Shown here piece by piece: positions 1-64,000 of a stretch of 64,000 nucleotides of DNA (within the stretch, counting starts at the first letter, position 1; each line of letters begins with the position of its first letter). Source of the DNA: Emticicia aquatilis (GTDB lineage Bacteria > Bacteroidota > Bacteroidia > Cytophagales > Spirosomataceae); NCBI RefSeq assembly GCF_014644295.1, contig NZ_BMKK01000004.1, forward strand, positions 372,001 through 436,000, written 5' to 3'. The notes beneath the pieces are model-generated. The model was not told where the DNA came from and did not search any database. It saw only the letters and a program-made list of their open reading frames with translations. The position numbers were made by a program, and so were the translations under genes.

Positions 1-1
1 T

Positions 2-169
2 GCCGAAATCTATTACGAAGTTTTGCGTTCAAATAAACTTCAGCCAAATGAAGTAATATTTTTTGACGATAATTTGCACAACATCGAATCGGCTAAGGCA
101 ATCGGTATGCAAACAATTTTAGTTGAGCCTCCTACTTCTATCGTAGAATATTGTAAAAACATATTTTAA
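2..169 (+). CDS. HAD-family hydrolase, C-terminal end (partial)
   Basis: Only the last 55 codons are inside the window; the gene enters from the left edge in frame 2 and stops at TAA 167-169. The visible part contains FFDDNLHNIESAKAIGM, the motif IV region (DD plus N) of haloacid dehalogenase-like hydrolases, followed by a short helical tail. The pattern is that of the DUMP/epoxide-hydrolase-type HAD phosphatases (HAD-IA), but the substrate cannot be judged from this fragment. Family is fairly certain, specific function unknown. Confidence 0.75.
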   Translation, partial: AEIYYEVLRSNKLQPNEVIFFDDNLHNIESAKAIGMQTILVEPPTSIVEYCKNIF

Positions 170-203
170 GTTGTTACTTTGTGGCTTACAACAAACCTAA
201 CCG

Positions 204-1355
204 ATGAATCAACAACGTACACTCCTAATACAAATATCATTATTTATAATTACGCTTATCGCTACTACACTCACTGGTGCAGAATGGATTTATGGCAGAC
301 CCTTTTTTTTCGGAGAAAATACCCTTGGTTGGCATGAGTTTTTAGAAGGTTTTAAATATTCAATACCATTTTTAGGAGTACTTACAATTCACGAATTTGG
401 GCATTATTTCACAGCAAAAAGACATAGAACCGAAGTAACATTACCCTATTATATACCGCTGTGGCTGGGTGGTATCACCTCGACTTTTGGAACTCTGGGG
501 GCTTTCATCCGTATCAAAGAACGATTACAATCTCGTGTAAAATACTTCGATATTGGTATTGCAGGCCCATTGGCGGGTTTTGTGGCAGCATTATTTGTAC
601 TTTGGTATGGTTTCACCCATTTGCCAAACCTAAATTATGTTTTTGAACTTTTCCCTGTTTTCAAACAATACGGCAACGACTACGGTAAATTTCTCGAAAC
701 AAGTCCCGATTATATTTCAATCAAACTTGGTGATAGTTTGCTCTTCAATTTCTTTGAGCAGTATGTCGCAACTGGTGAGCTTCCACATCCTTATCTTTAC
801 ACCAATTACCCGATTATTTTTGCGGGTTATTTGTCGCTATTTTTTACTGCACTCAACCTTTTTCCAATCGGGCAACTCGACGGAGGGCATATACTTTATG
901 GCTTAATCGGCGACCGTGCATTTAATATCGTTTCTCCCATTCTCTTTACTGGGTTTATTTTTTATGCTGGCTTAGGTTTTTTCAATGCTCACGAATTTAC
1001 CACTCAAGACACAGAAATGTTCCTTGAGTTAATCGCTAAGTTTGCGGCCTTCATAGCCTTCAATTATTTTTGTTTCTCTAAAATCACCGATAACACAATG
1101 ACCAACTGGCTCATAGCATTGTCGGTTGTTTCAGTACAGTTAGTAATTTCATATTTTTTCCCTACCGTAGAAGGATATTCAGGATTTTTGGCTTTCGGCT
1201 TAATGATTGGCCGATTCTTAGGGGTTTATCATCCAAAAACATACGATATGAAGCCTCTTACTCTCGAACGTAAAATTTTAGGTTGGTTAGCTCTCATAAT
1301 TTTTGTAATTTGCTTTAGTCCAAAACCTTTCATTATCATTCAAAATTTACCGTAA
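204..1355 (+). CDS. Site-2 protease family (M50) membrane metalloprotease
   Basis: Integral membrane zinc metalloprotease of 383 aa. The HExxH zinc motif is HEFGH at residues 63-67 and the third ligand lies in NLFPIGQLDGGH (218-229, Asp226), the hallmark pair of S2P/M50 enzymes. Several hydrophobic segments surround both motifs (residues 8-25, 52-70, 115-140, 205-235 and four more to the C-terminus). There is no PDZ domain between the motifs, unlike RseP, so this is the shorter PDZ-less class. Such proteases cut substrates within the membrane, often in signalling; the substrate here is unknown. It starts 34 bp after the HAD gene and probably shares its transcript. Confidence 0.85.
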   Translation: MNQQRTLLIQISLFIITLIATTLTGAEWIYGRPFFFGENTLGWHEFLEGFKYSIPFLGVLTIHEFGHYFTAKRHRTEVTLPYYIPLWLGGITSTFGTLGAFIRIKERLQSRVKYFDIGIAGPLAGFVAALFVLWYGFTHLPNLNYVFELFPVFKQYGNDYGKFLETSPDYISIKLGDSLLFNFFEQYVATGELPHPYLYTNYPIIFAGYLSLFFTALNLFPIGQLDGGHILYGLIGDRAFNIVSPILFTGFIFYAGLGFFNAHEFTTQDTEMFLELIAKFAAFIAFNYFCFSKITDNTMTNWLIALSVVSVQLVISYFFPTVEGYSGFLAFGLMIGRFLGVYHPKTYDMKPLTLERKILGWLALIIFVICFSPKPFIIIQNLP

Positions 1356-1483
1356 TTAGTGAATGACGAATTATTCGAGTTACGAACGGTTCGCCGTAGC
1401 GATGACGAATAAATTGCGAGAATAATGTTTAGTATAGCATAAAATTCGTAAATCGTCATTCGTAAATCGCAAATCAAAATTCT
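1356..1483. repeat. Intergenic inverted-repeat spacer with ACGG-TTCG-CCGT core
   Basis: The spacer between the protease and the acyltransferase contains the word ATTCGTAAATCG twice near its right end (about 1446-1474), and its reverse complement in degenerate form near its left end (GAATGACGAAT from 1362). The two ends can therefore pair imperfectly. In the middle is a small hairpin, ACGG-TTCG-CCGT at 1386-1397, followed by AGCGAT. The same core occurs at 16384-16395 and, lengthened by one pair, at 60196-60209. Confidence 0.6.
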
Positions 1484-2053
1484 ATGCTAAACTGGATATT
1501 TAAAACAAGCTTTCGTTTATTAGGCTGGAAAGTAGTAAATGTACCTGAAAACCTAAAAAAAGGTCTTTTTGTGGTTGCCCCCCACGCCCGTACCGCTGAT
1601 TTTTTCGTCGGTCTTTGCACTCGCCCGACCATCAACTTAGATATAAAATATCTCGGCAAAGCCGAACTATTTAAACCACCATTTGGCTGGATTTTCCGTG
1701 CTTTAGGAGGTACTCCTGTCTATCGGCACAAAAGCACAAACTTTGTCCAACAAGTAGCCGATACCTTCAATAGTCACGAACAACTCTTAGTTGCTATCGC
1801 TCCCGAAGGTACTCGTAAGAATGTAAGTAAGCTAAAAACGGGTTTTTATTACATGGCACATCAAGCAAAAGTGCCAATTATTATGTCGGGCTTTGATTAC
1901 CCTCGTAAATCTGTTATTTTTGCAGAACCATTCCTAACAAGTGGTGACTTTGAAGCCGATATGAAGAAATATTTCGTACCATTCTTTGAAACCATCGGTG
2001 GAGTAGATAAAGATTGGATAAAAAATTATAAAGCTGGTAAATTTGATGAATAA
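1484..2053 (+). CDS. 1-acyl-sn-glycerol-3-phosphate acyltransferase-like (PlsC family)
   Basis: 189 aa. It carries the acyltransferase block I HX4D as HARTAD (H34, D39) and the block III-like PEGTR at 107-111, which binds the glycerol phosphate in PlsC enzymes. It is shorter than classical PlsC and lacks an obvious N-terminal membrane helix, so it belongs to the short soluble/peripheral group common in Bacteroidota. Likely role is acyl transfer in phospholipid or aminolipid synthesis at the inner face of the membrane. The acceptor cannot be told from sequence alone. Confidence 0.8.
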   Translation: MLNWIFKTSFRLLGWKVVNVPENLKKGLFVVAPHARTADFFVGLCTRPTINLDIKYLGKAELFKPPFGWIFRALGGTPVYRHKSTNFVQQVADTFNSHEQLLVAIAPEGTRKNVSKLKTGFYYMAHQAKVPIIMSGFDYPRKSVIFAEPFLTSGDFEADMKKYFVPFFETIGGVDKDWIKNYKAGKFDE

Positions 2054-2109
2054 AAAGGTCTGATGGTACGTCTTACCCAAACACCAAAGAAATTTGACTG
2101 AAAACAACC

Positions 2110-3282
2110 ATGGAAAAACAAACCAAAGCTATAAGAATACAGACAAAACGCTCACAGTATAGAGAACACTCAACACCGTTGTTTCTGACAAGTAGCTTTT
2201 GTTTTGAAGATGCAGAGCAAGGAAAAGCCCTTTTCGATGAAACACTTGAAGGAAATATCTACACCCGTTTCTCGAATCCATCCGTACAAGAATTTGTCGA
2301 TAAAGTTTGTATGCTCGAAAACTGCGAAGAAGGAATTGCCACTGCAACTGGCATGGCCGCAGTTTTTGCAGGTTTTGCAGCTCACTTAAAATCGGGCGAC
2401 CACGTTGTAGCTTCTCGTGCCTTGTTTGGTTCTGCTCACCAAATTCTGACTCAAATCTTGTCGAAGTGGGGAATCACGCATACATATCTTGATGCAACTG
2501 CTCCAGAAAGCGATTGGGAAGCAGCCATTCAGCCAAATACCAAGATGGTTTATCTTGAAACTCCATCAAACCCTGGTCTTGAATTAGTAGATATGGCAAT
2601 GATTGGCCGATTAGCAAAAAAACATAACCTCATTTATTACGTAGATAACTGTTTCGCAACGCCAATTATTCATACACCAACCGATTTTGGTGCAAACCTA
2701 ATCGTGCACTCGGCCACTAAATTTATGGATGGACAAGGTCGTGTTTTGGGCGGAATCATCACAGGTACAAAAGAACTTATCGCTCCGATTCGTTTCTTCT
2801 GCCGTCATACAGGGCCGTCGATGTCGCCGTTCAATGCTTGGGTTTTATCAAAAAGTCTCGAAACACTCGAAATCCGCATGGCACGCCACTGCGAAAATGC
2901 CATTAAACTGGCTAAAGCGTTAGAAAAAATGGAGGGTATTAAGAATGTAAAATATCCACACCTAACAACTCACCCACAATACGAACTGGCCAAGAAGCAA
3001 ATGAAAGCAGGTGGAGCAATGGTAACATTTGAGCTTGAAGGTGGTTTTGAGCGAGTGAAGAAATTTACGCAACTCGTAAAAATCGCTTCAAATTCATCAA
3101 ATTTGGGCGATTCTCGTACGATTATCACCAATCCTAATACAACAACACACTCTAAATTATCGAAAGACGACAAAGCTAAACTCGGTATTACCGAAGGGCT
3201 TATCCGTTGTTCGGTTGGATTAGAAGACATCAGAGATTTAATTGCTGATTTTAAGCAAGCTGCTAAAAAATCTTTAAGCTAA
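2110..3282 (+). CDS. metZ: O-succinylhomoserine sulfhydrylase / trans-sulfuration PLP enzyme
   Basis: 390 aa, full length for the Cys/Met metabolism PLP-dependent family. The Schiff-base lysine is K204 in HSATKFMDGQGRVLGG, with the PLP-ring aspartate D179 (YYVDNCF), the substrate-binding SNPGLELVD segment and the phosphate-binding TATGMAA stretch. The HSATKFMDGQGR pattern fits O-succinylhomoserine sulfhydrylase (MetZ), which makes homocysteine directly from sulfide; cystathionine gamma-synthase or a lyase cannot be fully excluded. It starts 56 bp after the acyltransferase and ends 16 bp before the next gene. Confidence 0.85.
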   Translation: MEKQTKAIRIQTKRSQYREHSTPLFLTSSFCFEDAEQGKALFDETLEGNIYTRFSNPSVQEFVDKVCMLENCEEGIATATGMAAVFAGFAAHLKSGDHVVASRALFGSAHQILTQILSKWGITHTYLDATAPESDWEAAIQPNTKMVYLETPSNPGLELVDMAMIGRLAKKHNLIYYVDNCFATPIIHTPTDFGANLIVHSATKFMDGQGRVLGGIITGTKELIAPIRFFCRHTGPSMSPFNAWVLSKSLETLEIRMARHCENAIKLAKALEKMEGIKNVKYPHLTTHPQYELAKKQMKAGGAMVTFELEGGFERVKKFTQLVKIASNSSNLGDSRTIITNPNTTTHSKLSKDDKAKLGITEGLIRCSVGLEDIRDLIADFKQAAKKSLS

Positions 3283-3298
3283 TCAATCATCTGAAACA

Positions 3299-3676
3299 AT
3301 GACCAAAACTATTGAGCAAAAATATATTGAAGTAGCCATGAAGGAAGAGAACGCAATGATGTTCTCTCGATTCAATAAGCTCATCAATAATTTATTTTCT
3401 GAAAAAGCTGAAGCTCAAGATGAAATCTTGGCATTAAAATCGCAGATAAATACATTGCAGAAAAGCATCGCTGACCACAAGAAAGAGATAGCAAATCTGA
3501 ATGAGAGACTAAAAAAACAAGAATTTCTTGAAAAAAGTAAAGAAATTCAAAAAGAAAGTGTTAAAATTGTAGCGAATAAAGCTAAAAAGTCAACAGACAA
3601 AGTAGAAATAAAGAAAACAATCACTGAACTGATACAAGAGATTGATGCGTGTATTGCTTTGTTAAACGAAGAATAG
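3299..3676 (+). CDS. Coiled-coil protein of unknown function upstream of zapA
   Basis: 125 aa, very rich in Lys, Glu, Ile and Leu, with heptad-like repeats from about residue 30 to 85 and no signal peptide or membrane segment. No family recognised. It sits 16 bp after metZ and 128 bp before zapA. A short coiled-coil protein directly before zapA suggests a possible cell-division partner, but this is inference from position only. Confidence 0.65.
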   Translation: MTKTIEQKYIEVAMKEENAMMFSRFNKLINNLFSEKAEAQDEILALKSQINTLQKSIADHKKEIANLNERLKKQEFLEKSKEIQKESVKIVANKAKKSTDKVEIKKTITELIQEIDACIALLNEE

Positions 3677-3804
3677 TCAAGTGCAGTCGTAGAATAAGTA
3701 ATAAAAATGGTTTGATTATAAATGCTTTAGCACACGAAACCTATTGATTTATAAAAAATAGAAAATCATTTTTTTGAAATTGACAAATTAAGATTGATTA
3801 CCAA

Positions 3805-4101
3805 ATGGCAGAATCTGATAAAATAGAAATTGGGTTGAAAGTGTTGAGTCGAGTAGTCACTTTAAAAGTTCAACCCGAAATGGAGCCTTATTTCAGAAAA
3901 GCTGCTCATCTCGTCAATCGACGCCTTGACACGTTTACAAAAAATTACAGTGGCGGAGAAATGGATTCTTGGGATTTTTTAATAACCATCGCCATCGAGG
4001 GTATGGTTGAATCTCAAAAAAACCAAGATAAATATAAACTTTTGCAACAATCGCTCAAAACAAGGCTTGAAGATATCGAACAACGCCTTTCTCTTGGTTG
4101 A
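3805..4101 (+). CDS. zapA: Cell division protein ZapA
   Basis: 98 aa. The N-terminal beta-rich part (residues 5-45, with IEIGLKVLSRVVTLKVQPE) followed by a long C-terminal helix (55-97) is the ZapA fold, which forms tetramers that cross-link and stabilise FtsZ filaments at mid-cell. Length matches the family. It is followed by a 273-bp gap before rny; in many bacteria the gene next to zapA is the 6S RNA. Confidence 0.8.
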   Translation: MAESDKIEIGLKVLSRVVTLKVQPEMEPYFRKAAHLVNRRLDTFTKNYSGGEMDSWDFLITIAIEGMVESQKNQDKYKLLQQSLKTRLEDIEQRLSLG

Positions 4102-4374
4102 AAGTAAATTAAAATGAAAAAACACCAGTCGATAAGCTTCTGCTGGTATTATATTTATTCTTCATTTGCTTTTCAAATCCATCTTCTTGTTTTTACTTGT
4201 CAGCTTGCCTCTAAGCTATTCAGGTTTACACTGTCTAATCGGTTCATTTATTGTTTTGGCATTCAGCTTTTCGGCAAACTTTTATTTAAGTTTTCATGAA
4301 AAGTTTTTTCAACTAAAAGCTGTGAACTTATTATTCCCTAATTATTTATAAATTCTTTAACAAAACTATCTAAA
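4102..4374 (+). ncRNA. zapA-rny spacer: terminator-like hairpin and possible structured RNA (6S candidate)
   Basis: 273 bp without a convincing protein gene. Just after zapA, an A-run leads into ACCAG...CTGGT (about 4123-4147) and a T-rich stretch, which looks like a weak terminator. Downstream, several short complementary pairs are present (AGCTT/AAGCT near 4201-4216; the near-palindrome TTTTCATGAAAA near 4295). In E. coli the 6S RNA gene ssrS lies directly after zapA, so this spacer is a positional candidate. The sequence does not show me a clear 6S fold, so this is a low-confidence inference. Confidence 0.2.
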
Positions 4375-5982
4375 ATGTCGAATATTTTAATGATGCTCCT
4401 CACTGACCTACTTGCTTTGGCAATTGGCTTTTTTGTGGGTAGAGCATTGCTCAAAAAAACATTCCAAAGCAAAGACGCAGATGCTGAGATTAGAGCCAAT
4501 GAAGTAATAAAAAATGCACAACAAACAGCTGAAAACATCAAAAAAGACAAAATGTTGGAAGCCAAAGAGCATTTTTTGAAACTTAAAAGTGAGTTTGAAG
4601 ATGATTCTAACAAACGTAAAAACATCATCTTACAAAACGAGCAACGTGTAAAACAAATGGAACAACAAGCTGTTCAGTCAAAACAACAAGCTGCTCAGTT
4701 AGAACAACAGAATATCCGCCGAGAAAAAGAACTTGAGACTCTTCAAACAAAGCTTAATGAGCAAACCGAAGCTGCCAAAAAGCAAATGGAATTAGCCAAT
4801 AAGCGTAAAGAAGAAGCAGAAGTAATGCTTAGTCAGCAAGTGGCTCAATTGGAAAAAATTGCCAATTTAACCGCCGAACAAGCCAAACAACAATTAATTG
4901 ATGCAATCAAAGGTGAAGCCGAAACTCGTGCATCTGGCTTTATTAAGCAGACAATCGAAGAAGCCAAACTAACAGCTACTAAAGAATCGAAAAAGATTAT
5001 TATCGAAACGATTCAACGTACGGCAGCCGAACAAGCCATTGAAAACTGCGTTTCGGTATTCAATATCGAAGGCGACGAGATTAAAGGTAAAGTAATTGGC
5101 CGTGAAGGACGTAATATTCGTGCATTAGAAGCCGCAACTGGCGTAGAAGTTATCGTTGATGACACTCCAGAAGCAATCGTTATTTCGAGCTTCGACCCTG
5201 TTCGTCGTGAAATAGCACGTTTGTCATTACACCGTTTAGTGCAAGATGGCCGTATCCACCCTGCTCGTATCGAAGAGGTTGTGGCCAAAACCAAGAAGGA
5301 CATCGAAAACGAAATTAATGAAATTGGAGAGCGTACTGTAATTGATTTGGGAGTACATGGTTTACACCCAGAATTAATCAGAATGATTGGTAGAATGCGT
5401 TTCCGTTCTTCTTACGGACAAAACCTACTCCAACACTCTCGTGAAGTAGCTAAAATGTGTGCCACAATGGCCTCAGAACTTGGCTTAAACGCTAAGTTAG
5501 CCAAGCGAGCAGGCCTACTCCATGACATCGGTAAAGTATGGCACGAAGAGCAAGAATTGCCGCACGCACTTTTGGGTATGGAATTGGCAAAAAAATACAA
5601 AGAACACCCAGAGGTTATCAATGCGATTGGTGCTCACCACGATGAGATTGAAATGACTTCGATGATTTCTCCAATTGTTCAAATCTGTGACTCGATTTCG
5701 GGTTCTCGTCCAGGTGCAAGACGTGAGATGATGGAATCATACGTACAACGCTTACGTGACTTAGAAGCTTTAGCATTGAGCTATAATGGCGTTGAGAAAT
5801 GCTATGCTATCCAAGCGGGTCGTGAATTACGTGTAATAGTTGATTCAGAAAACGTAACAGATGAAATTGCAAGTAAACTTTCATTTGATATTTCTCAAAG
5901 AATCGAAAAGGAAATGCAGTACCCTGGCCAAATCAAAGTAACGGTTATTCGTGAAATGAGAAGCGTGGCGTACGCAAAATAA
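4375..5982 (+). CDS. rny: Ribonuclease Y
   Basis: 535 aa endoribonuclease anchored in the inner membrane that starts mRNA decay. The order is complete: one N-terminal transmembrane helix (residues 3-24), a long Gln/Glu/Lys coiled coil (about 30-215), a KH RNA-binding domain with [15 protein letters not shown] (about 235-250), and an HD domain with the HDIGK motif at 383-387 plus the downstream HHDEIE. The ATG at 4375 places the membrane helix right at the N-terminus, as in other RNase Y proteins. A hairpin terminator follows the gene. Confidence 0.95.
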
Positions 5983-6002
5983 GATAAACTAAGTTTTTTC
6001 TG

Positions 6003-6030
6003 AAAGGCGATGCAGCAATGTATCGCCTTT
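6003..6030. terminator. Bidirectional hairpin terminator between rny and histidine kinase
   Basis: AAAGGCGAT (6003-6011) pairs with ATCGCCTTT (6022-6030) over a 10-nt loop. A T-run follows on the plus strand and the stem begins with As, so it can serve both convergent genes. Confidence 0.7.
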
Positions 6031-6034
6031 TTTG

Positions 6035-7399
6035 TTAGAAAATAACCGAAAATTTGGTACCAATACCAAGTTCGGAAGCTACCTTTATTTTGCCATTGTG
6101 CATTTTGATTATTCTATCGACCAAAGATAAACCAATGCCATATCCTTTTGTCTCGGAAGTTTTAGAAGAACGATAAAACGGCTGAAAAATATACTCAATT
6201 TCCTTTGGTTCGATTCCAATACCTTTGTCTTCGATGTGAATCACTTTAAAAGAATCAGTGGCCGATAGGTTGATTAAAGCCTGATTGTCGGACGAAAACT
6301 TGCAGGCATTTTGCACTAAATTTACGAAAGCGATTTTCAATAATGAGCTATTACCTACAATACAAAGATGCTCGGGTTCTTCGGGTAAAGCATCAAAAGT
6401 TAGCTCGATTTTGTAATTTGGATTATTGTTCAAAACAAAATTTTTTGCTTCAAATAATAACTCGTCAAGTCGAACTGTCTCAGCCAGTAGTTCATTATTA
6501 TAGGCGGTCATTCTTGATAACTTCAACAAATTTTGAGTAAGTTTTACTAAATCCGTGATGTCTTCTAAGGCAGAAAAAATTGTGGTCTGATATTCAGTAG
6601 CAGTACGTTCTTTCAATAAACTTACTTCCAACTGAGAGCTAATCCGTGTAAGTGGATTTTGTAATTCATGCGAAACATTACCAATAAACATTTTTTGCAG
6701 GCCTAACCCCTCCTCTACTCTATCCAGTAACTGATTAATTGTGAGAGTAAGATTGTTTATTTCATCTTTATTTTGATTAAGTTCAAGTCTTTTATTGAGG
6801 TTTTGAGGAAAAATATTATTCAATTCCGTACCGATTCTTTCGATAGGTTCCAATGTTTTTTTTGCATAAAACCACCCAATAAATCCGACAAAAATGATGG
6901 AGAAGGTCAAAAGACCAAACATCATCCATCGCATTTGTTGCAAAAACTCATCAGCATACTGATTCTTTGCCATTGCAATCACGATATATTGTTTAAAGGC
7001 TCGTTCGTACAAAATCCCAACACCAACAAGGTCATTTTCTACGAATTCGATACTGGCTTTCTGTTTTATTTCTGCCAAAATCTTTGGTTCAATTTCTTTC
7101 ACCTGAGCAGCGTTCGATACAAACACAACCCGATTATTATCATCATAAACAATGATTTCTTCAGCAGTAATCTGGTCTTTTCTATTTTTTAAAAGGCTCT
7201 CTAAAAAAGCTATATCTTTTCTACTTTCAATGGTCTGACTTAGCCATCCAACCACTGTTTCAGCCCTATTATTGAGGCGTCGGTAGAAGTTTTTATTCAG
7301 AAAATAAGAAGTAAAAACATAAACAGAAAGCATAGTAATACTGAGAATAGCCATCACAACGACTACAAAACGAAGAGTTATTTGTTGTCTTAATTTCAT
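6035..7399 (-). CDS. Two-component sensor histidine kinase (HAMP-HisKA-HATPase)
   Basis: 454 aa. Two membrane helices (about 9-33 and 158-178) bracket a periplasmic sensor region of about 120 aa. These are followed by a HAMP linker, the phosphoacceptor H244 in VSHELQNPL, and an ATPase domain with N-, G1- (DKGIGI) and G2-boxes (GYGIGLSL). The H-box has QN where RT is usual, a variant common in Bacteroidota. Its ATG overlaps the stop of the upstream response regulator by four bases, so the two are cotranscribed and translationally coupled. Layout resembles CusS/QseC kinases; the signal is unknown. Confidence 0.9.
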   Translation of the reverse strand: MKLRQQITLRFVVVVMAILSITMLSVYVFTSYFLNKNFYRRLNNRAETVVGWLSQTIESRKDIAFLESLLKNRKDQITAEEIIVYDDNNRVVFVSNAAQVKEIEPKILAEIKQKASIEFVENDLVGVGILYERAFKQYIVIAMAKNQYADEFLQQMRWMMFGLLTFSIIFVGFIGWFYAKKTLEPIERIGTELNNIFPQNLNKRLELNQNKDEINNLTLTINQLLDRVEEGLGLQKMFIGNVSHELQNPLTRISSQLEVSLLKERTATEYQTTIFSALEDITDLVKLTQNLLKLSRMTAYNNELLAETVRLDELLFEAKNFVLNNNPNYKIELTFDALPEEPEHLCIVGNSSLLKIAFVNLVQNACKFSSDNQALINLSATDSFKVIHIEDKGIGIEPKEIEYIFQPFYRSSKTSETKGYGIGLSLVDRIIKMHNGKIKVASELGIGTKFSVIF

Positions 7400-8073
7400 T
7401 CTTCTTTCAGTACATAACCCATTCCGAAAACGGTATGAATCAATTTTTTATCGAAGTTTTTATCAATTTTTTTCCTTAAATAATTGATATATACCTCAAT
7501 ATAGTTAGTGCCTTTGTCGAAGTTTACATCCCAAACATTTTCAGCAATCTGATTTTTTGAGAGTACCCGCCCTTGATTTCGTAAGAAATACTCCAGCAAC
7601 CGAAACTCAAGTGCAGTGAGTTCGATGTCATTCCCAGCCCGACTTATCCTCTTGGTATCCAGATTTACTTCAAGGTCGGCAAATTTCAAAATATCATTCG
7701 TTATTAAAGTTTCTGTTCCTCGTTTTGTTAAAGACCGAACTCTTGCCAAAAGCTCCGCAAACTGAAATGGTTTTACCAAATATTGGTCAGCCCCAGCATC
7801 AAAACCCATAATTTTATCTTCACTCTCACCCAGAGCAGATAATAATAAAATGGGGGTTTGAATACCATGTTGTCGAAGTTCTTGCACGAGCATCCAGCCA
7901 TTCAAGCCGGGCATAATAATATCGGTTATGATACAGTTATACGAGTTTCGCATGGCCAATTGCTTAGCAATCAAGCCATCATACGCAATATCTACTTCAT
8001 AAAAGTTTTCTACAAGCCCTTGCCGAATAGCTTGCAGTGTTTTTAGCTCATCTTCTACTACTAAAATCTTCAT
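7396..8073 (-). CDS. OmpR/PhoB-type response regulator
   Basis: 225 aa. N-terminal receiver domain with acidic pocket ED at 7-8, phosphoacceptor D51 (IITDIIMPG) and the conserved lysine in LVKPF. The C-terminal winged-helix domain ends in the usual KLIHTVFGMGYVL signature. It is the first gene of a two-gene operon with the kinase (ATGA overlap). A -7 box lies just upstream, at 8097-8104. Target genes are unknown; the divergent gpgS-hpf-mscS group is an obvious candidate by position. Confidence 0.92.
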   Translation of the reverse strand: MKILVVEDELKTLQAIRQGLVENFYEVDIAYDGLIAKQLAMRNSYNCIITDIIMPGLNGWMLVQELRQHGIQTPILLLSALGESEDKIMGFDAGADQYLVKPFQFAELLARVRSLTKRGTETLITNDILKFADLEVNLDTKRISRAGNDIELTALEFRLLEYFLRNQGRVLSKNQIAENVWDVNFDKGTNYIEVYINYLRKKIDKNFDKKLIHTVFGMGYVLKEE

Positions 8074-8387
8074 TCAGTATTCTTAAAAGTTTTAATCAAA
8101 TGTAAATAGCATTTTTTCATAAAAAAAACATCTAATAAATTTCTAACTTTTATCTAAGAAGTCTCTAAGTATTGAGAATGACCTTTGTTCTCAGCAAATC
8201 GACAAAGATTTAGTCAGAGTTTTAATTTAGTATTTATACGGTGAATAAGTTCATTTGACTTTTCATTATGCTGAGAACCCCAACACATTGTTGGGGCATT
8301 CTTTTCTTAATCAGAATTCAAAACCAGCATTGTTGCTCTCGCAGAAGAAGTTTCACTGATTCTATCACTCAAAAAATATCCAAAATC
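8074..8387. promoter_or_regulatory. 314-bp divergent control region with nested inverted repeats
   Basis: Between the response regulator (-) and the glucosyl-3-phosphoglycerate synthase gene (+). On the minus strand a TACATTTG -7 box (complement of 8097-8104) lies 24 bp before the regulator start. On the plus-strand side GTTCTCAGC (8187-8195) is repeated inverted as GCTGAGAAC (8270-8278). Immediately after, CCCCAAC-ACATT-GTTGGGG (8278-8296) forms a strong hairpin followed by CATTCTTTTCTT, so the synthase leader may contain an attenuator. No gene seen. Confidence 0.5.
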
Positions 8388-9773
8388 ATGATAACTGTCA
8401 TTATTCCCGCTCTAAATGAAGAGAAAACAATTGGCTTTGTAATAGAAACTACAAAAAAATCGGCAAATGTTACCGAAATAATTGTGGTTGATGACAAATC
8501 AGAAGACCGAACCATAGAAATTGTAAAAAAACATGGCTGCAAAGTAATTACCAGCACCAAACTTGGCAAAGGCACTTCGATGAAAGATGGTGTGATGGTT
8601 GCAAAAAATGAAATCATCGCTTTTTTGGATGCCGATATTACAACATATACAGAGAATATTATTGATTTGCTGACCCTTCCGATAGTAGAAAATAAAGCTG
8701 ATTTTGTCAAATCATATTTTACTCGACAAGCCGGCAGAGTAACCGAACTCGTCGCAAAACCCTTATTATCAATTCTTTACCCAGAATTCCCAGTATTCAA
8801 ACAACCATTGAGCGGTATGATTGCTGGAAAAAAAGAACACTTCTCAAAGATTGATTTTGAAGAAGGCTATGGTGTTGATATTGGTATTTTACTTGATATG
8901 TTCCAAATGAAAGTCAGAATTGAAGAAGTAAATATCGGGCATATCGAAAACCGAATGCAAAGCGTAGAAGCTTTGGGGCAAATGTCTCGTCAGGTAGCTT
9001 CGGTTATTCTGAAAAAATCAAAAAATATGGGGTTTCAAGACCTTAAAACCTACGAACATATTCAAGTTATACGCGAACAAATGGATTTTGCTCTTAGCGA
9101 AAATCTCAGAAAATTGAAGAAAATTGCTATTTTGGATATGGATAACACAATTACGAGAGGAAGTTTTATCCGAACAGCCGCCATTGCATTCGATTTTACT
9201 GAGCAACTCCAAGAAATAGGTCGAACACAAACAAATCCAATACTTCGCACCAAACAAATTGCAAAACTCCTACGAGGAAAATCGCTTAAAGAGCTCCTCG
9301 ATGTGGCTGACTCAATAAAAATTACACCAAATGCCTTGACATTAGTAGAAAATCTCAAGCAAAGCGGCTATATCGTTGGAATTATTTCTGATAGCTATGA
9401 TTGTATCACCAATCATTTGAAAAATAAACTTGGCGTTGATTTCAGCCTTGCCAACGAACTTGAATTTTCGAGAAGCCATGCAACTGGCGAAGTAAAAATC
9501 CCTTCGTTTTTTCTTCCTCATCAACACAGCATTTGCAAACATGATTATTGTAAAAGTCATGCACTGGCTCACATTTGTGAGCATTATGACATCTCTCTCA
9601 CTGATACAATGATGATTGGAGATGGCGAAAACGACATCTGCCTAACCAATAAAGCAAGTGTTGGAATATCATTTTGCTCAACTGATAAAAGACTCGACCG
9701 AGTGGCCGACTACGTCATCAAAAGACCTGATTTTCAGGAAGTTATCAACTACTTATTTAAAAAAAACGCATGA
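8388..9773 (+). CDS. Bifunctional glucosyl-3-phosphoglycerate synthase / HAD phosphatase
   Basis: 461 aa from ATG 8388; an in-frame ATG at 8268 would add 40 unlikely residues that cover the leader hairpin. Residues 1-225 are a GT-A glycosyltransferase: VIIPALNEEKTIG at the N-terminus, the metal-binding DAD at 81-83, then GRVTELVAKPLL, GYGVDIGILLDMF and ALGQMSRQV, which match the mycobacterial GpgS (GT81) pattern. Residues 245-455 are a SerB-like HAD phosphatase with DMDNT (D250, D252), ISDSYD and GDGENDI. The inferred joint reaction is UDP/ADP-glucose plus 3-phosphoglycerate to glucosylglycerate, a compatible solute. The fused HAD phosphatase differs from the histidine-phosphatase GpgP of mycobacteria. 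Its stop overlaps hpf by four bases. Confidence 0.75.
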   Translation: MITVIIPALNEEKTIGFVIETTKKSANVTEIIVVDDKSEDRTIEIVKKHGCKVITSTKLGKGTSMKDGVMVAKNEIIAFLDADITTYTENIIDLLTLPIVENKADFVKSYFTRQAGRVTELVAKPLLSILYPEFPVFKQPLSGMIAGKKEHFSKIDFEEGYGVDIGILLDMFQMKVRIEEVNIGHIENRMQSVEALGQMSRQVASVILKKSKNMGFQDLKTYEHIQVIREQMDFALSENLRKLKKIAILDMDNTITRGSFIRTAAIAFDFTEQLQEIGRTQTNPILRTKQIAKLLRGKSLKELLDVADSIKITPNALTLVENLKQSGYIVGIISDSYDCITNHLKNKLGVDFSLANELEFSRSHATGEVKIPSFFLPHQHSICKHDYCKSHALAHICEHYDISLTDTMMIGDGENDICLTNKASVGISFCSTDKRLDRVADYVIKRPDFQEVINYLFKKNA

Positions 9774-10078
9774 ATATCAACATCCAAACACCTCAATTTA
9801 CAGCAAGTGAACGTCTCACAAATTTTGTAAGAGACAAAATCAATCAATTAACGGCTCACCAATCAAATATCATAGGAGTGAAAGTTGTACTACGAACAGG
9901 AGCAAAACATGACCTAAGTAATCAATGGTGTGAAATTATAGTGACGCTTCCTGCCGAAAATAAATTCATAAAAAAACATAGTCTTTCATTTGAAGAAAGT
10001 ATTGTGAGGGCGATTGCTTCAATGGAACGAAAACTTAAACGTAAGCAGGTTCATTTTTTTGATACCTACAAAATTTGA
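9770..10078 (+). CDS. hpf: Ribosome hibernation promoting factor (HPF/RaiA family)
   Basis: 102 aa, the short HPF type without the long-form C-terminal dimerisation domain. The beta-alpha-beta-beta-beta-alpha pattern and the basic C-terminal helix (MERKLKRKQVHFFDTYK) fit the 30S A/P-site binding fold that inactivates ribosomes in stationary phase. Its start overlaps the stop of the synthase gene (ATGA), so expression is coupled to osmolyte production, which fits a stress operon. Confidence 0.85.
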   Translation: MNINIQTPQFTASERLTNFVRDKINQLTAHQSNIIGVKVVLRTGAKHDLSNQWCEIIVTLPAENKFIKKHSLSFEESIVRAIASMERKLKRKQVHFFDTYKI

Positions 10079-10137
10079 ACTTGTAAAACATAAAATCCAC
10101 GTACACTCCATACTAACAAATCAAATCTACAAACAAT

Positions 10138-10968
10138 ATGAACTTTCAAGAAGTATTAAATTATTCTATCATCAAAATAGGTGCGTTCGATTTTCGTGTT
10201 TCATCAATCTTGGGCATTTTTCTGTTGATAATTTTCACTGTAATCTCACTTTACCTAATAAAACGAACTATTTATCGCACCAAAAAAATTGAGGAAGGAA
10301 AGAAATATTCACTTTATAGCCTTTTCAAATATATCATCATCGGCTTTGCAGTAGCCAATGGCTTACAAATAGTTGGACTTGACATTTCGGTAATTTTGGC
10401 GGGTTCGGCAGCTCTTTTGGTTGGTTTGGGCATTGGTTTACAAACACTTTTCAAAGACTTTGTATCGGGAATTATTCTTTTGATTGATGCTTCAATAAAA
10501 GTTGGCGATGTGATTGTTGTAAATGATTTGGTTTGTCAAATCAAGGAAATAAAACTTCGCACCACTACTGCCATCACCCGTGACGATAAATATATTATTC
10601 TTCCCAATTCAATGCTTACATCGAGTCAAATTCAAAATTGGACTCACCTAAGTGATACCTCCAGATTTGAAGTGCAAGCAACGATTGAATATCAACCTAA
10701 TATTCGACAAGTAAAAGATATTGTGCTTAATTTAATCGATAAAAATCCCTCGGTTCTTCCAAACCCAAAGCCTTTTGTAAGATTTACTGAGTTTGGCGAA
10801 TCTACTATGACTTTTTCTGTTTTTTTCTGGACCCAAGATTTATTCAGGGTAGAAAACATCAGTAGTGATATACGTTTTAGCATTTTTGAGCATTTCAACA
10901 AGCACAAAACCAAAATACCATTTGCACAAAAAGCAGTTGCAGAAAATGAACATCAAAAAGACATGTAA
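10138..10968 (+). CDS. Small-conductance mechanosensitive channel (MscS family)
   Basis: 276 aa. Three membrane helices (about 20-42, 60-85, and the pore helix starting about 93 with the Gly/Ala-rich SAALLVGLGIGLQTLFKDFVSG) lead into the cytosolic beta domain and C-terminal vestibule. Length matches core MscS. MscS channels release solutes on hypo-osmotic shock. Its place 59 bp after hpf and behind the glucosylglycerate enzyme supports a shared osmotic role. Confidence 0.9.
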   Translation: MNFQEVLNYSIIKIGAFDFRVSSILGIFLLIIFTVISLYLIKRTIYRTKKIEEGKKYSLYSLFKYIIIGFAVANGLQIVGLDISVILAGSAALLVGLGIGLQTLFKDFVSGIILLIDASIKVGDVIVVNDLVCQIKEIKLRTTTAITRDDKYIILPNSMLTSSQIQNWTHLSDTSRFEVQATIEYQPNIRQVKDIVLNLIDKNPSVLPNPKPFVRFTEFGESTMTFSVFFWTQDLFRVENISSDIRFSIFEHFNKHKTKIPFAQKAVAENEHQKDM

Positions 10969-11012
10969 AATATGCTGATTCAAATCCACTATGATTTTTT
11001 TATGCAAAACTC

Positions 11013-11042
11013 TTTGAGATTTCAGATTCTCTATTAAATTTG
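11013..11042 (+). promoter_or_regulatory. Bacteroidota-type promoter for the 11068 gene
   Basis: TTTG (11013-11016), an 18-nt spacer, then TAAATTTG (11035-11042) matches the -33/-7 consensus TTTG-N17-20-TAnnTTTG. The start codon follows 25 bp downstream. Confidence 0.55.
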
Positions 11043-11067
11043 AATCATCAACAATTTCAAAAATACT

Positions 11068-11775
11068 ATGGATAAATTATCTGAAACTTGGATGGTAGAT
11101 GGTACGATTGATTTTGAAGCTAAGAAATACACACTCTTAGCTTATCTACAAAAAGTTAAGCTGTATTTTGATAACAATAAAATTTATCCGCAGCTATCTG
11201 ACTTGTTCTTTCATTACAACAACTTAGTTTCTTTCAAGACCAACAAAAATTACCTAAAAGACCATTTCCCCAAGCGTCTTTCGGGAATTCAAATTGAAAG
11301 TTTAGAGTTGATTTACGAAGAAATGATTGCCGACAATAATCTCATGCAAGAAATTGAAGAGATTATTCATTATGCCAGTCAGCGATTCGAAAATGCGATT
11401 TCGGTAGGCAGCGAAATTTATGATTTTGTAGAAAGTAAACTTGCCATTACCCCAGTAGGAATTATACCTCTCAAACTTGATGAAGGGTATTTCTTTTTGA
11501 GCAATGGAAAACGAAGCACAAGGGTATATTCTTATAAACTCACCCTTTTCGAGCGTCATAGCGAAAAATATCGCTCTTTGAGTTCCACATTTATTTCAGA
11601 ATGGGAGCGAAACTTTGTTAATAGCTATGAAAATATAAAGATAAATCTGATTAAGCAACAAAAACACTTACCAAATCCGGCGGTCTATTCGATTGAAACT
11701 GACCTAACTTTTCCATTGGAAGAAACGCTCTTACCTGTTGCCAAACGGACTTTGGTTCAGCATATAAGTCGTTAG
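11068..11775 (+). CDS. Conserved-looking hypothetical protein
   Basis: 235 aa, soluble, no signal peptide or membrane helix. Acidic/helical N-terminal half (to about residue 110) and a more beta-rich C-terminal half; Tyr and Asn rich. No motif or family recognised. It has its own promoter, stands alone between mscS and the convergent infB, and ends at a shared hairpin terminator. It could be a single-copy cytosolic housekeeping protein, but nothing in the sequence says what it does. Confidence 0.7.
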   Translation: MDKLSETWMVDGTIDFEAKKYTLLAYLQKVKLYFDNNKIYPQLSDLFFHYNNLVSFKTNKNYLKDHFPKRLSGIQIESLELIYEEMIADNNLMQEIEEIIHYASQRFENAISVGSEIYDFVESKLAITPVGIIPLKLDEGYFFLSNGKRSTRVYSYKLTLFERHSEKYRSLSSTFISEWERNFVNSYENIKINLIKQQKHLPNPAVYSIETDLTFPLEETLLPVAKRTLVQHISR

Positions 11776-11794
11776 TTACCAACTAAACTAACAA

Positions 11795-11824
11795 AAAATG
11801 CCTCCCAAAACTGAGAGGCATTTT
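11795..11824. terminator. Bidirectional terminator between 11068 gene and infB
   Basis: AAAATGCCTC (11795-11804) pairs with GAGGCATTTT (11815-11824), loop of 10 nt, with A-run before and T-run after, so it works for both convergent genes. Confidence 0.85.
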
Positions 11825-11843
11825 TATTATTTCTAAAGCCATA

Positions 11844-14800
11844 CTATAGCTTACGTTTTACTTCTTTTACTTCAAAGCTTTCAAGTGTATCGCCAATTTC
11901 GATGTCATTGAAGCCCTTCAAGCTCAAACCACATTCAAAACCATATTTCACTTCGTTTACATCATCTTTGAAACGTTTCAATTGTTGAATCTCACCTTCG
12001 TGTAATACGATACCTTCACGTACCAATCTTACTTTATTGTTACGTTTAATCGAACCATCAGTTACATAACAACCGGCAATCGTACCAACTTTACTGATTT
12101 TGAATACTTCACGAACTTCGATTGTACCAACGATTGACTCTTCAACTTTAGGGGCTAACAAGCCTTCCATCGCATCACGAATCTCATTGATTGCATCGTA
12201 GATGATAGAATATAATCTGATTTCGATTTCTTCTTGGTCAGCAATTCTACGGGCATTATTCGATGGTCTTACTTGGAAACCAATTACGATTGCATCGGCG
12301 GTTGAAGCCAACAACACGTCTGATTCTGAAATTTGACCAACACCTTTGTGAATAATCGCTACTTGAACCTCTTCAGTCGAAAGTTTCAATAATGAGTCAG
12401 AGAGTGCTTCTACCGAACCATCCACGTCACCTTTTACAATAACATTTAATTGGTGGAAGTTTCCGATTGCTTTACGGCGTCCAATCTCTTCGAGTGTAAT
12501 GTGTTTTTTAGCACGAATACTTTGCTCACGATTGATTTGCTCACGTTTGTTAGCGATGTCACGTGCTTCACGCTCCGAATCCATTACGTTGAATCTATCG
12601 CCTGCTTGTGGAGCTCCCGGTAAACCGAGAACTTGCACTGGAGTTGATGGACCAGCAGCTTTAATTCTTGCACCTGTTGCATTCACCATTGCTTTCACAC
12701 GCCCGAAGTATTGACCAGCTAAGATAACATCTCCAACTTTCAATGTACCGTTCTGTACGAGAACTGTTGTTACGTATCCACGACCTTTATCGAGAGATGC
12801 TTCAACTACTGTACCTACTGAAGTACGGTCAGGATTTGCTTTTAATTCGAGTAATTCGGCTTCGAGCAATACTTTATCGAGGAGTTCATTGATACCAATA
12901 CCTTTTTTGGCCGAAACCTCTTGTTCTTGGTATTTACCACCCCAACTTTCAACTAAGATATTTTCTTTCGATAAATCTTCACGTATTTTTTCCGGGTTAG
13001 CCCCTGGCTTATCAATTTTATTAATTGCAAATACTATCGGAACACCTGCATTTTTAGCGTGGTTGATAGCCTCACGTGTTTGAGGCATCACACTATCATC
13101 GGCTGCTACCACAACGATTACAACGTCGGTGATTTTAGCCCCCCTTGCACGCATGGCCGTAAAGGCTTCGTGACCAGGAGTATCGAGGAATGCGATTTTC
13201 TTTCCTTTGTTTGGACCTTCGTTGATTTCAACATCATAAGCACCAATGTGCTGTGTGATACCACCCGCTTCACCCGATGCAACTTTTGTGCGACGGATAT
13301 AATCGAGTAATGATGTTTTACCGTGGTCAACGTGCCCCATGATTGTAACGATTGGAGCTCTCGGCAATAAATCTTCCTCAGCATCTTCTTTTTCAATCGT
13401 ATCAACTTTCACTTCTTCTTCAGCAGTGATAAATTGTACATCATAGTCAAAGTCAAGAGCAAGCATTTGAATTGCTTCCGCATCAAGGCGTTGGTTGATA
13501 GATACAAACATACCCATCTTCATTGCCGCCGAAATTACATCGGTTACAGAAACATCCATCAAAGAAGCCAATTCAGCAGCCGAGATAAACTCGGTTACTT
13601 TCAAGATATTGCTTTCTTCTTGCTCTTGTAAAGCACGTTGTTCTTCTTGGTCGGCACGTGACCTACGTTTATCTTTTCTATATTTTGCTCCGAAGTCAGG
13701 CCCTTTGGTTTGCATACGAGCCATCGTTTGTTTGATTTGCTCTTTTACTTCAACCTGAGAAACCTCTTCTTTGCGTTCTTTCTTTTTCTTAGGGTCGCCT
13801 TTTTTGGCAGCCGCATTATTATTGGTATTGGTAGTAGTACCCGTTGCTACTGGAACTTTTGGTTTTGGCGTAACAACAGCATCTGCACCCGTAACTTTCT
13901 CGCCACGTTTTACACGTTTGCGTTTACGTTTACGTTTGTCTCTGTCTTCTGCAACAGTTGATTTTTTCTCAACTGGAAGCTCAATTCTACCCAAAACTTT
14001 CAAGCCTTGAAGTTTTTCACCTCTTGCTTGAATCAATTCTGGTTCGATTATCTCTTCAATATCAATTTCTTCTGGAATGCTCTTAACTGGTACTACTGGA
14101 GCAGGTTTTGGCTCGGCCTTGTGAGGCGGACGTTGGTCTGCTCTGTATGGCTGACGTGGGTCAAGACGCTCAGTTGGTTGTCTTTGTCCTCCGCCTTGTT
14201 GTTGGCGTGGTGGGAATTCTTGACGATTCTGTTGCTGAGGTTTTTGTTCTTGCTTTGGTGGTTCTGGTTTGGTAACAACCTCAACTTTTGGTGGCTCAAC
14301 AACTGGAGCTGCTACCTGTGGTTTAGCTGGCTCTTGCGGCACAACTGGTTTCGGAGCTTCTACCACTACTGGTTTTGGCTCAACTACAGGCTCTGGTTTT
14401 GGTTGCTCAACCTTCACCTCAACTGGTTTTTCTTCAACCTGAGGTTTTACTGGCTCAACTACTGCTTCTTTCACAGGCTCTACAACTGGAGTCGGAACTG
14501 GTGCTGGTGGCGGTGTTGGAGTTGGCTTTTTATCCAAATCAATTTTACCCAAGATTGTCAGACCTTGACTTTTGCTTTCGGCACGAATCACTTCGGGCTC
14601 AGCAGGTTTGGTTGTTTCTGGTTCTTTTTTCTCCTCTACTTTTGCTTGTTGGCGGAAATATAAAATATCAGAATTACCAGCAGAAGTTGGATTTGCTTTC
14701 ACTTCTTCAACTGGTTTTGGCGAACCTCCATCTTCAAGCAACGAATTATTATTATATTCTTTAGCAAGAATATTCAATAACTCAAAGTTGAGTTTGGCAT

Positions 14801-14915
14801 TTGGATTATTTTCAATACGATGTCCTTTTCCAGCAAGTTTTTCAACGATAGTTACAATACCAACGTTGAGTTTCTTTGCCGCAAGGCTGAGTCGCATTTC
14901 TTTTTGTTCTGTCAT
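11844..14915 (-). CDS. infB: Translation initiation factor IF-2
   Basis: 1023 aa from the ATG at 14915, chosen because the IF-2 N-terminal domain ([19 protein letters not shown]) begins there; a start 66 bp upstream adds an atypical tail. IF-2 is the GTPase that brings initiator tRNA to the 30S subunit. After the N-terminal helical domain comes a long Pro/Val/Lys/Glu low-complexity region (about 60-300) with PKPVV-like repeats and a basic [10 protein letters not shown] stretch. Next are a second N2 domain and the G domain with GHVDHGKT at 527-534, DTPGHE and NKID, then domains II-IV. Last gene of rimP-nusA-infB; a candidate internal promoter lies upstream. Confidence 0.95.
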
Positions 14916-15026
14916 AAAATGATTTAAAAATCTGTTTTTGTTATCTCTTGCGAGATTAATTACTCTTTTTTCCAAGTCCAAAAACCTTGGAGAACTTCAG
15001 TTTTTGTGCTTTTGAATTCAATAGTA

Positions 15027-15063
15027 CAAATGTAAACGGTATATTCTTGATTATCAAGAATAT
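15027..15063 (-). promoter_or_regulatory. Candidate infB promoter overlapped by a perfect palindrome
   Basis: On the minus strand TTG (complement of 15055-15057), a 20-nt spacer and TACATTTG (complement of 15027-15034) form a Bacteroidota promoter in the nusA-infB gap. ATATTCTTGA (15041-15050) and TCAAGAATAT (15054-15063) are perfect 10-bp inverted arms around TTA, covering the -33 element and part of the spacer. This could be an operator or an RNA hairpin. Confidence 0.45.
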
Positions 15064-15112
15064 ATGATTTATAGTTATCTATTTCGTTCTAAATCACAGT
15101 ATTGTATTCGAT

Positions 15113-16357
15113 TTATTCAAATTCTCGACTCAAAATTCCTAAAACTTCGTCGATTGTCTCTTCTTCCAACTCTGTACGGCGAGCAATATCTTCTTTTGAG
15201 ATAGCCAATACAGATTTTGCGGTGTCGAGACCAATCTTACGGAATTCGTCGAGTACCCAATCTTCGATTTCGTCAGCAAATTCTGACAAATCAACGTCCT
15301 CTTCGTCTTCTTCGCCTTCGATGTCACGGAATACGTCAAGTTCCATCGAAACGAGTTTTCCAGCCAACTTGATATTCATACCGCCTTTACCGATAGCCAA
15401 CGACACTTGGTCTGGTTTTAGGTAAACGGCCACACGCTTGCGTTCGTTGTCAACCTGAATATTGCTAATTTTAGCAGGGCTTAAAGCTCTCGAAATCAAC
15501 AAGTTAAGATTATCAGTCCACTGAATAACGTCGATATTCTCGTTTTCTAATTCTCTTACGATTGTATGAATTCTTGAACCTTTCATACCTACACATGCTC
15601 CTACTGGGTCAATGCGGTCGTCATAAGACTCTACGGCAACTTTGGCTCTTTCGCCTGGCTCACGTACAATTTTACGAACCGAAATCAAACCATCTAAGAT
15701 TTCAGGTATTTCTTGCTCAAATAGACGCTCAAGGAATACTGGTGAAGTACGAGAAAGCGTAATGCGAGGGGTTCCGTTGTTCATTTCAACTTTATGAACC
15801 ACCGCTTTAATGCTTGTTCCTTTTCTTGGTCTATCTTTTGGTATTTGCTCAGTCTTTGGAAGTACTAATTCGTTGCCTTCGCTGTCGAGACAAACTAATT
15901 CTTTACCTAAAATCTGATATACTTCAACGATAATAAGCTCTCCAACCAAATCTTTGTATTTGATGTAGAGCATTTCTTTTTCTAAATCTTTGATTTTTTG
16001 AATCAAAGTCTGACGTGCAGTTTGCACAACACGACGACCAAAATCTTCGAGCTTAACCTCATCGGCTACTTCTTCGCCGATTTCAAAGTCAGGTTGAATT
16101 TTTTGTGCCTCTGAGAGCATGATTTTATCAGTATCCCAGATGTCTTCAGAGTTATCGTCAACGATTTCTCTTGTACGCCACATTTCTAAGTCACCGCTAT
16201 CGGCATTGATGATAACGTCAAAGTTATGGTCTGAACCAAATTTCTTGCGAATCATTGTTCTGAAAACATCTTCCAAAACCTTAATCATGGTCGGGCGGTC
16301 GATGTTTTTCTCACGAGCAAATTCTGAGAACGATGCTATTAATTCTCCACTGTGCAT
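15113..16357 (-). CDS. nusA: Transcription termination/antitermination factor NusA
   Basis: 414 aa: N-terminal RNA-polymerase-binding domain (1-125), S1 domain (about 130-195), and two KH domains (about 200-345; GACVGMKGSRI and SLAIGKGGMNIKLA are the two GXXG loops). It ends in an acidic linker and a short HhH-like tail (ISKEDIARRTELEEETIDEVL) in place of the two acidic repeats of enterobacterial NusA. NusA binds RNA polymerase and modulates pausing and termination. Second gene of the operon, 127 bp after rimP. Confidence 0.95.
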   Translation of the reverse strand: MHSGELIASFSEFAREKNIDRPTMIKVLEDVFRTMIRKKFGSDHNFDVIINADSGDLEMWRTREIVDDNSEDIWDTDKIMLSEAQKIQPDFEIGEEVADEVKLEDFGRRVVQTARQTLIQKIKDLEKEMLYIKYKDLVGELIIVEVYQILGKELVCLDSEGNELVLPKTEQIPKDRPRKGTSIKAVVHKVEMNNGTPRITLSRTSPVFLERLFEQEIPEILDGLISVRKIVREPGERAKVAVESYDDRIDPVGACVGMKGSRIHTIVRELENENIDVIQWTDNLNLLISRALSPAKISNIQVDNERKRVAVYLKPDQVSLAIGKGGMNIKLAGKLVSMELDVFRDIEGEEDEEDVDLSEFADEIEDWVLDEFRKIGLDTAKSVLAISKEDIARRTELEEETIDEVLGILSREFE

Positions 16358-16484
16358 AGCTAAGTATTCAATTAAGAATTAAGACGGTTCGCCGTGGCGA
16401 TTGAGAATGATTTTTAAGTAAAAACTCCAAAAATCACATTATACCTCTTAATTTTTGTTCAAAATATTTTTAAAATTACTAATA
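16358..16484. repeat. rimP-nusA spacer with ACGG-TTCG-CCGT repeat copy
   Basis: Contains the hairpin ACGG-TTCG-CCGT at 16384-16395 followed by GGCGAT, the same core as at 1386-1397. AATTAAGAATTAAG precedes it (about 16369-16382) and CTCTTAATTTTT follows near the right end, giving short complementary flanks around the core. Confidence 0.55.
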
Positions 16485-16958
16485 TTATTTGAATGATATA
16501 ATTACTTCTGACTGTTTGATATTTCCGAACGGAATGGCAACTGGCACAATTTCTTCGTTTTTCTTACGCTTTTTGTCTTCAATAACTGTGATTTGCTCGG
16601 CTTCTACGGTTTCCAATACTCCTTTTATTTCGGTTCCATCATTTTGGATAACCTTCAGGCTGCGTCCAATATTCTTACGGTACATCCTCTCTGATTTCAG
16701 CGGAAAATCTACTCCTGGAGACGATACTTCAAGCGTATATTTTTCGGGCATCATTTCGTCAATATCAGTACCTAATTGACGGCTAATAGCTGTACATTCA
16801 TCAATTTTGATACCTTCATCGGAGTCAAGCAGAATCGTAACTTTACTGTGTACTTTCGATAACGATACTTTTATATCAACAATAAAAAATTTATCATTTT
16901 CGAGTAAAGGCTCTAAAAGTTGCTCTATTTTCTGTTTTACTTCGGTATTGGTATTCAT
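16485..16958 (-). CDS. rimP: Ribosome maturation factor RimP
   Basis: 157 aa. The N-terminal alpha/beta domain (residues 1-85, with the SSPGVDFPLKSERMYRKNIG junction region typical of RimP) and the C-terminal SH3-like beta barrel (90-150) match the family. RimP helps 30S subunit assembly. First gene of rimP-nusA-infB. Its upstream region carries a promoter and a terminator-like hairpin that may control the operon. Confidence 0.92.
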   Translation of the reverse strand: MNTNTEVKQKIEQLLEPLLENDKFFIVDIKVSLSKVHSKVTILLDSDEGIKIDECTAISRQLGTDIDEMMPEKYTLEVSSPGVDFPLKSERMYRKNIGRSLKVIQNDGTEIKGVLETVEAEQITVIEDKKRKKNEEIVPVAIPFGNIKQSEVIISFK

Positions 16959-17081
16959 ATTTTGGTTACTGGCAATTATGTCGGTTACTGGTAAACTGTT
17001 TTTTTTAATCAGTAGGCAAATCGGCCGAAAAACCGTATAATATTACTACTTATTGTTAATTATGAAACAAGTTTACAAGAA

Positions 17082-17109
17082 AAAAAGGAGGGCTTCGCTC
17101 CTCCTTTTT
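17082..17109 (-). terminator. Strong intrinsic terminator or leader attenuator before rimP
   Basis: AAAAAGGAGG (17082-17091) pairs with CCTCCTTTTT (17100-17109) around an 8-nt loop, with a T-run on both strands. On the minus strand it follows a promoter by about ten bases and precedes rimP, and it also lies after the 17191-17646 gene. It may end that gene's transcript or attenuate rimP-nusA-infB. Confidence 0.75.
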
Positions 17110-17122
17110 CACAATTCTAACG

Positions 17123-17154
17123 CAAATATAGACAATTTTTAAATATTTTACAAA
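17123..17154 (-). promoter_or_regulatory. rimP: Bacteroidota-type promoter upstream of rimP
   Basis: Minus strand TTTG (complement of 17151-17154), 20-nt spacer, TATATTTG (complement of 17123-17130). This is the best consensus promoter seen in the window. Transcription would start near 17115, just before the hairpin at 17082-17109. Confidence 0.55.
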
Positions 17155-17190
17155 TTTTAGCAGATAATAACGTTGTATCTTTATAAAGTT

Positions 17191-17646
17191 TTATTCAAAA
17201 CGGCGAAGTTTTTTCTTTGATAGCTCATAAGCAACAATAGCAGGTACATAAAATGTAATATCAGCGGCAAATTTTGCTAAAATTACTCCCAAAGAAACAT
17301 CATTTAGCCAAACAGGTAAATAATACATCAGGGTTGGTCTTACGAACAAACTATCGAAAAACTCAGCAACTCCAAACTCTACAAATAATGCTCGAATATT
17401 CTGACCAAAGATTTTTAAAGTATATGGCTTATTTTTGTACGCTAATGCACGATTTGTTTGGAAAATATCAGTTAAAAGAATTGTTCCGAAATAACCAATA
17501 TTACCAATCCAAGTACCTACCAAAGCAGTTGTGAGATTACTCTTTGTGAGTTTATAGGTAAAAACAGAAGAAGCAAGTGTCAGAATAATTGAAATTATTT
17601 CGGCAGGTAAATATCTTTTTATCCATTCGAAGACTTTGTTTTTCAT
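17191..17646 (-). CDS. Small integral membrane protein of unknown function
   Basis: 151 aa from ATG 17646 (a GTG eight codons upstream is possible but less likely). About four hydrophobic segments (near residues 13-33, 37-60, 90-110 and 118-142) with a basic C-terminus (ELSKKKLRRFE). No catalytic motif and no family I can name with confidence. It stands alone, divergent from the EEP hydrolase gene. Confidence 0.6.
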   Translation of the reverse strand: MKNKVFEWIKRYLPAEIISIILTLASSVFTYKLTKSNLTTALVGTWIGNIGYFGTILLTDIFQTNRALAYKNKPYTLKIFGQNIRALFVEFGVAEFFDSLFVRPTLMYYLPVWLNDVSLGVILAKFAADITFYVPAIVAYELSKKKLRRFE

Positions 17647-17796
17647 AAACAGATTAAATGTTGAAGTCACAAATCTCGTTTATTTTATGCTTTCAAACGA
17701 ACTTAAATTTCAGTTTATCTGCTTTTTTAGTGCATATGTTTCAGAAAGTCGAGTTTAGGTAGTAATTTTAGGCATAGAAATTGCCCCAACCCAACA

Positions 17797-18900
17797 ATGC
17801 AGTTAATTAGAGAAATAATTAAACGTTTTTTGTTCTTCCTGAATATATTGCTTGCAATTTATACTTTATTGGTATATCAGTTGAGCTATTCGGTAAGCGT
17901 AAAACATTGGTTGGCGGGATTCTTAATGATGTCGATGCCTTTTGTTTTATTGGCCAACGGCATTTTTATGCTTATTTGGGCAATAAGATTATCTCCACGT
18001 GCATTTTTCTCTTTGGTTTTATTACTTATCGGTATTCCCTTTATATTACGTACAATTACATGGCATAACATTGATAGCCGTGATACCCGCAAAGGATTTA
18101 GTGTAATGAGCTATAATATGATGTGGTGCGATGCTGTTACGTACGTGCATGAGCATGATACAACCAATGCGATTAATCTTGTAAAAAAGGCAGTCGATAT
18201 AGATGCTGATATTAAATGTTTACAGGAATTATACAACTGGGACGATTTTCCGCAGTTTAGAACAATCAAGAAATTTAGAGGAACTCATAAATACTATACG
18301 TATGTTCATTCAACCCCTGGAAATGACCGTGGACAAGGCGAAATAGGACTGGCTATATTCTCTAAATATCCAATTATAAGAAAACAAGAAAAACACTGGT
18401 CGATAAATCATAATGGCTTGCTATCGGCTGATATTGTGATAAAACGAGATACGATTCGAGTCATAAACGTACAATTACGCTCAATGGGTGTACGTGTGCA
18501 GAAAGTAATTGAAGCCAAAGAAGACAAAGAATTAGCAAAAAAAGAAGCAAAAACGATTTATCATCAGCTTAGAGGAGGTTTTGAGGATAGAGCGATTCAG
18601 GTAAAAGAACTGGAGAAATGGATTGAAGAAAGCCCTTATCCTGTGATGGTTTGCGGAGATTTAAACGAGTTACCGTATGGTTTTGCCTACGGAAAAATTA
18701 GACAATATTTAAGAAATAGTTTTGAAGACGCTGGTCGAGGTTTTGGCTTTACTTATCATAGACAACCAGGTTTTTTGAGAATCGATAATCTATTTTATGA
18801 TGACAAGAAAATTGAGGTAAAGCGTTTTAAAACTTTTTCAGAAACCCCTTATTCTGACCACTATCCGATTTGGGGAGAATATTTAATTTTGAATGATTGA
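17797..18900 (+). CDS. Membrane-anchored endonuclease/exonuclease/phosphatase family protein
   Basis: 367 aa. Three N-terminal membrane helices (about 8-28, 36-60, 66-88) are followed by a DNase I-like (EEP) domain facing the periplasm. Its metal and catalytic signatures are SYNMMW (about 105), LQELYNW (about 145), VCGDLNELPY (about 286-295) and SDHYPIW near the C-terminus. Such membrane-bound EEP proteins are frequent in Bacteroidota and may be phosphodiesterases or nucleases; the substrate is unknown. Its stop codon lies inside the left arm of a 16-bp inverted repeat. Confidence 0.82.
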   Translation: MQLIREIIKRFLFFLNILLAIYTLLVYQLSYSVSVKHWLAGFLMMSMPFVLLANGIFMLIWAIRLSPRAFFSLVLLLIGIPFILRTITWHNIDSRDTRKGFSVMSYNMMWCDAVTYVHEHDTTNAINLVKKAVDIDADIKCLQELYNWDDFPQFRTIKKFRGTHKYYTYVHSTPGNDRGQGEIGLAIFSKYPIIRKQEKHWSINHNGLLSADIVIKRDTIRVINVQLRSMGVRVQKVIEAKEDKELAKKEAKTIYHQLRGGFEDRAIQVKELEKWIEESPYPVMVCGDLNELPYGFAYGKIRQYLRNSFEDAGRGFGFTYHRQPGFLRIDNLFYDDKKIEVKRFKTFSETPYSDHYPIWGEYLILND

Positions 18901-19000
18901 ATGATACAATAAGTGAATTTATAAGAACATACCTTAAAAACTATCCACCTTTATTCTGAAAGGTTAAAATTATTGTCTTTACTCTATCATTCAATCATTC
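18891..19000. repeat. Inverted-repeat spacer, TCATTC word family
   Basis: GAATGATTGAATGATA (18891-18906) and its exact reverse complement (18985-19000) enclose 78 nt. The TCATTC word repeats again at 19001-19014. The left arm includes the stop codon of the EEP gene. Confidence 0.75.
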
Positions 19001-19025
19001 TATCAATCATTCATTATTTTAAAGC

Positions 19026-20129
19026 ATGGAGAAAATTTATCAGATTGCCTTATCGAATGTCGATGGAGTAGGAAGTGTTTTTTTTAGACAACTTATTAGT
19101 TATTGTGGCTCGGCTGAAAACGTTTTTAAAGCAAAAACTGACAAATTACTCAAAATTTCAGGGGTTGGTAAAACTGTTATTGAAGGCTTAAAAAAGAAAG
19201 AATTACTTAACGATGCCGAAAAAACGCTCAAAGAAGCTGAATCTGAAAACGTTCAACTTTTCTTTTCTACTGATAAAAATTATCCATCTCGCTTGAAGCC
19301 ACTTTATGATGCTCCTGCTGTACTTTACTATAAAGGAAGTGCCGCATTAGAGCATTTTCGCTCAATAGGAATAGTCGGTACTCGCCAAGCAACTGATTAT
19401 GGTAAAAAAGTAACCGAAAACATTGTTGAGCAATCAAAATCATACAATCCATTGATTGTGAGTGGATTGGCTTACGGAATTGATATTACTGCACATAAAG
19501 CGGCTATTGATTTTGGTTTACCTACGATTGCAGTGATGGCATCTGGAATTGATGTTATATATCCAGCACAACATGAAAAATATATCGACCAAATTATAGC
19601 CAACGGTGGTATTATTTCAGAACATTCGTTTGGAAAGCAACCTATCAGAAATATGTTTTTAGCACGCAATAGAATCATTGCCGGACTAAGTGATGCTTCT
19701 ATTGTGACAGAATCAGCGGCTAAAGGTGGGGCAATGGTCACAGCTGAATTTGCAAATAATTACCATCGACAAGTTTTTGCAGTTCCGGGTGGATTAGCCA
19801 ATAAAACATCGGAAGGATGTAATAAATTAATTCAACAAAATAAAGCGAATATTTACACCAAAATTGAAGACCTTGTTGAAGCCCTTAACTGGGATTTAGA
19901 CTCAAACCCTGATAATGTAAAATTCAAGAAAAACGATATTGATTTAAGTATATTCACCGAAGAAGAAGCTCAAGTGATTTCGCACCTACGCACGCACGGC
20001 GAAATGCAGATTGACGAACTAAGTTGGCAAACACAAATCCCACTCAACAGATTGGCTTCACTCCTACTTAATCTCGAATTTCAAGGAATTATTAAGGCTA
20101 TGCCTGGAAAAAAATTTGGACTAAAGTAG
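19026..20129 (+). CDS. dprA: DNA-processing protein DprA (Smf)
   Basis: 367 aa: N-terminal SAM/HhH-like region (about 1-70), central Rossmann-like DNA-binding domain (about 80-290) with GIVGTRQATDYGKKV, IVSGLAYGIDITAH and the GGAMVTAEFA loop, and a C-terminal winged helix (about 310-367). DprA loads RecA on incoming single-stranded DNA during natural transformation. The full domain set suggests a functional protein. Confidence 0.93.
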   Translation: MEKIYQIALSNVDGVGSVFFRQLISYCGSAENVFKAKTDKLLKISGVGKTVIEGLKKKELLNDAEKTLKEAESENVQLFFSTDKNYPSRLKPLYDAPAVLYYKGSAALEHFRSIGIVGTRQATDYGKKVTENIVEQSKSYNPLIVSGLAYGIDITAHKAAIDFGLPTIAVMASGIDVIYPAQHEKYIDQIIANGGIISEHSFGKQPIRNMFLARNRIIAGLSDASIVTESAAKGGAMVTAEFANNYHRQVFAVPGGLANKTSEGCNKLIQQNKANIYTKIEDLVEALNWDLDSNPDNVKFKKNDIDLSIFTEEEAQVISHLRTHGEMQIDELSWQTQIPLNRLASLLLNLEFQGIIKAMPGKKFGLK

Positions 20130-20178
20130 TGTTAAATTTCATTTTCACCCAAACGTTTTATAAGCAATCTGCGTTTAT

Positions 20179-21063
20179 ATGACTGTGGTCATTGTTTATT
20201 ATCAGTCAATTAGCGGCAAAGTGAAATCTCGTCTAAAATTTATTTTCGTATTTCTAACACTCAGTGTAGTTTTCGTTTCGTGCTTTAGTAGATGGATTCT
20301 TACCGAAAAAGAATTAAAAGCACATTACTCAAATAGAATTTCAAAACCACTTTATCATATCATCGAAAATGATTCTACTAAACTTCATTTTGTAACGTTT
20401 GGTATTGATACTGCTCAACCTGTTCTATTTATTCATGGAGCCCCCGGTTCGTGGGATGGCTACATCAATTTACTTGATGATAGTTTACTACAACATAATT
20501 TTCATTTAATTTCAGTTGACCGCCCAGGTTATGGAAAATCTCAAAAACGTCCTAAAAAGAAAGTTTACAGCTTAGAAGAACAAGCCAGAAGCATTATTTT
20601 GGCTCTCAAAAGTAATCATTCTAACAAAAAAGCAATTATTATTGGGCGTTCGTACGGAGCTCCTGTAGCAGCTAAGTTGGCAGCGATGTTTCCCGATAAA
20701 ATCGAAAAAATTGTACTGCTTTCGCCTGCTATCGATCCCGATACCGAGAAATTTTGGTGGTTTTCTAAATTTGGTAAAATTTTCTTGGTGCGTTGGTTTT
20801 TACCCGAACGCATGAACACTGCTACTGATGAAAAATACGCACACATAAAAGAGTTGAAAATACTTAAAAATGATTGGAAAAAAATTCAGTCAGATGTGAC
20901 AGTGATGGCCGGCGGAAAAGATTGGATTGTGGATACAACAAATTTTTCGTTCGCAAAAAAGATGCTTATCGGAAAAAATGCTAAATTTATATTTATTCCT
21001 GAATCTGGCCACTTGATTTCAAGTTCAAGACCCGATTTGGTGAAAAAAGAAATATTTAAGTAG
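20179..21063 (+). CDS. Alpha/beta hydrolase, likely membrane-anchored or lipoprotein
   Basis: 294 aa. A hydrophobic N-terminal segment (about 20-35) ends in VSCFSRW, which could be a lipobox or simply an anchor. The hydrolase core has the oxyanion HGAPGSWDGY, the nucleophile serine in IGRSYGAP, Asp in GGKDWIVD and His in ESGHLIS, so the catalytic triad is complete. Substrate unknown. It starts 49 bp after dprA. Confidence 0.82.
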   Translation: MTVVIVYYQSISGKVKSRLKFIFVFLTLSVVFVSCFSRWILTEKELKAHYSNRISKPLYHIIENDSTKLHFVTFGIDTAQPVLFIHGAPGSWDGYINLLDDSLLQHNFHLISVDRPGYGKSQKRPKKKVYSLEEQARSIILALKSNHSNKKAIIIGRSYGAPVAAKLAAMFPDKIEKIVLLSPAIDPDTEKFWWFSKFGKIFLVRWFLPERMNTATDEKYAHIKELKILKNDWKKIQSDVTVMAGGKDWIVDTTNFSFAKKMLIGKNAKFIFIPESGHLISSSRPDLVKKEIFK

Positions 21064-21066
21064 TTC

Positions 21067-21125
21067 ACTATAGTCGATGTTCAATAGTAAATACTGTGGA
21101 CTATTGACTACTGAGCGTGGACTAA
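21067..21125. repeat. Intergenic copy of the GTCGATAG/GTCCAC word family
   Basis: The stretch contains TAGTCGATG, TGTGGACTATTGACTA and GCGTGGACTA, degenerate copies in both orientations of words that recur at 32496-32534, 32736-32797, 53547-53578 and 56716-56790. Confidence 0.55.
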
Positions 21126-21159
21126 AAAAACTAACCATTAACCAATCTTCTTCAACATC

Positions 21160-22581
21160 ATGAAGCAACTCTTTATTTTATGCTCTTTTGTTAGTGTGAG
21201 TATTTTTGCCCAATCGCCCAAAGACAAAATGCTCGAAAGTATCGGTAAAAAAGAAATGTATTATGGCGGAATTGCCAAACAAATCTGGAATTATGCCGAA
21301 GTAGGTTATCAAGAAACAAAAAGTTCGGCACTTTTGCAGGAAACTCTTAGCAAAGAAGGTTTTAAAATCGAAAAAGGTGTAGCGGGAATTCCTACGGCCT
21401 TTACGGCAACTTTTGGCGAAGGAAAGCCAGTTATCGGTATCTTAGGAGAATTTGATGCACTTCCAGGATTATCACAAGATTCAACTGCCGACCAAAAATC
21501 AGTTGGCGGAATTGCTGGCCACGCTTGCGGACACCATTTATTTGGCACAGCATCGGCAGCGGCCGCAATTGCTGTAAAAGAATACATGAAAGCCAATAAT
21601 ATCAAAGGAACAATTCGTTTTTACGGAACACCTGCCGAAGAAGGTGGCTCTGGAAAAGTTTATATGGTTCGTGAAGGACTTTTTAACGATGTTGACGCTG
21701 TGGTTCATTGGCACCCAAGTGCATCGAATAGTGCGAGTTTTGGTACTTCTTTGGCCAATAAATCTGGAAAATTCCGTTTTTATGGCGTTTCGGCTCATGC
21801 AGCGGCTTCACCCGAAAAAGGTCGTTCAGCTCTCGACGGTGTCGAGGCAATGGATAATATGGTAAATATGCTCCGTGAACACGTGCCTTCTGATACTCGT
21901 ATTCATTATGTAATTACGAATGGCGGAAAAGCACCAAATGTTGTGCCTGATTTTGCTGAGGTTTATTATTATGCTCGTAGTCCACGCAGAACCGATGTAA
22001 TGGATGTTTGGTCGAGAATCGAAAATGCTGCCAAAGGTGCAGCCATGGGAACTGGCACTCGTGTTGACTGGGAATTGACTGGCGGAACTTATGAATTATT
22101 GCCCAACGAAACGCTTGCAAAGGTTATGCACGCAAATTTGACGAAAGTTGGTGGCTTGACATACACGGCCGAAGAAAAAGCATTTGCGGAAAAAATCGGT
22201 AAAAGCTTGGGTATTGAAAGTGTGAAATTTGAAGATGGAACTGGTGTAAAACCTTTGGCTGCTGAAAAAGGTGGCGGTGGCTCAACTGACGTTGGTGATG
22301 TAAGTTGGACAGTTCCGACTGTTGGCTTAACAACTGCCACTTGGGTTCCTGGCACGCCTGCCCATAGCTGGCAAGCAGTTGCGGCTGGTGGCATGAGTAT
22401 CGGAAGAAAAGGTATGGTAAATGCCGCAAAAACAATGGCTTTGACTGTGACTGACCTTTTTGAAAGTCCGCAAACATTGAAAGATGCAAAAGCAGAGTTT
22501 GAAAAAGCTCGTGGTACAAAAGAATTCAAATACCAAGCAATGGTTGGCGATAGAAAACCTGCTTTAGATTATAGGAAATAA
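21160..22581 (+). CDS. M20 family amidohydrolase (AbgB / aminoacylase-like), exported
   Basis: 473 aa with an N-terminal signal peptide ending near FAQSP (residues 1-18). Metal-dependent M20 peptidase with GHACGHH (metal ligand and catalytic region), PAEEGGSGKV (catalytic glutamate) and VHWHPSA. A lid/dimerisation domain starts near residue 205 (GVSAHAAASPEKGRSALDG). The order resembles AbgB, which cleaves p-aminobenzoyl-glutamate, and amino-acid amidohydrolases. The actual substrate is not determined. Probably periplasmic. A strong terminator follows. Confidence 0.87.
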   Translation: MKQLFILCSFVSVSIFAQSPKDKMLESIGKKEMYYGGIAKQIWNYAEVGYQETKSSALLQETLSKEGFKIEKGVAGIPTAFTATFGEGKPVIGILGEFDALPGLSQDSTADQKSVGGIAGHACGHHLFGTASAAAAIAVKEYMKANNIKGTIRFYGTPAEEGGSGKVYMVREGLFNDVDAVVHWHPSASNSASFGTSLANKSGKFRFYGVSAHAAASPEKGRSALDGVEAMDNMVNMLREHVPSDTRIHYVITNGGKAPNVVPDFAEVYYYARSPRRTDVMDVWSRIENAAKGAAMGTGTRVDWELTGGTYELLPNETLAKVMHANLTKVGGLTYTAEEKAFAEKIGKSLGIESVKFEDGTGVKPLAAEKGGGGSTDVGDVSWTVPTVGLTTATWVPGTPAHSWQAVAAGGMSIGRKGMVNAAKTMALTVTDLFESPQTLKDAKAEFEKARGTKEFKYQAMVGDRKPALDYRK

Positions 22582-22623
22582 AACCCCTAACCGAAACATC
22601 GGACTGCCCCTAATGGGGAATAT

Positions 22624-22663
22624 AAAATAGTGTGATAGGCAATCAAATCTATCGCACTATTTT
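22624..22663. terminator. Bidirectional terminator after the M20 gene
   Basis: AAAATAGTGTGATAG (22624-22638) pairs with CTATCGCACTATTTT (22649-22663) with one mismatch and a T-run on the plus strand. The right arm contains the end of the convergent lipocalin-like gene. Confidence 0.75.
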
Positions 22664-23110
22664 TTTTAGTTTTTCGTTAATTCGCAGCTCGCTCATTTTT
22701 TCTTCTATCTTTCTCATTATCAGGCCATTTGGCTGTTTTTCTCGGCAAATCACATCATAACCTTTGGGTGTAAAAAGTGTTTTTTCAAAGTAAATAATTG
22801 CCCAGTTTTCCGTAGTATCTAAGTATAAAACCTGCCATTTACTGGATAAAAGTGAGAGTAAGCCGTTACCTCGCCATTCAAACGAAGTATTTTCAGTATT
22901 CAAAGGCTTATCAAAACCATTGATTGATTTGGTTCGACCATTTTGAGTGTATTTCACTTCATCAGCCAATCCCATAACTCCATCTCTTTCAGCTACCTTG
23001 TAATTGAAAGTCGGATTGGTCTTATCACCTTTCAACCACATCGGAAAATTCGATAAAATTATATGCCATTTCCCTTCGAGGGCTTGTAAATTAATCTTTT
23101 CGTTAGCCAT
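22649..23110 (-). CDS. Lipocalin-like domain protein
   Basis: 153 aa without signal peptide. The opening ALEGKWHIILSNFPMWLKG is the GxW strand-A motif of lipocalins, and the alternating beta pattern (FEWRGNGLLSLLSSKWQVLYLD, WAIIYFEK) continues it. Lipocalins of this small bacterial type bind hydrophobic ligands, but this copy appears cytosolic. It lies 30 bp after the AraC gene on the same strand and may be cotranscribed with it. Confidence 0.6.
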   Translation of the reverse strand: MANEKINLQALEGKWHIILSNFPMWLKGDKTNPTFNYKVAERDGVMGLADEVKYTQNGRTKSINGFDKPLNTENTSFEWRGNGLLSLLSSKWQVLYLDTTENWAIIYFEKTLFTPKGYDVICREKQPNGLIMRKIEEKMSELRINEKLKKIVR

Positions 23111-23140
23111 TTGTTCTAAATTTTTCTATTAAAAAATGAT

Positions 23141-23983
23141 TTATTTCCCTCGCCATTCTTTTGGTGTTATGTTTTTATGCTTTCTGAATAATTTATTAAA
23201 ATACGGAACATCACCAAAGCCACTCTCAAATGCTACCTGCTGAATTGGTAAGTCGGTTTTGTTGAGCAACTGACAGGCATATTGCAATCTAAATTCAATT
23301 AAAACCTCAACAAAAGTTTTCTTAGTAATATTTTTGAAATAACGACAAAACGAAGTAGGCGATAAATCAGCAATATTGGCAATTTGTTCGAGGGTGATTT
23401 CTTCTTTAAAATTTTCAATCAAATACGAAAAAACCTTTTGAAAACGTGCCGTCTCCGATTGATTATACTGATGCTCGAAAAAGAAATCATCGATTGTTAT
23501 AATTTCAGTTGAATGACTCAGTATATCGAAGATTTCTAATAAGCCAGCGATTTTTTGTAAGGCAGTTTTATGCTGTAACGCTACTATCCTTTCGGTGAGA
23601 ATCTCTTTTGTTTTACCAATAATTTCAAAACCAGATTTCGATTTTTCTAAAAAAGCTTGTACTTTTTTCATTTCGGGTAATTCAACTATTCCTTTTCCTA
23701 AGAATAAGTCACCGAACTGTATCACAATGGCCGAAGCATTTTCATTCTCGATGGCTTGGTTAATCCAGCAATGTGGCAGATTTGCTCCTAAAAAAACTAA
23801 ATCTCCTGCAAAAAACTCATGTACTTGTTGCCCAACGTAGCGTTGCCCCTCTCCTTTCAAAACTAAGGTCAATTCATACTCTGGATGAAAATGAAACGGA
23901 GCATCGAATTTAGGCACATCGAATTTTCGGAAAATAAATGAACTTGATTGTTCGGTATTTAATTGCTCAAAAACTGCTTTCAT
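23141..23983 (-). CDS. AraC family transcriptional regulator with cupin sensor domain
   Basis: 280 aa. The N-terminal cupin-type ligand domain has FHFHPEYELTLVLKGEGQ (about 29-50). The C-terminal AraC DNA-binding domain holds two helix-turn-helix units (about 185-280), with ANIADLSPTSFCRYFKN and AFESGFGDVPYFNKLFRK as the two recognition regions. It is divergent, by 136 bp, from the PhyH-ADH-GH127-esterase operon and is the likely sugar-responsive regulator of that operon. Confidence 0.9.
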   Translation of the reverse strand: MKAVFEQLNTEQSSSFIFRKFDVPKFDAPFHFHPEYELTLVLKGEGQRYVGQQVHEFFAGDLVFLGANLPHCWINQAIENENASAIVIQFGDLFLGKGIVELPEMKKVQAFLEKSKSGFEIIGKTKEILTERIVALQHKTALQKIAGLLEIFDILSHSTEIITIDDFFFEHQYNQSETARFQKVFSYLIENFKEEITLEQIANIADLSPTSFCRYFKNITKKTFVEVLIEFRLQYACQLLNKTDLPIQQVAFESGFGDVPYFNKLFRKHKNITPKEWRGK

Positions 23984-24083
23984 AGTTTCATTTTTGCATT
24001 CTTCGACTCAATTTCCAATAATCATGATAATATAAGACAATTATATGAAAAAAAACTCAAATCACTCTAAATAAAATTTATTC

Positions 24084-24091
24084 AACTTTGC
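24084..24091 (+). promoter_or_regulatory. Weak -7 box for the PhyH operon
   Basis: CAACTTTG followed by CATC resembles the TAnnTTTG -7 element with one mismatch, 28 bp before the ATG at 24120. It lies in the 136-bp divergent region controlled by the AraC protein. Confidence 0.3.
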
Positions 24092-24119
24092 ATCAAATCT
24101 ATCTTAATAAATCTAAGCA

Positions 24120-24926
24120 ATGAAAAGTCTATTAAACGAAACTTATCAGCTTCCAGTCGAAGCAATTGAGTTTTATCAAAAAAATCGCTATATCAAGCTA
24201 AAAAATGTATTAGATGCTGAAACATTGGCCTATTACGGCGAGGCAATTACCCGAAAAGTAAACGAAATCAATAAACAAGATAAGCCGCTCGACCAAAGAG
24301 ATACTTACGGCAAAGCATTTTTACAGATTTTTAACCTCTGGCGAGAAGACGAAACCTGCAAAGAGTTTGTTTTGAGCAAACGTTTGGGTCAAATTGCCGC
24401 CGAATTGATGCAAGCCGATGGTGCAAGACTTTACCACGACCAAGCCCTTTTTAAAGAAGCTGGAGGTGGCATTACACCGTGGCACGCCGACCAGTATTAC
24501 TGGCCACTTAGCACAGACAAAACCGTTACGGCTTGGATTCCGTTGCAACCCGTTCCGCTCGAAATGGGGCCTTTGGAATTTAGTGCGGGTAGCCACGCCA
24601 TTGTTGAGGGTCGTGAACTGGCCATCAGCGACGATAGCGAGCAAAAAATTCAGCAAAAACTACGAGTAACCGACTTTAAGCATGTAATTGAGCCGTACGA
24701 TTTGGGCGAAGTAAGTTTCCATTCGGGTTGGGTTTTCCACCGTGCAGGTGCAAATAATACCGACCAAATCCGCAAGGTGATGACGATGATTTATATGGAC
24801 AGAGACATGATTTTAAAAGAGCCAGAAAACGAAAATCAGAAAAAAGACTGGGAAGTGTGGTGTCCTGGAGCGAAAGTCGGTGAAGTGATTGATACTTATC
24901 TGAACCCCGTAATTTACAGCAAATGA
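24120..24926 (+). CDS. Phytanoyl-CoA dioxygenase (PhyH) family protein
   Basis: 268 aa non-heme Fe(II)/2-oxoglutarate oxygenase. The iron triad is visible: H122 and D124 in WHADQYYW and H207 in VFHRAG, with the following arginines available for 2-oxoglutarate. The protein is about the usual length of bacterial PhyH members. The natural substrate is unknown; members hydroxylate small molecules rather than only phytanoyl-CoA. First gene of an operon: its stop overlaps the start of the alcohol dehydrogenase (ATGA). Confidence 0.85.
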   Translation: MKSLLNETYQLPVEAIEFYQKNRYIKLKNVLDAETLAYYGEAITRKVNEINKQDKPLDQRDTYGKAFLQIFNLWREDETCKEFVLSKRLGQIAAELMQADGARLYHDQALFKEAGGGITPWHADQYYWPLSTDKTVTAWIPLQPVPLEMGPLEFSAGSHAIVEGRELAISDDSEQKIQQKLRVTDFKHVIEPYDLGEVSFHSGWVFHRAGANNTDQIRKVMTMIYMDRDMILKEPENENQKKDWEVWCPGAKVGEVIDTYLNPVIYSK

Positions 24927-26029
24927 TACATTGTAAAGCCGCAGTTGCTGATGGAAAAGGCAGTTTTTCCATTCAAGAAATATCAGTTGCCGAACCACAA
25001 GGCGATGAGGTTTTGGTAGAAATCAAAGCAGCTGGAGTTTGCCATACAGACTGGGACTCTCAGTCGTGGGGTAAGCCTTTGGTCATGGGCCACGAAGGAG
25101 CAGGAATTGTAAAGCAAGTCGGGGCAAACGTAAAATCGCTCAAAGTTGGCGATAAAGTGATGCTCAATTGGGCGATACCGTGCTATGAATGCTTTCAGTG
25201 CCAAGAAGGCAACCAGCACATTTGCGAACGAAACTCGGCCGTAACGGCAGGCAATAAAGTAAGCGAAGGCCACGCCACTTTAGCTTCTACTACTTTTAAT
25301 AATAATCCAATCGAACGAGCTTTTAGCCTCGGAACGATGTCGGAATACACGCTCGTTCGAGAATCTGCTTGTGTGAAAATGCACGTCGAAATACCATTTT
25401 CGTCAGCGGCTATTGTGGGTTGTGGTGTAATGACTGGCTATGGTTCAGTAGTAAATGCCGCCAAAGTAAAATCGGGTAGTTCGGTAGTGGTTTTAGGTAC
25501 GGGAGGCGTTGGCTTGAATGTGATTCAAGGAGCGAGAATTTCGGGTGCTGGGAAAATCATTGCCGTAGATATTAATCCATTACGACTCGAAATGGCGAAA
25601 GAATATGGTGCAACGCACACTGTTTTAGCAGAAAAAAACGATAAAGGCTTGACCGAAGCCGCCAAAGTTGTAAAATCTATGACAAACGGACGAGGAGCTG
25701 ATTATGCCTTTGAGTGTACGGCTATTCCTGAACTTGGGGCTGCTCCGTTGGCGATGGTTCGCAATGCAGGCATGGCCGTGCAAGTGAGCGGTATCGAACA
25801 AGAAATCTTAATTGATATGAATTTATTTGAATGGGACAAAATTTACATCAATCCACTCTACGGTAAAACTCGTCCGCAAATTGATTTCCCGATTTTACAA
25901 GACCTCTACGCCAAAGGCGAATTGATTTTGGATAAAATGGTTACTCGAACGTATTCTCTCGATGATTTACCAAATGCCTTTGCCGATATGCACGCAGGCC
26001 GAAACGCCAAAGGGGTTATTGTGTTTTGA
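24923..26029 (+). CDS. Zinc-dependent alcohol dehydrogenase
   Basis: 368 aa medium-chain dehydrogenase. Catalytic zinc ligands appear in GVCHTDW and GHEGAG, the structural zinc in CYECFQCQEGNQHIC, and the nucleotide-binding GTGGVGLNVIQGA at about residue 190-205 followed by an acidic VDIN for NAD preference. It resembles class III/aryl-alcohol type dehydrogenases. Translational coupling with the PhyH oxygenase suggests that it oxidises the hydroxylated product, which is inference. Confidence 0.88.
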   Translation: MIHCKAAVADGKGSFSIQEISVAEPQGDEVLVEIKAAGVCHTDWDSQSWGKPLVMGHEGAGIVKQVGANVKSLKVGDKVMLNWAIPCYECFQCQEGNQHICERNSAVTAGNKVSEGHATLASTTFNNNPIERAFSLGTMSEYTLVRESACVKMHVEIPFSSAAIVGCGVMTGYGSVVNAAKVKSGSSVVVLGTGGVGLNVIQGARISGAGKIIAVDINPLRLEMAKEYGATHTVLAEKNDKGLTEAAKVVKSMTNGRGADYAFECTAIPELGAAPLAMVRNAGMAVQVSGIEQEILIDMNLFEWDKIYINPLYGKTRPQIDFPILQDLYAKGELILDKMVTRTYSLDDLPNAFADMHAGRNAKGVIVF

Positions 26030-26036
26030 GGAATTA

Positions 26037-27962
26037 ATGAAAAGCAAAATGAAGAAAATAAATCAATTACTCATAATTTTTATAATTCTGAGTGGGAAAA
26101 GCCTATTGGCTCAATCGCCCAAACAAGAACTAAAACCATTTACATTTGGTGCCATAAAGCCCACTGGCTGGCTCAAAACACAAATGCAAAAAGACCTAAA
26201 TGGATTTGTAGGAAACTTAGACAGTTTGATTCCCAAACTCATCAACGACCCTATTTATAGCTCGGCCAGATTGCAAAAACAAAGCAAGGCGAAAGACTTG
26301 GGAAACCTAAAATCAGGAGATGCCGAGGGCGATGAGCAGTATAAATGGTGGAATAGCGAAACGCAGTCTAACTGGTGGGATGGCTTTATCAGAAATGCGT
26401 TTTTGTTAGAAGATAAACAAGCCATAGCGAAGGTAGAAAAGCACGTAGAAAACATCTTAGCAACACAAGATGCTGATGGATATTTAGGCATTTATGATAA
26501 GGAGCTTCGCTATAAATTTCAAGCAGAAAATGGTGAATTATGGGCAAAAACAACACTTTATCGTGGACTTTTGGCTTATTATGAATACACCAAAAATCCA
26601 AAGGTACTTTCGGCTGTGGTAAAAGCGGTCGAAAACCTCATGCAAAATTATCCGATTAATGCTTCTCGTCCTTTTTATGCAGGGAGCGGTTTTTCGGGTG
26701 GAGTTGGACACGGTCTTACTTTTACCGATGTCTTGGATAGACTATATTTTCTTACAAAAGACAAAAAATATTTAGACTATGCGACATTCTTGTACGAAGA
26801 TTTTTCAAATAATCATGCTTCCGAAAAAGATGCTCAACTCAAAAATATTTTAGACCCAAGCTACAAATTGCAGTCGCACGGTGTACATTCTTACGAACAC
26901 ATGCGTCCGCTGATAGTTGCGGCTTTTTCGAGCAATTCACCGACGATTCAGAAAGCATTATCCGTTTATTTGTCAAGAATCCAAAAAGTAACCACACTTA
27001 CGGGCGGTGCAACAGGCGACGAATGGATTTGGAGACAGCAAGCAGATGCTACACATACGGGTTACGAATTTTGTTCATTGCACGAATTGATGGATAGCTA
27101 CGCTCTTATGCTACAAAAAACTGGTGACATGGCTTATGCCGACAAGATTGAGAATATTTTTTTCAATGCTGCACAAGGTGCAAGACACCCCGAATTATCG
27201 TCGATTGCCTATTTAAAAACCGATAATTCCTACGAAATGCTGGGAACAAAAAACGGTGAGGTTGAACCCAATCGAAAGCAAACTCGGTATAAATATTCAC
27301 CTGTCCATCAAGATGTGGCCGTATGTTGTGTGCCGAATGCGGGGCGTATTTCGCCTTATTTCTTACAAAATGCTTGGTTTAAGCAGTCAGAAACTACACT
27401 TGTGGCGGCTTTGCTTCTGCCAAATGTTTTTTCGACAGACCTCAACGGTAATAATTTGGTAATTGAGAATCAGACCGAATATCCAAACAAAAATCAATTT
27501 GCATTCAATATCAAATTAGATTCCCCGCAGACACTTACAATCAAAATCAGAAAACCGACTTGGGCAACTGCTATAAAAACGCAAGAAAAGTATCGTATCG
27601 AAGGAGATTTTATTGTTTTCAAGCAATTATTCAAAAAAACTGACCAAATAAAATTGGCATTTGAAACAAAAGTTCGGGTACTTCAAGATGCCAACGGAGA
27701 ACATTGTTTCGCTTACGGTGCATTGATTTATGCCCTGCCGATTGAACACATCGAAGAAAAAGGTCGAAAATATGCCGAAGGCTTCGAGGATACTATGTAT
27801 AGACCAACTAAAAACGAGCGATATGTTTTTGACCAACAACACAAGGCAACATTTAGCAATGGTTTTATCAATGTCAATCTGAAAAACAAGGCTACCAACA
27901 AGCTACAATCATTGCGATTACTCCCGATGAATAAAACTATTTTAAGGCAAGTAAACTTTTAA
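26037..27962 (+). CDS. Glycoside hydrolase family 127 (DUF1680) beta-L-arabinofuranosidase-like
   Basis: 641 aa from ATG 26037 (or ATG 26049), with a signal peptide ending in LLAQSP. The protein has the (alpha/alpha)6 barrel pattern of GH127, and the metal-cluster residues of this family can be recognised: Glu and Cys in GYEFCSLHELM and the adjacent cysteines in VAVCCVPNAG. GH127 enzymes release L-arabinofuranose from plant glycans and glycoproteins using a zinc-bound cysteine nucleophile. Export implies periplasmic or surface action. Starts 8 bp after the dehydrogenase gene. Confidence 0.82.
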   Translation: MKSKMKKINQLLIIFIILSGKSLLAQSPKQELKPFTFGAIKPTGWLKTQMQKDLNGFVGNLDSLIPKLINDPIYSSARLQKQSKAKDLGNLKSGDAEGDEQYKWWNSETQSNWWDGFIRNAFLLEDKQAIAKVEKHVENILATQDADGYLGIYDKELRYKFQAENGELWAKTTLYRGLLAYYEYTKNPKVLSAVVKAVENLMQNYPINASRPFYAGSGFSGGVGHGLTFTDVLDRLYFLTKDKKYLDYATFLYEDFSNNHASEKDAQLKNILDPSYKLQSHGVHSYEHMRPLIVAAFSSNSPTIQKALSVYLSRIQKVTTLTGGATGDEWIWRQQADATHTGYEFCSLHELMDSYALMLQKTGDMAYADKIENIFFNAAQGARHPELSSIAYLKTDNSYEMLGTKNGEVEPNRKQTRYKYSPVHQDVAVCCVPNAGRISPYFLQNAWFKQSETTLVAALLLPNVFSTDLNGNNLVIENQTEYPNKNQFAFNIKLDSPQTLTIKIRKPTWATAIKTQEKYRIEGDFIVFKQLFKKTDQIKLAFETKVRVLQDANGEHCFAYGALIYALPIEHIEEKGRKYAEGFEDTMYRPTKNERYVFDQQHKATFSNGFINVNLKNKATNKLQSLRLLPMNKTILRQVNF

Positions 27963-27968
27963 ACTAAG

Positions 27969-28757
27969 ATGAATTCTAAATTTTTCACCACCGAAAAAGC
28001 CACTTTTCAAGGCTTAGATTTCATTACAGTCAAGAGTAATACCTTAAAACAACGTACCGATATTACAGTTTTTACTCCGCCAAATTTAGATGAGTCGGCA
28101 ACTCCGCTCGTTATTTTGTTGCATGGTGTTTATGGCAGTCATTGGGCATGGACGATGAAGGGGAATGCCCACATAACCACTCAAAAACTCATAGAAACTG
28201 AGCAAATAAAACCCATGATTTTGGCGATGCCTTCTGATGGACTCTATGCCGATGGCAGCGGTTATGTTCCACATCAAACCGCTGATTATGAACGTTGGAT
28301 TGTGGAAGACTTGGTTGAAGTGATGAAAGAGCAGTACGCACAAATAACTGACGAATCGCCCATTTTTATTTCTGGTCTTTCGATGGGCGGATTTGGAGCT
28401 TTGCGTTTGGGGGCGAAATATCCGACCGTATTCAAGGCTTTTTCTGGGCTTTCATCTATCACTCATTTTAATCAAATCGGAGAATTTGTGTCTGATTTTG
28501 AGCAATTAAAGCAAGATGCCTTAGAACAAGATGGTGTTTTAGAATGGGTTTTGAGAAATAATGAAATCATCCCCCCTTTTCGATTTGACTGCGGAACTGA
28601 TGATATTTTGATAGAATACAACCGCCAATTACACCTTGAACTTAATAATCACGGAATAACACATACTTATGAAGAATTTTCGGGCGGCCATACTTGGGAA
28701 TATTGGACAGAGCATCTTGCTGAAACATTGTTGTTTTTTAATAAGCAATTAGTCTGA
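27969..28757 (+). CDS. Esterase D / S-formylglutathione hydrolase-like alpha/beta hydrolase
   Basis: 262 aa. LLHGVYGSHWAW is the oxyanion region, GLSMGGFGALRLG carries the nucleophile serine, with Asp in CGTDDILIEYN and His in SGGHTWEYW. The GLSMGGFGA elbow is typical of the putative esterase family (PF00756), which includes feruloyl and acetyl-xylan esterases. No signal peptide. As last gene of the operon, 7 bp after GH127, it may remove acyl groups from the glycan substrate. Confidence 0.8.
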   Translation: MNSKFFTTEKATFQGLDFITVKSNTLKQRTDITVFTPPNLDESATPLVILLHGVYGSHWAWTMKGNAHITTQKLIETEQIKPMILAMPSDGLYADGSGYVPHQTADYERWIVEDLVEVMKEQYAQITDESPIFISGLSMGGFGALRLGAKYPTVFKAFSGLSSITHFNQIGEFVSDFEQLKQDALEQDGVLEWVLRNNEIIPPFRFDCGTDDILIEYNRQLHLELNNHGITHTYEEFSGGHTWEYWTEHLAETLLFFNKQLV

Positions 28758-28785
28758 AAATTACTTTTACTACTACCAAAAACAA

Positions 28786-28814
28786 AAAAAGCAAGAGAAA
28801 ATCTCTTGCTTTTT
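28786..28814. terminator. Bidirectional terminator between esterase and SafE-like gene
   Basis: AAAAAGCAAGAGA (28786-28798) and TCTCTTGCTTTTT (28802-28814) form a perfect 13-bp stem with a 3-nt loop. Confidence 0.9.
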
Positions 28815-28835
28815 CCAACCTAAACCTAATAAATT

Positions 28836-29531
28836 CTAATGACAAAACGGAATATTTGATAAATCAATATTCTGCTTAATAATATGTGGGAACGAAATAA
28901 TTAAGCCTCTAAAAATTAACCATAATCCGATTAATGAATACGTAATCGGAATTAGTTTTGGCAACTTTGCCCCGAAGGTTTTTCTGAGCCACGTTGCACC
29001 TAAACTCACTCCCAACATCATCGGTAAAGTGCCGATACCGAATAAAAACATGAATAACATTCCATCGGTAAGGGCCTCAGTGAGAAATGCTCCGCTTAAT
29101 GCGGCATAAACTAACCCACAAGGCAAAAAACCATTCAGAATACCAAAAGAAAACTGCGTTGCGAGAGAGTGTTTCTTGAATAATTTTGACAATGATGCTT
29201 TGATATAATTTGTAAATTTGAACACATAACTATTCAAACTTATTTTTTGTTGCCAAGACTTCGGCAAAAATACACCTACTAAAATCAATCCTCCCAAAAG
29301 TATTGAAAGCGACTTTTGCGAAACAAAATAGGTAGTGCTTTCTCCGATAAAACCTACTAAAAGTCCAAGCACTGCATAAGTCATTATTCTTCCCCCGTTA
29401 TATAATACTCTGCCCATAATAAACTTCCAGCGTTTGGAAGTATCGGCTGGCAAAATCATAGCGATTGGTCCACACATACCAACGCAGTGCAAACTACCAA
29501 TAAAGCCCATTATGAATGCTGAGTAAAACAT
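28836..29531 (-). CDS. Sulfite exporter TauE/SafE-like membrane protein of the cco cluster
   Basis: 231 aa from ATG 29531; an upstream TTG is less likely. About six hydrophobic helices. The start FIMGFIGSLHCVGMCGPIAM, with its paired cysteines in HCVGMCGP, is characteristic of the SafE-like proteins encoded next to cbb3 oxidase assembly genes, which are thought to take part in copper or heavy-metal handling. Last gene of the ccoNO-Q-P-G-H series. Confidence 0.82.
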   Translation of the reverse strand: MFYSAFIMGFIGSLHCVGMCGPIAMILPADTSKRWKFIMGRVLYNGGRIMTYAVLGLLVGFIGESTTYFVSQKSLSILLGGLILVGVFLPKSWQQKISLNSYVFKFTNYIKASLSKLFKKHSLATQFSFGILNGFLPCGLVYAALSGAFLTEALTDGMLFMFLFGIGTLPMMLGVSLGATWLRKTFGAKLPKLIPITYSLIGLWLIFRGLIISFPHIIKQNIDLSNIPFCH

Positions 29532-29631
29532 ATTTTTAGACAAAAGATTTTAGACAAAAGACAAGAGATTTCAAAAAAGAGAAAGTATTTCAAAAAAATC
29601 TTTTGTCTCTTGTCTAATATCTTACATCTTA
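29532..29631. repeat. Inverted-repeat spacer, GACAAAAGA word family
   Basis: GACAAAAGATTTT occurs near the left end (from about 29540), with related words AGACAAAAGACAAGAG. Their reverse complements AAAATCTTTTGTC and TCTTGTCTAATATC lie near the right end, so the spacer between ccoH and the SafE gene can fold back on itself. Confidence 0.6.
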
Positions 29632-30069
29632 CTATAAGGTCATTTTTTCTTCTTTGTAATATCCTTTGCCGTCTTTATTCCATGTGACTTTTACTACCCA
29701 CAAACCACGGTCAAGTTTCGACACTGGTATTGATTGATTCTCGACACTGGCAATATTAAGTTTCACAGCGAAATCCTTTCGAGCATCTGATGGACGATAG
29801 AAATTAATTTCACCAGTTGAGCCGATAGATTCTTTTGGAAAATCTAAATTTACAACTTGCTTGTCAGTCTGATAATTGAATTTCAATTCTGACGAAAGCT
29901 GATTGGTATTATTCATTTTGTCGATATTATCTTGGTACGCTAATTCCTTCTGATAATAATCCTGACTAACCAAATGTATATCGTCTTGTTGGAGGCATTT
30001 CCAAACCAAAAAGCCCATAAAACCGACAAAACTTAAATAAACGATTGCTATTTTTTTTCCCCAGTTCAT
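29632..30069 (-). CDS. ccoH: FixH/CcoH family cbb3 oxidase assembly protein
   Basis: 145 aa: one N-terminal membrane helix (about 6-25) and a periplasmic beta domain. The LVSQDYYQKELAYQDNIDKMNN segment directly after the helix is the FixH signature. CcoH is needed for stable cbb3 oxidase assembly. Order after ccoG matches the usual ccoGHIS arrangement, although ccoI and ccoS lie at the other end of this island. Confidence 0.85.
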   Translation of the reverse strand: MNWGKKIAIVYLSFVGFMGFLVWKCLQQDDIHLVSQDYYQKELAYQDNIDKMNNTNQLSSELKFNYQTDKQVVNLDFPKESIGSTGEINFYRPSDARKDFAVKLNIASVENQSIPVSKLDRGLWVVKVTWNKDGKGYYKEEKMTL

Positions 30070-30080
30070 TTTATTGAAAT

Positions 30081-30160
30081 TTTGAATGATAGAATGAGTG
30101 AATGATAGAGTAATAAAACAGAGGAATATTCACTCATTCTATCATTGACTCATTCAAAAT
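30081..30160. repeat. Inverted-repeat spacer, TCATTCTATCATT word family
   Basis: AATGATAGAATGAGTGAAT (30085-30103) has its exact reverse complement at 30128-30146 around a 24-nt loop, and flanking AAATTTTGAATGA also recurs inverted (TCATTCAAAATTT). Same word type as 18891-19014 and 60275-60291. Confidence 0.8.
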
Positions 30161-30164
30161 TTAT

Positions 30165-31589
30165 TTACTCTGCTGGCCCTAAGAAGTTGGTTTTTACGGT
30201 TTCTACGAGCGTATTACCGTTGTAAACTTCAATTTTTAGTGGCGTTTTTATATCAGTAACTTTATTTTTGGGCATGTCTAAGAAAAATACGGCGTCAGCT
30301 CGGCCCTGCATTGGTACATTGAGTTTTCCACCTTGAATTCTGATAACACCTTTGTTTTCAGCTACTTTGAGCGTTAATTGTATCGGCTCTGATGTTTTAT
30401 TAATAAATTGTACGTTGTACAAATTACTGATAATACCATTGGGTTGTTCTTGATACATTTGCCCCGGCACACGCATAATGGTAGTTTCAACCATCGTTCG
30501 GCTCAATAATAAATATGCTTCAACTCCGATTAAAAGCAATAACACAACTGAGTAAGCATAAGCTCTAATCGACATCTTAAACGGCGTGCGTTTTTCGATA
30601 CTTTCTTGTGATGCGTATTTGATAAGCCCCGTTGGTTTATCAATTTTTATCATTACTTCATCGCAAGCATCAATACACGCCGTACAGTTTACACATTCAA
30701 GTTGAGTTCCGTTGCGAATATCAATACCCGTTGGACAAACCTGCACGCATAAGGCACAGTCTATACAGTCTCCGTGTTTTACGCCATTTACTTTTTCTGG
30801 GCTTTTAGTCAATTTTCCTCTTGGTTCTCCACGAACAAAATCATACATGATTGCCATTGTACTACGACCCATTAAAACACCTTGCAGACGTCCGTACGGA
30901 CAAATAGCTATACAAACTTGCTCACGTAGGCGAGTAAAAACGAAGTAAAATAATCCAGTAAAAACAATGATTCCGATAAACCCTGACCAGTGTTTGGCAG
31001 GTGAAACAGTGACGATACTGATGGTTTCTTCAATTCCGATGATATAGGCCATTGTGAAGTGAGCAATAATCACCGAAAAGAGAATATATATAAAATGCTT
31101 GAGTGTCTTTTTCCTAATTTTTTCGGCAGTCCATGGGCTACTATCAAGCTTTTGTTGTTGACGAGCGTCTCCTTCAATCCAGTATTCGATTTTACGGAAA
31201 ATCATTTCCAAAAAAACGGTTTGTGGACAAGCCCAACCACACCAAAAACGGCCATAAACTACTGTGAATAAGATGATAAATACAAAAAATGTAATCATCC
31301 CTAAGCCAAACAACACAAAATCTTGTGGAAAGAAAGCCTGACCGAAAATCACAAACTTTCTATCAAAGATATTCATCATCAATAACGGTTGTCCGTTGAT
31401 TTTGATGAAAGGTACTGAGAAGAATATCGTTAGAAAAACGATGGTGGCAATAATGCGTTTGTTATGAAAACTTCCTTTTGGTTTCTTTGGATGTAACCAA
31501 ATTCGCTTCCCATTTTTATCAACCGTGGCAATGGTATCACGGTACTCTTCATCATAAAAGTCCGAAATATTGGGTGCTGTTGTATTCAT
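30165..31589 (-). CDS. ccoG: Cytochrome c oxidase accessory protein CcoG (RdxA/FixG family)
   Basis: 474 aa. Five or so membrane helices, a CGWACPQTVFLEM motif of the FixG/NapH-like membrane domain, and two ferredoxin-type clusters (CIDCALCVQVCPTGID and CVNCTACIDACDEVM) in the middle. The C-terminal third is an Ig-like periplasmic domain. CcoG is a copper reductase that supplies Cu(I) to cbb3 oxidase. It lies between ccoP and ccoH. Confidence 0.93.
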   Translation of the reverse strand: MNTTAPNISDFYDEEYRDTIATVDKNGKRIWLHPKKPKGSFHNKRIIATIVFLTIFFSVPFIKINGQPLLMMNIFDRKFVIFGQAFFPQDFVLFGLGMITFFVFIILFTVVYGRFWCGWACPQTVFLEMIFRKIEYWIEGDARQQQKLDSSPWTAEKIRKKTLKHFIYILFSVIIAHFTMAYIIGIEETISIVTVSPAKHWSGFIGIIVFTGLFYFVFTRLREQVCIAICPYGRLQGVLMGRSTMAIMYDFVRGEPRGKLTKSPEKVNGVKHGDCIDCALCVQVCPTGIDIRNGTQLECVNCTACIDACDEVMIKIDKPTGLIKYASQESIEKRTPFKMSIRAYAYSVVLLLLIGVEAYLLLSRTMVETTIMRVPGQMYQEQPNGIISNLYNVQFINKTSEPIQLTLKVAENKGVIRIQGGKLNVPMQGRADAVFFLDMPKNKVTDIKTPLKIEVYNGNTLVETVKTNFLGPAE

Positions 31590-31635
31590 TAGTTCTTATA
31601 GAGGTTCGGCACTGCGTTTGAAAGCCGAATATTAA

Positions 31636-31665
31636 CCAAGCCTTCCCCAGTCGAGGAAGGCTTGG
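31636..31665 (-). terminator. Hairpin between ccoP and ccoG
   Basis: CCAAGCCTTCC (31636-31646) pairs with GGAAGGCTTGG (31655-31665), 8-nt loop. It lies between cotranscribed genes and has no long T-run, so it may be a partial terminator or an mRNA stability element. Confidence 0.5.
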
Positions 31666-31672
31666 GAGAATT

Positions 31673-32461
31673 TTATTTTGTTGCGGTCGAATCAGCCGCT
31701 ACTTTTTCTCCTTGTGGAGCTTTGGCATTGGCCGGATTCGTTCCTTTTATCGACACGATGTAGTTGGCTACATCTTGAATCTCATTAGGCTTTAAGGTTG
31801 CCTTCCAAGCAATCATACCTTTTTCGGGAACACCGTTTTTGATGGTTTTGAAAATATCATTGATAGTTCCACCGTGCAACCAGTATTCGTCAGTAAGGTT
31901 TGGTCCTACGCCACCTTCGCCAGCTGCTCCGTGGCACGCCACGCATTTTCCAGTAAAGATTTCTTTTCCTTTTGCCACAACCTTCGCATCAGAAACCAAT
32001 AATTTTACCGTTTTCTCGTCAATACTATTGGCGTTTTTGGCTTGGTATTCTTCAATTTGTTTTTGAGCTACTGCTACTTCTTGCGTATATTCTTCTTCTT
32101 GAAGCGGACTCGACGCCCAAACGTGATAATCGAGCATATAAATTACTGCAAAAACAATAGTTGCATAGAAGAGGTATTTCCACCAAGGTGGAAGGTGATT
32201 ATCCAACTCCCTGATACCATCATAGTTGTGGTTCAATAAAATAACTTCTTCTTTTTCGAGTGGCACTGCTCCTGTAAGGCCTTTCCACCATGTGTTGAAG
32301 CTAAACGCTTCGATAACTTTTCCACTTCGCTCAGCATCTATTTGCTTTAATGCACGAAAGATTCCGAACACCACAAATAAGATAACAATTGCGAAAATGA
32401 CGAGAATTACCAATATCAAGAATAGAATAAGTTCATCTCCTGTTTTGAATGATAAGTTCAT
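31673..32461 (-). CDS. ccoP: cbb3-type cytochrome c oxidase subunit III (CcoP), one heme c
   Basis: 262 aa. Two membrane helices (about 9-35 and 94-115), then a single cytochrome c domain with CVACH at 173-177 and a methionine ligand downstream (GMIAWK). Proteobacterial CcoP has two heme c domains; this one has one, giving a shorter protein. The subunit passes electrons to CcoO/CcoN. The C-terminus is a short Ala/Lys tail. Confidence 0.9.
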   Translation of the reverse strand: MNLSFKTGDELILFLILVILVIFAIVILFVVFGIFRALKQIDAERSGKVIEAFSFNTWWKGLTGAVPLEKEEVILLNHNYDGIRELDNHLPPWWKYLFYATIVFAVIYMLDYHVWASSPLQEEEYTQEVAVAQKQIEEYQAKNANSIDEKTVKLLVSDAKVVAKGKEIFTGKCVACHGAAGEGGVGPNLTDEYWLHGGTINDIFKTIKNGVPEKGMIAWKATLKPNEIQDVANYIVSIKGTNPANAKAPQGEKVAADSTATK

Positions 32462-32495
32462 TTATGACAATTTTTAAGGATTGATAATGTATTTT

Positions 32496-32534
32496 TAGTC
32501 GATGGTCCACGGACAATAGTCGATACTTAGTCCA
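32496..32534. repeat. GTCGATAG/GTCCAC word spacer between ccoQ and ccoP
   Basis: TAGTCGATGGTCCACGGACA, then AATAGTCGATACTTAGTCCA: two linked copies of the word pair that fills the 32736-32797 spacer on the other side of ccoQ. Confidence 0.55.
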
Positions 32535-32553
32535 GACCTCTATCCTTGAAAAC

Positions 32554-32718
32554 CTATTTTTCAGAATCGAAAGGAAGGTTTTCCATGTGTTTTACATATT
32601 TTTTGTCGGCTTTAAAAACCCAAATTCCAAGAGCCGTAAAGAATACCATAAAGACTATTAGCGAAAAGATGGGATAAATTGAAACCCCTTCGATGCTATT
32701 TAATGCGTTCTTAAACAT
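32554..32718 (-). CDS. ccoQ: CcoQ-like small subunit of cbb3 oxidase
   Basis: 54 aa, read directly from the minus strand (ATG 32716-32718, stop 32554-32556). One membrane helix (about residues 13-36, IYPIFSLIVFMVFFTALGIW), then a charged tail with FKADKKYVKHMENLP. Length, position between ccoNO and ccoP and the single helix followed by a Lys-rich tail fit CcoQ/FixQ, which stabilises the oxidase. No other gene is in this gap. Confidence 0.85.
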   Translation of the reverse strand: MFKNALNSIEGVSIYPIFSLIVFMVFFTALGIWVFKADKKYVKHMENLPFDSEK

Positions 32719-32735
32719 AATTTTATTTGTTTATT

Positions 32736-32797
32736 AGTCCACTGTCGATAGTCCACAGATTTGTTTGCTATTGACCGTGGACAGTGGACTATCGACT
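32736..32797. repeat. Inverted word spacer between ccoNO and ccoQ
   Basis: AGTCCACTGTCGATAGTCCA on the left and GTGGACAGTGGACTATCGAC on the right contain the same two words (AGTCCACTGT and CGATAGTCCAC) in opposite orientation but changed order, so the ends pair imperfectly. Part of a five-site family in this window. Confidence 0.65.
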
Positions 32798-32801
32798 AAA
32801 G

Positions 32802-34979
32802 TCATTTTACTGCTGTTTGTTCTTTTTTGATGTCAGTACCCATACGTTGCAAGTAAGCAATGAGGGCAATGATTTCACGGTCACCTTTGGTTTTGATTTT
32901 GGCATCGGCCAACGATTTCACAATTCCTTCGGCTTGAGCCTCAGCATTGGCAATGGCTTCGTCTTCAAAACCTTCTGGGTAAGGCACACCTAACTTACGC
33001 ATCACACCGATTTTATCAGGAATCAAATTTTTGTTGTATTTATCTGATAATAACCACGGGTAAGTTGGCATAATCGAACCTGGCGACATTGTTTGTGGGT
33101 CCATCATGTGGTTGTAGTGCCAGCTATCTGGGTATTTACCACCAACACGGTGCAAATCTGGACCAGTACGCTTAGAACCCCATTGGAACGGGTGGTCGTA
33201 AACAAACTCACCTGCTTTTGAGTATTCTCCGTAACGCTCGGTTTCAGAACGGAATGGACGAATCATTTGAGAGTGACAAGTGTAACAACCTTCACGGATA
33301 TAAATATCACGGCCTTCGAGTTCGAGTGGTGTGTATGGTTTTACCGATGCGATTGTCGGAATGTTAGATTCAACCAACCATGTCGGTACGAACTCAACAA
33401 TACCTCCAATAATTACGGCAACTAAAGACAACACCATAAAAATCACTGGTTTACGCTCAAGAGATGCGTGCCATCCTTCACCTGAGATTCTAACATTTTT
33501 AACCAACGCAGGAGCTTCATCGTATTCGTCAGCTACAAAACTTCCTTGTCCAGCAGTTTTTATTAAGTTATAAATCATGATGAAAGTACCGAGCAAGTAA
33601 ATCAAACCACCGAATGCACGCATGGCATAAAGCGGAATCAACTGAGTTACGGTTTCTAAGAAGTTTGGATAAGCCAAGAAACCTTCTTTTGTAAACTCTT
33701 TCCACATCAAACTTTGCGTAAAACCAGCCCAGTACATTGGCAAGGTCCAGAACAAAATACCGAGTGTACCCATCCAAAAGTGCGTATTTGCCAATGATAA
33801 AGAGTAGATTTTGGTCTTCCACATTCTTGGTACTAACCAATAGAGCATACCAAAAATCATGAATCCGTTCCAACCTAAACCACCTACGTGAACGTGAGCA
33901 ATTGTCCAGTCAGTAAAGTGCGAAATCGCATTTACGTTTTTCAAAGAGAGCAATGGGCCTTCAAAAGTAGCCATACCATAAGCAGTAACAGCAACTACGA
34001 AGAATTTAAGAACTGGGTCTTCACGAACTCTATCCCAAGCACCACGGAGTGTCAAGAGACCATTCAACATACCACCCCAAGATGGAGCAATGAGCATAAT
34101 CGAGAACACAGTACCCAAACTTTGAGCCCAATCAGGCAACGAAGAATAAAGTAAGTGGTGAGGCCCAGCCCAGATGTATAGGAAAATAAGTGACCAAAAG
34201 TGAATGATTGACAATTTATAAGAGAAAACTGGTCGGTTGGCCGCTTTAGGCATGAAATAATACATCAAACCTAAGAATGGAGTTGTTAAGAAAAACGCAA
34301 CCGCATTATGTCCGTACCACCATTGTACAAGGGCATCTTGCACACCAGCGTAGATTGAGTAACTCTTGGTCCAAGTAAGAGGTAATTCCAAAGAGTTTAC
34401 GATATGAAGCATGGCAACCGTGATGAATGTAGCGATATAAAACCAAACAGCTACATACATATGGCGTTCACGACGCTTGATGATTGTACCAATCATATTG
34501 ATACCAAAAACAACCCACACCAATGCAATCGCAATATCAATTGGCCATTCGAGTTCGGCATATTCTTTTGATGTTGTGATTCCCAGCGGAAGTGTGATTG
34601 CCGCAGATAAGATAATTAATTGCCAGCCCCAGAAGTGAACCCAACTCAATGTTTTATTAAACATCGGTGTTTTCAATAAGCGTGGCAATGAGTAATAAAT
34701 ACCCCCAAACATAGCATTACCAACAAAAGCGAAGATAATAGCGTTGGTGTGAAGTGGGCGAATACGTCCGAATGTAGTAAACGGAATGCCGAGATTGGCT
34801 GATGGCCAAAACAACTGAGTAGCTGCTGTAAGACCCACCAACATACCGACAACTCCGAAGATTACGGAAGCAATCATAAAGGCTTTTACTACTTTATTGT
34901 CGTAATAAAACCCTTCTAATGCACCCCCACCCCCTGAATGAGAGTCATTACTAAAAAAAGGTTTGGCAAATAATCGCAT
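32802..34979 (-). CDS. ccoNO: Fused cbb3-type cytochrome c oxidase subunits I and II (CcoN-CcoO)
   Basis: 725 aa from ATG 34979 (an upstream start adds 28 atypical residues). Residues about 20-480 are the twelve-helix heme-copper oxidase subunit I with its histidine ligands, for example GHNAVAFFLTTP and TIAHVHVGGLGWNG. After a further helix the CcoO part begins near 525, with a single cytochrome c site CYTCH at 565-569. Fusion of ccoN and ccoO into one gene is characteristic of Bacteroidota. The enzyme is a high-affinity terminal oxidase used at low oxygen. Confidence 0.93.
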   Translation of the reverse strand: MRLFAKPFFSNDSHSGGGGALEGFYYDNKVVKAFMIASVIFGVVGMLVGLTAATQLFWPSANLGIPFTTFGRIRPLHTNAIIFAFVGNAMFGGIYYSLPRLLKTPMFNKTLSWVHFWGWQLIILSAAITLPLGITTSKEYAELEWPIDIAIALVWVVFGINMIGTIIKRRERHMYVAVWFYIATFITVAMLHIVNSLELPLTWTKSYSIYAGVQDALVQWWYGHNAVAFFLTTPFLGLMYYFMPKAANRPVFSYKLSIIHFWSLIFLYIWAGPHHLLYSSLPDWAQSLGTVFSIMLIAPSWGGMLNGLLTLRGAWDRVREDPVLKFFVVAVTAYGMATFEGPLLSLKNVNAISHFTDWTIAHVHVGGLGWNGFMIFGMLYWLVPRMWKTKIYSLSLANTHFWMGTLGILFWTLPMYWAGFTQSLMWKEFTKEGFLAYPNFLETVTQLIPLYAMRAFGGLIYLLGTFIMIYNLIKTAGQGSFVADEYDEAPALVKNVRISGEGWHASLERKPVIFMVLSLVAVIIGGIVEFVPTWLVESNIPTIASVKPYTPLELEGRDIYIREGCYTCHSQMIRPFRSETERYGEYSKAGEFVYDHPFQWGSKRTGPDLHRVGGKYPDSWHYNHMMDPQTMSPGSIMPTYPWLLSDKYNKNLIPDKIGVMRKLGVPYPEGFEDEAIANAEAQAEGIVKSLADAKIKTKGDREIIALIAYLQRMGTDIKKEQTAVK

Positions 34980-35106
34980 AAGATTTGGTTTATGGTAGAT
35001 AGTAAAAAACTGAGGTATGAGACTTGAGATATGAGAATCATTAATTCGTTCTAAATTCTGCACTCTTAATTCTTAATCCTGTAATATCATGGCGTAAAAT
35101 TACAAG
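34980..35106 (-). promoter_or_regulatory. ccoNO upstream spacer
   Basis: 127 bp holding low-complexity words (TGAGGTATGAGACTTGAGAT near 35011, TTAATTCTTAATCC near 35068). It must carry the 5' leader of ccoNO. No clear TAnnTTTG box seen. Confidence 0.35.
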
Positions 35107-35138
35107 CAGACCCCAGTCAAAAACATGACTGAGGTCTG
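35107..35138 (-). terminator. Hairpin after the 35165 gene
   Basis: CAGACCCCAGTC (35107-35118) pairs with GACTGAGGTCTG (35127-35138) with one mismatch, 8-nt loop, between the helical protein gene and ccoNO. Confidence 0.5.
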
Positions 35139-35146
35139 AAGGAAAC

Positions 35147-35160
35147 ATGATTAAAATCAT
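35147..35160. promoter_or_regulatory. FNR-like half-site palindrome upstream of ccoNO
   Basis: ATGATTAAAATCAT contains TGAT-N4-ATCA, the spacing of an FNR/Crp box (TTGAT-N4-ATCAA), 168 bp before the ccoNO start. Suggestive for a low-oxygen oxidase; AT-rich DNA makes chance matches fairly common. Confidence 0.35.
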
Positions 35161-35164
35161 ATAA

Positions 35165-35572
35165 TCAATTGAGCGATTGGGCAGGCTCATAAGTAGCTAT
35201 AAAATTGCGAAAACGGTACTTTGTTTCTCTATAATCAGACTCAAAGTATTTCATTTCTTCATTCAAATAAGCTCTATCTTTTCGTTGTTCGCCATCTAAA
35301 ATATTATCAGCCATTACTCCCTGAGCTATTTCTTTTTCGACAACTGTCAATTCTTCGAGCAAGCGTTTAGTTAATCGTTGAAAATGATGAAACTGCTTCA
35401 CAAATTCGGCCACAATCAACGAATCATGCGATTGAGCGATGGTTTTTGTTTTATATTCATCTAAGGTTTTCAGGAAAAAAGTAGCTTCTTGTGCAACTAA
35501 TTCGAGTTCATTCCGCCAGAGTTTATGCTCAAAATGAGCATGATTCAATTGGTGCATTTTAGAAGTTGTCAT
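35165..35572 (-). CDS. Helical protein of unknown function in the cco island
   Basis: 135 aa, almost entirely predicted helical, His/Glu/Lys rich, no cysteine pairs, signal or membrane helix. Opens MTTSKMHQLNHAHFEHKLWRNELEL. No family recognised. It lies between a universal stress gene and ccoNO on the same strand, so a redox or stress link is possible by position only. Confidence 0.65.
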   Translation of the reverse strand: MTTSKMHQLNHAHFEHKLWRNELELVAQEATFFLKTLDEYKTKTIAQSHDSLIVAEFVKQFHHFQRLTKRLLEELTVVEKEIAQGVMADNILDGEQRKDRAYLNEEMKYFESDYRETKYRFRNFIATYEPAQSLN

Positions 35573-35591
35573 TTCAGTTTTATGTTTAAAA

Positions 35592-35621
35592 AAGTGAGGT
35601 AGATTTTGGCCTACCTCACTT
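35592..35621 (-). terminator. Hairpin terminator after universal stress gene
   Basis: AAGTGAGGTAG (35592-35602) pairs perfectly with CTACCTCACTT (35611-35621), 8-nt loop, with an A-run on the left that becomes a T-run for the minus strand. Confidence 0.75.
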
Positions 35622-35660
35622 AAAGTTTTGTTGTAAATAAAAAACGGGGTTAGGTAATCA

Positions 35661-36518
35661 TTAGAAGGTAACTATCTCGGCTTCATTGATAAATGGAGCA
35701 GCCACTTCATCATAAATACTGAGTAGCGGAACTGAAGGATGATACGCAAATTTTCGAGTAACACTACGATTAAAGATTACATCCAAGAAAGAGTGATGAC
35801 GAGACACCATCACGAGCAAATCGGCACGATGAATATCCAAAAACTCTTTGATACCTTTCTCTACATCCGAATTTTTGATGTAATAATCATTGACCTTTAC
35901 ATCATTGAAATAATTATGGTATTCGTATTTTGCCAAACCATCTAACTCATCAGCCGATTGATTATCTTTCAAAACCGTTAGGAGTGTCAACTGGGCATCT
36001 TTGCGAGCAAGCAAATCTTTTAGGTTATCAAAAACTTTTAAATCGCTCACTTGATTATAGTCAACGGCCATGACCACATTTTTGAGCGGACTAATCACAG
36101 CATTCGCTGGAATAACAAGCGTATTGGCCGAAACATTACGCACTACATCGGTAGCAACACTGCCAAAAAACAGATTATTCCCTGCCCCACTCGCTCCCAA
36201 AACCACCAAATCGTATTGATGCGTTTGGTTCAAAATCTCAATAGCACTGGCCGCCGAAACTGGCATATATTCAGTCTTGAATGTGTGAAACGATTCATTA
36301 TCAAATTGCTTCAAACCTTTCAGAAATTTCTCCATCAGATTTTCAGCATTTATTTTCAGGTCGTCCAAAACATACATGGCTATTTCGGGTTGAGTATTGG
36401 TTGTATAGGTATTCAACAACGTAAACTCGCAGGCTGTATCATTAAACATTGCCAAAGCATAGTGAATGGCTCTTTCTGATGCTTTAGAGAAATCGGTTGG
36501 AAGCAGAATCTTTTTCAT
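35661..36518 (-). CDS. Universal stress protein, two tandem UspA domains
   Basis: 285 aa. Two UspA-like domains (about 1-145 and 147-275). The first starts MKKILLPTDFSKASERAIHYA and has VVLGASGAGNN followed by a nucleotide-loop-like segment; the second is more divergent. Bacteroidota often place such proteins beside cbb3 oxidase genes, where they respond to low oxygen or starvation. A TAGATTTG -7 box lies 28 bp upstream (minus strand, complement of 36547-36554). Confidence 0.85.
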   Translation of the reverse strand: MKKILLPTDFSKASERAIHYALAMFNDTACEFTLLNTYTTNTQPEIAMYVLDDLKINAENLMEKFLKGLKQFDNESFHTFKTEYMPVSAASAIEILNQTHQYDLVVLGASGAGNNLFFGSVATDVVRNVSANTLVIPANAVISPLKNVVMAVDYNQVSDLKVFDNLKDLLARKDAQLTLLTVLKDNQSADELDGLAKYEYHNYFNDVKVNDYYIKNSDVEKGIKEFLDIHRADLLVMVSRHHSFLDVIFNRSVTRKFAYHPSVPLLSIYDEVAAPFINEAEIVTF

Positions 36519-36546
36519 GGTGAATGCTATTTTTAGATTGATGCAA

Positions 36547-36554
36547 CAAATCTA
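36547..36554 (-). promoter_or_regulatory. -7 box for the universal stress gene
   Basis: Complement of CAAATCTA gives TAGATTTG, a full match to TAnnTTTG. The wider TTTAGATT (36532-36539) and AATCTAAA (36549-36556) form an 8-bp inverted repeat over it. The -33 element is weak. Confidence 0.4.
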
Positions 36555-36628
36555 AACTACAAGCATTTCATAAAGCATGACCAGCATTTGAGACAAATAT
36601 GAGAGTTATCAGTTTGTGAAACTTTTGC

Positions 36629-37396
36629 CTAAAAAACACGCTTAACAATCTCATTATTAAGGATTTTCGCAATTTCTTGAGCAGAAAACTCAAGCTTCAA
36701 ACCTTTTGGTTGTCCGACAACATCTTCAAGTAGATAAACAACAATTTTGGCATTTCCTCCTGTTTGGTTTTCAATGCCAATTTGGCGGTCGAAAGCCTTC
36801 CAATCAGAAATTAATTTCAGATGGCGTTGAGCAACTTTATCTTCGATTGCTTTAAAGAAAAGTTTTTGAGAAAGTGCATCTTGCTTAAAAATATCCGATT
36901 CGAGAAGAAAGCGTTTTTGTTTTAAATCATAGATTTCCCAATCCTGGGTTTCACAACATGGAGTTTCGTAAGTTTTACAATTTCCTGCTTTCTGAAAAAA
37001 TCCGAGAAGGTCGTTCTGAACGGCCGTGACATAAGTCATTTTGTAGAAATAATGAAACGATGCAATATCAAGACATTCATGGTCACCATCGCACGTCCCG
37101 AAAAACGTCATTCCCGATAGCCAATCATTGACATAATTTTGAGCCGTAGTATCACTCAAACCGCTCACAACTGCATGGCTGGTTTCCCATCTGCAGTCAA
37201 ATTCTTTATAATATTCGGTGTATTTTACGTTTTTGACCAAAATTGATGCATTTTTATTCTTGAAGATTTGAGTTTCGGGAACATTCAAAAAGGCACTGTG
37301 CTGTTGTGCCGATGTATCCGAGTAAGAAAAAAATAGCACTAACATCATAGTGGTTAGTGCTATCGTGTAAACGCACTTCGAACCTGTTTGTTTCAT
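36629..37396 (-). CDS. Secreted Cys-containing protein, DUF3298/RsiV-like (tentative)
   Basis: 255 aa from ATG 37396. A signal peptide (about residues 8-32, ending DTSAQQ) precedes a soluble domain with paired cysteines (FDCRWETS, CDGDHECLD, CKTYETPCC). The C-terminal half, WEIYDLKQKRFLLESDIFK followed by a long helix, resembles the DUF3298 module of RsiV-like proteins, but this is a weak similarity judged by eye. It lies in the cco island between ccoS and a stress gene. Its start codon is buried in a 14-bp perfect inverted repeat. Confidence 0.55.
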   Translation of the reverse strand: MKQTGSKCVYTIALTTMMLVLFFSYSDTSAQQHSAFLNVPETQIFKNKNASILVKNVKYTEYYKEFDCRWETSHAVVSGLSDTTAQNYVNDWLSGMTFFGTCDGDHECLDIASFHYFYKMTYVTAVQNDLLGFFQKAGNCKTYETPCCETQDWEIYDLKQKRFLLESDIFKQDALSQKLFFKAIEDKVAQRHLKLISDWKAFDRQIGIENQTGGNAKIVVYLLEDVVGQPKGLKLEFSAQEIAKILNNEIVKRVF

Positions 37397-37421
37397 AAAT
37401 AGCCTTGATTTATGAAACAAA
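37387..37421. promoter_or_regulatory. Perfect 14-bp inverted repeat over a start codon
   Basis: TTTGTTTCATAAAT (37387-37400) and ATTTATGAAACAAA (37408-37421) are exact reverse complements with a 7-nt loop. The ATG (37394-37396, minus strand) of the secreted protein gene is inside the 3' arm of the transcript, so the hairpin would hide the initiation site. It could also be a protein-binding operator. Confidence 0.6.
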
Positions 37422-37475
37422 AGTCTTCAAAAGCCGAACAAAATATATTGAGAAATATCACTGATAAAGATGACC

Positions 37476-37652
37476 TTACTCATCTTTCTTAATTTTTGCT
37501 TCGGGACTCTGAACAGGGTTATCGAACAACATTCTGACCGATGGCGTGTAAGTATCGTCGTACTGTCCATCTTTGGTTGCCCAAATAAATGCTCCTAAAA
37601 AACCGCCTGCGACCACAATAGCGGCTACGGCTAAAAATAAGATAATGCTCAT
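37476..37652 (-). CDS. ccoS: cbb3-type oxidase assembly protein CcoS
   Basis: 58 aa read from the minus strand (ATG 37650-37652, TAA 37476-37478). One N-terminal membrane helix (residues 2-24, IILFLAVAAIVVAGGFLGAF), then WATKDGQYDDTYTPSVRML, the CcoS signature (W...GQYDD...P..R.L). CcoS is required for cofactor insertion into cbb3 oxidase. It is downstream of ccoI with a palindromic element between. Confidence 0.92.
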   Translation of the reverse strand: MSIILFLAVAAIVVAGGFLGAFIWATKDGQYDDTYTPSVRMLFDNPVQSPEAKIKKDE

Positions 37653-37669
37653 AGTTGTATTTATTGTAG

Positions 37670-37722
37670 AACAAGTCTCCCGACTTGTTCACGGTTTGTC
37701 CAAACAAGTCGGGAGACTTGTT
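37670..37722. repeat. Twin-hairpin palindrome between ccoI and ccoS
   Basis: AACAAGTCTCCCGACTTGTT (37670-37689) and its exact reverse complement (37703-37722) enclose 13 nt. Each arm is itself a small hairpin (CAAGTC-TCCC-GACTTG). It may act as terminator or REP-like element. Confidence 0.8.
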
Positions 37723-37725
37723 TTA

Positions 37726-40161
37726 CTAAAGTTTTCTAAAATAGGCAAATAAATGCGTAAGCCCAACCGCAAAAAGCACCACCGAAATAGAACTTAACGG
37801 CATAAAAATAGCAGCCAATACTGGTGAAAGTTCGCCAGTTACCGCCCAACCGATTCCTATAAAATTATAAACTAACGATAGCACAAAACTTGCTTTCACG
37901 ATATTGAGTGAAGTTCGGCTAAACTTCAGAAAATCAGCCAACTGCCCAAATTTTGAAGCGTCCAAAATAGCATCGCAAGCGGGTGAAAAAACCTTAATAT
38001 CTTCACTGATGGCAATTCCAACATTGCTTTGCCTTAAAGCACCTGCATCGTTGAGGCCATCGCCAATCATCAAAACGTGATTGCCTTTTTGTTGCTCTTG
38101 ATTGATAAAGTTGAGTTTATCTTGTGGTTTCTGCTTAAAATAAACTGCATTTTCATTGAAATAAGGCACGAGCTTTTCTTTATCAGCATCATTATCGCCC
38201 GAAAGTATAAACAATCTAAAGTTCTTGCTGAGGTTAGTCAGAATCGTTTGCCAGTTTTTGCGGTAAATCGTTTCAACTACAAAGTATCCAATCAGAATGC
38301 CATTAATTTCGAGGAATGAATGTGTATGTTTCACTTCCTGATTTAATGCCGACTGGATAAAACCTGCTTTACCGAGTCGCACCAAGTTTCCCGCAATACT
38401 TGCTTCAAGTCCCTCGCCTTGAAATTCTTGAAAATAATCTATCGAAAATGTTTTAAAATCTTTGATAATCAGCGAATTGGCTATCATTTTGCTCAACGGG
38501 TGAGCCGATTGCATCGTGAGTGTTTTTACGAGTTTTTGTTCAAATTCACTCAATTCAGAGCCAACGAAATTTACTTTTTCCGAATTACTTTCAGTCAAAG
38601 TCCCTGTTTTATCAAAGGCAATTTCGTTTACTTCGTTGAGCAGTTGAATTACACCCTGATTTTTTACGTAAAATTTATTTCGCCCAAAAATTGCCATCGT
38701 TGTTGACATCGTGAATGGCATTGAAAGTGTCAAAGCACAGGGACACGCCACCATTAGCACAGCAGTTACAGAATTCCAGAACAGGCTTGGCTCAAAAAAT
38801 GCCCAATAAACACCCGCAACGGTCGCAATTGTAAACGTAATTGCCGTAAAATATTTACTGAACAAATTGGCCAATTCGGTTGTAGGCATTACTTTTTCTT
38901 TCATAAATGCCTCATTATTCCAAAGTTGGGTAAGATAACTCTGCGAAACAGGTTTCTGCACAATCAACTCCAAACGCTCGCCTTTTTGGCGGCCCCCCGC
39001 ATAAAGTACCTCGCCAACGTTTTTGCTAACAGGGTCAGACTCGCCCGTAACGAAACTATAATCAATCATGCCCTTTCCTTTTGAAATAATGGCATCGGCA
39101 GGAATCAACTCTTGGTGATGGATATAAATAGTATCGCCTTTTTTGAGTTCCATTACATTCATAAACGACTCTACATTTCCACGTAAAACCTTAACAGCCA
39201 ACGGAAAATATGACTTATAGTTTCGCTCAAAAGAAAGGTAATTGTAGGTGATTTGCTGCATCCATTTTCCAACCAGTAAGAAGAAAACCAAACCCGCCAT
39301 ACTATCGTAATAGCCAGCAGTATGGTTGAAGAATGTTTCGTAAACACTACGTCCATACAGCGTAATAATGGCTACCGCAATCGGAATATCAACACTAAAA
39401 ACATCAGTAGTTTTCTTGAAATTTTCCTTGATTGAAATCCACGCACCGTTCAAATAATCATAAGCTCCATAAAAGAAAACTGGCAACGAAAGCATAAAAT
39501 TGAAATACAAGAAAAACTTTTGGTAAGTAGCATCAATGCTATTTTTGAGGTCGAGGTGAAAATATTCAGGAAAACTCATCATCATGATATTTCCCATACA
39601 AAAACCAACCACACCTATTTTCAGAATCAAACTTCGCTGTGCATTATTTTTTTGTTGTGGTTTGTCGGAACTCTCCAAATTAAGCAAAGGCTCGTAGCCC
39701 AGCGTAGCCAATAATTCTACAATTTCTTTCAAACTAACTTCTATTGGGTTATAGCTCAGCGAAAGTTCTTTCTTGATAAAATTTAGTCGAGATGAGATAA
39801 CTCCTTTTCTGATTTTATTGAAGTTTTCAAGTAACCATACGCACGAACTACAATGAACGTCTGGTACATAAAACGTAACTTTACTCAACTCACCCGACTG
39901 ATAATCAAGTAATTGAGCAACAATATCTCTTTCATCGAGATAGCTATATTTACCTTCAAAGTTTTTGGCTTTTAGGCTAATCCCTGCGTTATCGTTGAGG
40001 TCATAGTAGGCACAAAGATTATTATCCTGTAGAATCTCAAACACAGTTTGGCAACCATGACAACAAAAATGCTTATCGTCAATGGCAATCGAATCATCGG
40101 GACATTCGTCGCCACAATGATAACACACCAATTTTTCTTCTACTTCTGCTATCTGACTCAT
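37726..40161 (-). CDS. ccoI: Copper-translocating P-type ATPase CcoI (FixI type)
   Basis: 811 aa from ATG 40161 (the TTG 24 bp upstream is not needed). An N-terminal metal-binding region with CYHCGDEC and CCHGC, then an HMA domain with HCSSC (about 103-107). Next come eight membrane helices with the CPC ion motif in VACPCALTL, the phosphorylation site DKTGT, and GDGLNDAGAL. CcoI delivers copper to the cbb3 active site. It is the first structural gene of the cco island, transcribed toward ccoS. Confidence 0.93.
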   Translation of the reverse strand: MSQIAEVEEKLVCYHCGDECPDDSIAIDDKHFCCHGCQTVFEILQDNNLCAYYDLNDNAGISLKAKNFEGKYSYLDERDIVAQLLDYQSGELSKVTFYVPDVHCSSCVWLLENFNKIRKGVISSRLNFIKKELSLSYNPIEVSLKEIVELLATLGYEPLLNLESSDKPQQKNNAQRSLILKIGVVGFCMGNIMMMSFPEYFHLDLKNSIDATYQKFFLYFNFMLSLPVFFYGAYDYLNGAWISIKENFKKTTDVFSVDIPIAVAIITLYGRSVYETFFNHTAGYYDSMAGLVFFLLVGKWMQQITYNYLSFERNYKSYFPLAVKVLRGNVESFMNVMELKKGDTIYIHHQELIPADAIISKGKGMIDYSFVTGESDPVSKNVGEVLYAGGRQKGERLELIVQKPVSQSYLTQLWNNEAFMKEKVMPTTELANLFSKYFTAITFTIATVAGVYWAFFEPSLFWNSVTAVLMVACPCALTLSMPFTMSTTMAIFGRNKFYVKNQGVIQLLNEVNEIAFDKTGTLTESNSEKVNFVGSELSEFEQKLVKTLTMQSAHPLSKMIANSLIIKDFKTFSIDYFQEFQGEGLEASIAGNLVRLGKAGFIQSALNQEVKHTHSFLEINGILIGYFVVETIYRKNWQTILTNLSKNFRLFILSGDNDADKEKLVPYFNENAVYFKQKPQDKLNFINQEQQKGNHVLMIGDGLNDAGALRQSNVGIAISEDIKVFSPACDAILDASKFGQLADFLKFSRTSLNIVKASFVLSLVYNFIGIGWAVTGELSPVLAAIFMPLSSISVVLFAVGLTHLFAYFRKL

Positions 40162-40200
40162 ATCATTCGCTTCTCCTTTAATCAAAAAAGTTTTTGTTTG

Positions 40201-40575
40201 CTAAACTCTAATTTTTTGTGGCTCGATTTTCATAAAATCATTCATGTCTTTTCCTAAATTATTTTGGCGTTCGAGCGACCAATAATTAGTAAACGACGAT
40301 TCTAACCAAGTTTTTCCTGATTTTCTAAATATCGAGATTTGAATCCCCATATTTTCCCAAAACATATTTTCCACCTCCGAAACCTTCATTTCGGGCGAAA
40401 TCGCAAAGCTCTCGACGGCTTTTCTATGCACAATATCACACAACAAGCAGTCATGAGCAGCATCACTCATTTCTTCGCCTCGATGATAAATTTCGAGCCG
40501 AAGAAATGGGTAAATCTCGTTGAACTGTCTTATTAAATCAGTTGCCTTTATATCAGGTTTTACATAAATAATCAT
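40201..40575 (-). CDS. Unknown protein directly upstream of ccoI
   Basis: 124 aa, soluble, alpha/beta. It contains a CLLCD pair of cysteines (about 43-46) preceded by AAHDC, and a central TWLESSFTNYWSLERQN segment. No family recognised and no signal peptide. It ends 40 bp before ccoI on the same strand and is probably cotranscribed, so a role in metal or redox handling for oxidase assembly is possible but not shown. Confidence 0.65.
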   Translation of the reverse strand: MIIYVKPDIKATDLIRQFNEIYPFLRLEIYHRGEEMSDAAHDCLLCDIVHRKAVESFAISPEMKVSEVENMFWENMGIQISIFRKSGKTWLESSFTNYWSLERQNNLGKDMNDFMKIEPQKIRV

Positions 40576-40679
40576 AGGTGTTTCATTATTAGAGATTGAA
40601 AGTTGGGGAAATATTATGTTTGCTCATGCAAAGCTGTCACTTTCATTCTTCCATTGCTTTTACAGAAATTCAATAAGTA

Positions 40680-41492
40680 TTAAACCACTGTCAGAATCGG
40701 AATCTCCTCGTTGAGAGCCAAACGCTCGGTATTGGTTTCGATAAAGAAACGCTCGAAAAGATTATGCTTTCTTGGGAATGTAATTATCAAATCTGAATGA
40801 TTGGCTCTCGAAAAATCTAACACAGCTTTCGGGAAATCTCCGCCCTCAACGAGCGTGTAAGTGTGCGGCACATTTTTCATCAACTCCCTGATTTTCAATG
40901 CACTCGCTTTGGCATACTCCGACTCGTCAGCCACCGTGTAAAGATTTACGACGGCATCTAAATCTCTCAAAATATTGATTGTTTTACCCAAAAGAGTAGC
41001 ATCAATATCATACCTAAAATCAAGCCCCAAAACTGTATTTTGGAAAGCCGAAAACTTCGCTTTTGGAGGCACTAAAAGCATTGGCACATTGGCATGATGA
41101 ATCATTGAAGTGGCCAAACTACCAAAATATCTACTTCCCAATGGCGAATCACCCACGCTTCCCATAACCAACAAATCGGCGTTGGTTTCGTCTAAAACTT
41201 CGGTCAAAGCATCTACTACTAAGCCTTCTTTAACCATTAACTCTATCTCTAAAGCTGGCGAAAACTTCTTGATAAGCCTTGCTTTGAGACGTTTGAGCAT
41301 ATATAAACTATGTTTTTCTAAATCTTTTGATGTAAGAGCCAACATACTCATTTCTGAATCATAAGGCATCAGAAAACGATACGCATGAAAAAGAATAAGT
41401 TTTGCACCAGTTTTGGTGGCGGTTTGGGCCGCCGTTTGGGCTGCTTTCCTTGAACCTCTCGAAAAGTCAGTGGCAAATACGATGGTTTTCAT
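40680..41492 (-). CDS. Universal stress protein (UspA family), tandem domain
   Basis: 270 aa from ATG 41492; an upstream start adds eleven residues over the promoter. First UspA domain begins MKTIVFATDFSRGSRKAAQTA and holds LVMGSVGDSPLGSRYFGS, the ATP-binding Gly/Ser loop. The second domain (about 145-270) is divergent and ends in IPILTVV. Divergent from the kinase/REC-CRP operon across an 18-bp Crp/Fnr-like palindrome. Confidence 0.87.
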   Translation of the reverse strand: MKTIVFATDFSRGSRKAAQTAAQTATKTGAKLILFHAYRFLMPYDSEMSMLALTSKDLEKHSLYMLKRLKARLIKKFSPALEIELMVKEGLVVDALTEVLDETNADLLVMGSVGDSPLGSRYFGSLATSMIHHANVPMLLVPPKAKFSAFQNTVLGLDFRYDIDATLLGKTINILRDLDAVVNLYTVADESEYAKASALKIRELMKNVPHTYTLVEGGDFPKAVLDFSRANHSDLIITFPRKHNLFERFFIETNTERLALNEEIPILTVV

Positions 41493-41566
41493 AACGTAGT
41501 TTGTTTTAGATATTGACACTACCATTTTTTCTACGCTACAAATTTTGGAGTTTTATAAAACAATTA

Positions 41567-41584
41567 TTATGACATTTGTCATAA
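41567..41584. promoter_or_regulatory. Crp/Fnr-type palindromic operator
   Basis: TTATGACA-TT-TGTCATAA is a perfect 18-bp palindrome. Arrangement equals boxes of Crp/Fnr-family proteins such as the PrfA box (TTAACA-NN-TGTTAA). It lies between the stress gene and the kinase/REC-CRP operon, centred about 68 bp before the estimated start of the latter. Confidence 0.6.
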
Positions 41585-41630
41585 GCAAATATGATATTGA
41601 TAAAACGCTAAACTTCCGAGTATAAATTTT

Positions 41631-41638
41631 TATCTTTG
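41631..41638 (+). promoter_or_regulatory. -7 box for the PAS kinase operon
   Basis: TATCTTTG matches TAnnTTTG; no good -33 TTTG at the right spacing, which fits a promoter helped by an activator at the 41567-41584 palindrome. Confidence 0.45.
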
Positions 41639-41707
41639 AAGCCAAGTATTTTTGAAATACTGACCAAAGTCATATTTTATCAACACACTATTATCCTAAC
41701 TTGCCCG

Positions 41708-42931
41708 ATGATTGCAACCAATATTTCAATTGCTGAAAACGACATGCTGAATCAGGTAGAAGCTATTTTTCAATTTGCTACTGAAGCTATACTAATTACG
41801 GATAACGAAGGGAAAATTATCAAAGTAAACCCAAGCACCGAAATGATGTTTGGCTACAATACAGATGAATTTATTGGCCAACCGATTGAAATATTAATTC
41901 CTAATCGCCTGACTGAAAGGCATGTAAAACATCGACAACAGTTTTCGGAATGCCCACACGCTCGCTCGATGGGTGCGAATTTCGATTTATTTGCTAAAAG
42001 AAAAAATGGTACGGAGTTTCCAGTAGAAGTCAGTTTGAGTCCGTACACCAATAGTCAGGGAAGTTTCGTAATTGCGTTTATCATTGATATTACAATCAGA
42101 AAAAAGGCTGAAAATCAGCTCATTGCCTACAAAGCCGAGCTCGAAAAAGAGGTTGAAGAACGCACCATGATTCTGAAAGAGGCGATTCAGAAACTCGAAC
42201 AAACCAAAGACGAACTTGATAATTCACTGAAACGTGAACGTGAAGTAAATTCGATGAAATCAAGGTTTATTTCGATTGCCTCGCACGAGTTTCGCACACC
42301 ATTGGCTACGGTTTTATCGTCGCTTTCGTTAGTTGAAAAATACTCTGCTTTGCAAGATGAAGAGAAAAGATTAAAGCACATCGGTAGAATCAAATCTTCG
42401 GTACGCAACCTGACCGATATTTTGAATGATTTTTTATCGCTGAACAAACTCGAAGAAGGCAAAGTAATGCTCAATATCGAATCATTTAATCTACACGATA
42501 TGATTGAAAATTTGATGCAAGAGTTGCAGGGAATTACAAAAACTGGACAAAAAATAAACCTTTCGTGTGCCAATAATGGAAGTTGTATGGTAAGCCTCGA
42601 TAAAACGCTTATTCGTAATATTTTTATTAATTTAGTATCAAACGCCATCAAGTTTTCGCCCGAAAACAACAACATAACAATCAGTGCCAATTTGTCGGAA
42701 AACGAACTAAAACTAAGCGTTGCTGACCAAGGAATCGGGATTCCTGAAGCCGACCAAAAACATTTATTCGAGCGTTTTTTCCGTTCGAGCAATGCGGGCG
42801 AAATTCAAGGTACGGGACTCGGTTTAAGTATTGTGGCTCACTACGTAAATCTGCTGAAAGGCACAATCACATTTAAAAGCAAAGAAAACGAAGGCACAAC
42901 ATTTTTTATAAACCTTCCTCGAAATTTTTAG
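41708..42931 (+). CDS. PAS-domain sensor histidine kinase (soluble)
   Basis: 407 aa from ATG 41708; a TTG 72 bp upstream overlaps the -7 box. PAS domain at about 15-130, coiled linker (135-180), HisKA with H193 in ASHEFRTPLA, and an HATPase with DQGIGIPE and GTGLGLSI. No membrane helix, so it senses an intracellular signal. A histidine (H72, in ERHVKHRQQF) lies where FixL carries its heme ligand, but it is also common in PAS domains without heme. The next gene, 6 bp downstream, is the likely cognate regulator. Confidence 0.88.
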   Translation: MIATNISIAENDMLNQVEAIFQFATEAILITDNEGKIIKVNPSTEMMFGYNTDEFIGQPIEILIPNRLTERHVKHRQQFSECPHARSMGANFDLFAKRKNGTEFPVEVSLSPYTNSQGSFVIAFIIDITIRKKAENQLIAYKAELEKEVEERTMILKEAIQKLEQTKDELDNSLKREREVNSMKSRFISIASHEFRTPLATVLSSLSLVEKYSALQDEEKRLKHIGRIKSSVRNLTDILNDFLSLNKLEEGKVMLNIESFNLHDMIENLMQELQGITKTGQKINLSCANNGSCMVSLDKTLIRNIFINLVSNAIKFSPENNNITISANLSENELKLSVADQGIGIPEADQKHLFERFFRSSNAGEIQGTGLGLSIVAHYVNLLKGTITFKSKENEGTTFFINLPRNF

Positions 42932-42937
42932 AATCGC

Positions 42938-43996
42938 ATGAAAAAGATATTGCTTATTGAAGATAACACCGAAATCAGAGAAAACACAGCCGAGATTCTC
43001 GAACTGGCTGATTATCAGGTAGTAACCGCCGAAAACGGACGAGTTGGCGTAGAAAAAGCTCACCACGAAAAACCAGATTTGATTATCTGCGACATCATGA
43101 TGCCCATCATGGATGGCTACAGTGTGCTGCATTTACTCTCAAAAACACCCGATACTGCCAATGTTCCGTTTATATTTCTGACTGCCAAAGCCGACCGCTC
43201 TGATTTCAGAAAAGGTATGGAAATGGGTGCCGATGACTACATAACCAAGCCTTTTGATGATGTAGAATTGCTGAATGCTATCGAAAGCCGACTCAAGAAA
43301 GTTGAACTTTTACAAAAAAACTACACACAAGATTTAGGCGGACTCGACGAACTAATCAGCGATGCAGGTGGCGACCAAGAACTAAAAAAACTACTCGAAA
43401 GCCGTGAAGTAAGAAGCTATAAAAAGAAAAGTGAGATTTACCGTGAAGGCGATTATCCGCTTTATTTATTCTGCGTTATCAAAGGAAAAATCAAAACTTT
43501 CAAGACTAATGATGATGGTAAAGAGCTGATAATAAATATTTACGACAAGAATGATTATTTGGGCTATGTAGATTTACTACAAGAAAGCAACTACACCGAA
43601 TCGGCGGCGGCGATGGAAGATTGCGAGATTTGCCTGATTCCGAAAAATGATTTTTATAATCTCGTTCATAAAAACCGCCAAGTTGCACAGAAATTTATTC
43701 AGTTACTTTCAAATAACGTTAAAGCCAACGAAGAACAACTACTCAAACTCGCTTATAATTCTGTAAGAAAACGTATTTCTGAGGCTTTGCTAAAATTCCA
43801 TAGTCATTTGGTAAAAGAAGGTACAGCCAGCAATAATATGAAAATTAGCCGTGAAGACCTTTCAAACGTTGCGGGAACTTCGCTCGAAACTGCCATCAGA
43901 ACGCTTTCCGACTTCAAAGACGAAAAACTAATAGAAATAGAGTCTGGAAAAATTACAATTTTAAATTTGGAAAAATTGAAGCGGTTGAAGAATTGA
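42938..43996 (+). CDS. Response regulator fused to a Crp/Fnr-type DNA-binding protein
   Basis: 352 aa. Receiver domain 1-125 with D52 (IICDIMMPIMDGY) and TKPF lysine, then a cyclic-nucleotide-binding-like beta barrel (about 145-260) and a Crp-type helix-turn-helix (about 275-345, with SREDLSNVAGTSLETAIRTL). So a phosphorylation switch is joined to a Crp/Fnr DNA-binding module. The palindrome upstream of its operon would be a natural target. The adjacent cco and Usp genes suggest a regulator of low-oxygen or stress genes. Confidence 0.88.
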   Translation: MKKILLIEDNTEIRENTAEILELADYQVVTAENGRVGVEKAHHEKPDLIICDIMMPIMDGYSVLHLLSKTPDTANVPFIFLTAKADRSDFRKGMEMGADDYITKPFDDVELLNAIESRLKKVELLQKNYTQDLGGLDELISDAGGDQELKKLLESREVRSYKKKSEIYREGDYPLYLFCVIKGKIKTFKTNDDGKELIINIYDKNDYLGYVDLLQESNYTESAAAMEDCEICLIPKNDFYNLVHKNRQVAQKFIQLLSNNVKANEEQLLKLAYNSVRKRISEALLKFHSHLVKEGTASNNMKISREDLSNVAGTSLETAIRTLSDFKDEKLIEIESGKITILNLEKLKRLKN

Positions 43997-44030
43997 AGGA
44001 AGACTTCGCTTGAAGCGAAGTCTTCCTTTC
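43995..44030. terminator. Long bidirectional terminator hairpin
   Basis: GAAGGAAGACTTCGCTT (43995-44011) pairs with AAGCGAAGTCTTCCTTTC (from 44013), almost perfectly, between two convergent genes only 39 bp apart. Confidence 0.85.
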
Positions 44031-44035
44031 AACTT

Positions 44036-46561
44036 TTAAATCACCTTTCCCATTGCTGGGTCGGTGAAACTTTCTCGGCCAGTTTCTACATGGCCTGCGT
44101 ATCTTTTCTCAAAAGTATCATTTCCTTCTACTTTTACCGAAAAATCATACCATTGATGGCTATTTTGTAAGTTTAAAACCAAATTTGCCGTTCCGCCTTT
44201 TGGCAAATCCAACACTTTTTTGCCAGTTTTGTAGGATAAATCATTGATTTCAACTTTTAAACTCTTACTATCTTTATTTTGCAACTCAATCACAACATTG
44301 CCTGTTAAGCTCTTTTTTGCGGCATCGCTGGCTTGATATTTCAACTTTGTTTCGAGTTGTGGCTGAGTTTCGTTACCAGCAAACGAGCGATAAAATCCAT
44401 TCGGGCCATAAACTTCTACACTATAATTTTTATTGGTGAATGTATCTAAAGCCCAAGTATCGGTCAATTCATCGCCTCTTTTTACAGCATAATTACGAGT
44501 TTTTAGCTCATTATCAGTAAAATACGCCACAAACGGACAACCTTTTACTTTATTCCCAAAAACCTTATCACCTACTCCAAAACTCACTTGGAAAGTTTTT
44601 TTATCTTCACTCAAACTCCCATCAACATATAATTCATACGGAATTGAAGTGGCTTTACGAATTCCCTTTTCCTGTTTCGGAAGCCATTCATAATCAGCAC
44701 TTTGTGTGTTTACGCTACTGATTTCATCAGCAGTTAAAGGCTTGAAATTTGATGGTAATTTCTTAAATTTCGCTTTATGAACCGACTGAATAAAAGGCTC
44801 TTTGGCAACAAAAGTTGGCAAAGCTATCTTTTCTCCGTTATAAGGTTTGAATGTTGAAGTAAGGTCGCCACAAACTGTTCTACGCCAATCGCTGATATTG
44901 GTTTCGGTGATTTCTTTCTTGGTTTTGTGTTTCAAAAACTTCTCCAAAAACTGCAAAATAGATGTATGGTCAAAGACTTCAGAACATACGTTTCCACCCC
45001 TACTCCACGGCGAAGCAATCACCAACGGCACTCTAAAGCCTAAGCCGATGGCATCTTCACGAGCATCTTTTTCGGGGTCTTTGTATTTTCTTTGTTTTTC
45101 ATGAATCAAATTTACTTGTTCGGCTGAAGTATCAATTCCAGCCGAAACTTTACCCGTATTTGGCTTTGCATGATGTGGTGGCACAAACGGCGGAACGTGG
45201 TCGAAATAACCATCGTTTTCATCATAAGCCAAAATAAAAATGGTCTTTTTCCAAACTTCTGGATTTTTCGTCAGAATATCCATCACTTCCGACACATACC
45301 AAGCACCATACCACGGAGCCCCAGGGTGGTCAGAGAAATTTTCGGGAGCAACCAACCATGTAACCATCGGAAGTTGCTTATTTTCAACATCTTTTCTGAA
45401 CTGATACAAAACATCTCCCTTCGGTACTTCTACTTTTCTTGGCGTGCCATTATCATCGTATTCAAGCGTGGTCAATTCATGATAATGTGGGTCGTTACGG
45501 TTATTGGTAAAAGCTTTTCGATGGAGATTTTTGTTAAAATCATTCAGTTTTTCGAAATTTTCGGGCGTATATTGTACCAAATCTTGCTTTAAGATTTCAT
45601 AGTATGATTTTTTACGAGCCAATTCAGATTTTGCTTTTTCGAGTTCAGCTCCATTCAACGATGCCAAATTTTTTTCGAGCGTAGCAATATCTTTCGGCAA
45701 AATATCATTCATTTTCTGAATGTATTTGTAATATTCAGGCGAAAACTTCACGGCATACTGCTCGAACCATTCAATCGGATTATCGGTAAAATTGGCGAGC
45801 CAACCTTCTTCTTCACCTTCAAAACCAACTGGTAAACTGATTTCATTTTGGTAGATTTTCCATGAAATACCGTTTTCTTCCAATCTTTCGGGGAAAGTTT
45901 TCCATTTTGCCCATTTTCCGTAATCAACGTCTTCGTTTTTTACGTTGGCTTTTGCCTCAAAATCAGCTTTTTCACGAATCGTACCTGTCCATAAATACAA
46001 ACGATTAGGTGTTGTCCCTGTCAATGAAGAACAGAAATTTTGGTCGCATACCGTAAAGGCATCGGCCAGTGCATAATAAAACGGAATATCTTCACGGTTA
46101 TAATAACCCAAAGTCAGTGGCATTTCTTTGTAGGCTTTGTTGCCTGACTGCTTTACGTGCAGCCATTTATCATATTTGCCATTATTGCGGGCATCGACTT
46201 GGTTTTCCCAAGAATGCGGCAACGAACTCATCCAAGTAGCATTTGAATCTTTCAGATTGAGTCTGAACGGAGCAAAAGTTTCTCCTTTCAGGTTCGACTG
46301 CAACCAAACTTTATTTTTATTTGGTAAACTAATGGCTCGTGGGTCATTGAAGCCACGTACGCCTTGAAGTGTGCCATAACTGTGGTCGAATGAGCGATTT
46401 TCCTGCATTAAAATCACTACGTGTTCGGCATCCCAAAAGGTACTGCCCTCGGCAGGATTAATGGCCAATGCTTTTTGAATTGATGGAGGCAAAACGCCCA
46501 TCAGACCAGCTCCGCTGGCCAATAAAGTTGCTTTCTTGATGAAGTCTCTTCTGGATTCCAT
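44036..46561 (-). CDS. Tat-exported phosphocholine-type phospholipase C
   Basis: 841 aa. N-terminal twin-arginine leader MESRRDFIKKATLLASGAGLMG. The phosphoesterase domain has the typical VVILMQENRSFDHSYGTL metal/nucleophile region (about 49-66), then SLTGTTPNRLYLWTG and IFILAYDENDGYFDHVPP. Two C-terminal beta domains (about 630-840) match the repeated domain of bacterial phospholipases C. Expected to hydrolyse phosphatidylcholine or sphingomyelin in the periplasm or outside. Full length; stands alone. Confidence 0.9.
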   Translation of the reverse strand: MESRRDFIKKATLLASGAGLMGVLPPSIQKALAINPAEGSTFWDAEHVVILMQENRSFDHSYGTLQGVRGFNDPRAISLPNKNKVWLQSNLKGETFAPFRLNLKDSNATWMSSLPHSWENQVDARNNGKYDKWLHVKQSGNKAYKEMPLTLGYYNREDIPFYYALADAFTVCDQNFCSSLTGTTPNRLYLWTGTIREKADFEAKANVKNEDVDYGKWAKWKTFPERLEENGISWKIYQNEISLPVGFEGEEEGWLANFTDNPIEWFEQYAVKFSPEYYKYIQKMNDILPKDIATLEKNLASLNGAELEKAKSELARKKSYYEILKQDLVQYTPENFEKLNDFNKNLHRKAFTNNRNDPHYHELTTLEYDDNGTPRKVEVPKGDVLYQFRKDVENKQLPMVTWLVAPENFSDHPGAPWYGAWYVSEVMDILTKNPEVWKKTIFILAYDENDGYFDHVPPFVPPHHAKPNTGKVSAGIDTSAEQVNLIHEKQRKYKDPEKDAREDAIGLGFRVPLVIASPWSRGGNVCSEVFDHTSILQFLEKFLKHKTKKEITETNISDWRRTVCGDLTSTFKPYNGEKIALPTFVAKEPFIQSVHKAKFKKLPSNFKPLTADEISSVNTQSADYEWLPKQEKGIRKATSIPYELYVDGSLSEDKKTFQVSFGVGDKVFGNKVKGCPFVAYFTDNELKTRNYAVKRGDELTDTWALDTFTNKNYSVEVYGPNGFYRSFAGNETQPQLETKLKYQASDAAKKSLTGNVVIELQNKDSKSLKVEINDLSYKTGKKVLDLPKGGTANLVLNLQNSHQWYDFSVKVEGNDTFEKRYAGHVETGRESFTDPAMGKVI

Positions 46562-46685
46562 GTTAGGGTTGAATAGTCTCTGAATTTTTATCGAAAATAC
46601 TGCTTTATTAAATATTTTTAAAAATTAGAGCATTATTTTTTTGTTATTAATCCATCGAAACAAAAAGAGTAGCATACTGAATAAG

Positions 46686-46898
46686 CTACTCTTCTAAAAT
46701 CTCGCATCTAAAACCCTGATTATTAATTACTTCAATGATTTGTTGACTAATATTATCATTACATTCTGTTCTTAAAATCTTATCACAATCATTGAGGTCA
46801 AAATTAAAATTTTCAGATGGAAAACTTTGTTTCAATATTTTTAAAATGGCTTTTGCCGTAGTTTTATTCCTAATATCAGTCTTAAAAACTTCAATCAT
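46686..46898 (-). CDS. Small hypothetical protein, ferredoxin-like fold suspected
   Basis: 70 aa, acidic, three cysteines. The beta-alpha-beta pattern (MIEVFKTDI...ILKILKQSF...FNFDLNDCDKILRTE) resembles small HMA-like domains but lacks the CxxC metal motif. No family named. It starts 9 bp after the VOC gene stop on the same strand, the last of a series of small genes. Confidence 0.6.
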   Translation of the reverse strand: MIEVFKTDIRNKTTAKAILKILKQSFPSENFNFDLNDCDKILRTECNDNISQQIIEVINNQGFRCEILEE

Positions 46899-46906
46899 AT
46901 TTTTGT

Positions 46907-47284
46907 TTACTTTGCTTGGGCATTGACCTCAAAAACCCCAAAAGTATTGTTATCCAAATCAATGAAATATCCTTGATAACACCGTGCTGGAATGGCGAAC
47001 TTCGGTAGAGCAATTTGTCCACCATTGGCAATAATTAGTTCGGCTATTTCATCAAAATTGGCTACTTCTATCGAACATACAAAGGCGTTCGTACCACCGC
47101 CCAATTGCGGTATATTACTTGGTCTTTTGAGCAAGCCTCCATTGATAGAATTGGTTTCGATTCTGTAATATTCAATCGGCAGAAATTCGTCTTTTATAAA
47201 TTTCCAGCCAAAAACTGCCTCATAAAATTTTGCATCACTGGCAGGATTTGAAGATTGTATTTCAAAATATCCTATGGTATTCAT
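46907..47284 (-). CDS. VOC superfamily (glyoxalase/bleomycin resistance-like) protein
   Basis: 125 aa with the paired beta-alpha-beta-beta-beta modules of the vicinal oxygen chelate fold. GYFEIQSSNPASDAKFYEAVFGWKF is the typical opening, and GYFIDLDNNTFGVFEV closes the second module. Metal-binding residues and substrate cannot be assigned. Confidence 0.85.
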   Translation of the reverse strand: MNTIGYFEIQSSNPASDAKFYEAVFGWKFIKDEFLPIEYYRIETNSINGGLLKRPSNIPQLGGGTNAFVCSIEVANFDEIAELIIANGGQIALPKFAIPARCYQGYFIDLDNNTFGVFEVNAQAK

Positions 47285-47292
47285 AAATACTA

Positions 47293-47565
47293 TTATTTAA
47301 AACTTAATCCAACATCGGACAATGCTTTTTGAAGTTTGGGAATAGAGGTTTTACCCATTCCATGTAGTTTCAGAATTTCAACCTCGCTAAATTTTGATAA
47401 TTCGTCTAAAGTATGAATGTTGTTGTTTTCTAATGCCCGCCGTGCAGGTGCAGGAAGCAAGCTTAAAAACCCATCTTTAGGCTTATTTTCTTGCTCACAA
47501 ACTGGACACGTTGGACAATCGCTATTTTTGAAAAATTGATGACCTTTCTCGCAAATCTTTAGCAT
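47293..47565 (-). CDS. Small zinc-ribbon plus helix-hairpin-helix protein
   Basis: 90 aa from ATG 47565. Residues 5-24 hold four cysteines and a histidine (C5, H8, C17, C20, C23) like a zinc ribbon. Residues 40-88 resemble the RNA polymerase alpha-subunit C-terminal domain with LPAPARRALENNNI and LHGMGKTSIPKLQKAL, a double HhH fold that binds DNA or protein. It ends 9 bp before the VOC gene. A nucleic-acid-binding role is inferred from these domains. Confidence 0.65.
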   Translation of the reverse strand: MLKICEKGHQFFKNSDCPTCPVCEQENKPKDGFLSLLPAPARRALENNNIHTLDELSKFSEVEILKLHGMGKTSIPKLQKALSDVGLSFK

Positions 47566-47578
47566 CTTCGGTAAAACC

Positions 47579-47938
47579 TTAATTTTCAATCAATTCTAAT
47601 AACTCGGATATAATTCTCTGTAATTCAGTTTTTTTAGCCAAAACATCAGTCATATCTTTAAAATATACCATTCTACGGTCTTTATAGTCACCTTCGAGAA
47701 TTACAGAGTTTATCTTTGGAATGGCTTCATTATGAAAAATTAAATGCACTTTATCTTGCATTCGGTGGTTGAATGTCAAGAAATCTTCTTTACAATAATA
47801 GCTTGGAGCTTTCCACTTGATTCGTTCTGAAATTTGGGCATTTGTTTCTTTGATAATCATTCTCAAAGCTTCTATCTCAGCTTTTAGCGGATGCTCCAAA
47901 GTCTCCATATATGCTGTCACTTGCTCAGTATCAGTCAT
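47579..47938 (-). CDS. DUF1801 domain protein
   Basis: 119 aa. Motifs ISERIKWKAPSYYCKEDFLTF and VHLIFHNEAIPKI are the conserved core of the DUF1801 (YdhG-like) family, whose function is unknown. Its start overlaps the end of the DoxX-like gene by eight bases, so the two are cotranscribed. Confidence 0.82.
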   Translation of the reverse strand: MTDTEQVTAYMETLEHPLKAEIEALRMIIKETNAQISERIKWKAPSYYCKEDFLTFNHRMQDKVHLIFHNEAIPKINSVILEGDYKDRRMVYFKDMTDVLAKKTELQRIISELLELIEN

Positions 47939-48302
47939 TTTGAGGGTTTAATTTATGATAATAAACATATGAAACTGCTAAAATTGCAAAAACAACCAAA
48001 GGAAAAAATGTTTGTCCATTGATTCCATCAACTGCTCCGTGACTGATTGTTGCAAAAATAAAGTCAAAAGCAAAGCCAGCATAAGCCCATTCTTTAACTC
48101 GTTTTGGCACTTGTGGAATAACTAAAGCCAAAACCCCTAAAACCTTAAAAACAACCAATGCGTTTCCGAAATATTCTGGATACCCCAAATGTCTGATTCC
48201 TTCTTTTGCCAATTCAGTTTGAGATGTCAAAGCTGGCATTACTCCTTCAAATAAAGCGATAATGGTGGTAGCTGTCCAATAGATGATTTTATCTTTTTTC
48301 AT
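47931..48302 (-). CDS. DoxX-like family membrane protein
   Basis: 123 aa with four membrane helices (about 7-25, 47-63, 70-88, 95-115). GIRHLGYPEYFGNALVVFKVLG is a typical DoxX-like segment. The function of this family is not established; members are often cotranscribed with small cytosolic proteins, as here with DUF1801. Confidence 0.8.
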   Translation of the reverse strand: MKKDKIIYWTATTIIALFEGVMPALTSQTELAKEGIRHLGYPEYFGNALVVFKVLGVLALVIPQVPKRVKEWAYAGFAFDFIFATISHGAVDGINGQTFFPLVVFAILAVSYVYYHKLNPQND

Positions 48303-48391
48303 GTTTTTAGTTTTATTTATTAGGCTATTTAGTCAATATTTTTAGTTAGGTATAAATATAATGTCAATTCTTTATTTTGCAAAAGCATTAG

Positions 48392-48814
48392 TTAAGCATT
48401 CAAGAGGGTTTGAATATCAAATTTTTTCATTTTCATAAAGGCTTGTACAACTCGTTGTCCTTTTTCAGGGTCTGAAACCAACTTACCCAAAATTGAAGGC
48501 ACAATTTGCCACGAAAGTCCGTACTTATCTTTCAACCAACCGCACTGACTTTCTTCTCCACCTTCGGTGAGTTTTGCCCAATAATAATCAATTTCTTCTT
48601 GGTTTTCACAATTTACCACAAGCGATGTAGCTTCGTTGAATTTGAATTGTGGGCCACCATTGAGTCCCATCATTTTTCGGCCATTTAACTCAAAAGTGAC
48701 CATCATAGGATTTGCGGAAGTAATTTTTGAGTTTGAGAAAACCGAGCAATAAAACTCGGCCGCTTCTTTGGCTTGGCCATCAAACCAAAGGCAAAGAGAA
48801 ATTTCATTATTCAT
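48392..48814 (-). CDS. VOC family protein, PhnB-like (3-demethylubiquinone methyltransferase fold)
   Basis: 140 aa. Starts ISLCLWFDGQAKEAAEFYCSVF and contains MGLNGGPQFKFNEATSLVVNCENQEEID and CGWLKDKYGLSWQIVP, a recognisable PhnB-type pattern. Despite the historic name these are VOC-fold proteins with unknown substrate. Second VOC gene of the cluster. Confidence 0.85.
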   Translation of the reverse strand: MNNEISLCLWFDGQAKEAAEFYCSVFSNSKITSANPMMVTFELNGRKMMGLNGGPQFKFNEATSLVVNCENQEEIDYYWAKLTEGGEESQCGWLKDKYGLSWQIVPSILGKLVSDPEKGQRVVQAFMKMKKFDIQTLLNA

Positions 48815-48872
48815 AGTTTTTCATAATTTTAATTTAGAAACACACTAATTTTACTGATTTATCAAAATACCG

Positions 48873-49442
48873 TTAATCTTTTTTAAACTCATAACAAAGA
48901 AGCGTAATTCCACAGTCAAAACCCTGTGCTTTTCTCAAAGTAAGTCCTTGCTTAGCAGATAAACTTTGAAATATTGGCATTCCTTTGCCCAAAATCGCAG
49001 GATTTACAAAAAGATGGTACTCATCAATCAAGCCCTCTTTGATTAGAGAAGAAACAAATGACCCTCCACCATATACGATGATATCACTACCAGATTGATT
49101 TTTCAAAGCATTGATTTCATCAACAAGGTTTCCTTTTGCTAAAATAGCATTCGACCAATCAGCACTTTCAAGTGTTTTTGTGAAAACTACTTTGTGAGTT
49201 TCGCTCATTTTTTTTGCAAAATCTTGTTCATCGTTCTCGATTTGTGCAGCACCTGCCCAATGTGGAATAAAACCTTCGGCCAGTTTTCGACCTAAAATGA
49301 TACAATCGACATCATCAGTAAGGGCTGAAACATAGTTTTTTAGGGCATCATCCCAGTTCCAAACCATCCAATCCATTTCACCATTTGGACCAGCAATAAA
49401 ACCATCGACCGACATTTGAACTTGTAATTTTAGCTTTCTCAT
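48873..49442 (-). CDS. Dihydrofolate reductase family protein (RibD C-terminal-like)
   Basis: 189 aa from ATG 49442 (an upstream GTG would cover the promoter). QVQMSVDGFIAGPNGEMDW is the opening of the RibD_C/DHFR-like family, followed by IILGRKLAEGF, IIVYGGGSFVSSL and the C-terminal LLCYEFKK strand. The NADPH-binding GGG loop is present. Probably a reductase with an unknown substrate. A TAGTTTTG -7 box lies just upstream. Confidence 0.85.
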   Translation of the reverse strand: MRKLKLQVQMSVDGFIAGPNGEMDWMVWNWDDALKNYVSALTDDVDCIILGRKLAEGFIPHWAGAAQIENDEQDFAKKMSETHKVVFTKTLESADWSNAILAKGNLVDEINALKNQSGSDIIVYGGGSFVSSLIKEGLIDEYHLFVNPAILGKGMPIFQSLSAKQGLTLRKAQGFDCGITLLCYEFKKD

Positions 49443-49465
49443 AATTTTTGTAAGATTTAATGCCA

Positions 49466-49473
49466 CAAAACTA
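49466..49473 (-). promoter_or_regulatory. -7 box for DHFR-family gene
   Basis: Complement of CAAAACTA is TAGTTTTG, full TAnnTTTG match, 24 bp before the ATG at 49442. Confidence 0.4.
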
Positions 49474-49556
49474 CGGGCAATATTCTGAATTAGAAATATG
49501 TAAAAACGACAATTTAGTGGGTTGATTGCGACAAACTTTTTTTATAGTTTTACGGC

Positions 49557-50522
49557 ATGAAAAACGTCATGATATTAGTTCCTGAAACAGCTATTCCAGC
49601 TGCAATCGTTGACCCACGATATATGTTTTCGGCCATTAATGAGTTCTATAAAAGTATGGAACTCCAACCCGCTTTCAACATAAAATTAGTAGGAATGAGC
49701 AAAGAAGTCAAGCTAAATGATGGTTTGATTTCATTTTATCCTGATTTTCTCTTGAATGAAGTCAGGAAAGCTGATTTGATAATTATTCCTGCCTTGAGCG
49801 GAAATATGGCTCAGGCCATCAAACAAAACGAAGGTTTTATTCCGTGGATTCAAGACCAACATCGTAAAGGGGCTGAAATTGCCAGCCTGTGTGTGGGAGC
49901 ATTTTTATTGGCCTCAACTGGGCTTTTAAACGGAAAATCATGCTCAACCCATTGGCTTTATGCGAATGAATTCAGAACGATGTTTCCAGAAGTGTATCTC
50001 GCTGATGACAAGGTTATCACCGAGCAAAATGGCATTTATTCGAGTGGAGGAGCTACTTCGTACTGGAATTTACTACTTTATTTGGTAGAAAAATACACGA
50101 ATCGTGAAATGGCAATTATGGCTTCTAAATTCTTTTTGCTCGAAATGGGACGAAACAGCCAATCACCATTTGTGATGTTTCAAGGACAAAAAGACCATGA
50201 AGATACGCAGATTCTGAATGCTCAAGAGTTTATCGAAAAACACTACCAAACAAAACTCAATGTAGAAGATTTGGCTGATAGATTTGGCATTGGAAGACGA
50301 ACATTTGAACGTAGATTCAAGAAAGCGACTTCAAATACAGTTATTGAATACATACAAAGAGTAAAAATAGAATCCGCAAAAAAACAACTCGAAAGTGGCA
50401 GAAAAACCGTTAACGAAGTAATGTATGATGTGGGTTATACCGATTTAAAAGCTTTCCGTGATGTTTTCAGAAAACTGGTAGGAATGTCACCGATTGAGTA
50501 TAGAAATAAGTATAATTCTTAA
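49557..50522 (+). CDS. GlxA-type regulator: DJ-1/PfpI domain plus AraC helix-turn-helix
   Basis: 321 aa. Residues 1-190 form a class-I glutamine-amidotransferase-like (DJ-1/PfpI) domain with the elbow ASLCVGAFLLASTGLL (Cys in the nucleophile position) and STHWLYANEF. Residues about 220-320 are an AraC DNA-binding domain with RFGIGRRTFERRFKKATS and DVGYTDLKAFRDVFRKL. Such regulators control nitrogen or betaine catabolism or drug response. Divergent from the DHFR-family cluster, which may be its target. Confidence 0.88.
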   Translation: MKNVMILVPETAIPAAIVDPRYMFSAINEFYKSMELQPAFNIKLVGMSKEVKLNDGLISFYPDFLLNEVRKADLIIIPALSGNMAQAIKQNEGFIPWIQDQHRKGAEIASLCVGAFLLASTGLLNGKSCSTHWLYANEFRTMFPEVYLADDKVITEQNGIYSSGGATSYWNLLLYLVEKYTNREMAIMASKFFLLEMGRNSQSPFVMFQGQKDHEDTQILNAQEFIEKHYQTKLNVEDLADRFGIGRRTFERRFKKATSNTVIEYIQRVKIESAKKQLESGRKTVNEVMYDVGYTDLKAFRDVFRKLVGMSPIEYRNKYNS

Positions 50523-50603
50523 TTTTTAATTGATAATGGAGAATTGAAAATGAATAATGATTTATCAATTATCAATTCTCAATTATCAATTCTCAATTAT
50601 CAA
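50523..50603. repeat. Inverted-repeat spacer, AATTGATAATTGAGA word family
   Basis: AATTGATAATGGAGAATTGA near the left end pairs, with one mismatch, with TCAATTCTCAATTATCAATT, which is repeated as a tandem (period about 14 nt) over the right half. Between convergent genes, so it may terminate both. Confidence 0.7.
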
Positions 50604-52007
50604 TTACTTCGCAATCAGGAGACTTTTAAGTTTGGCAGCATCCAAATATTCTCCGTGAGCTACTAAACCATATATATTTTGTGTAGCCGAAATGTTGAGC
50701 AACGGGTTTTCGTTGAGCAACAAAATATCTGCTTTTTTGCCCTTGCTCACACTTCCGTATTTTTCTGATTTATTCAAAAAATCAGGCCCATTAATGATTG
50801 ATGCCTGCAAAGCCTGCAATGGTGTAAGTCCATTTTTGACCATCAGTTCCAATTCTTGGTGAAGTCCCAAGCCTGGGTAATCAAAACTATTCAAATATCC
50901 AGCATCAGTTCCTGCCAAAATCTTCACGCCCGAACGCTGCAATAATGGCAACAAAGACGCTGCTTTTTCGATGGTTCGGTGACGAATTTCGATAGCTTCT
51001 TTGGTATCTTTGGCCGCACGTTGCACTCGCCAATCGTAAGTTTTGCGTAAACCGGGCCCAATATATTTCAAGAACGCATCATTTTGGTGGTCGTTTACAT
51101 CTAAAAATGCAGTTGCATAACTAATTGATAATGTTGGAGTTACGGCAGTTTTATTTTTTGCTAAAATCTTGAATGCCGCTTCGGCAGTTGCTTCATCAAA
51201 TTCGTTGAGGGCTTTTAGTGATAAATCTCTGGCGGTTTGTGTGCCATTGGCTACTTGGTCGCTTAGCTCTTTCTGATTTTTTAAACCTGCACGCAATAGA
51301 TACGTAATATGCTCAACGCTACTCAAGCCCGCTTCGCTCACTTGCTCAATCGTAAATACAGGCGGAATATGTGCTGATGTTTTATAACCTCTCCTTCTTG
51401 CCTCTTTGATGCTTCCCAAATAAATCTCGGGTTTGATTGTATTGTCGGTAATCTTCACAAAATCGACTTTTAGTTTATCCAGTGAATCAAGGGCTTTGTT
51501 TACTTCATCCATTGTACCAACCTCAATATCACCCAACCAAATCGACTTGTAACCTTCGAGTTTTGGCCCAGAAGTAAAAATTGTTGGCCCCAGAAGTTTG
51601 CCATCATTCACTGCCTTACGCCATTCCAGCACACTTGGTGAAATATCAGCTGCTGCATCTCTTACGGCCGTGATTCCCATCGCAATATACAGATTCATCA
51701 AATCTTTATTTTCTTGAATCAAGCTATCGCCACCGCCAAAATGCACGTGCATATCCCAAAGGGCTGGCATTACGAATTTACCTTTGGCAGAAATCGTTTG
51801 ATTGGCTTTATATTTACTCAGTTCGGCAGGTGAGCAAACATTTATAATCTCGCCTTTATCAACAATAACTACCTTATTATTAGTCAGTTTCCCTGTTCGA
51901 ATATCAATAATATTGGCGTTTGTAATAGCTAAGTCGACTTTGCTTTGAGCGATACAAAGTGAAGAAATGAATAAAATGAGGACGCTTGTCAGAGTAGTTT
52001 TTTTCAT
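50604..52007 (-). CDS. Exported amidohydrolase family protein
   Basis: 467 aa with signal peptide MKKTTLTSVLILFISSLCIAQ. Metal-dependent TIM-barrel hydrolase: MHVHFGGG (HxH, about 85-87), KITD (the usual carbamylated-lysine position near 185), SAHIPP and SSVEHITYLL (histidines near 215 and 235), and AGTDAGYLN (catalytic Asp near 370). Similar to imidazolonepropionase-like and prolidase-like secreted members. Substrate unknown; periplasmic. Confidence 0.87.
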   Translation of the reverse strand: MKKTTLTSVLILFISSLCIAQSKVDLAITNANIIDIRTGKLTNNKVVIVDKGEIINVCSPAELSKYKANQTISAKGKFVMPALWDMHVHFGGGDSLIQENKDLMNLYIAMGITAVRDAAADISPSVLEWRKAVNDGKLLGPTIFTSGPKLEGYKSIWLGDIEVGTMDEVNKALDSLDKLKVDFVKITDNTIKPEIYLGSIKEARRRGYKTSAHIPPVFTIEQVSEAGLSSVEHITYLLRAGLKNQKELSDQVANGTQTARDLSLKALNEFDEATAEAAFKILAKNKTAVTPTLSISYATAFLDVNDHQNDAFLKYIGPGLRKTYDWRVQRAAKDTKEAIEIRHRTIEKAASLLPLLQRSGVKILAGTDAGYLNSFDYPGLGLHQELELMVKNGLTPLQALQASIINGPDFLNKSEKYGSVSKGKKADILLLNENPLLNISATQNIYGLVAHGEYLDAAKLKSLLIAK

Positions 52008-52104
52008 ATTTGAAATCGGTATTGACTACAAATATGAGTAAAAATATGCAAAACAAATATTCTTTATGGATTAAAAGCATTAAAAATGAGGTCTTTTATT
52101 CTTC

Positions 52105-52231
52105 AAACCACGTCCTTTAGGGCGTGGAAGATATAAAAAAGCATTTGGCTTTAGTCTTGACTTAGAAGCAGTCATGGCTAAAGCCACAATTCCACTTTTT
52201 ACTTTTTACCACGCCCTAAAGGACGTAGTTT
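52105..52231. repeat. Nested palindromic intergenic element (GGGCGTGG type)
   Basis: Outer arms 52105-52127 and 52209-52231 are reverse complements at 22 of 23 positions (core GTCCTTTAGGGCGTGG). Inside them GGCTTTAG (52147-52154) and CTAAAGCC (52178-52185) form an inner stem. Total 127 bp, no gene inside. Architecture matches the element at 58179-58317. Confidence 0.8.
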
Positions 52232-52257
52232 AAGCATAATTATAACTTTTTGATTCT

Positions 52258-52797
52258 TTACAGATTTCGATTTGCCTGCTGAATATGGCGTTCGTTATGA
52301 ATAATCAAAAACTGTATGGCATCCCCCAAATGCAATTTCAAAAACTTTGCTATTGAAATCGGTATCTTTATTTGCTGAATACGCTTGTTTTTAGCAATTC
52401 GTAAAATCTGTAATAATTGCTCTTGTTGATTGATAAATTCGGCAATAACAGCCTTTGCATCTAATATCACTTCGGGAATATGCCCTTTTCTGGCTTTAAA
52501 CTTTTTCTTGCCTTTTTCGGGGTTCATCGAATCAATGGCCAATTTTCCCAACCAAGTACTTTCTATGGTTTCTACACGCATATCATCTTGGCTTGCGTAT
52601 AAACCTTTTTTAAATAATGGCAAATAATAAACACCGTAAGAATTCAAATGCTCTAAACACTGAGCAATACTCCAACCTCCTGATGATGAAGGCTTTAGCA
52701 ATAATTCATTTGAAAGATTCTGATATTTTTGAATAGCCTGCTGTAAATGATTTTCAACTTGATTTTCTAATTGATTAAGTAATAATAGCTTTTCCAT
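52258..52797 (-). CDS. DinB family protein
   Basis: 179 aa four-helix-bundle pattern. KPSSSGGWSIAQCLEHLN supplies the first metal histidine, and FLIIHNERHIQQANR near the C-terminus supplies the HxxxH pair, the usual three-histidine site of DinB/YfiT metalloproteins. Probably a thiol-dependent transferase or hydrolase; substrate unknown. Confidence 0.82.
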   Translation of the reverse strand: MEKLLLLNQLENQVENHLQQAIQKYQNLSNELLLKPSSSGGWSIAQCLEHLNSYGVYYLPLFKKGLYASQDDMRVETIESTWLGKLAIDSMNPEKGKKKFKARKGHIPEVILDAKAVIAEFINQQEQLLQILRIAKNKRIQQIKIPISIAKFLKLHLGDAIQFLIIHNERHIQQANRNL

Positions 52798-52873
52798 AAA
52801 TTCTAAGAATGATTAATTTTCATTCGCAAAATTGGGCTAAATTAAATTAGAAAAAGTTGGTAAATACCAAGAT

Positions 52874-53470
52874 TTATATCTGCACCGAGTTTATTAGTTT
52901 ACTAAAATTACTGGCATCAATACCAATATAGTTGGCGAGGTATTTATGCGGAACTATTTGCAGAATATGTGGGCTACGCTTGAGTAATTGTCGGAATTTT
53001 TCTTCGGAAGAAAAACATTGAAGCTCAACTAATCTTTCTAAAACGCCAGAAAAAGCACTGATTAGACCTTTTCTCAATAAAATTTCAATGGCTGGTCGGG
53101 TCTGAATTAAGAGTTCGATTTGTTGAAAAGATGCTCTCAGAAAAACCGATGGGCTTATAGCTTCGTAAAAAAAAATCGATGCCCGCTGACTCATCATTGA
53201 ATCTAAAACACCCCCAAAGTTTCCCGAATATGAAAACAAAATGGTTGCTTCACGGCCATTTTCATCAGAATAATACATTCGATGCAAACCATCAATGATA
53301 TAAAATAGATTTTTCTCAACTGTACCGCTATACGTCAAGATTTCCTTTCTTTTGGCAGAAAAAGGCTTGAATAACTCAAAAAAGGCATCAAAATCTTCAT
53401 CAGATAATGAATAAATTCCGTCAACAGTTTGCTTGAAAAGCAATTTATGTGAAGCATCAGAAATCATCAT
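52874..53470 (-). CDS. Crp/Fnr family transcriptional regulator
   Basis: 198 aa. Cyclic-nucleotide-binding-like barrel at about 25-135 (FSAKRKEILTYSGTVEKNLFYIIDGLHRMYY) and a C-terminal helix-turn-helix that ends in IVPHKYLANYIGIDASNFSKL. The effector is unknown. No Fnr-type cysteine cluster is visible. Two nearby ATG codons (53470 and 53467) are possible starts. Confidence 0.87.
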   Translation of the reverse strand: MMISDASHKLLFKQTVDGIYSLSDEDFDAFFELFKPFSAKRKEILTYSGTVEKNLFYIIDGLHRMYYSDENGREATILFSYSGNFGGVLDSMMSQRASIFFYEAISPSVFLRASFQQIELLIQTRPAIEILLRKGLISAFSGVLERLVELQCFSSEEKFRQLLKRSPHILQIVPHKYLANYIGIDASNFSKLINSVQI

Positions 53471-53546
53471 CGGGCAAGATTGATTTTTGGGTGGTCAAAT
53501 CAAGTAAATTAAATAATCGACATTTTGTTCTTAGTAGTTAAAATTA

Positions 53547-53578
53547 CTATGGACTATCGACTATTGACCGTGGACTAT
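53547..53578. repeat. GTCGATAG/GTCCAC word spacer
   Basis: ACTATGGACTATCGACTATT directly followed by GACCGTGGACTA: one compact copy of the word family, between the Crp-like gene and galM. Confidence 0.6.
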
Positions 53579-53598
53579 TTATGACCACCCAAACTTTA

Positions 53599-54651
53599 TT
53601 ATTTCGCAGAGAATTTATACGAAGTAGTTGATTGATAAACCTCGTCAGGTCTTAAAACCGTAGTCGGAAAGTGCGGTTTATTTGGCGAATCTGGAAAATG
53701 TTGGGTTTCAACACAAAAAGCCGAGCGACGAGCATAAGTTGCTCCACCTTTACCAATAATATCACCTTTCAAATGATTAGCCGAGTAAAATTGCATTCCT
53801 GGCTCAGTTGTAAAAACCTCCATTATTCGTCCAGTTTTTGGTTCATACACCTCAGCAGCGAGTCTTAAATCTGAACTTGTATCGGTCAATACATAACAAT
53901 GGTCGTAGCCACTTCCCAATACAATTTGCTCATACGAAGTATCATTGATTCGTTCACCGATTGTATGCTTTTCGGTAAAATCAAATGGTGTTCCCACAAC
54001 TGGTCGCAGCTCACCTGTTGGAATTACAGTCGCATCAACTGGCAAGAATTTATCAGCGTGCAAAATTACCTCATGGTCAAGTACGTCGGCTGCTCCGCTC
54101 AAATTAAAATATGAGTGATTTGTTACATTCAAAACCGTGGCTTTATCGGTAGTAGCTTTATAATCAATTCTTAATGTATTATCGGCCTGTAAAGTATAAA
54201 CAACTTCAATGCTCAAATTCCCAGGGTAACCTTCTTCCATGTCAGCTGCCAAATAGCTTAATTTAAGAGCTGGTTCTTCGCCCTCGATTGCGGTAACATT
54301 CCACAATTTTTTATCAAAACCTTTCAAGCCACCGTGCAAAGCATTTACACCATTATTGATTGGTAATGAATAGGTTATACCATCTAACTCAAAGCTACCT
54401 TTTGCAATTCTATTACCATAACGACCGATTATTGCTCCAAAATATGGTACTCCTTTTAAATAACCTTCCAAGGTATCGCAACCATGAACAACATCAGTAA
54501 AATTTCCGTCTCGGTCAGGTGCAGTCAATGATACAATTATTCCACCAAAATCAGTGATTATGGCTTTCATTCCTGCGGTATTTTTTAAAGTATAAAGGCT
54601 TGTTTCTTGGCCATCGGGAAGTTTCCCAAAAGATTGTCTTTCGATACTCAT
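53599..54651 (-). CDS. galM: Aldose 1-epimerase (galactose mutarotase)
   Basis: 350 aa, full length. Catalytic and binding residues of GalM are recognisable: NRIAKGSFELDG, NNGVNALHGG, the histidine in NVTNHSYFNLSG and the glutamate in AEVYEP/TTEPGMQFYS near the C-terminus. It interconverts alpha and beta sugar anomers. No signal peptide, so cytosolic. A TAGTTTTG -7 box is at 54692-54699. Confidence 0.92.
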   Translation of the reverse strand: MSIERQSFGKLPDGQETSLYTLKNTAGMKAIITDFGGIIVSLTAPDRDGNFTDVVHGCDTLEGYLKGVPYFGAIIGRYGNRIAKGSFELDGITYSLPINNGVNALHGGLKGFDKKLWNVTAIEGEEPALKLSYLAADMEEGYPGNLSIEVVYTLQADNTLRIDYKATTDKATVLNVTNHSYFNLSGAADVLDHEVILHADKFLPVDATVIPTGELRPVVGTPFDFTEKHTIGERINDTSYEQIVLGSGYDHCYVLTDTSSDLRLAAEVYEPKTGRIMEVFTTEPGMQFYSANHLKGDIIGKGGATYARRSAFCVETQHFPDSPNKPHFPTTVLRPDEVYQSTTSYKFSAK

Positions 54652-55067
54652 TATATTTGATTATTTGTAGAATTTTAAAGATTTGATTCGGCAAAACTAC
54701 ATAATCTTTTTTAAAATACTTTCGGAATGGGCATGTTAGACCTTAATTTTTACCACTGAGGTTCACGAAGTTTAACACAGAGTTACACGGACTAACTAAC
54801 TCCGTGCAACTCCGTGAAATACTCATTTTTAACTCCGTGGTAAAAAAACGTTGTAGGAGAATTTCGGTATTTAAGATAAATTAAGAAACATTCTTGCGAG
54901 AAAGTCGCTAAAAAACTCCAATTTGTCTATCTAATTATCCAAACATCTACTCAATTCATTAGTTTTAGTTTTTGTATAAATCGTTTTTCTGTTAAAAAAT
55001 TTCTTATCACCGAATAATTGTTCATTTTTACAATAAATTTCATTTTTAATTCAATCAACAACCTAAC
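54652..55067. other. 416-bp divergent spacer between galM and tldD1
   Basis: A -7 box for galM (TAGTTTTG, minus strand, 54692-54699) lies at the left. A word-type inverted repeat occupies 54747-54845: TTTTACCAC (54747-54755) pairs with GTGGTAAAA (54837-54845), and CACAGAGTTACACGGA (54776-54791) pairs at 14 of 16 positions with TCCGTGCAACTCCGTG (54801-54816). The right part (54850-55067) is AT-rich and must carry the tldD1 promoter; I see no convincing box. No gene seen. Confidence 0.6.
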
Positions 55068-56711
55068 ATGAAAAGAAGGGATTTTATCCAATTATCTGGT
55101 ATGGGTTTGGGAGCTATGATGGGTTCTTCGATTCCCGTACTGGGAAATATGGTACCTGTCGAACATCTTCTTGAGCCGGGAGCTGATATAGCTACCAAAA
55201 AGCGATTAGCTGATATTGCTCTCAACGCAACCAAATCACGAGGTGCAACCTACACAGATGTTCGCATTGGTCGTTACTTACAACAATTCTTATTTACCCG
55301 TGAAACCAAAGTGCAGAACATCACCAATGCTGAATCTTATGGCGTTGGTATCAGAGTAATTGCCAATGGTACTTGGGGATTTGCCGCCACCAGCGACGTA
55401 ACACCCGACGGTATTGCAAAATGTGCCGAAACGGCCGTGGCTATTGCCAAAGCAAACTCAAAGATTCAGAAAGAGCCAGTTATCTTAGCACCACAAAAAG
55501 GTGTTGGCGAAGTAACATGGAAAACTCCAATCAAGAAAAATGCTTTTGAGGTTCCTGTGCAAGAAAAAATTGATTTATTGATGAAAGTAAACAGCGAAGC
55601 CATGAAAAATGGTGCTGGATTTGTAACATCAAACTTATTTTTTGTAAACGAACAAAAGTATTTCGCTTCTTCTGATGGTTCATACATCGACCAAGATGTG
55701 CATCGTATTTGGCCAACTTTCACAGTTACGGCCGTTGATAAAGCCGCAGGAAAATTCAAAACTCGTGATGCCATCAGCTCTCCAATGGGTATGGGCTATG
55801 AATATTTAGATGGTTTGGCCAGCGAAAAAATTTCCGCTCCAAATGGTCTGATTGGCTATCGTAACTCTTACGACATGGTTGAAGATGCAATCATGGCATC
55901 GAAACAAGCTCAACAAAAACTCACTGCAAAGTCAGTTCCAGCTGGCAAATATGATTTAGTACTTGACCCAAATCACCTCGGACTAACCATCCACGAATCA
56001 GTTGGTCACCCACTCGAACTTGACCGTGTATTGGGTTACGAGGCCAACTATGCAGGAACATCTTTCGCAACACTCGATAAATGGAAAACAAAAGCTTTCA
56101 ACTACGGTAGTAAGCAAGTAAATATCGTAGCTGATAAAACTCAACCTTATACGCTCGGAACTGTAGGTTATGACGACGAAGGTGTGCCATGCAAAGAATG
56201 GGATTTGATAAAAGACGGTGTTTTGGTAAATTATCAAGCAATCCGTGACCAAGTGAATATCTTGGGCGAAAATGCGTCGCACGGTTGCTGCTATGCCGAT
56301 AACTGGAACTCGGTTCAATTCCAACGTATGCCAAATGTTTCGCTTCGTCCAGGCAAAGAGAAATTGAGCGTTTTTGATATGATTAAAGGCGTTGAAAAAG
56401 GTATCTATATCATCGGTCGTGGCTCGTATTCGATTGACCAACAACGATATAACTTCCAATTTGGTGGACAACTTTTCTACGAAATCAAAAACGGAGAACT
56501 CGTAGGAATGCTCGATGATGTGGCTTATCAATCAAATACACAAGAGTTCTGGAACTCATGTGTGCAGATTTGTGATAAAGACGATTACCGTACTTTTGGT
56601 TCGTTTTTCGATGGAAAAGGTCAGCCTTCGCAGGTAAGTGCCGTTTCTCACGGAAGTGCAACCACTCGTTTCAATGGTGTAAACGTAATCAATACTGGAA
56701 GAAAGATTTGA
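55068..56711 (+). CDS. tldD: TldD-like metalloprotease with twin-arginine leader (copy 1)
   Basis: 547 aa. Residues 1-30 are a Tat-type leader (KRRDFIQLSGMGLGAMMG). The TldD/PmbA fold follows, with the metal-binding HESVGH at 309-314 and the downstream ASHGCCYADNW cysteine region. In E. coli TldD pairs with TldE (PmbA) as a peptidase that degrades unfolded small proteins and matures microcin B17. Here the partner gene follows 96 bp downstream, and both genes are repeated in a second pair. Export is unusual, since E. coli TldD is cytosolic. Confidence 0.9.
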   Translation: MKRRDFIQLSGMGLGAMMGSSIPVLGNMVPVEHLLEPGADIATKKRLADIALNATKSRGATYTDVRIGRYLQQFLFTRETKVQNITNAESYGVGIRVIANGTWGFAATSDVTPDGIAKCAETAVAIAKANSKIQKEPVILAPQKGVGEVTWKTPIKKNAFEVPVQEKIDLLMKVNSEAMKNGAGFVTSNLFFVNEQKYFASSDGSYIDQDVHRIWPTFTVTAVDKAAGKFKTRDAISSPMGMGYEYLDGLASEKISAPNGLIGYRNSYDMVEDAIMASKQAQQKLTAKSVPAGKYDLVLDPNHLGLTIHESVGHPLELDRVLGYEANYAGTSFATLDKWKTKAFNYGSKQVNIVADKTQPYTLGTVGYDDEGVPCKEWDLIKDGVLVNYQAIRDQVNILGENASHGCCYADNWNSVQFQRMPNVSLRPGKEKLSVFDMIKGVEKGIYIIGRGSYSIDQQRYNFQFGGQLFYEIKNGELVGMLDDVAYQSNTQEFWNSCVQICDKDDYRTFGSFFDGKGQPSQVSAVSHGSATTRFNGVNVINTGRKI

Positions 56712-56715
56712 TAAA

Positions 56716-56790
56716 AGTCGATAGTCCACAGACCACAGTTAATAATTTAGAAAGTTATTAACTGTCAATTGTTGAACATTGACTACTTAC
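56716..56790. repeat. GTCGATAG/GTCCAC word spacer between tldD1 and tldE1
   Basis: AGTCGATAGTCCACAGACCA, then CAGTTAA...TTAACTG and TCAATTGTTGAACATTGACT: one clear copy of the word family plus short palindromes, in the gap before tldE1. Confidence 0.5.
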
Positions 56791-56807
56791 ATTTTAAAAC
56801 TACAAAA

Positions 56808-58163
56808 ATGAATAAAATATTATCAAAAGAAGAAGCTAAAAAGATAATAGATAAGGTTTTAGCATTTTCAAAGGCAGATGAAATGAGTGTGAGTCTCAGC
56901 GGAGGTCGCACAGGAAATATTCGTTATGCCCGAAACTCAGTCTCTACCAGTGGCGAATCATACGACCAATCATTGGCAGTTACGGCAGTTTTTGGCAAAC
57001 GCTCAGGCACAGCCACCATCAACGAATTTGATGATGCTTCGCTCGAAAAAACTGTAAGAAGAGCCGAGGAAATTGCTCGTCTTGCTCCCGAAAACTCTGA
57101 ATATATGCCAATGCTCGGGCCACAAACGTATTTAGAGTCGCCGACATTTGCCGAAAGCACTGCCAATATCGACCCCGATTACCGTGCCAAAGCAGCATTT
57201 GATAGCATTGACCCATGTTCTAAAAAAGGTTTAACAGCGGCAGGTTATTTAGAAGATTCAACTGGCTACTCAGCCATTGGCAACAGCAAAGGACTTTTTG
57301 GATATAATAAAGCCACTTCTGTTGATTTTTCTATTACTGTTCGTACAGCCGATGGCCTTGGTTCGGGTTATGCTATTCGAGATTTCAACGATGTATCTAA
57401 ACTCAGCACCAAACAAGCAACCGAAATTGCGATGCAAAAAGCATTGGCTTCAAGCAATGCAAAAGCACTTGAGCCAGGAAAATACACCGTAATTCTCGAA
57501 CCAGCAGCTTCGATTGATTTATTGCAAAACATGATGCGAAGCATGGATGCACGAAATGCCGACGAAGGACGTAGTTTCTTGAGCAAAAAAGGTGGCGGTA
57601 CTCGTTTAGGAGAAAAATTATTCGACGAAAGAGTAAATATTTATTCTGACCCAACCAATATCGAAATTCCAAGCTCAGGCTTTGGCGGTGGCGGCGGTGG
57701 TGGCCGTTTTGGTGGCGGAGGTAGCGATGGTCGCCCACAAGAAAAAATCTCTTGGATTGAAAATGGCGTTGTGAAAAACGTTTATTATTCAAGATTTTGG
57801 GCAGATAAAAAAGGAGTAAAAGCAATTGCTCCACCTGCGGGCTTTATCATGGCTGGTGGAAACGAATCTCTGGCCGATTTGATTAAAGGAACAGAAAAAG
57901 GCATCTTAGTTACACGTTTCTGGTATATCCGTGCCGTTGACCCTCAAACGTTATTGTACACAGGACTTACTCGTGACGGAACTTTCTATATCGAAAAAGG
58001 ACAAATCAAATACCCAATCAAAAACTTCCGTTTCAACGAAAGTCCAATCATTATGCTCAATAACCTTGAAGCAATGGGCAAACCGACTCGTGTAGGTGGT
58101 TGTTTGGTTCCGCCACTAAAAATCAGAGACTTCACATTCAGTAGTTTATCTGATGCGGTATAA
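56808..58163 (+). CDS. tldE: TldE/PmbA-like protein (copy 1) with glycine-rich loop
   Basis: 451 aa from ATG 56808. TldD/PmbA fold without the HExxxH metal motif, as expected for the non-catalytic TldE subunit. The ends IRYARNSVSTSG and KIRDFTFSSLSDAV are conserved with copy 2. Residues 291-308 are GFGGGGGGGRFGGGGSDG, a flexible insert absent from copy 2. No signal peptide, although its partner TldD has a Tat leader. Confidence 0.88.
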   Translation: MNKILSKEEAKKIIDKVLAFSKADEMSVSLSGGRTGNIRYARNSVSTSGESYDQSLAVTAVFGKRSGTATINEFDDASLEKTVRRAEEIARLAPENSEYMPMLGPQTYLESPTFAESTANIDPDYRAKAAFDSIDPCSKKGLTAAGYLEDSTGYSAIGNSKGLFGYNKATSVDFSITVRTADGLGSGYAIRDFNDVSKLSTKQATEIAMQKALASSNAKALEPGKYTVILEPAASIDLLQNMMRSMDARNADEGRSFLSKKGGGTRLGEKLFDERVNIYSDPTNIEIPSSGFGGGGGGGRFGGGGSDGRPQEKISWIENGVVKNVYYSRFWADKKGVKAIAPPAGFIMAGGNESLADLIKGTEKGILVTRFWYIRAVDPQTLLYTGLTRDGTFYIEKGQIKYPIKNFRFNESPIIMLNNLEAMGKPTRVGGCLVPPLKIRDFTFSSLSDAV

Positions 58164-58528
58164 AATTAAATAGGATAAATTCATTGCCGTCAGTTTCAAT
58201 CGACGGATACATTAAAACAAACAAATTTGACTTTAGTCAAACCACAAATTTCGACTAAAGTCAAAATATGTTTTGTTTTCATCCAAGATTCCGTCAGCTA
58301 AAGCAGTCGGTAATGAATCTTAGTTCTATCAAATTTTATTATTAAAATGTCTCATGTGTCCTTTGAATAGTTTATACAAACGTTTTATCATTTCAAAGAG
58401 ACCTTCCACTCAACAAGACTTATTACCTTTTATCAAAATCCAACAGACAATTTTTAAGCTTAAAAGAATATTCTATAAATTAGACTTCATTTATAAACTT
58501 AATATTTTACACAAAAACCGAAAAAGCT
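58164..58528. repeat. 365-bp spacer with nested palindromic element (58179-58317)
   Basis: ATTCATTGCCG (58179-58189) and its near reverse complement CGGTAATGAAT (58307-58317) bound the element. Inside, TTTGACTTTAGTC (58226-58238) and GACTAAAGTCAAA (58253-58265) are perfect 13-bp inverted arms. Each outer end also holds a CCGTC...GACGG mini-hairpin. A related single hairpin lies at 62415-62443. The remainder (58318-58528) is AT-rich; it must hold the start signals for tldD2, but I recognise none. Confidence 0.75.
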
Positions 58529-60184
58529 TTGAAAAGAAGAGATTTTATCCAGTTATCCAGCTTAGGTTTTGGGGGACTCATGTTACCCAATATGCCGACT
58601 GCTGGTATTCCGATTATCGGAAATTCTGTGTCGCAAGAAGCATTAATTGACGGAGCAATTGATGTAGCCGTCAAGAAACGCCTTGCCGATGCTGCTCTCA
58701 ATGCCGCAAAAGCCAAAGGAGCTACCTACACCGATGTTCGTATCGGTCGTTATCTCAATCAATTTGTTGTTACTCGTGAAGACAAAGTTCAAAACATTGT
58801 CAATACCGAGTCTTATGGCGTAGGTGTGCGAGTAATTGCCAACGGTTGTTGGGGATTTGCGGCCGTTGTTGATGCAAAATCAGAAGCCGACACCGCACGT
58901 GCAGCCGAAGAGGCCGTTGCGATTGCGAAAGCCAACGCAAAACTCATGTCACAGCCCGTAATCCTTGCTCCGCAAAATGGCTACGGTGAGGTAAGTTGGA
59001 AAGCACCTATTCAACGAAATTCGTTTGAAGTGCCAATCAAAGAAAAAGTTGATTTACTTCTTGGAGTAAACGATGCTGCCTTGAAAAATGGGGCAAATTA
59101 TGTCAATTCAGTACTTTTCATGGTTAATGAGCAAAAGTACTTTGCTTCATCGGATGGTTCATACATCGACCAAGACATTCACCGTATTTGGCCGATTGCC
59201 TCAGTAACTGCCATTGACCCGAAAACGGGTAAATTTGAAACTCGTCAGGCACTTTCTGCCCCAGTTGGTATGGGTTATGAGTATTTACAGACCAATCCGA
59301 AAGATAAAGTTACGGGCATCACGACACGCTACAACAAAGGCTACGATATGCTCGAAGACGTAACTGCTGCAGCCAAACAAGCCAAAGAAAAGCTAACAGC
59401 AAAATCGGTTGAGGCAGGAAAATACGACTTAGTACTTGACCCTTCTCACTTGTGGCTAACGATTCACGAATCAGTAGGTCACCCACTCGAACTTGACCGT
59501 GTATTGGGCTACGAAGCCAATTTTGCGGGAACTTCTTTCGCTACGCTTGATAAGTGGCAAAGCAAAAACTTCAATTATGGCAGCAAGGAAGTAAACTTCT
59601 TTGCCGATAAAACGCAAGTTGGTTCACTCGGTGCAGTTGGTTGGGATGATGAAGGCGTAAAAACCAAACAATGGGATTTAGTAAAAGATGGTACTTTGGT
59701 AAACTACCAAGCTATTCGTGACCAAGCACACATCATCGGTGAAAAAGAATCGCACGGATGTTGCTATGCTGATAGCTGGTCGTCGGTGCAATTCCAACGC
59801 ATGGCTAATGTCTCGTTGGCAGCAGGAAAAACACCTTTGACGGTGGCTGAAATGATTAAAGACGTTAAGAAAGGAATATATATCATTGGCGATGGCTCAT
59901 TCTCTATCGACCAACAACGCTATAATTTCCAATTTGGCGGACAGTTATATTACGAAATTAAAGATGGACAAATTGCAGGAATGCTCAAAGACGTGGCGTA
60001 TCAATCAAATACGCAAGAGTTTTGGAATTCGTGCGTAAAAATTTGTGACGAACGTGATTATAGACTCGGAGGTTCATTCTTCGATGGCAAGGGACAACCA
60101 TCACAATCGAGTGCCGTTTCGCACGGAAGTGCAACAGCTCGTTTCAATGGTGTTAATGTAATCAATACGGCAAGGAAAGTCTAA
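58529..60184 (+). CDS. tldD: TldD-like metalloprotease with twin-arginine leader (copy 2), TTG start
   Basis: 551 aa. The codon aligned with the ATG of copy 1 is TTG at 58529, followed at once by KRRDFIQLSSLGFGGLM; no in-frame ATG lies upstream, and the next ATG would remove the Tat leader. HESVGH is at 313-318, and the ESHGCCYADSW region is conserved. Much of the sequence is identical to copy 1, so this is a tandem paralogue. The spacer before it contains a palindromic repeat. Confidence 0.88.
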   Translation: MKRRDFIQLSSLGFGGLMLPNMPTAGIPIIGNSVSQEALIDGAIDVAVKKRLADAALNAAKAKGATYTDVRIGRYLNQFVVTREDKVQNIVNTESYGVGVRVIANGCWGFAAVVDAKSEADTARAAEEAVAIAKANAKLMSQPVILAPQNGYGEVSWKAPIQRNSFEVPIKEKVDLLLGVNDAALKNGANYVNSVLFMVNEQKYFASSDGSYIDQDIHRIWPIASVTAIDPKTGKFETRQALSAPVGMGYEYLQTNPKDKVTGITTRYNKGYDMLEDVTAAAKQAKEKLTAKSVEAGKYDLVLDPSHLWLTIHESVGHPLELDRVLGYEANFAGTSFATLDKWQSKNFNYGSKEVNFFADKTQVGSLGAVGWDDEGVKTKQWDLVKDGTLVNYQAIRDQAHIIGEKESHGCCYADSWSSVQFQRMANVSLAAGKTPLTVAEMIKDVKKGIYIIGDGSFSIDQQRYNFQFGGQLYYEIKDGQIAGMLKDVAYQSNTQEFWNSCVKICDERDYRLGGSFFDGKGQPSQSSAVSHGSATARFNGVNVINTARKV

Positions 60185-60307
60185 TAAGAATTACGACGGG
60201 GTCGCCCGTGCGATTTGGATTTAAGAAATGGTTACCATTCTTACAAAAAAATCTATATTCCACTTTTCTATTTGCTCATTCACTCATTCTTTAATTCTAA
60301 ATTATTC
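60185..60307. repeat. Spacer before tldE2 with ACGGG-GTCG-CCCGT hairpin
   Basis: ACGGG-GTCG-CCCGT (60196-60209), preceded by TTACG and followed by GCGATT, is the third member of the family at 1386-1397 and 16384-16395. Further right, CTCATTCACTCATTCT (60275-60291 region) is a single arm of the TCATTC word family. Confidence 0.55.
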
Positions 60308-61645
60308 ATGTCAGTCATATTATCAGAAAATGAAGCTAAAACCTTGCTTAAAAAGGTTTTGAGCTATTCAAAGGCCGATGATTGTGAAATTAATATTTCG
60401 GCCAATATCAACGGAAATATCCGCTATGCACGCAATGAAGTTTCGACAAGCGGTGCATTAACCAATCAAAATCTGCAAGTGCAATCGGCTTTTGGCAAAA
60501 GAGTTGGTGTGGCTACAATCGACGAATTCGATGATGCCTCGCTCGAAAAAGTAGTACGTCGCTCGGAAGAATTGGCTCGCCTTGCTCCCGAAAACCCTGA
60601 ATACATGGGTGTTTTGGAGCCTCAGCCATATATGAAATCAGAAGGATATTTTGATTCAACCGCCAACATCAACCCTGATGTACGTGCTGAAGCCGTAATG
60701 AAAAGTTTGAAACTTACTCGTGAGCAAAAATTAGTTGCAGCGGGCTTTTTAGAAGACTCGAAAGGCTATTCGGCCATGATGAACTCAAAAGGCCTGTTTG
60801 CCTACTACAAAAGTACCAATATCAATTATTCACTCACGGTTCGCACCGAAGATGGCACTGGTTCGGGTTATGTAATCAAAGGTTTTAGCGATGTAAATAA
60901 ACTCGATACTGCTGCCGCTACCAAAATTGCGATTCAAAAAGCAGTCGGGTCGAAAAATGCCAAAGCACTCGAACCAGGCAAATATACAGTAATTCTTGAA
61001 CCAACAGCAGCGGCTGTTTTGCTCGAAAATATCTATTTCGATATGGATGCTCGTAGTGCCGATGAAGGTCGTTCGTTTTTCAGCAAACAAGGAGGAAAAA
61101 CAAAACTGGGCGAAAAAATTGTCGATGAACGAGTAACCATTTTCTCCGACCCTGCTTATGCAGATTTACCAGCATCTCCGTGGTCAGGCGATGGACAATC
61201 TCAAGAAAAACGTATGTGGATTGAAAAAGGTGTAGTTAAAAACCTATCCTATTCTCGTTTTTGGGCGAAAGAGAAAGGTGTAAAACCCATTCCTTTCCCA
61301 ACAAACTTTATTATGCTTGGTGGCGATGCAACGCTCGATGAGATGATAAAAAGCACCAAAAGAGGCATTTTAGTGACAAAACTATGGTATATCCGCTCAG
61401 TTGACCCACAAACGCTTCTACAGACTGGTCTTACCCGTGACGGCACTTTCTATATTGAAGATGGAAAAATCAAATATCCGATTAAAAACTTCCGATTCAA
61501 TGAAAGTCCAATTATCATGCTCAATAATCTCGAAATGTTGGGAAAAACTGAGCGTGTGGTCAGTACCGAATCGAACCAAAATTATATGGTACCACCCATG
61601 AAAATTCGAGAATTTACATTTTCGAGTTTATCTGATGCGGTGTAG
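60308..61645 (+). CDS. tldE: TldE/PmbA-like protein (copy 2)
   Basis: 445 aa from ATG 60308 (an upstream TTG frame covers the repeat spacer). Same fold and conserved ends as copy 1 (IRYARNEVSTSG, KIREFTFSSLSDAV), without HExxxH. Where copy 1 has its glycine-rich loop, copy 2 has the short LPASPWSGDGQS. No signal peptide. It forms the second tldD-tldE unit. Confidence 0.88.
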   Translation: MSVILSENEAKTLLKKVLSYSKADDCEINISANINGNIRYARNEVSTSGALTNQNLQVQSAFGKRVGVATIDEFDDASLEKVVRRSEELARLAPENPEYMGVLEPQPYMKSEGYFDSTANINPDVRAEAVMKSLKLTREQKLVAAGFLEDSKGYSAMMNSKGLFAYYKSTNINYSLTVRTEDGTGSGYVIKGFSDVNKLDTAAATKIAIQKAVGSKNAKALEPGKYTVILEPTAAAVLLENIYFDMDARSADEGRSFFSKQGGKTKLGEKIVDERVTIFSDPAYADLPASPWSGDGQSQEKRMWIEKGVVKNLSYSRFWAKEKGVKPIPFPTNFIMLGGDATLDEMIKSTKRGILVTKLWYIRSVDPQTLLQTGLTRDGTFYIEDGKIKYPIKNFRFNESPIIMLNNLEMLGKTERVVSTESNQNYMVPPMKIREFTFSSLSDAV

Positions 61646-61774
61646 AATTGGTTATATGTTATTGGTTATTGGTAAAAATTTGTATTGCCTTTATCTTGAA
61701 ATAGTTTAATAAAAAGGCATTAAAAATTTATCAATAACCAATAACTAATTTCCCAGTAACCAATAACTATTCAA
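61646..61774. repeat. Inverted-repeat spacer, GTTATTGG word family
   Basis: GTTATTGGTTATTGGTAAA near the left (about 61658-61675) has its reverse complement as ATCAATAACCAATAAC near 61731-61746, and the word recurs again as AGTAACCAATAACTATTC before the next gene. Confidence 0.65.
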
Positions 61775-62389
61775 ATGAAACCATTTATTTTTACAAGAAT
61801 ACAATATAACTCTGGAGATTGGGATACCGACCAGCGAATGCCTTCAAATATTCTTAATTCTTTGGTCGAATACACGACTATTCCGATTGATGAAAAAGAA
61901 AAAGTGGTGCTTTTGAGTAGTAATGAGCTTTTCAAAAGTCCGTTTTGCTATTTGAGTGGACATAAATTGGTTGAATTTTCGAGTCAAGAACGTGACCATT
62001 TTCGGAAATATATCGAAAATGGCGGCTTTGTCTTCGTAGATGATTGTAATCACGATATTGATGGACTTTTTGCGAAGTCATTTGAGCAAGAAATGGCTCG
62101 AACTTTCGGAGCAAAAGCCCTTCAAAAAATCCCGAATACTCACCCAATTTATAATTGTTTTTTTCAGTTTGATGGTCCTCCTACTACTACTTTTGAGCTA
62201 AATGGCTGGGGGGATGACCTCGTGCATGATTACTTAAAAGCAATTATTATCAATGGTAGAATCGGGGTTTTATACAGCAATAAAGATTACGGCTGCGAGT
62301 GGGACTACGATTTCAGAAACAAACGCTGGCTCGCCGAAGACAATACGAAATTTGGAGTAAATATTATTAATTATGCCTTAACGGTGTAG
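61775..62389 (+). CDS. DUF4159 domain protein
   Basis: 204 aa, no signal peptide. Opens FIFTRIQYNSGDWDTDQRMPSNILN and contains FRKYIENGGFVFVDDCNHD and LNGWGDDLVHDYLKAIIINGRIGVLYSNKDYGCEWDY, the conserved features of DUF4159, a glutamine-amidotransferase-like fold. Such genes occur with MoxR-DUF58-BatA-type membrane complexes in Bacteroidota, which matches the next two genes. Function unknown. Confidence 0.8.
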   Translation: MKPFIFTRIQYNSGDWDTDQRMPSNILNSLVEYTTIPIDEKEKVVLLSSNELFKSPFCYLSGHKLVEFSSQERDHFRKYIENGGFVFVDDCNHDIDGLFAKSFEQEMARTFGAKALQKIPNTHPIYNCFFQFDGPPTTTFELNGWGDDLVHDYLKAIIINGRIGVLYSNKDYGCEWDYDFRNKRWLAEDNTKFGVNIINYALTV

Positions 62390-62414
62390 GTCTAAAATTC
62401 AGCCGTAATTTAAA

Positions 62415-62443
62415 ATTCATTGCCGTCTGCTTTAGCTGACGGA
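62415..62443. repeat. Single hairpin ATTCATTGCCGTC-loop-GACGG
   Basis: CCGTC (62423-62427) and GACGG (62438-62442) around TGCTTTAGCT, preceded by ATTCATTG, repeat the ends of the element at 58179-58317. Lies just before the MoxR start. Confidence 0.7.
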
Positions 62444-62459
62444 AAAAATTCAAAGAAAA

Positions 62460-63437
62460 TTGGAAACCAAAGAACTTCATCATTACAAAACATTAGTAGC
62501 CAAATTACCCCTACTAAAAAAAGAAATTGCCAAAGTTATTGTCGGTCAACAAGCGGCCATTGACGAAATCTTGATTTCACTTTTGGCAGGCGGACACTGT
62601 TTGCTTGAAGGCGTACCAGGACTTGCCAAAACCTTGATGGTAAGCACTTTATCAAAAGCACTTGATATGAAATTCAAGCGAATTCAGTTTACGCCCGACC
62701 TCATGCCTGGTGATATTGTTGGTACTGAAATTTTGGAAGAAGACCACGAAACTGGCAAAAAATTCTTCAAATTTAATCGAGGACCAATCTTTGCCAATAT
62801 TGTTTTGGCCGATGAAATCAACCGAACGCCTCCAAAAACGCAAGCGGCTTTGCTCGAAGCTATGCAAGAATATAAAGTGACGTATGCTGGTACAAACTAC
62901 GATTTACCGAAGCCGTTTTTGATTATTGCTACCCAAAATCCAATCGAACAGGCAGGTACGTATCCACTTCCAGAAGCTCAACTCGACCGATTCTTGTTGT
63001 ATATTAAACTTGGTTATCCTTCCGAAAACGAAGAATTAGATGTGTTGAAAAGCACAACTGGCACAAACAAACCAGTTTTGCAAACCATCATGACCGATAA
63101 TGACATCATTGATTTGCAAAAACTTACTCGCCAAGTACATATCAGCGAAGAATTAATTGTAAAAATCAATCATATCGTGAGAGCAACTCGCCCAGCAACA
63201 ACAAATTCGACTTATGTAAAAGAATGGTGCGAATGGGGTGCAGGCCCACGAGCGGGTCAGGCATTGGTACTTTGTGCAAAAGCAAGAGCGGTACTAAACG
63301 AACGGTTTTCGGTGCTACCCGAAGATATTGAAGCCCTCGCCTATCCGATTTTAAGGCACAGAATTGCATTAAATTTCCGAGCCGAAGCCGAAGGAATTTC
63401 AACGGATGATGTAATAAAGGATTTGTTGAAGAAATAA
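62460..63437 (+). CDS. MoxR family AAA+ ATPase, TTG start
   Basis: 325 aa. Walker A is GVPGLAKT (about 53-60), Walker B VLADEINRTPPKTQAALLEAM, sensor 1 IATQNPIEQAGTYPLPEAQLDRF. The frame has TTG at 62460 and no usable ATG before residue 60, so TTG is the probable start. MoxR ATPases act as chaperones for the maturation of metal or membrane protein complexes, usually with DUF58/vWA proteins, which follow here at once. Confidence 0.9.
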   Translation: METKELHHYKTLVAKLPLLKKEIAKVIVGQQAAIDEILISLLAGGHCLLEGVPGLAKTLMVSTLSKALDMKFKRIQFTPDLMPGDIVGTEILEEDHETGKKFFKFNRGPIFANIVLADEINRTPPKTQAALLEAMQEYKVTYAGTNYDLPKPFLIIATQNPIEQAGTYPLPEAQLDRFLLYIKLGYPSENEELDVLKSTTGTNKPVLQTIMTDNDIIDLQKLTRQVHISEELIVKINHIVRATRPATTNSTYVKEWCEWGAGPRAGQALVLCAKARAVLNERFSVLPEDIEALAYPILRHRIALNFRAEAEGISTDDVIKDLLKK

Positions 63438-63446
63438 AATCCGACC

Positions 63447-64000
63447 ATGCTTACAACCGAACTAATCAAACTCAATAACCTACAACTGGCGGGGATACTG
63501 GTGAGTGAACAACTGATGTTGGGCATTCATCATAGTAAACGCTACGGCTACGGCATTGAATTTGAGCAATACCGACACTACGAACCTGGCGATGACCCCA
63601 AGCGAATCGACTGGAAACTTTATGCCCGCACCGATAAACATTTGGTAAGAGAATCTTCGACCGAAAGTAATTTCCACCTCAAGTTTATGATTGATTTATC
63701 GGGTTCGATGAATTATACCGAAAATAACGTAAGTAGATTACAATATTGCAAGATTTTATTGGCATCGCTGGCATATTTAGGGTACAGACAAGGCGATTTA
63801 ATGAGTTTATATGCTCTTCAAAATGGTGAATTACAGACCTTAGTAAGTTCGGGCAAACAATCGTTTCAGAGAATTTTATACACGCTCGAAAAGGCTGAGG
63901 CCAATGGAAAATGGCAAAATCAAGACCCGAAATTTCCTGCGTTAAGTTCTGCTAAACAAAAGGAAGTGTTAGTTTTAGCATCAGATTTACTGCAAGTAGA
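63447..64000 (+). CDS. DUF58 (vWA-like) protein, 3' end outside window
   Basis: Start ATG 63447, open to the edge at 64000 (184 codons seen). RYGYGIEFEQYRHYEPGDDPKRIDW is the DUF58 signature, followed by FMIDLSGSMNYTE, a MIDAS-like DxSGS of von Willebrand type A domains. Partner of MoxR, 9 bp upstream. Likely followed by membrane BatA/BatB-like proteins beyond the window. Confidence 0.9.
   Translation, partial: MLTTELIKLNNLQLAGILVSEQLMLGIHHSKRYGYGIEFEQYRHYEPGDDPKRIDWKLYARTDKHLVRESSTESNFHLKFMIDLSGSMNYTENNVSRLQYCKILLASLAYLGYRQGDLMSLYALQNGELQTLVSSGKQSFQRILYTLEKAEANGKWQNQDPKFPALSSAKQKEVLVLASDLLQV

Follow-up and report, generated by a model that had tools for sequence, protein, structure and literature searches.

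Inverted pairs of tandem heptamer arrays in intergenic spacers of Emticicia aquatilis: strand polarity, word replacement and a possible origin

Introduction

Tandem heptamer repeats of the kind considered here are known under the name STRR, and they have reportedly been worked on in Calothrix. Heptamer repeats have been on record since at least the 1990s, and polymerase slippage has been suggested for their origin; in the accessible parts of the same report, the words GGGAATC and GGGGA(C/T)T of Xanthomonas and Nostoc are dispersed, intergenic and G-rich, their unit number varies between species, and two Xanthomonas genomes contain GGGAATC in 70 and 75 convergent inverted pairs, respectively (Rehm, 2015; PMC4692102). 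TAACTGA heptamers have been described from Cyanobacteria, Beggiatoaceae and some Bacteroidetes; the indels that separate two Cyanothece strains are mostly 7 nt long, and words can be mixed within one array (MacGregor, 2015; PMC4679880, in its accessible parts). REPs and REPINs with their RAYT transposases are likewise small, dispersed intergenic palindromes (PMC3116915, in the portion available). Template switching is a reported source of new stems, and its intrastrand version has been proposed to carry a 5' G bias (PMC8794818); when it occurs between inverted arms, it reportedly homogenises the arms and inverts the loop (PMC8604942; both in the portions available).

Here, we analyse a stretch of 64,000 nucleotides of E. 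aquatilis (contig NZ_BMKK01000004.1, positions 372,001 to 436,000), referred to as the window, together with a genome sample of 2.064 of 6.75 Mb. The elements are dispersed and intergenic and consist of tandem 7-nt units, as STRRs do, and they share with the STRR and TAACTGA systems the mixing of words in one array. In the accessible text of PMC4679880, the TAACTGA sets of Maribeggiatoa are almost all direct (169 sets, one inverted), unlike the pairs of Emticicia; that of PMC4692102 follows one word type per genome, whereas Emticicia has several families whose words are replaced at orthologous sites. Template-switch mutations share with our elements short-range inverted copies, in-place inversion and a 5' G bias of stems, but in the portions available they concern RNA genes and yeast coding DNA and involve no heptamer dictionary (PMC8794818; PMC8604942). 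As far as we have searched, the presence of many word families per genome, their common polarity and the substitution of one word for another at a given site are new. Any mechanism is constrained by the strict polarity of the strands, by a period that stays constant while words are exchanged, and by this substitution at fixed sites.

Inverted arrays in the window

A preliminary description of the window had pointed to ten spacers built of short words in both orientations. These inverted words are real: when all ten spacers were folded and each compared with dinucleotide shuffles, nine reached a z of -2.5 or lower. An inverted pair of the CGAATTA/CGTAAAT family at 1359..1475 (left arm ~1359-1384, insert of ~19 nt at 1385-1403, right arm ~1444-1475; spacer 1356, z -2.5) and a GTCGATA/GTCCACA-family hairpin at 21061..21126 (spacer 21067, z -3.3) are evident from sequence and fold, and on the stricter inverted-alignment score neither is significant (spacers 1356 and 21064, with 55 and 68 of 100 shuffles as high). 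Octamers of the GAATGAT/GAATGAG family form inverted pairs at 18885..19016 (strict arrays 18889-18910 and 18983-19008; spacer 18891, z -3.8) and, with AATTTT...AAAATT ends and recognised by inverted score and fold, at 30082..30157 (spacer 30081, z -5.7). Inverted heptamer pairs are formed by GACAAAA/GACAAGA at 29539..29623 (arms 29544-29571 and 29596-29623; spacer 29532, z -5.3), by AATTGAT/AATTGAG at 50523..50606 (arms ~50527-50559 and ~50562-50606; spacer 50523, z -4.0) and, around an inner AT-rich stem, by GTTATTG/GTTACTG at 61650..61769 (spacer 61646, z -7.5).

The repeats noted at 32496/32736 (z -8.1) exist, but not within a single spacer, as two arrays flank a 54-aa ORF on the minus strand (32554..32718). 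This ORF, which presumably encodes a small subunit of a cbb3 oxidase, lies in a stretch that is also conserved among relatives; a GTCGATG/GTCCACG-family array occupies 32496..32534 on one side and an inverted GTCCACA/GTCGATA-family pair 32734..32801 on the other. At 53546..53577, a single GACTATC/GACTATT array is enclosed by the loop that the GGGTGGTC/GACCACCC hairpin forms (53486-53593; spacer 53547, z -4.2). The AACTCCGTG-word fold-back at 54750..54843, seen in the sequence, is weak (spacer 54747, z -1.4, with 5 of 60 shuffles equally low), and this spacer alone may be a product of chance.

On the inverted-alignment score, with 100 shuffles each, the spacers at 29544, 30070, 50523 and 61646 lay above all shuffles, and those at 18901, 53471, 32462 and 54652 were equalled by 4, 8, 11 and 18 shuffles, respectively. 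Since this scoring of single spacers is too strict for degenerate words, folding and genome-wide counts were added. A search for Rfam families gave no match above gathering score in the window.

Period and words across the genome

The genome sample comprised 1045 spacers of 50-500 nt between ORFs of at least 80 aa, called by a simple longest-ORF script with thresholds of our own choosing. An inverted score of at least 14 was reached by 230 of these spacers (7, 8 and 9 in three shuffled sets), and arrays numbered 42 at lag 7 (shuffled 5, 4, 5) and 19 at lag 8 (shuffled 6, 6, 4). Inverted score and array criteria held jointly for 29 spacers, the strict set, compared with 1, 0 and 0 after shuffling; the shuffled controls proposed in the preliminary description thus contain hardly any comparable elements. 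In the same spacers, lags 6 and 9 were without excess over shuffles and lag 10 showed little (9 vs 1, 2, 6). Intergenic peaks at lags 7, 14, 21 and 28 were absent from coding DNA, and the lag-7 density per 10 kb was 11.57 in intergenic and 0.11 in coding DNA. Chance or AT-rich composition would agree with the AT-rich words, and some loosely defined elements are indeed ordinary palindromes or REPs, such as that at 52008. For the class as a whole it is refuted by the shuffled spacers and by the silence of lags 6 and 9, and its probability is next to negligible.

Each spacer family had been thought to use its own word. Distinct families exist, and one could be assigned for 32 of 56 elements, but the common rule had been missed: nearly all are tandem heptamers or octamers, the exception being the AACTCCGTG words at 54747, which by eye recur with a period of ~10-11 and not of 7 or 8.

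Mirrored pairing and strand polarity

Among 72 arrays in 61 spacers, a second run of the words tends to be inverted, with a mean of 13.2 vs 7.8 in controls, whereas direct second copies stay at the control level (7.9 vs 7.7); 32% of arrays scored above the 95th percentile of their own controls for inverted copies and 12% for direct ones. The similarity of arms within an element is inflated by the detection criterion. Differences in word order between arms, already noticed in the preliminary description, were seen.

Paired arrays follow a near-universal rule, in that the G-rich strand almost always points into the loop. It converges on the loop in 39 of 39 paired arrays from 28 spacers, where two arms of one pair can count as two arrays, and this is the Xanthomonas-type arrangement of convergent one-word arrays with the G-rich strand first. 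In the accessible part of PMC4692102, arrays lie closer to an ORF on their 5' side (28 vs 160 nt on average), which we read as the same polarity rule. The converging arrays lie in codirectional (28), convergent (7) and divergent (4) gene arrangements, with none against the rule. Counted per element, 46 of 56 agree with it and 7 oppose it, compared with 80 and 78 of 174 other palindromes. Other Emticicia genomes gave 19 vs 2 of 24 elements, partly orthologous and hence not independent, and in Dyadobacter and relatives, a set of 26 loci around one gene with partly orthologous elements, 4 of 20 were exceptions, three of them with GACCGCC- or GACCGCT-type words. Fifteen GAATGA clusters comprised 13 that run forward then reverse, one reverse only and one forward-reverse-forward. 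Quadruplex G tracts, by the rule given in the available part of PMC4692102, are absent here, words such as GAATTAA, GAATGAT and GTTATTG having no run of three Gs.

Single arrays point away from whichever ORF edge is nearer in 25 of 30 cases, and in 9 of 10 at stop edges; at start edges, polarity (16/20 single, 14/17 paired) falls within the background skew of such edges. Arrays also hug ORF edges (median 9 nt), an observation dropped as evidence because paired arrays are necessarily off centre. Convergence in all three gene arrangements, the direction of single arrays and arms that differ in word order would all suit DNA 3'-end extension, in which a break in the spacer would be healed by telomerase-like addition of G-strand words and the ends then joined. 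This is nevertheless highly improbable: a 93-nt loop at C5:344773 holds ancestral sequence, common to relatives without that arm, other loops contain terminator-like or REP-like repeats, polarity at start edges does not exceed the background, and a single template would not suit words so degenerate or so many families in one genome. It is very unlikely, too, that a shared word-specific synthesis writes G-strand heptamers inward from both spacer edges, with reusable words (GAATGAGT, CGTAAAT, GTTATTG and others) in several phyla. Were it true, a site would keep its structure while its word is rewritten, and in the boldest form this would be a bacterial 3'-end addition resembling telomere addition.

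Orthologous spacers in relatives

Relatives may keep an inverted element at the orthologous site, written with other words. At 29539..29623, G008 and G010 carry CTGAGTT-family words and G002 keeps GACAAAA; at 30082..30157, the words differ in G009, G010 and G005; and the pair at 32734..32801 has a different word order in G008. The GTCGATAGTCCACAG words at 56712..56768, recognised by comparing orthologous spacers, give way to CAAAG octamers in G008, G010 and G002 (by eye also in G009). Four word sets occur across the genus at 61650..61769, where G004 has, by eye, an unrelated hairpin, and 54750..54843 corresponds, by eye, to an unrelated hairpin in G008 and to similar words in G002. The GGGTGGTC/GACCACCC hairpin is present in G002, there without the GACTATC array. 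Family words are absent from many orthologous spacers, including those of G005 and G003 at 1359..1475 and that of G003, the sole ortholog found, at 50523..50606.

Differences of whole units were found between G009 and G002 (21 nt at C1:196408, 14 nt at C5:309157) and, by eye, between G008 and G010 (one heptamer after tldD). Array-bearing spacers show no overall peak of 7-nt gaps, with 3 of 7 nt and 2 of 14 nt among 31 gaps for G009/G002 and none of either length among 24 for G000/G008. At 30070, G008 carries the element flipped in place (direct 27.5, inverted 48.5), and G002 has it in the same orientation as G000 (53.0 direct); when the remaining orthologous pairs, those between genomes other than G000, were scanned for in-place inversion, this site alone was flagged.

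Between G009 and G002, two genomes whose spacer flanks average 92.3% identity, a whole element is replaced in the same spacer. This would be expected of non-autonomous mobile elements, that is, small fold-backs moved in trans and inserted beside an older element or within it. Mobility would also agree with the recurrent ends TTTTGAATGA...TCATTCAAAA that the GAATGA family shows, by eye, both in Emticicia and in the Dyadobacter-and-relatives set, with the patchiness of the strict word pattern, present in 6 of the 296 genomes of the phylum compared with 0 for a reversed control, and with the finding that 43 of 56 whole heptamer spacers align to others (the longest alignments having a median of 86 nt), at 71-86% identity among the twelve listed, where weak similarity beyond the arms is possible. 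Loops alone, however, are rarely shared: of 32 loops measuring at least 20 nt, a single one (C3_289857) has a 62-nt match in another spacer, and the other loop matches listed are array words, a small insert or stretches of 17-25 nt. We regard mobile elements as unlikely. Y1 transposase genes, too, occur in this genome, and the palindromes adjoining them have sequences other than the heptamer words. Heptamer arrays were found in the 220-nt flanks of none of 30 Y1 loci read by eye, which include 3 of this genome's 10 matches; a REP/RAYT origin was put aside on the evidence of these flanks, and the transposase-linked REPs look separate from the heptamer class.

Gene context and hairpin function

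The expectation that the elements often lie between convergent genes fails for the heptamer class. The strict set comprises 22 codirectional, 5 convergent and 2 divergent spacers (5/29 convergent, p 0.80) and a looser set of 79 has 54, 11 and 14, against a background of 663, 166 and 211 among the 1045 spacers. Strong palindromes in general are enriched between convergent genes (53 convergent and 7 divergent of 127 spacers with an inverted score of at least 16). T tracts flank 19 of 56 heptamer elements, no excess over other palindromes (77 of 174). With neither enrichment, the suggested terminator reading is unfit for the class; single elements may be terminators, but a strong hairpin in a spacer of this kind is not necessarily one.

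More broadly, RNA hairpins under selection, whether as terminators, as mRNA 3' stabilisers or as stems between cistrons, with structure kept and sequence free, would agree with the retention of a hairpin at one site with different words, with the strong folds relative to shuffles and perhaps with an under-use of divergent spacers in the strict set (2/29, p 0.097), though not in the looser one (14/79). Yet such selection is unlikely as the explanation, given gene arrangement and T tracts, family words missing from many orthologous spacers, and a function that needs neither a 7-nt period nor G/C polarity. A putative role of the hairpins in mRNA is possible.

A proposed mutational origin

We favour, with a probability of roughly 0.55, the reading that these are STRR-type arrays of tandem heptamers (some octamers) in convergent inverted pairs, shaped by slippage and template switching. 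Arms would lengthen and shorten by whole units via replication slippage, as the unit-length differences at three sites suggest. Template switching in the course of replication, presumably on the nascent strand bearing the G-rich word, would produce the mirrored arm and in part homogenise it, and the same process may flip elements in place, as in the one case seen. Within one spacer, an older set of words can give way to a new one, an exchange observed between relatives. Because the elements are tolerated outside genes, the process would be mainly mutational. Among the origins first suggested, a copying process that makes palindromes is the best fit to whole 7-nt unit differences, in-place inversion, the inverted second copy and word order. 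Also in favour of our reading are the intergenic lag peaks, the strand polarity, the shared sequence within the 93-nt loop of C5:344773 and the published effects of template switching.

Several observations run against slippage and template switching: in-place inversion was seen once, gap lengths are not dominated by multiples of 7, arm similarity is inflated as noted above, and the arms show a 5' excess of A (A>T 35, A<T 18), opposite to the U-A excess in the available part of PMC8794818. Template switching alone leaves unexplained the same words at many loci and in other genera, as well as abrupt word replacement. Slippage, template switching, transposition and 3'-end addition become testable in culturable Emticicia or Dyadobacter.

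Occurrence beyond this genome

CGTAAAT/CGAATTA words are common to Emticicia and cyanobacterial plasmids. Plasmid searches with GTTATTG and GAATGA elements gave no matches, so that sharing outside Bacteroidota depends solely on the CGTAAAT/CGAATTA family. In the Dolichospermum and Tolypothrix plasmid stretches, most arrays are without a strong inverted partner. Applied to controls, the array rule yielded none in 50 kb of E. coli, 3 in the first 50 kb of the window and 9 in a Fremyella plasmid stretch.

Heptamer arrays and their inverted partners

In Emticicia aquatilis, whose genome spans 6.75 Mb in 36 contigs, intergenic DNA is marked by tandem arrays of seven-nucleotide words, some of which face an inverted partner across a loop. 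In a count of 14-base windows that agree with their own sequence at 13 or more positions after a shift of fixed length (the lag), lag 7 reaches 11.57 per 10 kb in intergenic DNA and 0.11 in coding DNA, with further intergenic peaks at 14, 21 and 28 and shoulders at 15 and 16. The heptamer families are GAATTAA, GTTATTG, CTGAGTT, AATTGAT, CGAATTA, GTCGATA and GACAAAA, and the octamer families are GAATGAGT. Each spacer family had initially been credited with its own word; the words do differ and are apparently unrelated, yet all form heptamer or octamer families except at spacer 54747, whose word AACTCCGTG lies outside the 7-nt period. A CCCCTAAAGGGG / CCCCTAACCCCTAA set accounts for the commonest intergenic 11-mers; its heptamer is telomere-like and comes with a palindrome of its own.

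Ten spacers of the window (1356, 18891, 21067, 29532, 30081, 32496/32736, 50523, 53547, 54747 and 61646) were each folded along with 60 or 200 dinucleotide-shuffled versions, and nine fell clearly below these, the exception being 54747; by a stricter inverted-alignment score, four of the ten exceeded all 100 shuffles. Among the 1045 spacers of 50-500 nt scored in a genome-wide sample of 2.064 Mb, 230 reached an inverted score of at least 14 (7-9 after shuffling), and 29 also held a lag-7 or lag-8 array (0-1 shuffled). Because these counts far exceed the shuffled ones, the class of inverted-word spacers proposed in the preliminary description stands. Comparison of 72 strict arrays with the remainder of their own spacers (61 in all) gave best inverted matches averaging 13.2, against 7.8 with other array-bearing spacers, and best direct matches averaging 7.9 against 7.7; the second copy is therefore a mirror image and not a direct repeat.

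The ten window proteins scanned are ordinary enzymes and transport proteins, and there is no tRNA and no Rfam family above its gathering score in the window. One window protein shares up to 97% identity with Emticicia records. A 54-aa ORF (32554-32718) has same-family heptamer arrays on each side, in a stretch conserved in relatives. Two TldD/PmbA genes and two genes of ~550 aa (55068-61645) appear tandemly duplicated, judging by cross-matches of 55-58 kb to 58-61.6 kb.

Strand polarity

The G-rich strand is directed into the loop in every one of the 39 paired arrays whose G and C counts differ (28 spacers), be they between codirectional (28 arrays), convergent (7) or divergent (4) genes. Under looser criteria, the 5' arm has G>C in 46 of 56 elements, G<C in seven and equality in three, compared with 80 against 78 among 174 other palindromes; the 32 elements assignable to six families all obey the rule, the other 24 being unassigned. 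The same polarity prevails in other Emticicia genomes (19 vs 2, n=24) and in 26 loci of Dyadobacter and relatives (16 vs 4, n=20), both sets including orthologous sites and thus not being fully independent. Array-free start-codon edges are themselves skewed (612 vs 221, n=918) and array-free stop edges are not (324 vs 322, n=718); this background accounts for part of the polarity at start edges and leaves that at stop edges unaffected. Single arrays obey the rule in 25 of 30 cases, including 9 of 10 at stop edges, the only single-array edges free of background skew.

Of the GAATGA loci in one genome from a different family of the order, all seven that hold both orientations conform, and three more have a single orientation only. 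In G176, a genome from another family that looks GC-richer, GAATGAG octamer arms bracket the intergenic regions of loci L291, L292 and L294-L298; between the arms of L291, L292 and L295, a REP-like repeat can be seen by eye, as can a terminator-like hairpin.

Change at orthologous sites and possible origin

Among ten genomes of the genus, spacers lying between the same two genes hold elements of differing words. At 30070-30164, GAATGA words occur in E. aquatilis (G000) and its relatives G008 and G002, GAGTGTA/GAATTAA-type words in G009, and GAATTAA-type words in G010 and G005. At 61646-61774, GTTATTG is found in G000 and G005, GCNNTAR in G010 and, by eye, G008, GGCAGTA in G009 and G002, and GGAGAAA in G001, G006 and G007. 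Even G009 and G002, with spacer flanks of 92.3% mean identity, differ wholly at 30070 and at C5:331515. Family words are absent from several orthologous sites in outlying species.

Template switching between the arms, with precedent in PMC8604942 and PMC8794818, would yield a mirrored copy, a retained loop and in-place inversion; the strand folding back would be the G-rich nascent one. Compared with G000 and G002, G008 carries the 30070 element inverted in place, and at C5:344773 a stretch of 93 nt, containing sequence common to relatives, separates a new arm from its partner. A rival account invokes 3'-end addition at breaks. Arm lengths differ by whole units at three sites (21, 14 and 7 nt), although gaps of other lengths are commoner.

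Alternatively, the elements may be selected hairpins. The suggestion that they are terminators does not hold for the class, as no enrichment between convergent genes was found and adjacent T tracts are no commoner than beside other palindromes. A third rival is mobile elements. E. aquatilis has ten Y1_Tnp matches, and the flanks of 30 Y1-transposase loci of the genus (three from this genome), inspected by eye, hold other palindromes or none and no heptamer arrays; from these flanks, the elements look distinct from RAYT-linked REPs. Long palindromes at 52008-52257, 58164-58528 and 37421-37725, with GGCTTTAGCC- or CCCGACTTG-like arms, look more like such REPs than like heptamer elements.

An insert family of ~20 nt (ATCGCTACGGCGAACCGTT / ATCGCACGGGCGACCCCGTC) lies inside or adjoining heptamer arrays (window 1385-1403, ~16389 and ~60201, locus L304, C5:309182 and others). 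All six copies of one variant are intergenic, five being clearly flanked by arrays on inspection by eye, and the sixth (60201) occupies most of a 30-nt spacer. The family presumably resembles the small dispersed repeats that, in Nostoc, become inserted into heptamers, and may overlap with the cyanobacterial small dispersed repeats that Elhai reportedly treated in 2008.

Occurrence in other taxa

The strict GAATGA pattern is present in 6 of 296 Bacteroidota genomes, and its reversed control in none. GGGAATC arrays of Xanthomonas are reported to form convergent pairs and to lie nearer to the ORF located on their 5' side (Rehm 2015, PMC4692102), and TAACTGA arrays occur in Cyanobacteria and Bacteroidetes (MacGregor 2015, PMC4679880). 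Many-family inverted heptamer pairs, their shared polarity and word replacement at fixed sites appear to be new, no account having been found in searches of the open-access literature, outside which most subscription papers lie.

Against 72,556 plasmids, one CGTAAAT/CGAATTA element of E. aquatilis matched seven records, all cyanobacterial; two other elements gave no match. Arrays in Dolichospermum and Tolypothrix plasmid stretches mostly stand without a strong inverted partner. In a 50-kb stretch of a Planktothrix plasmid, a strong inverted partner accompanies four of five arrays, and these four all share the polarity.
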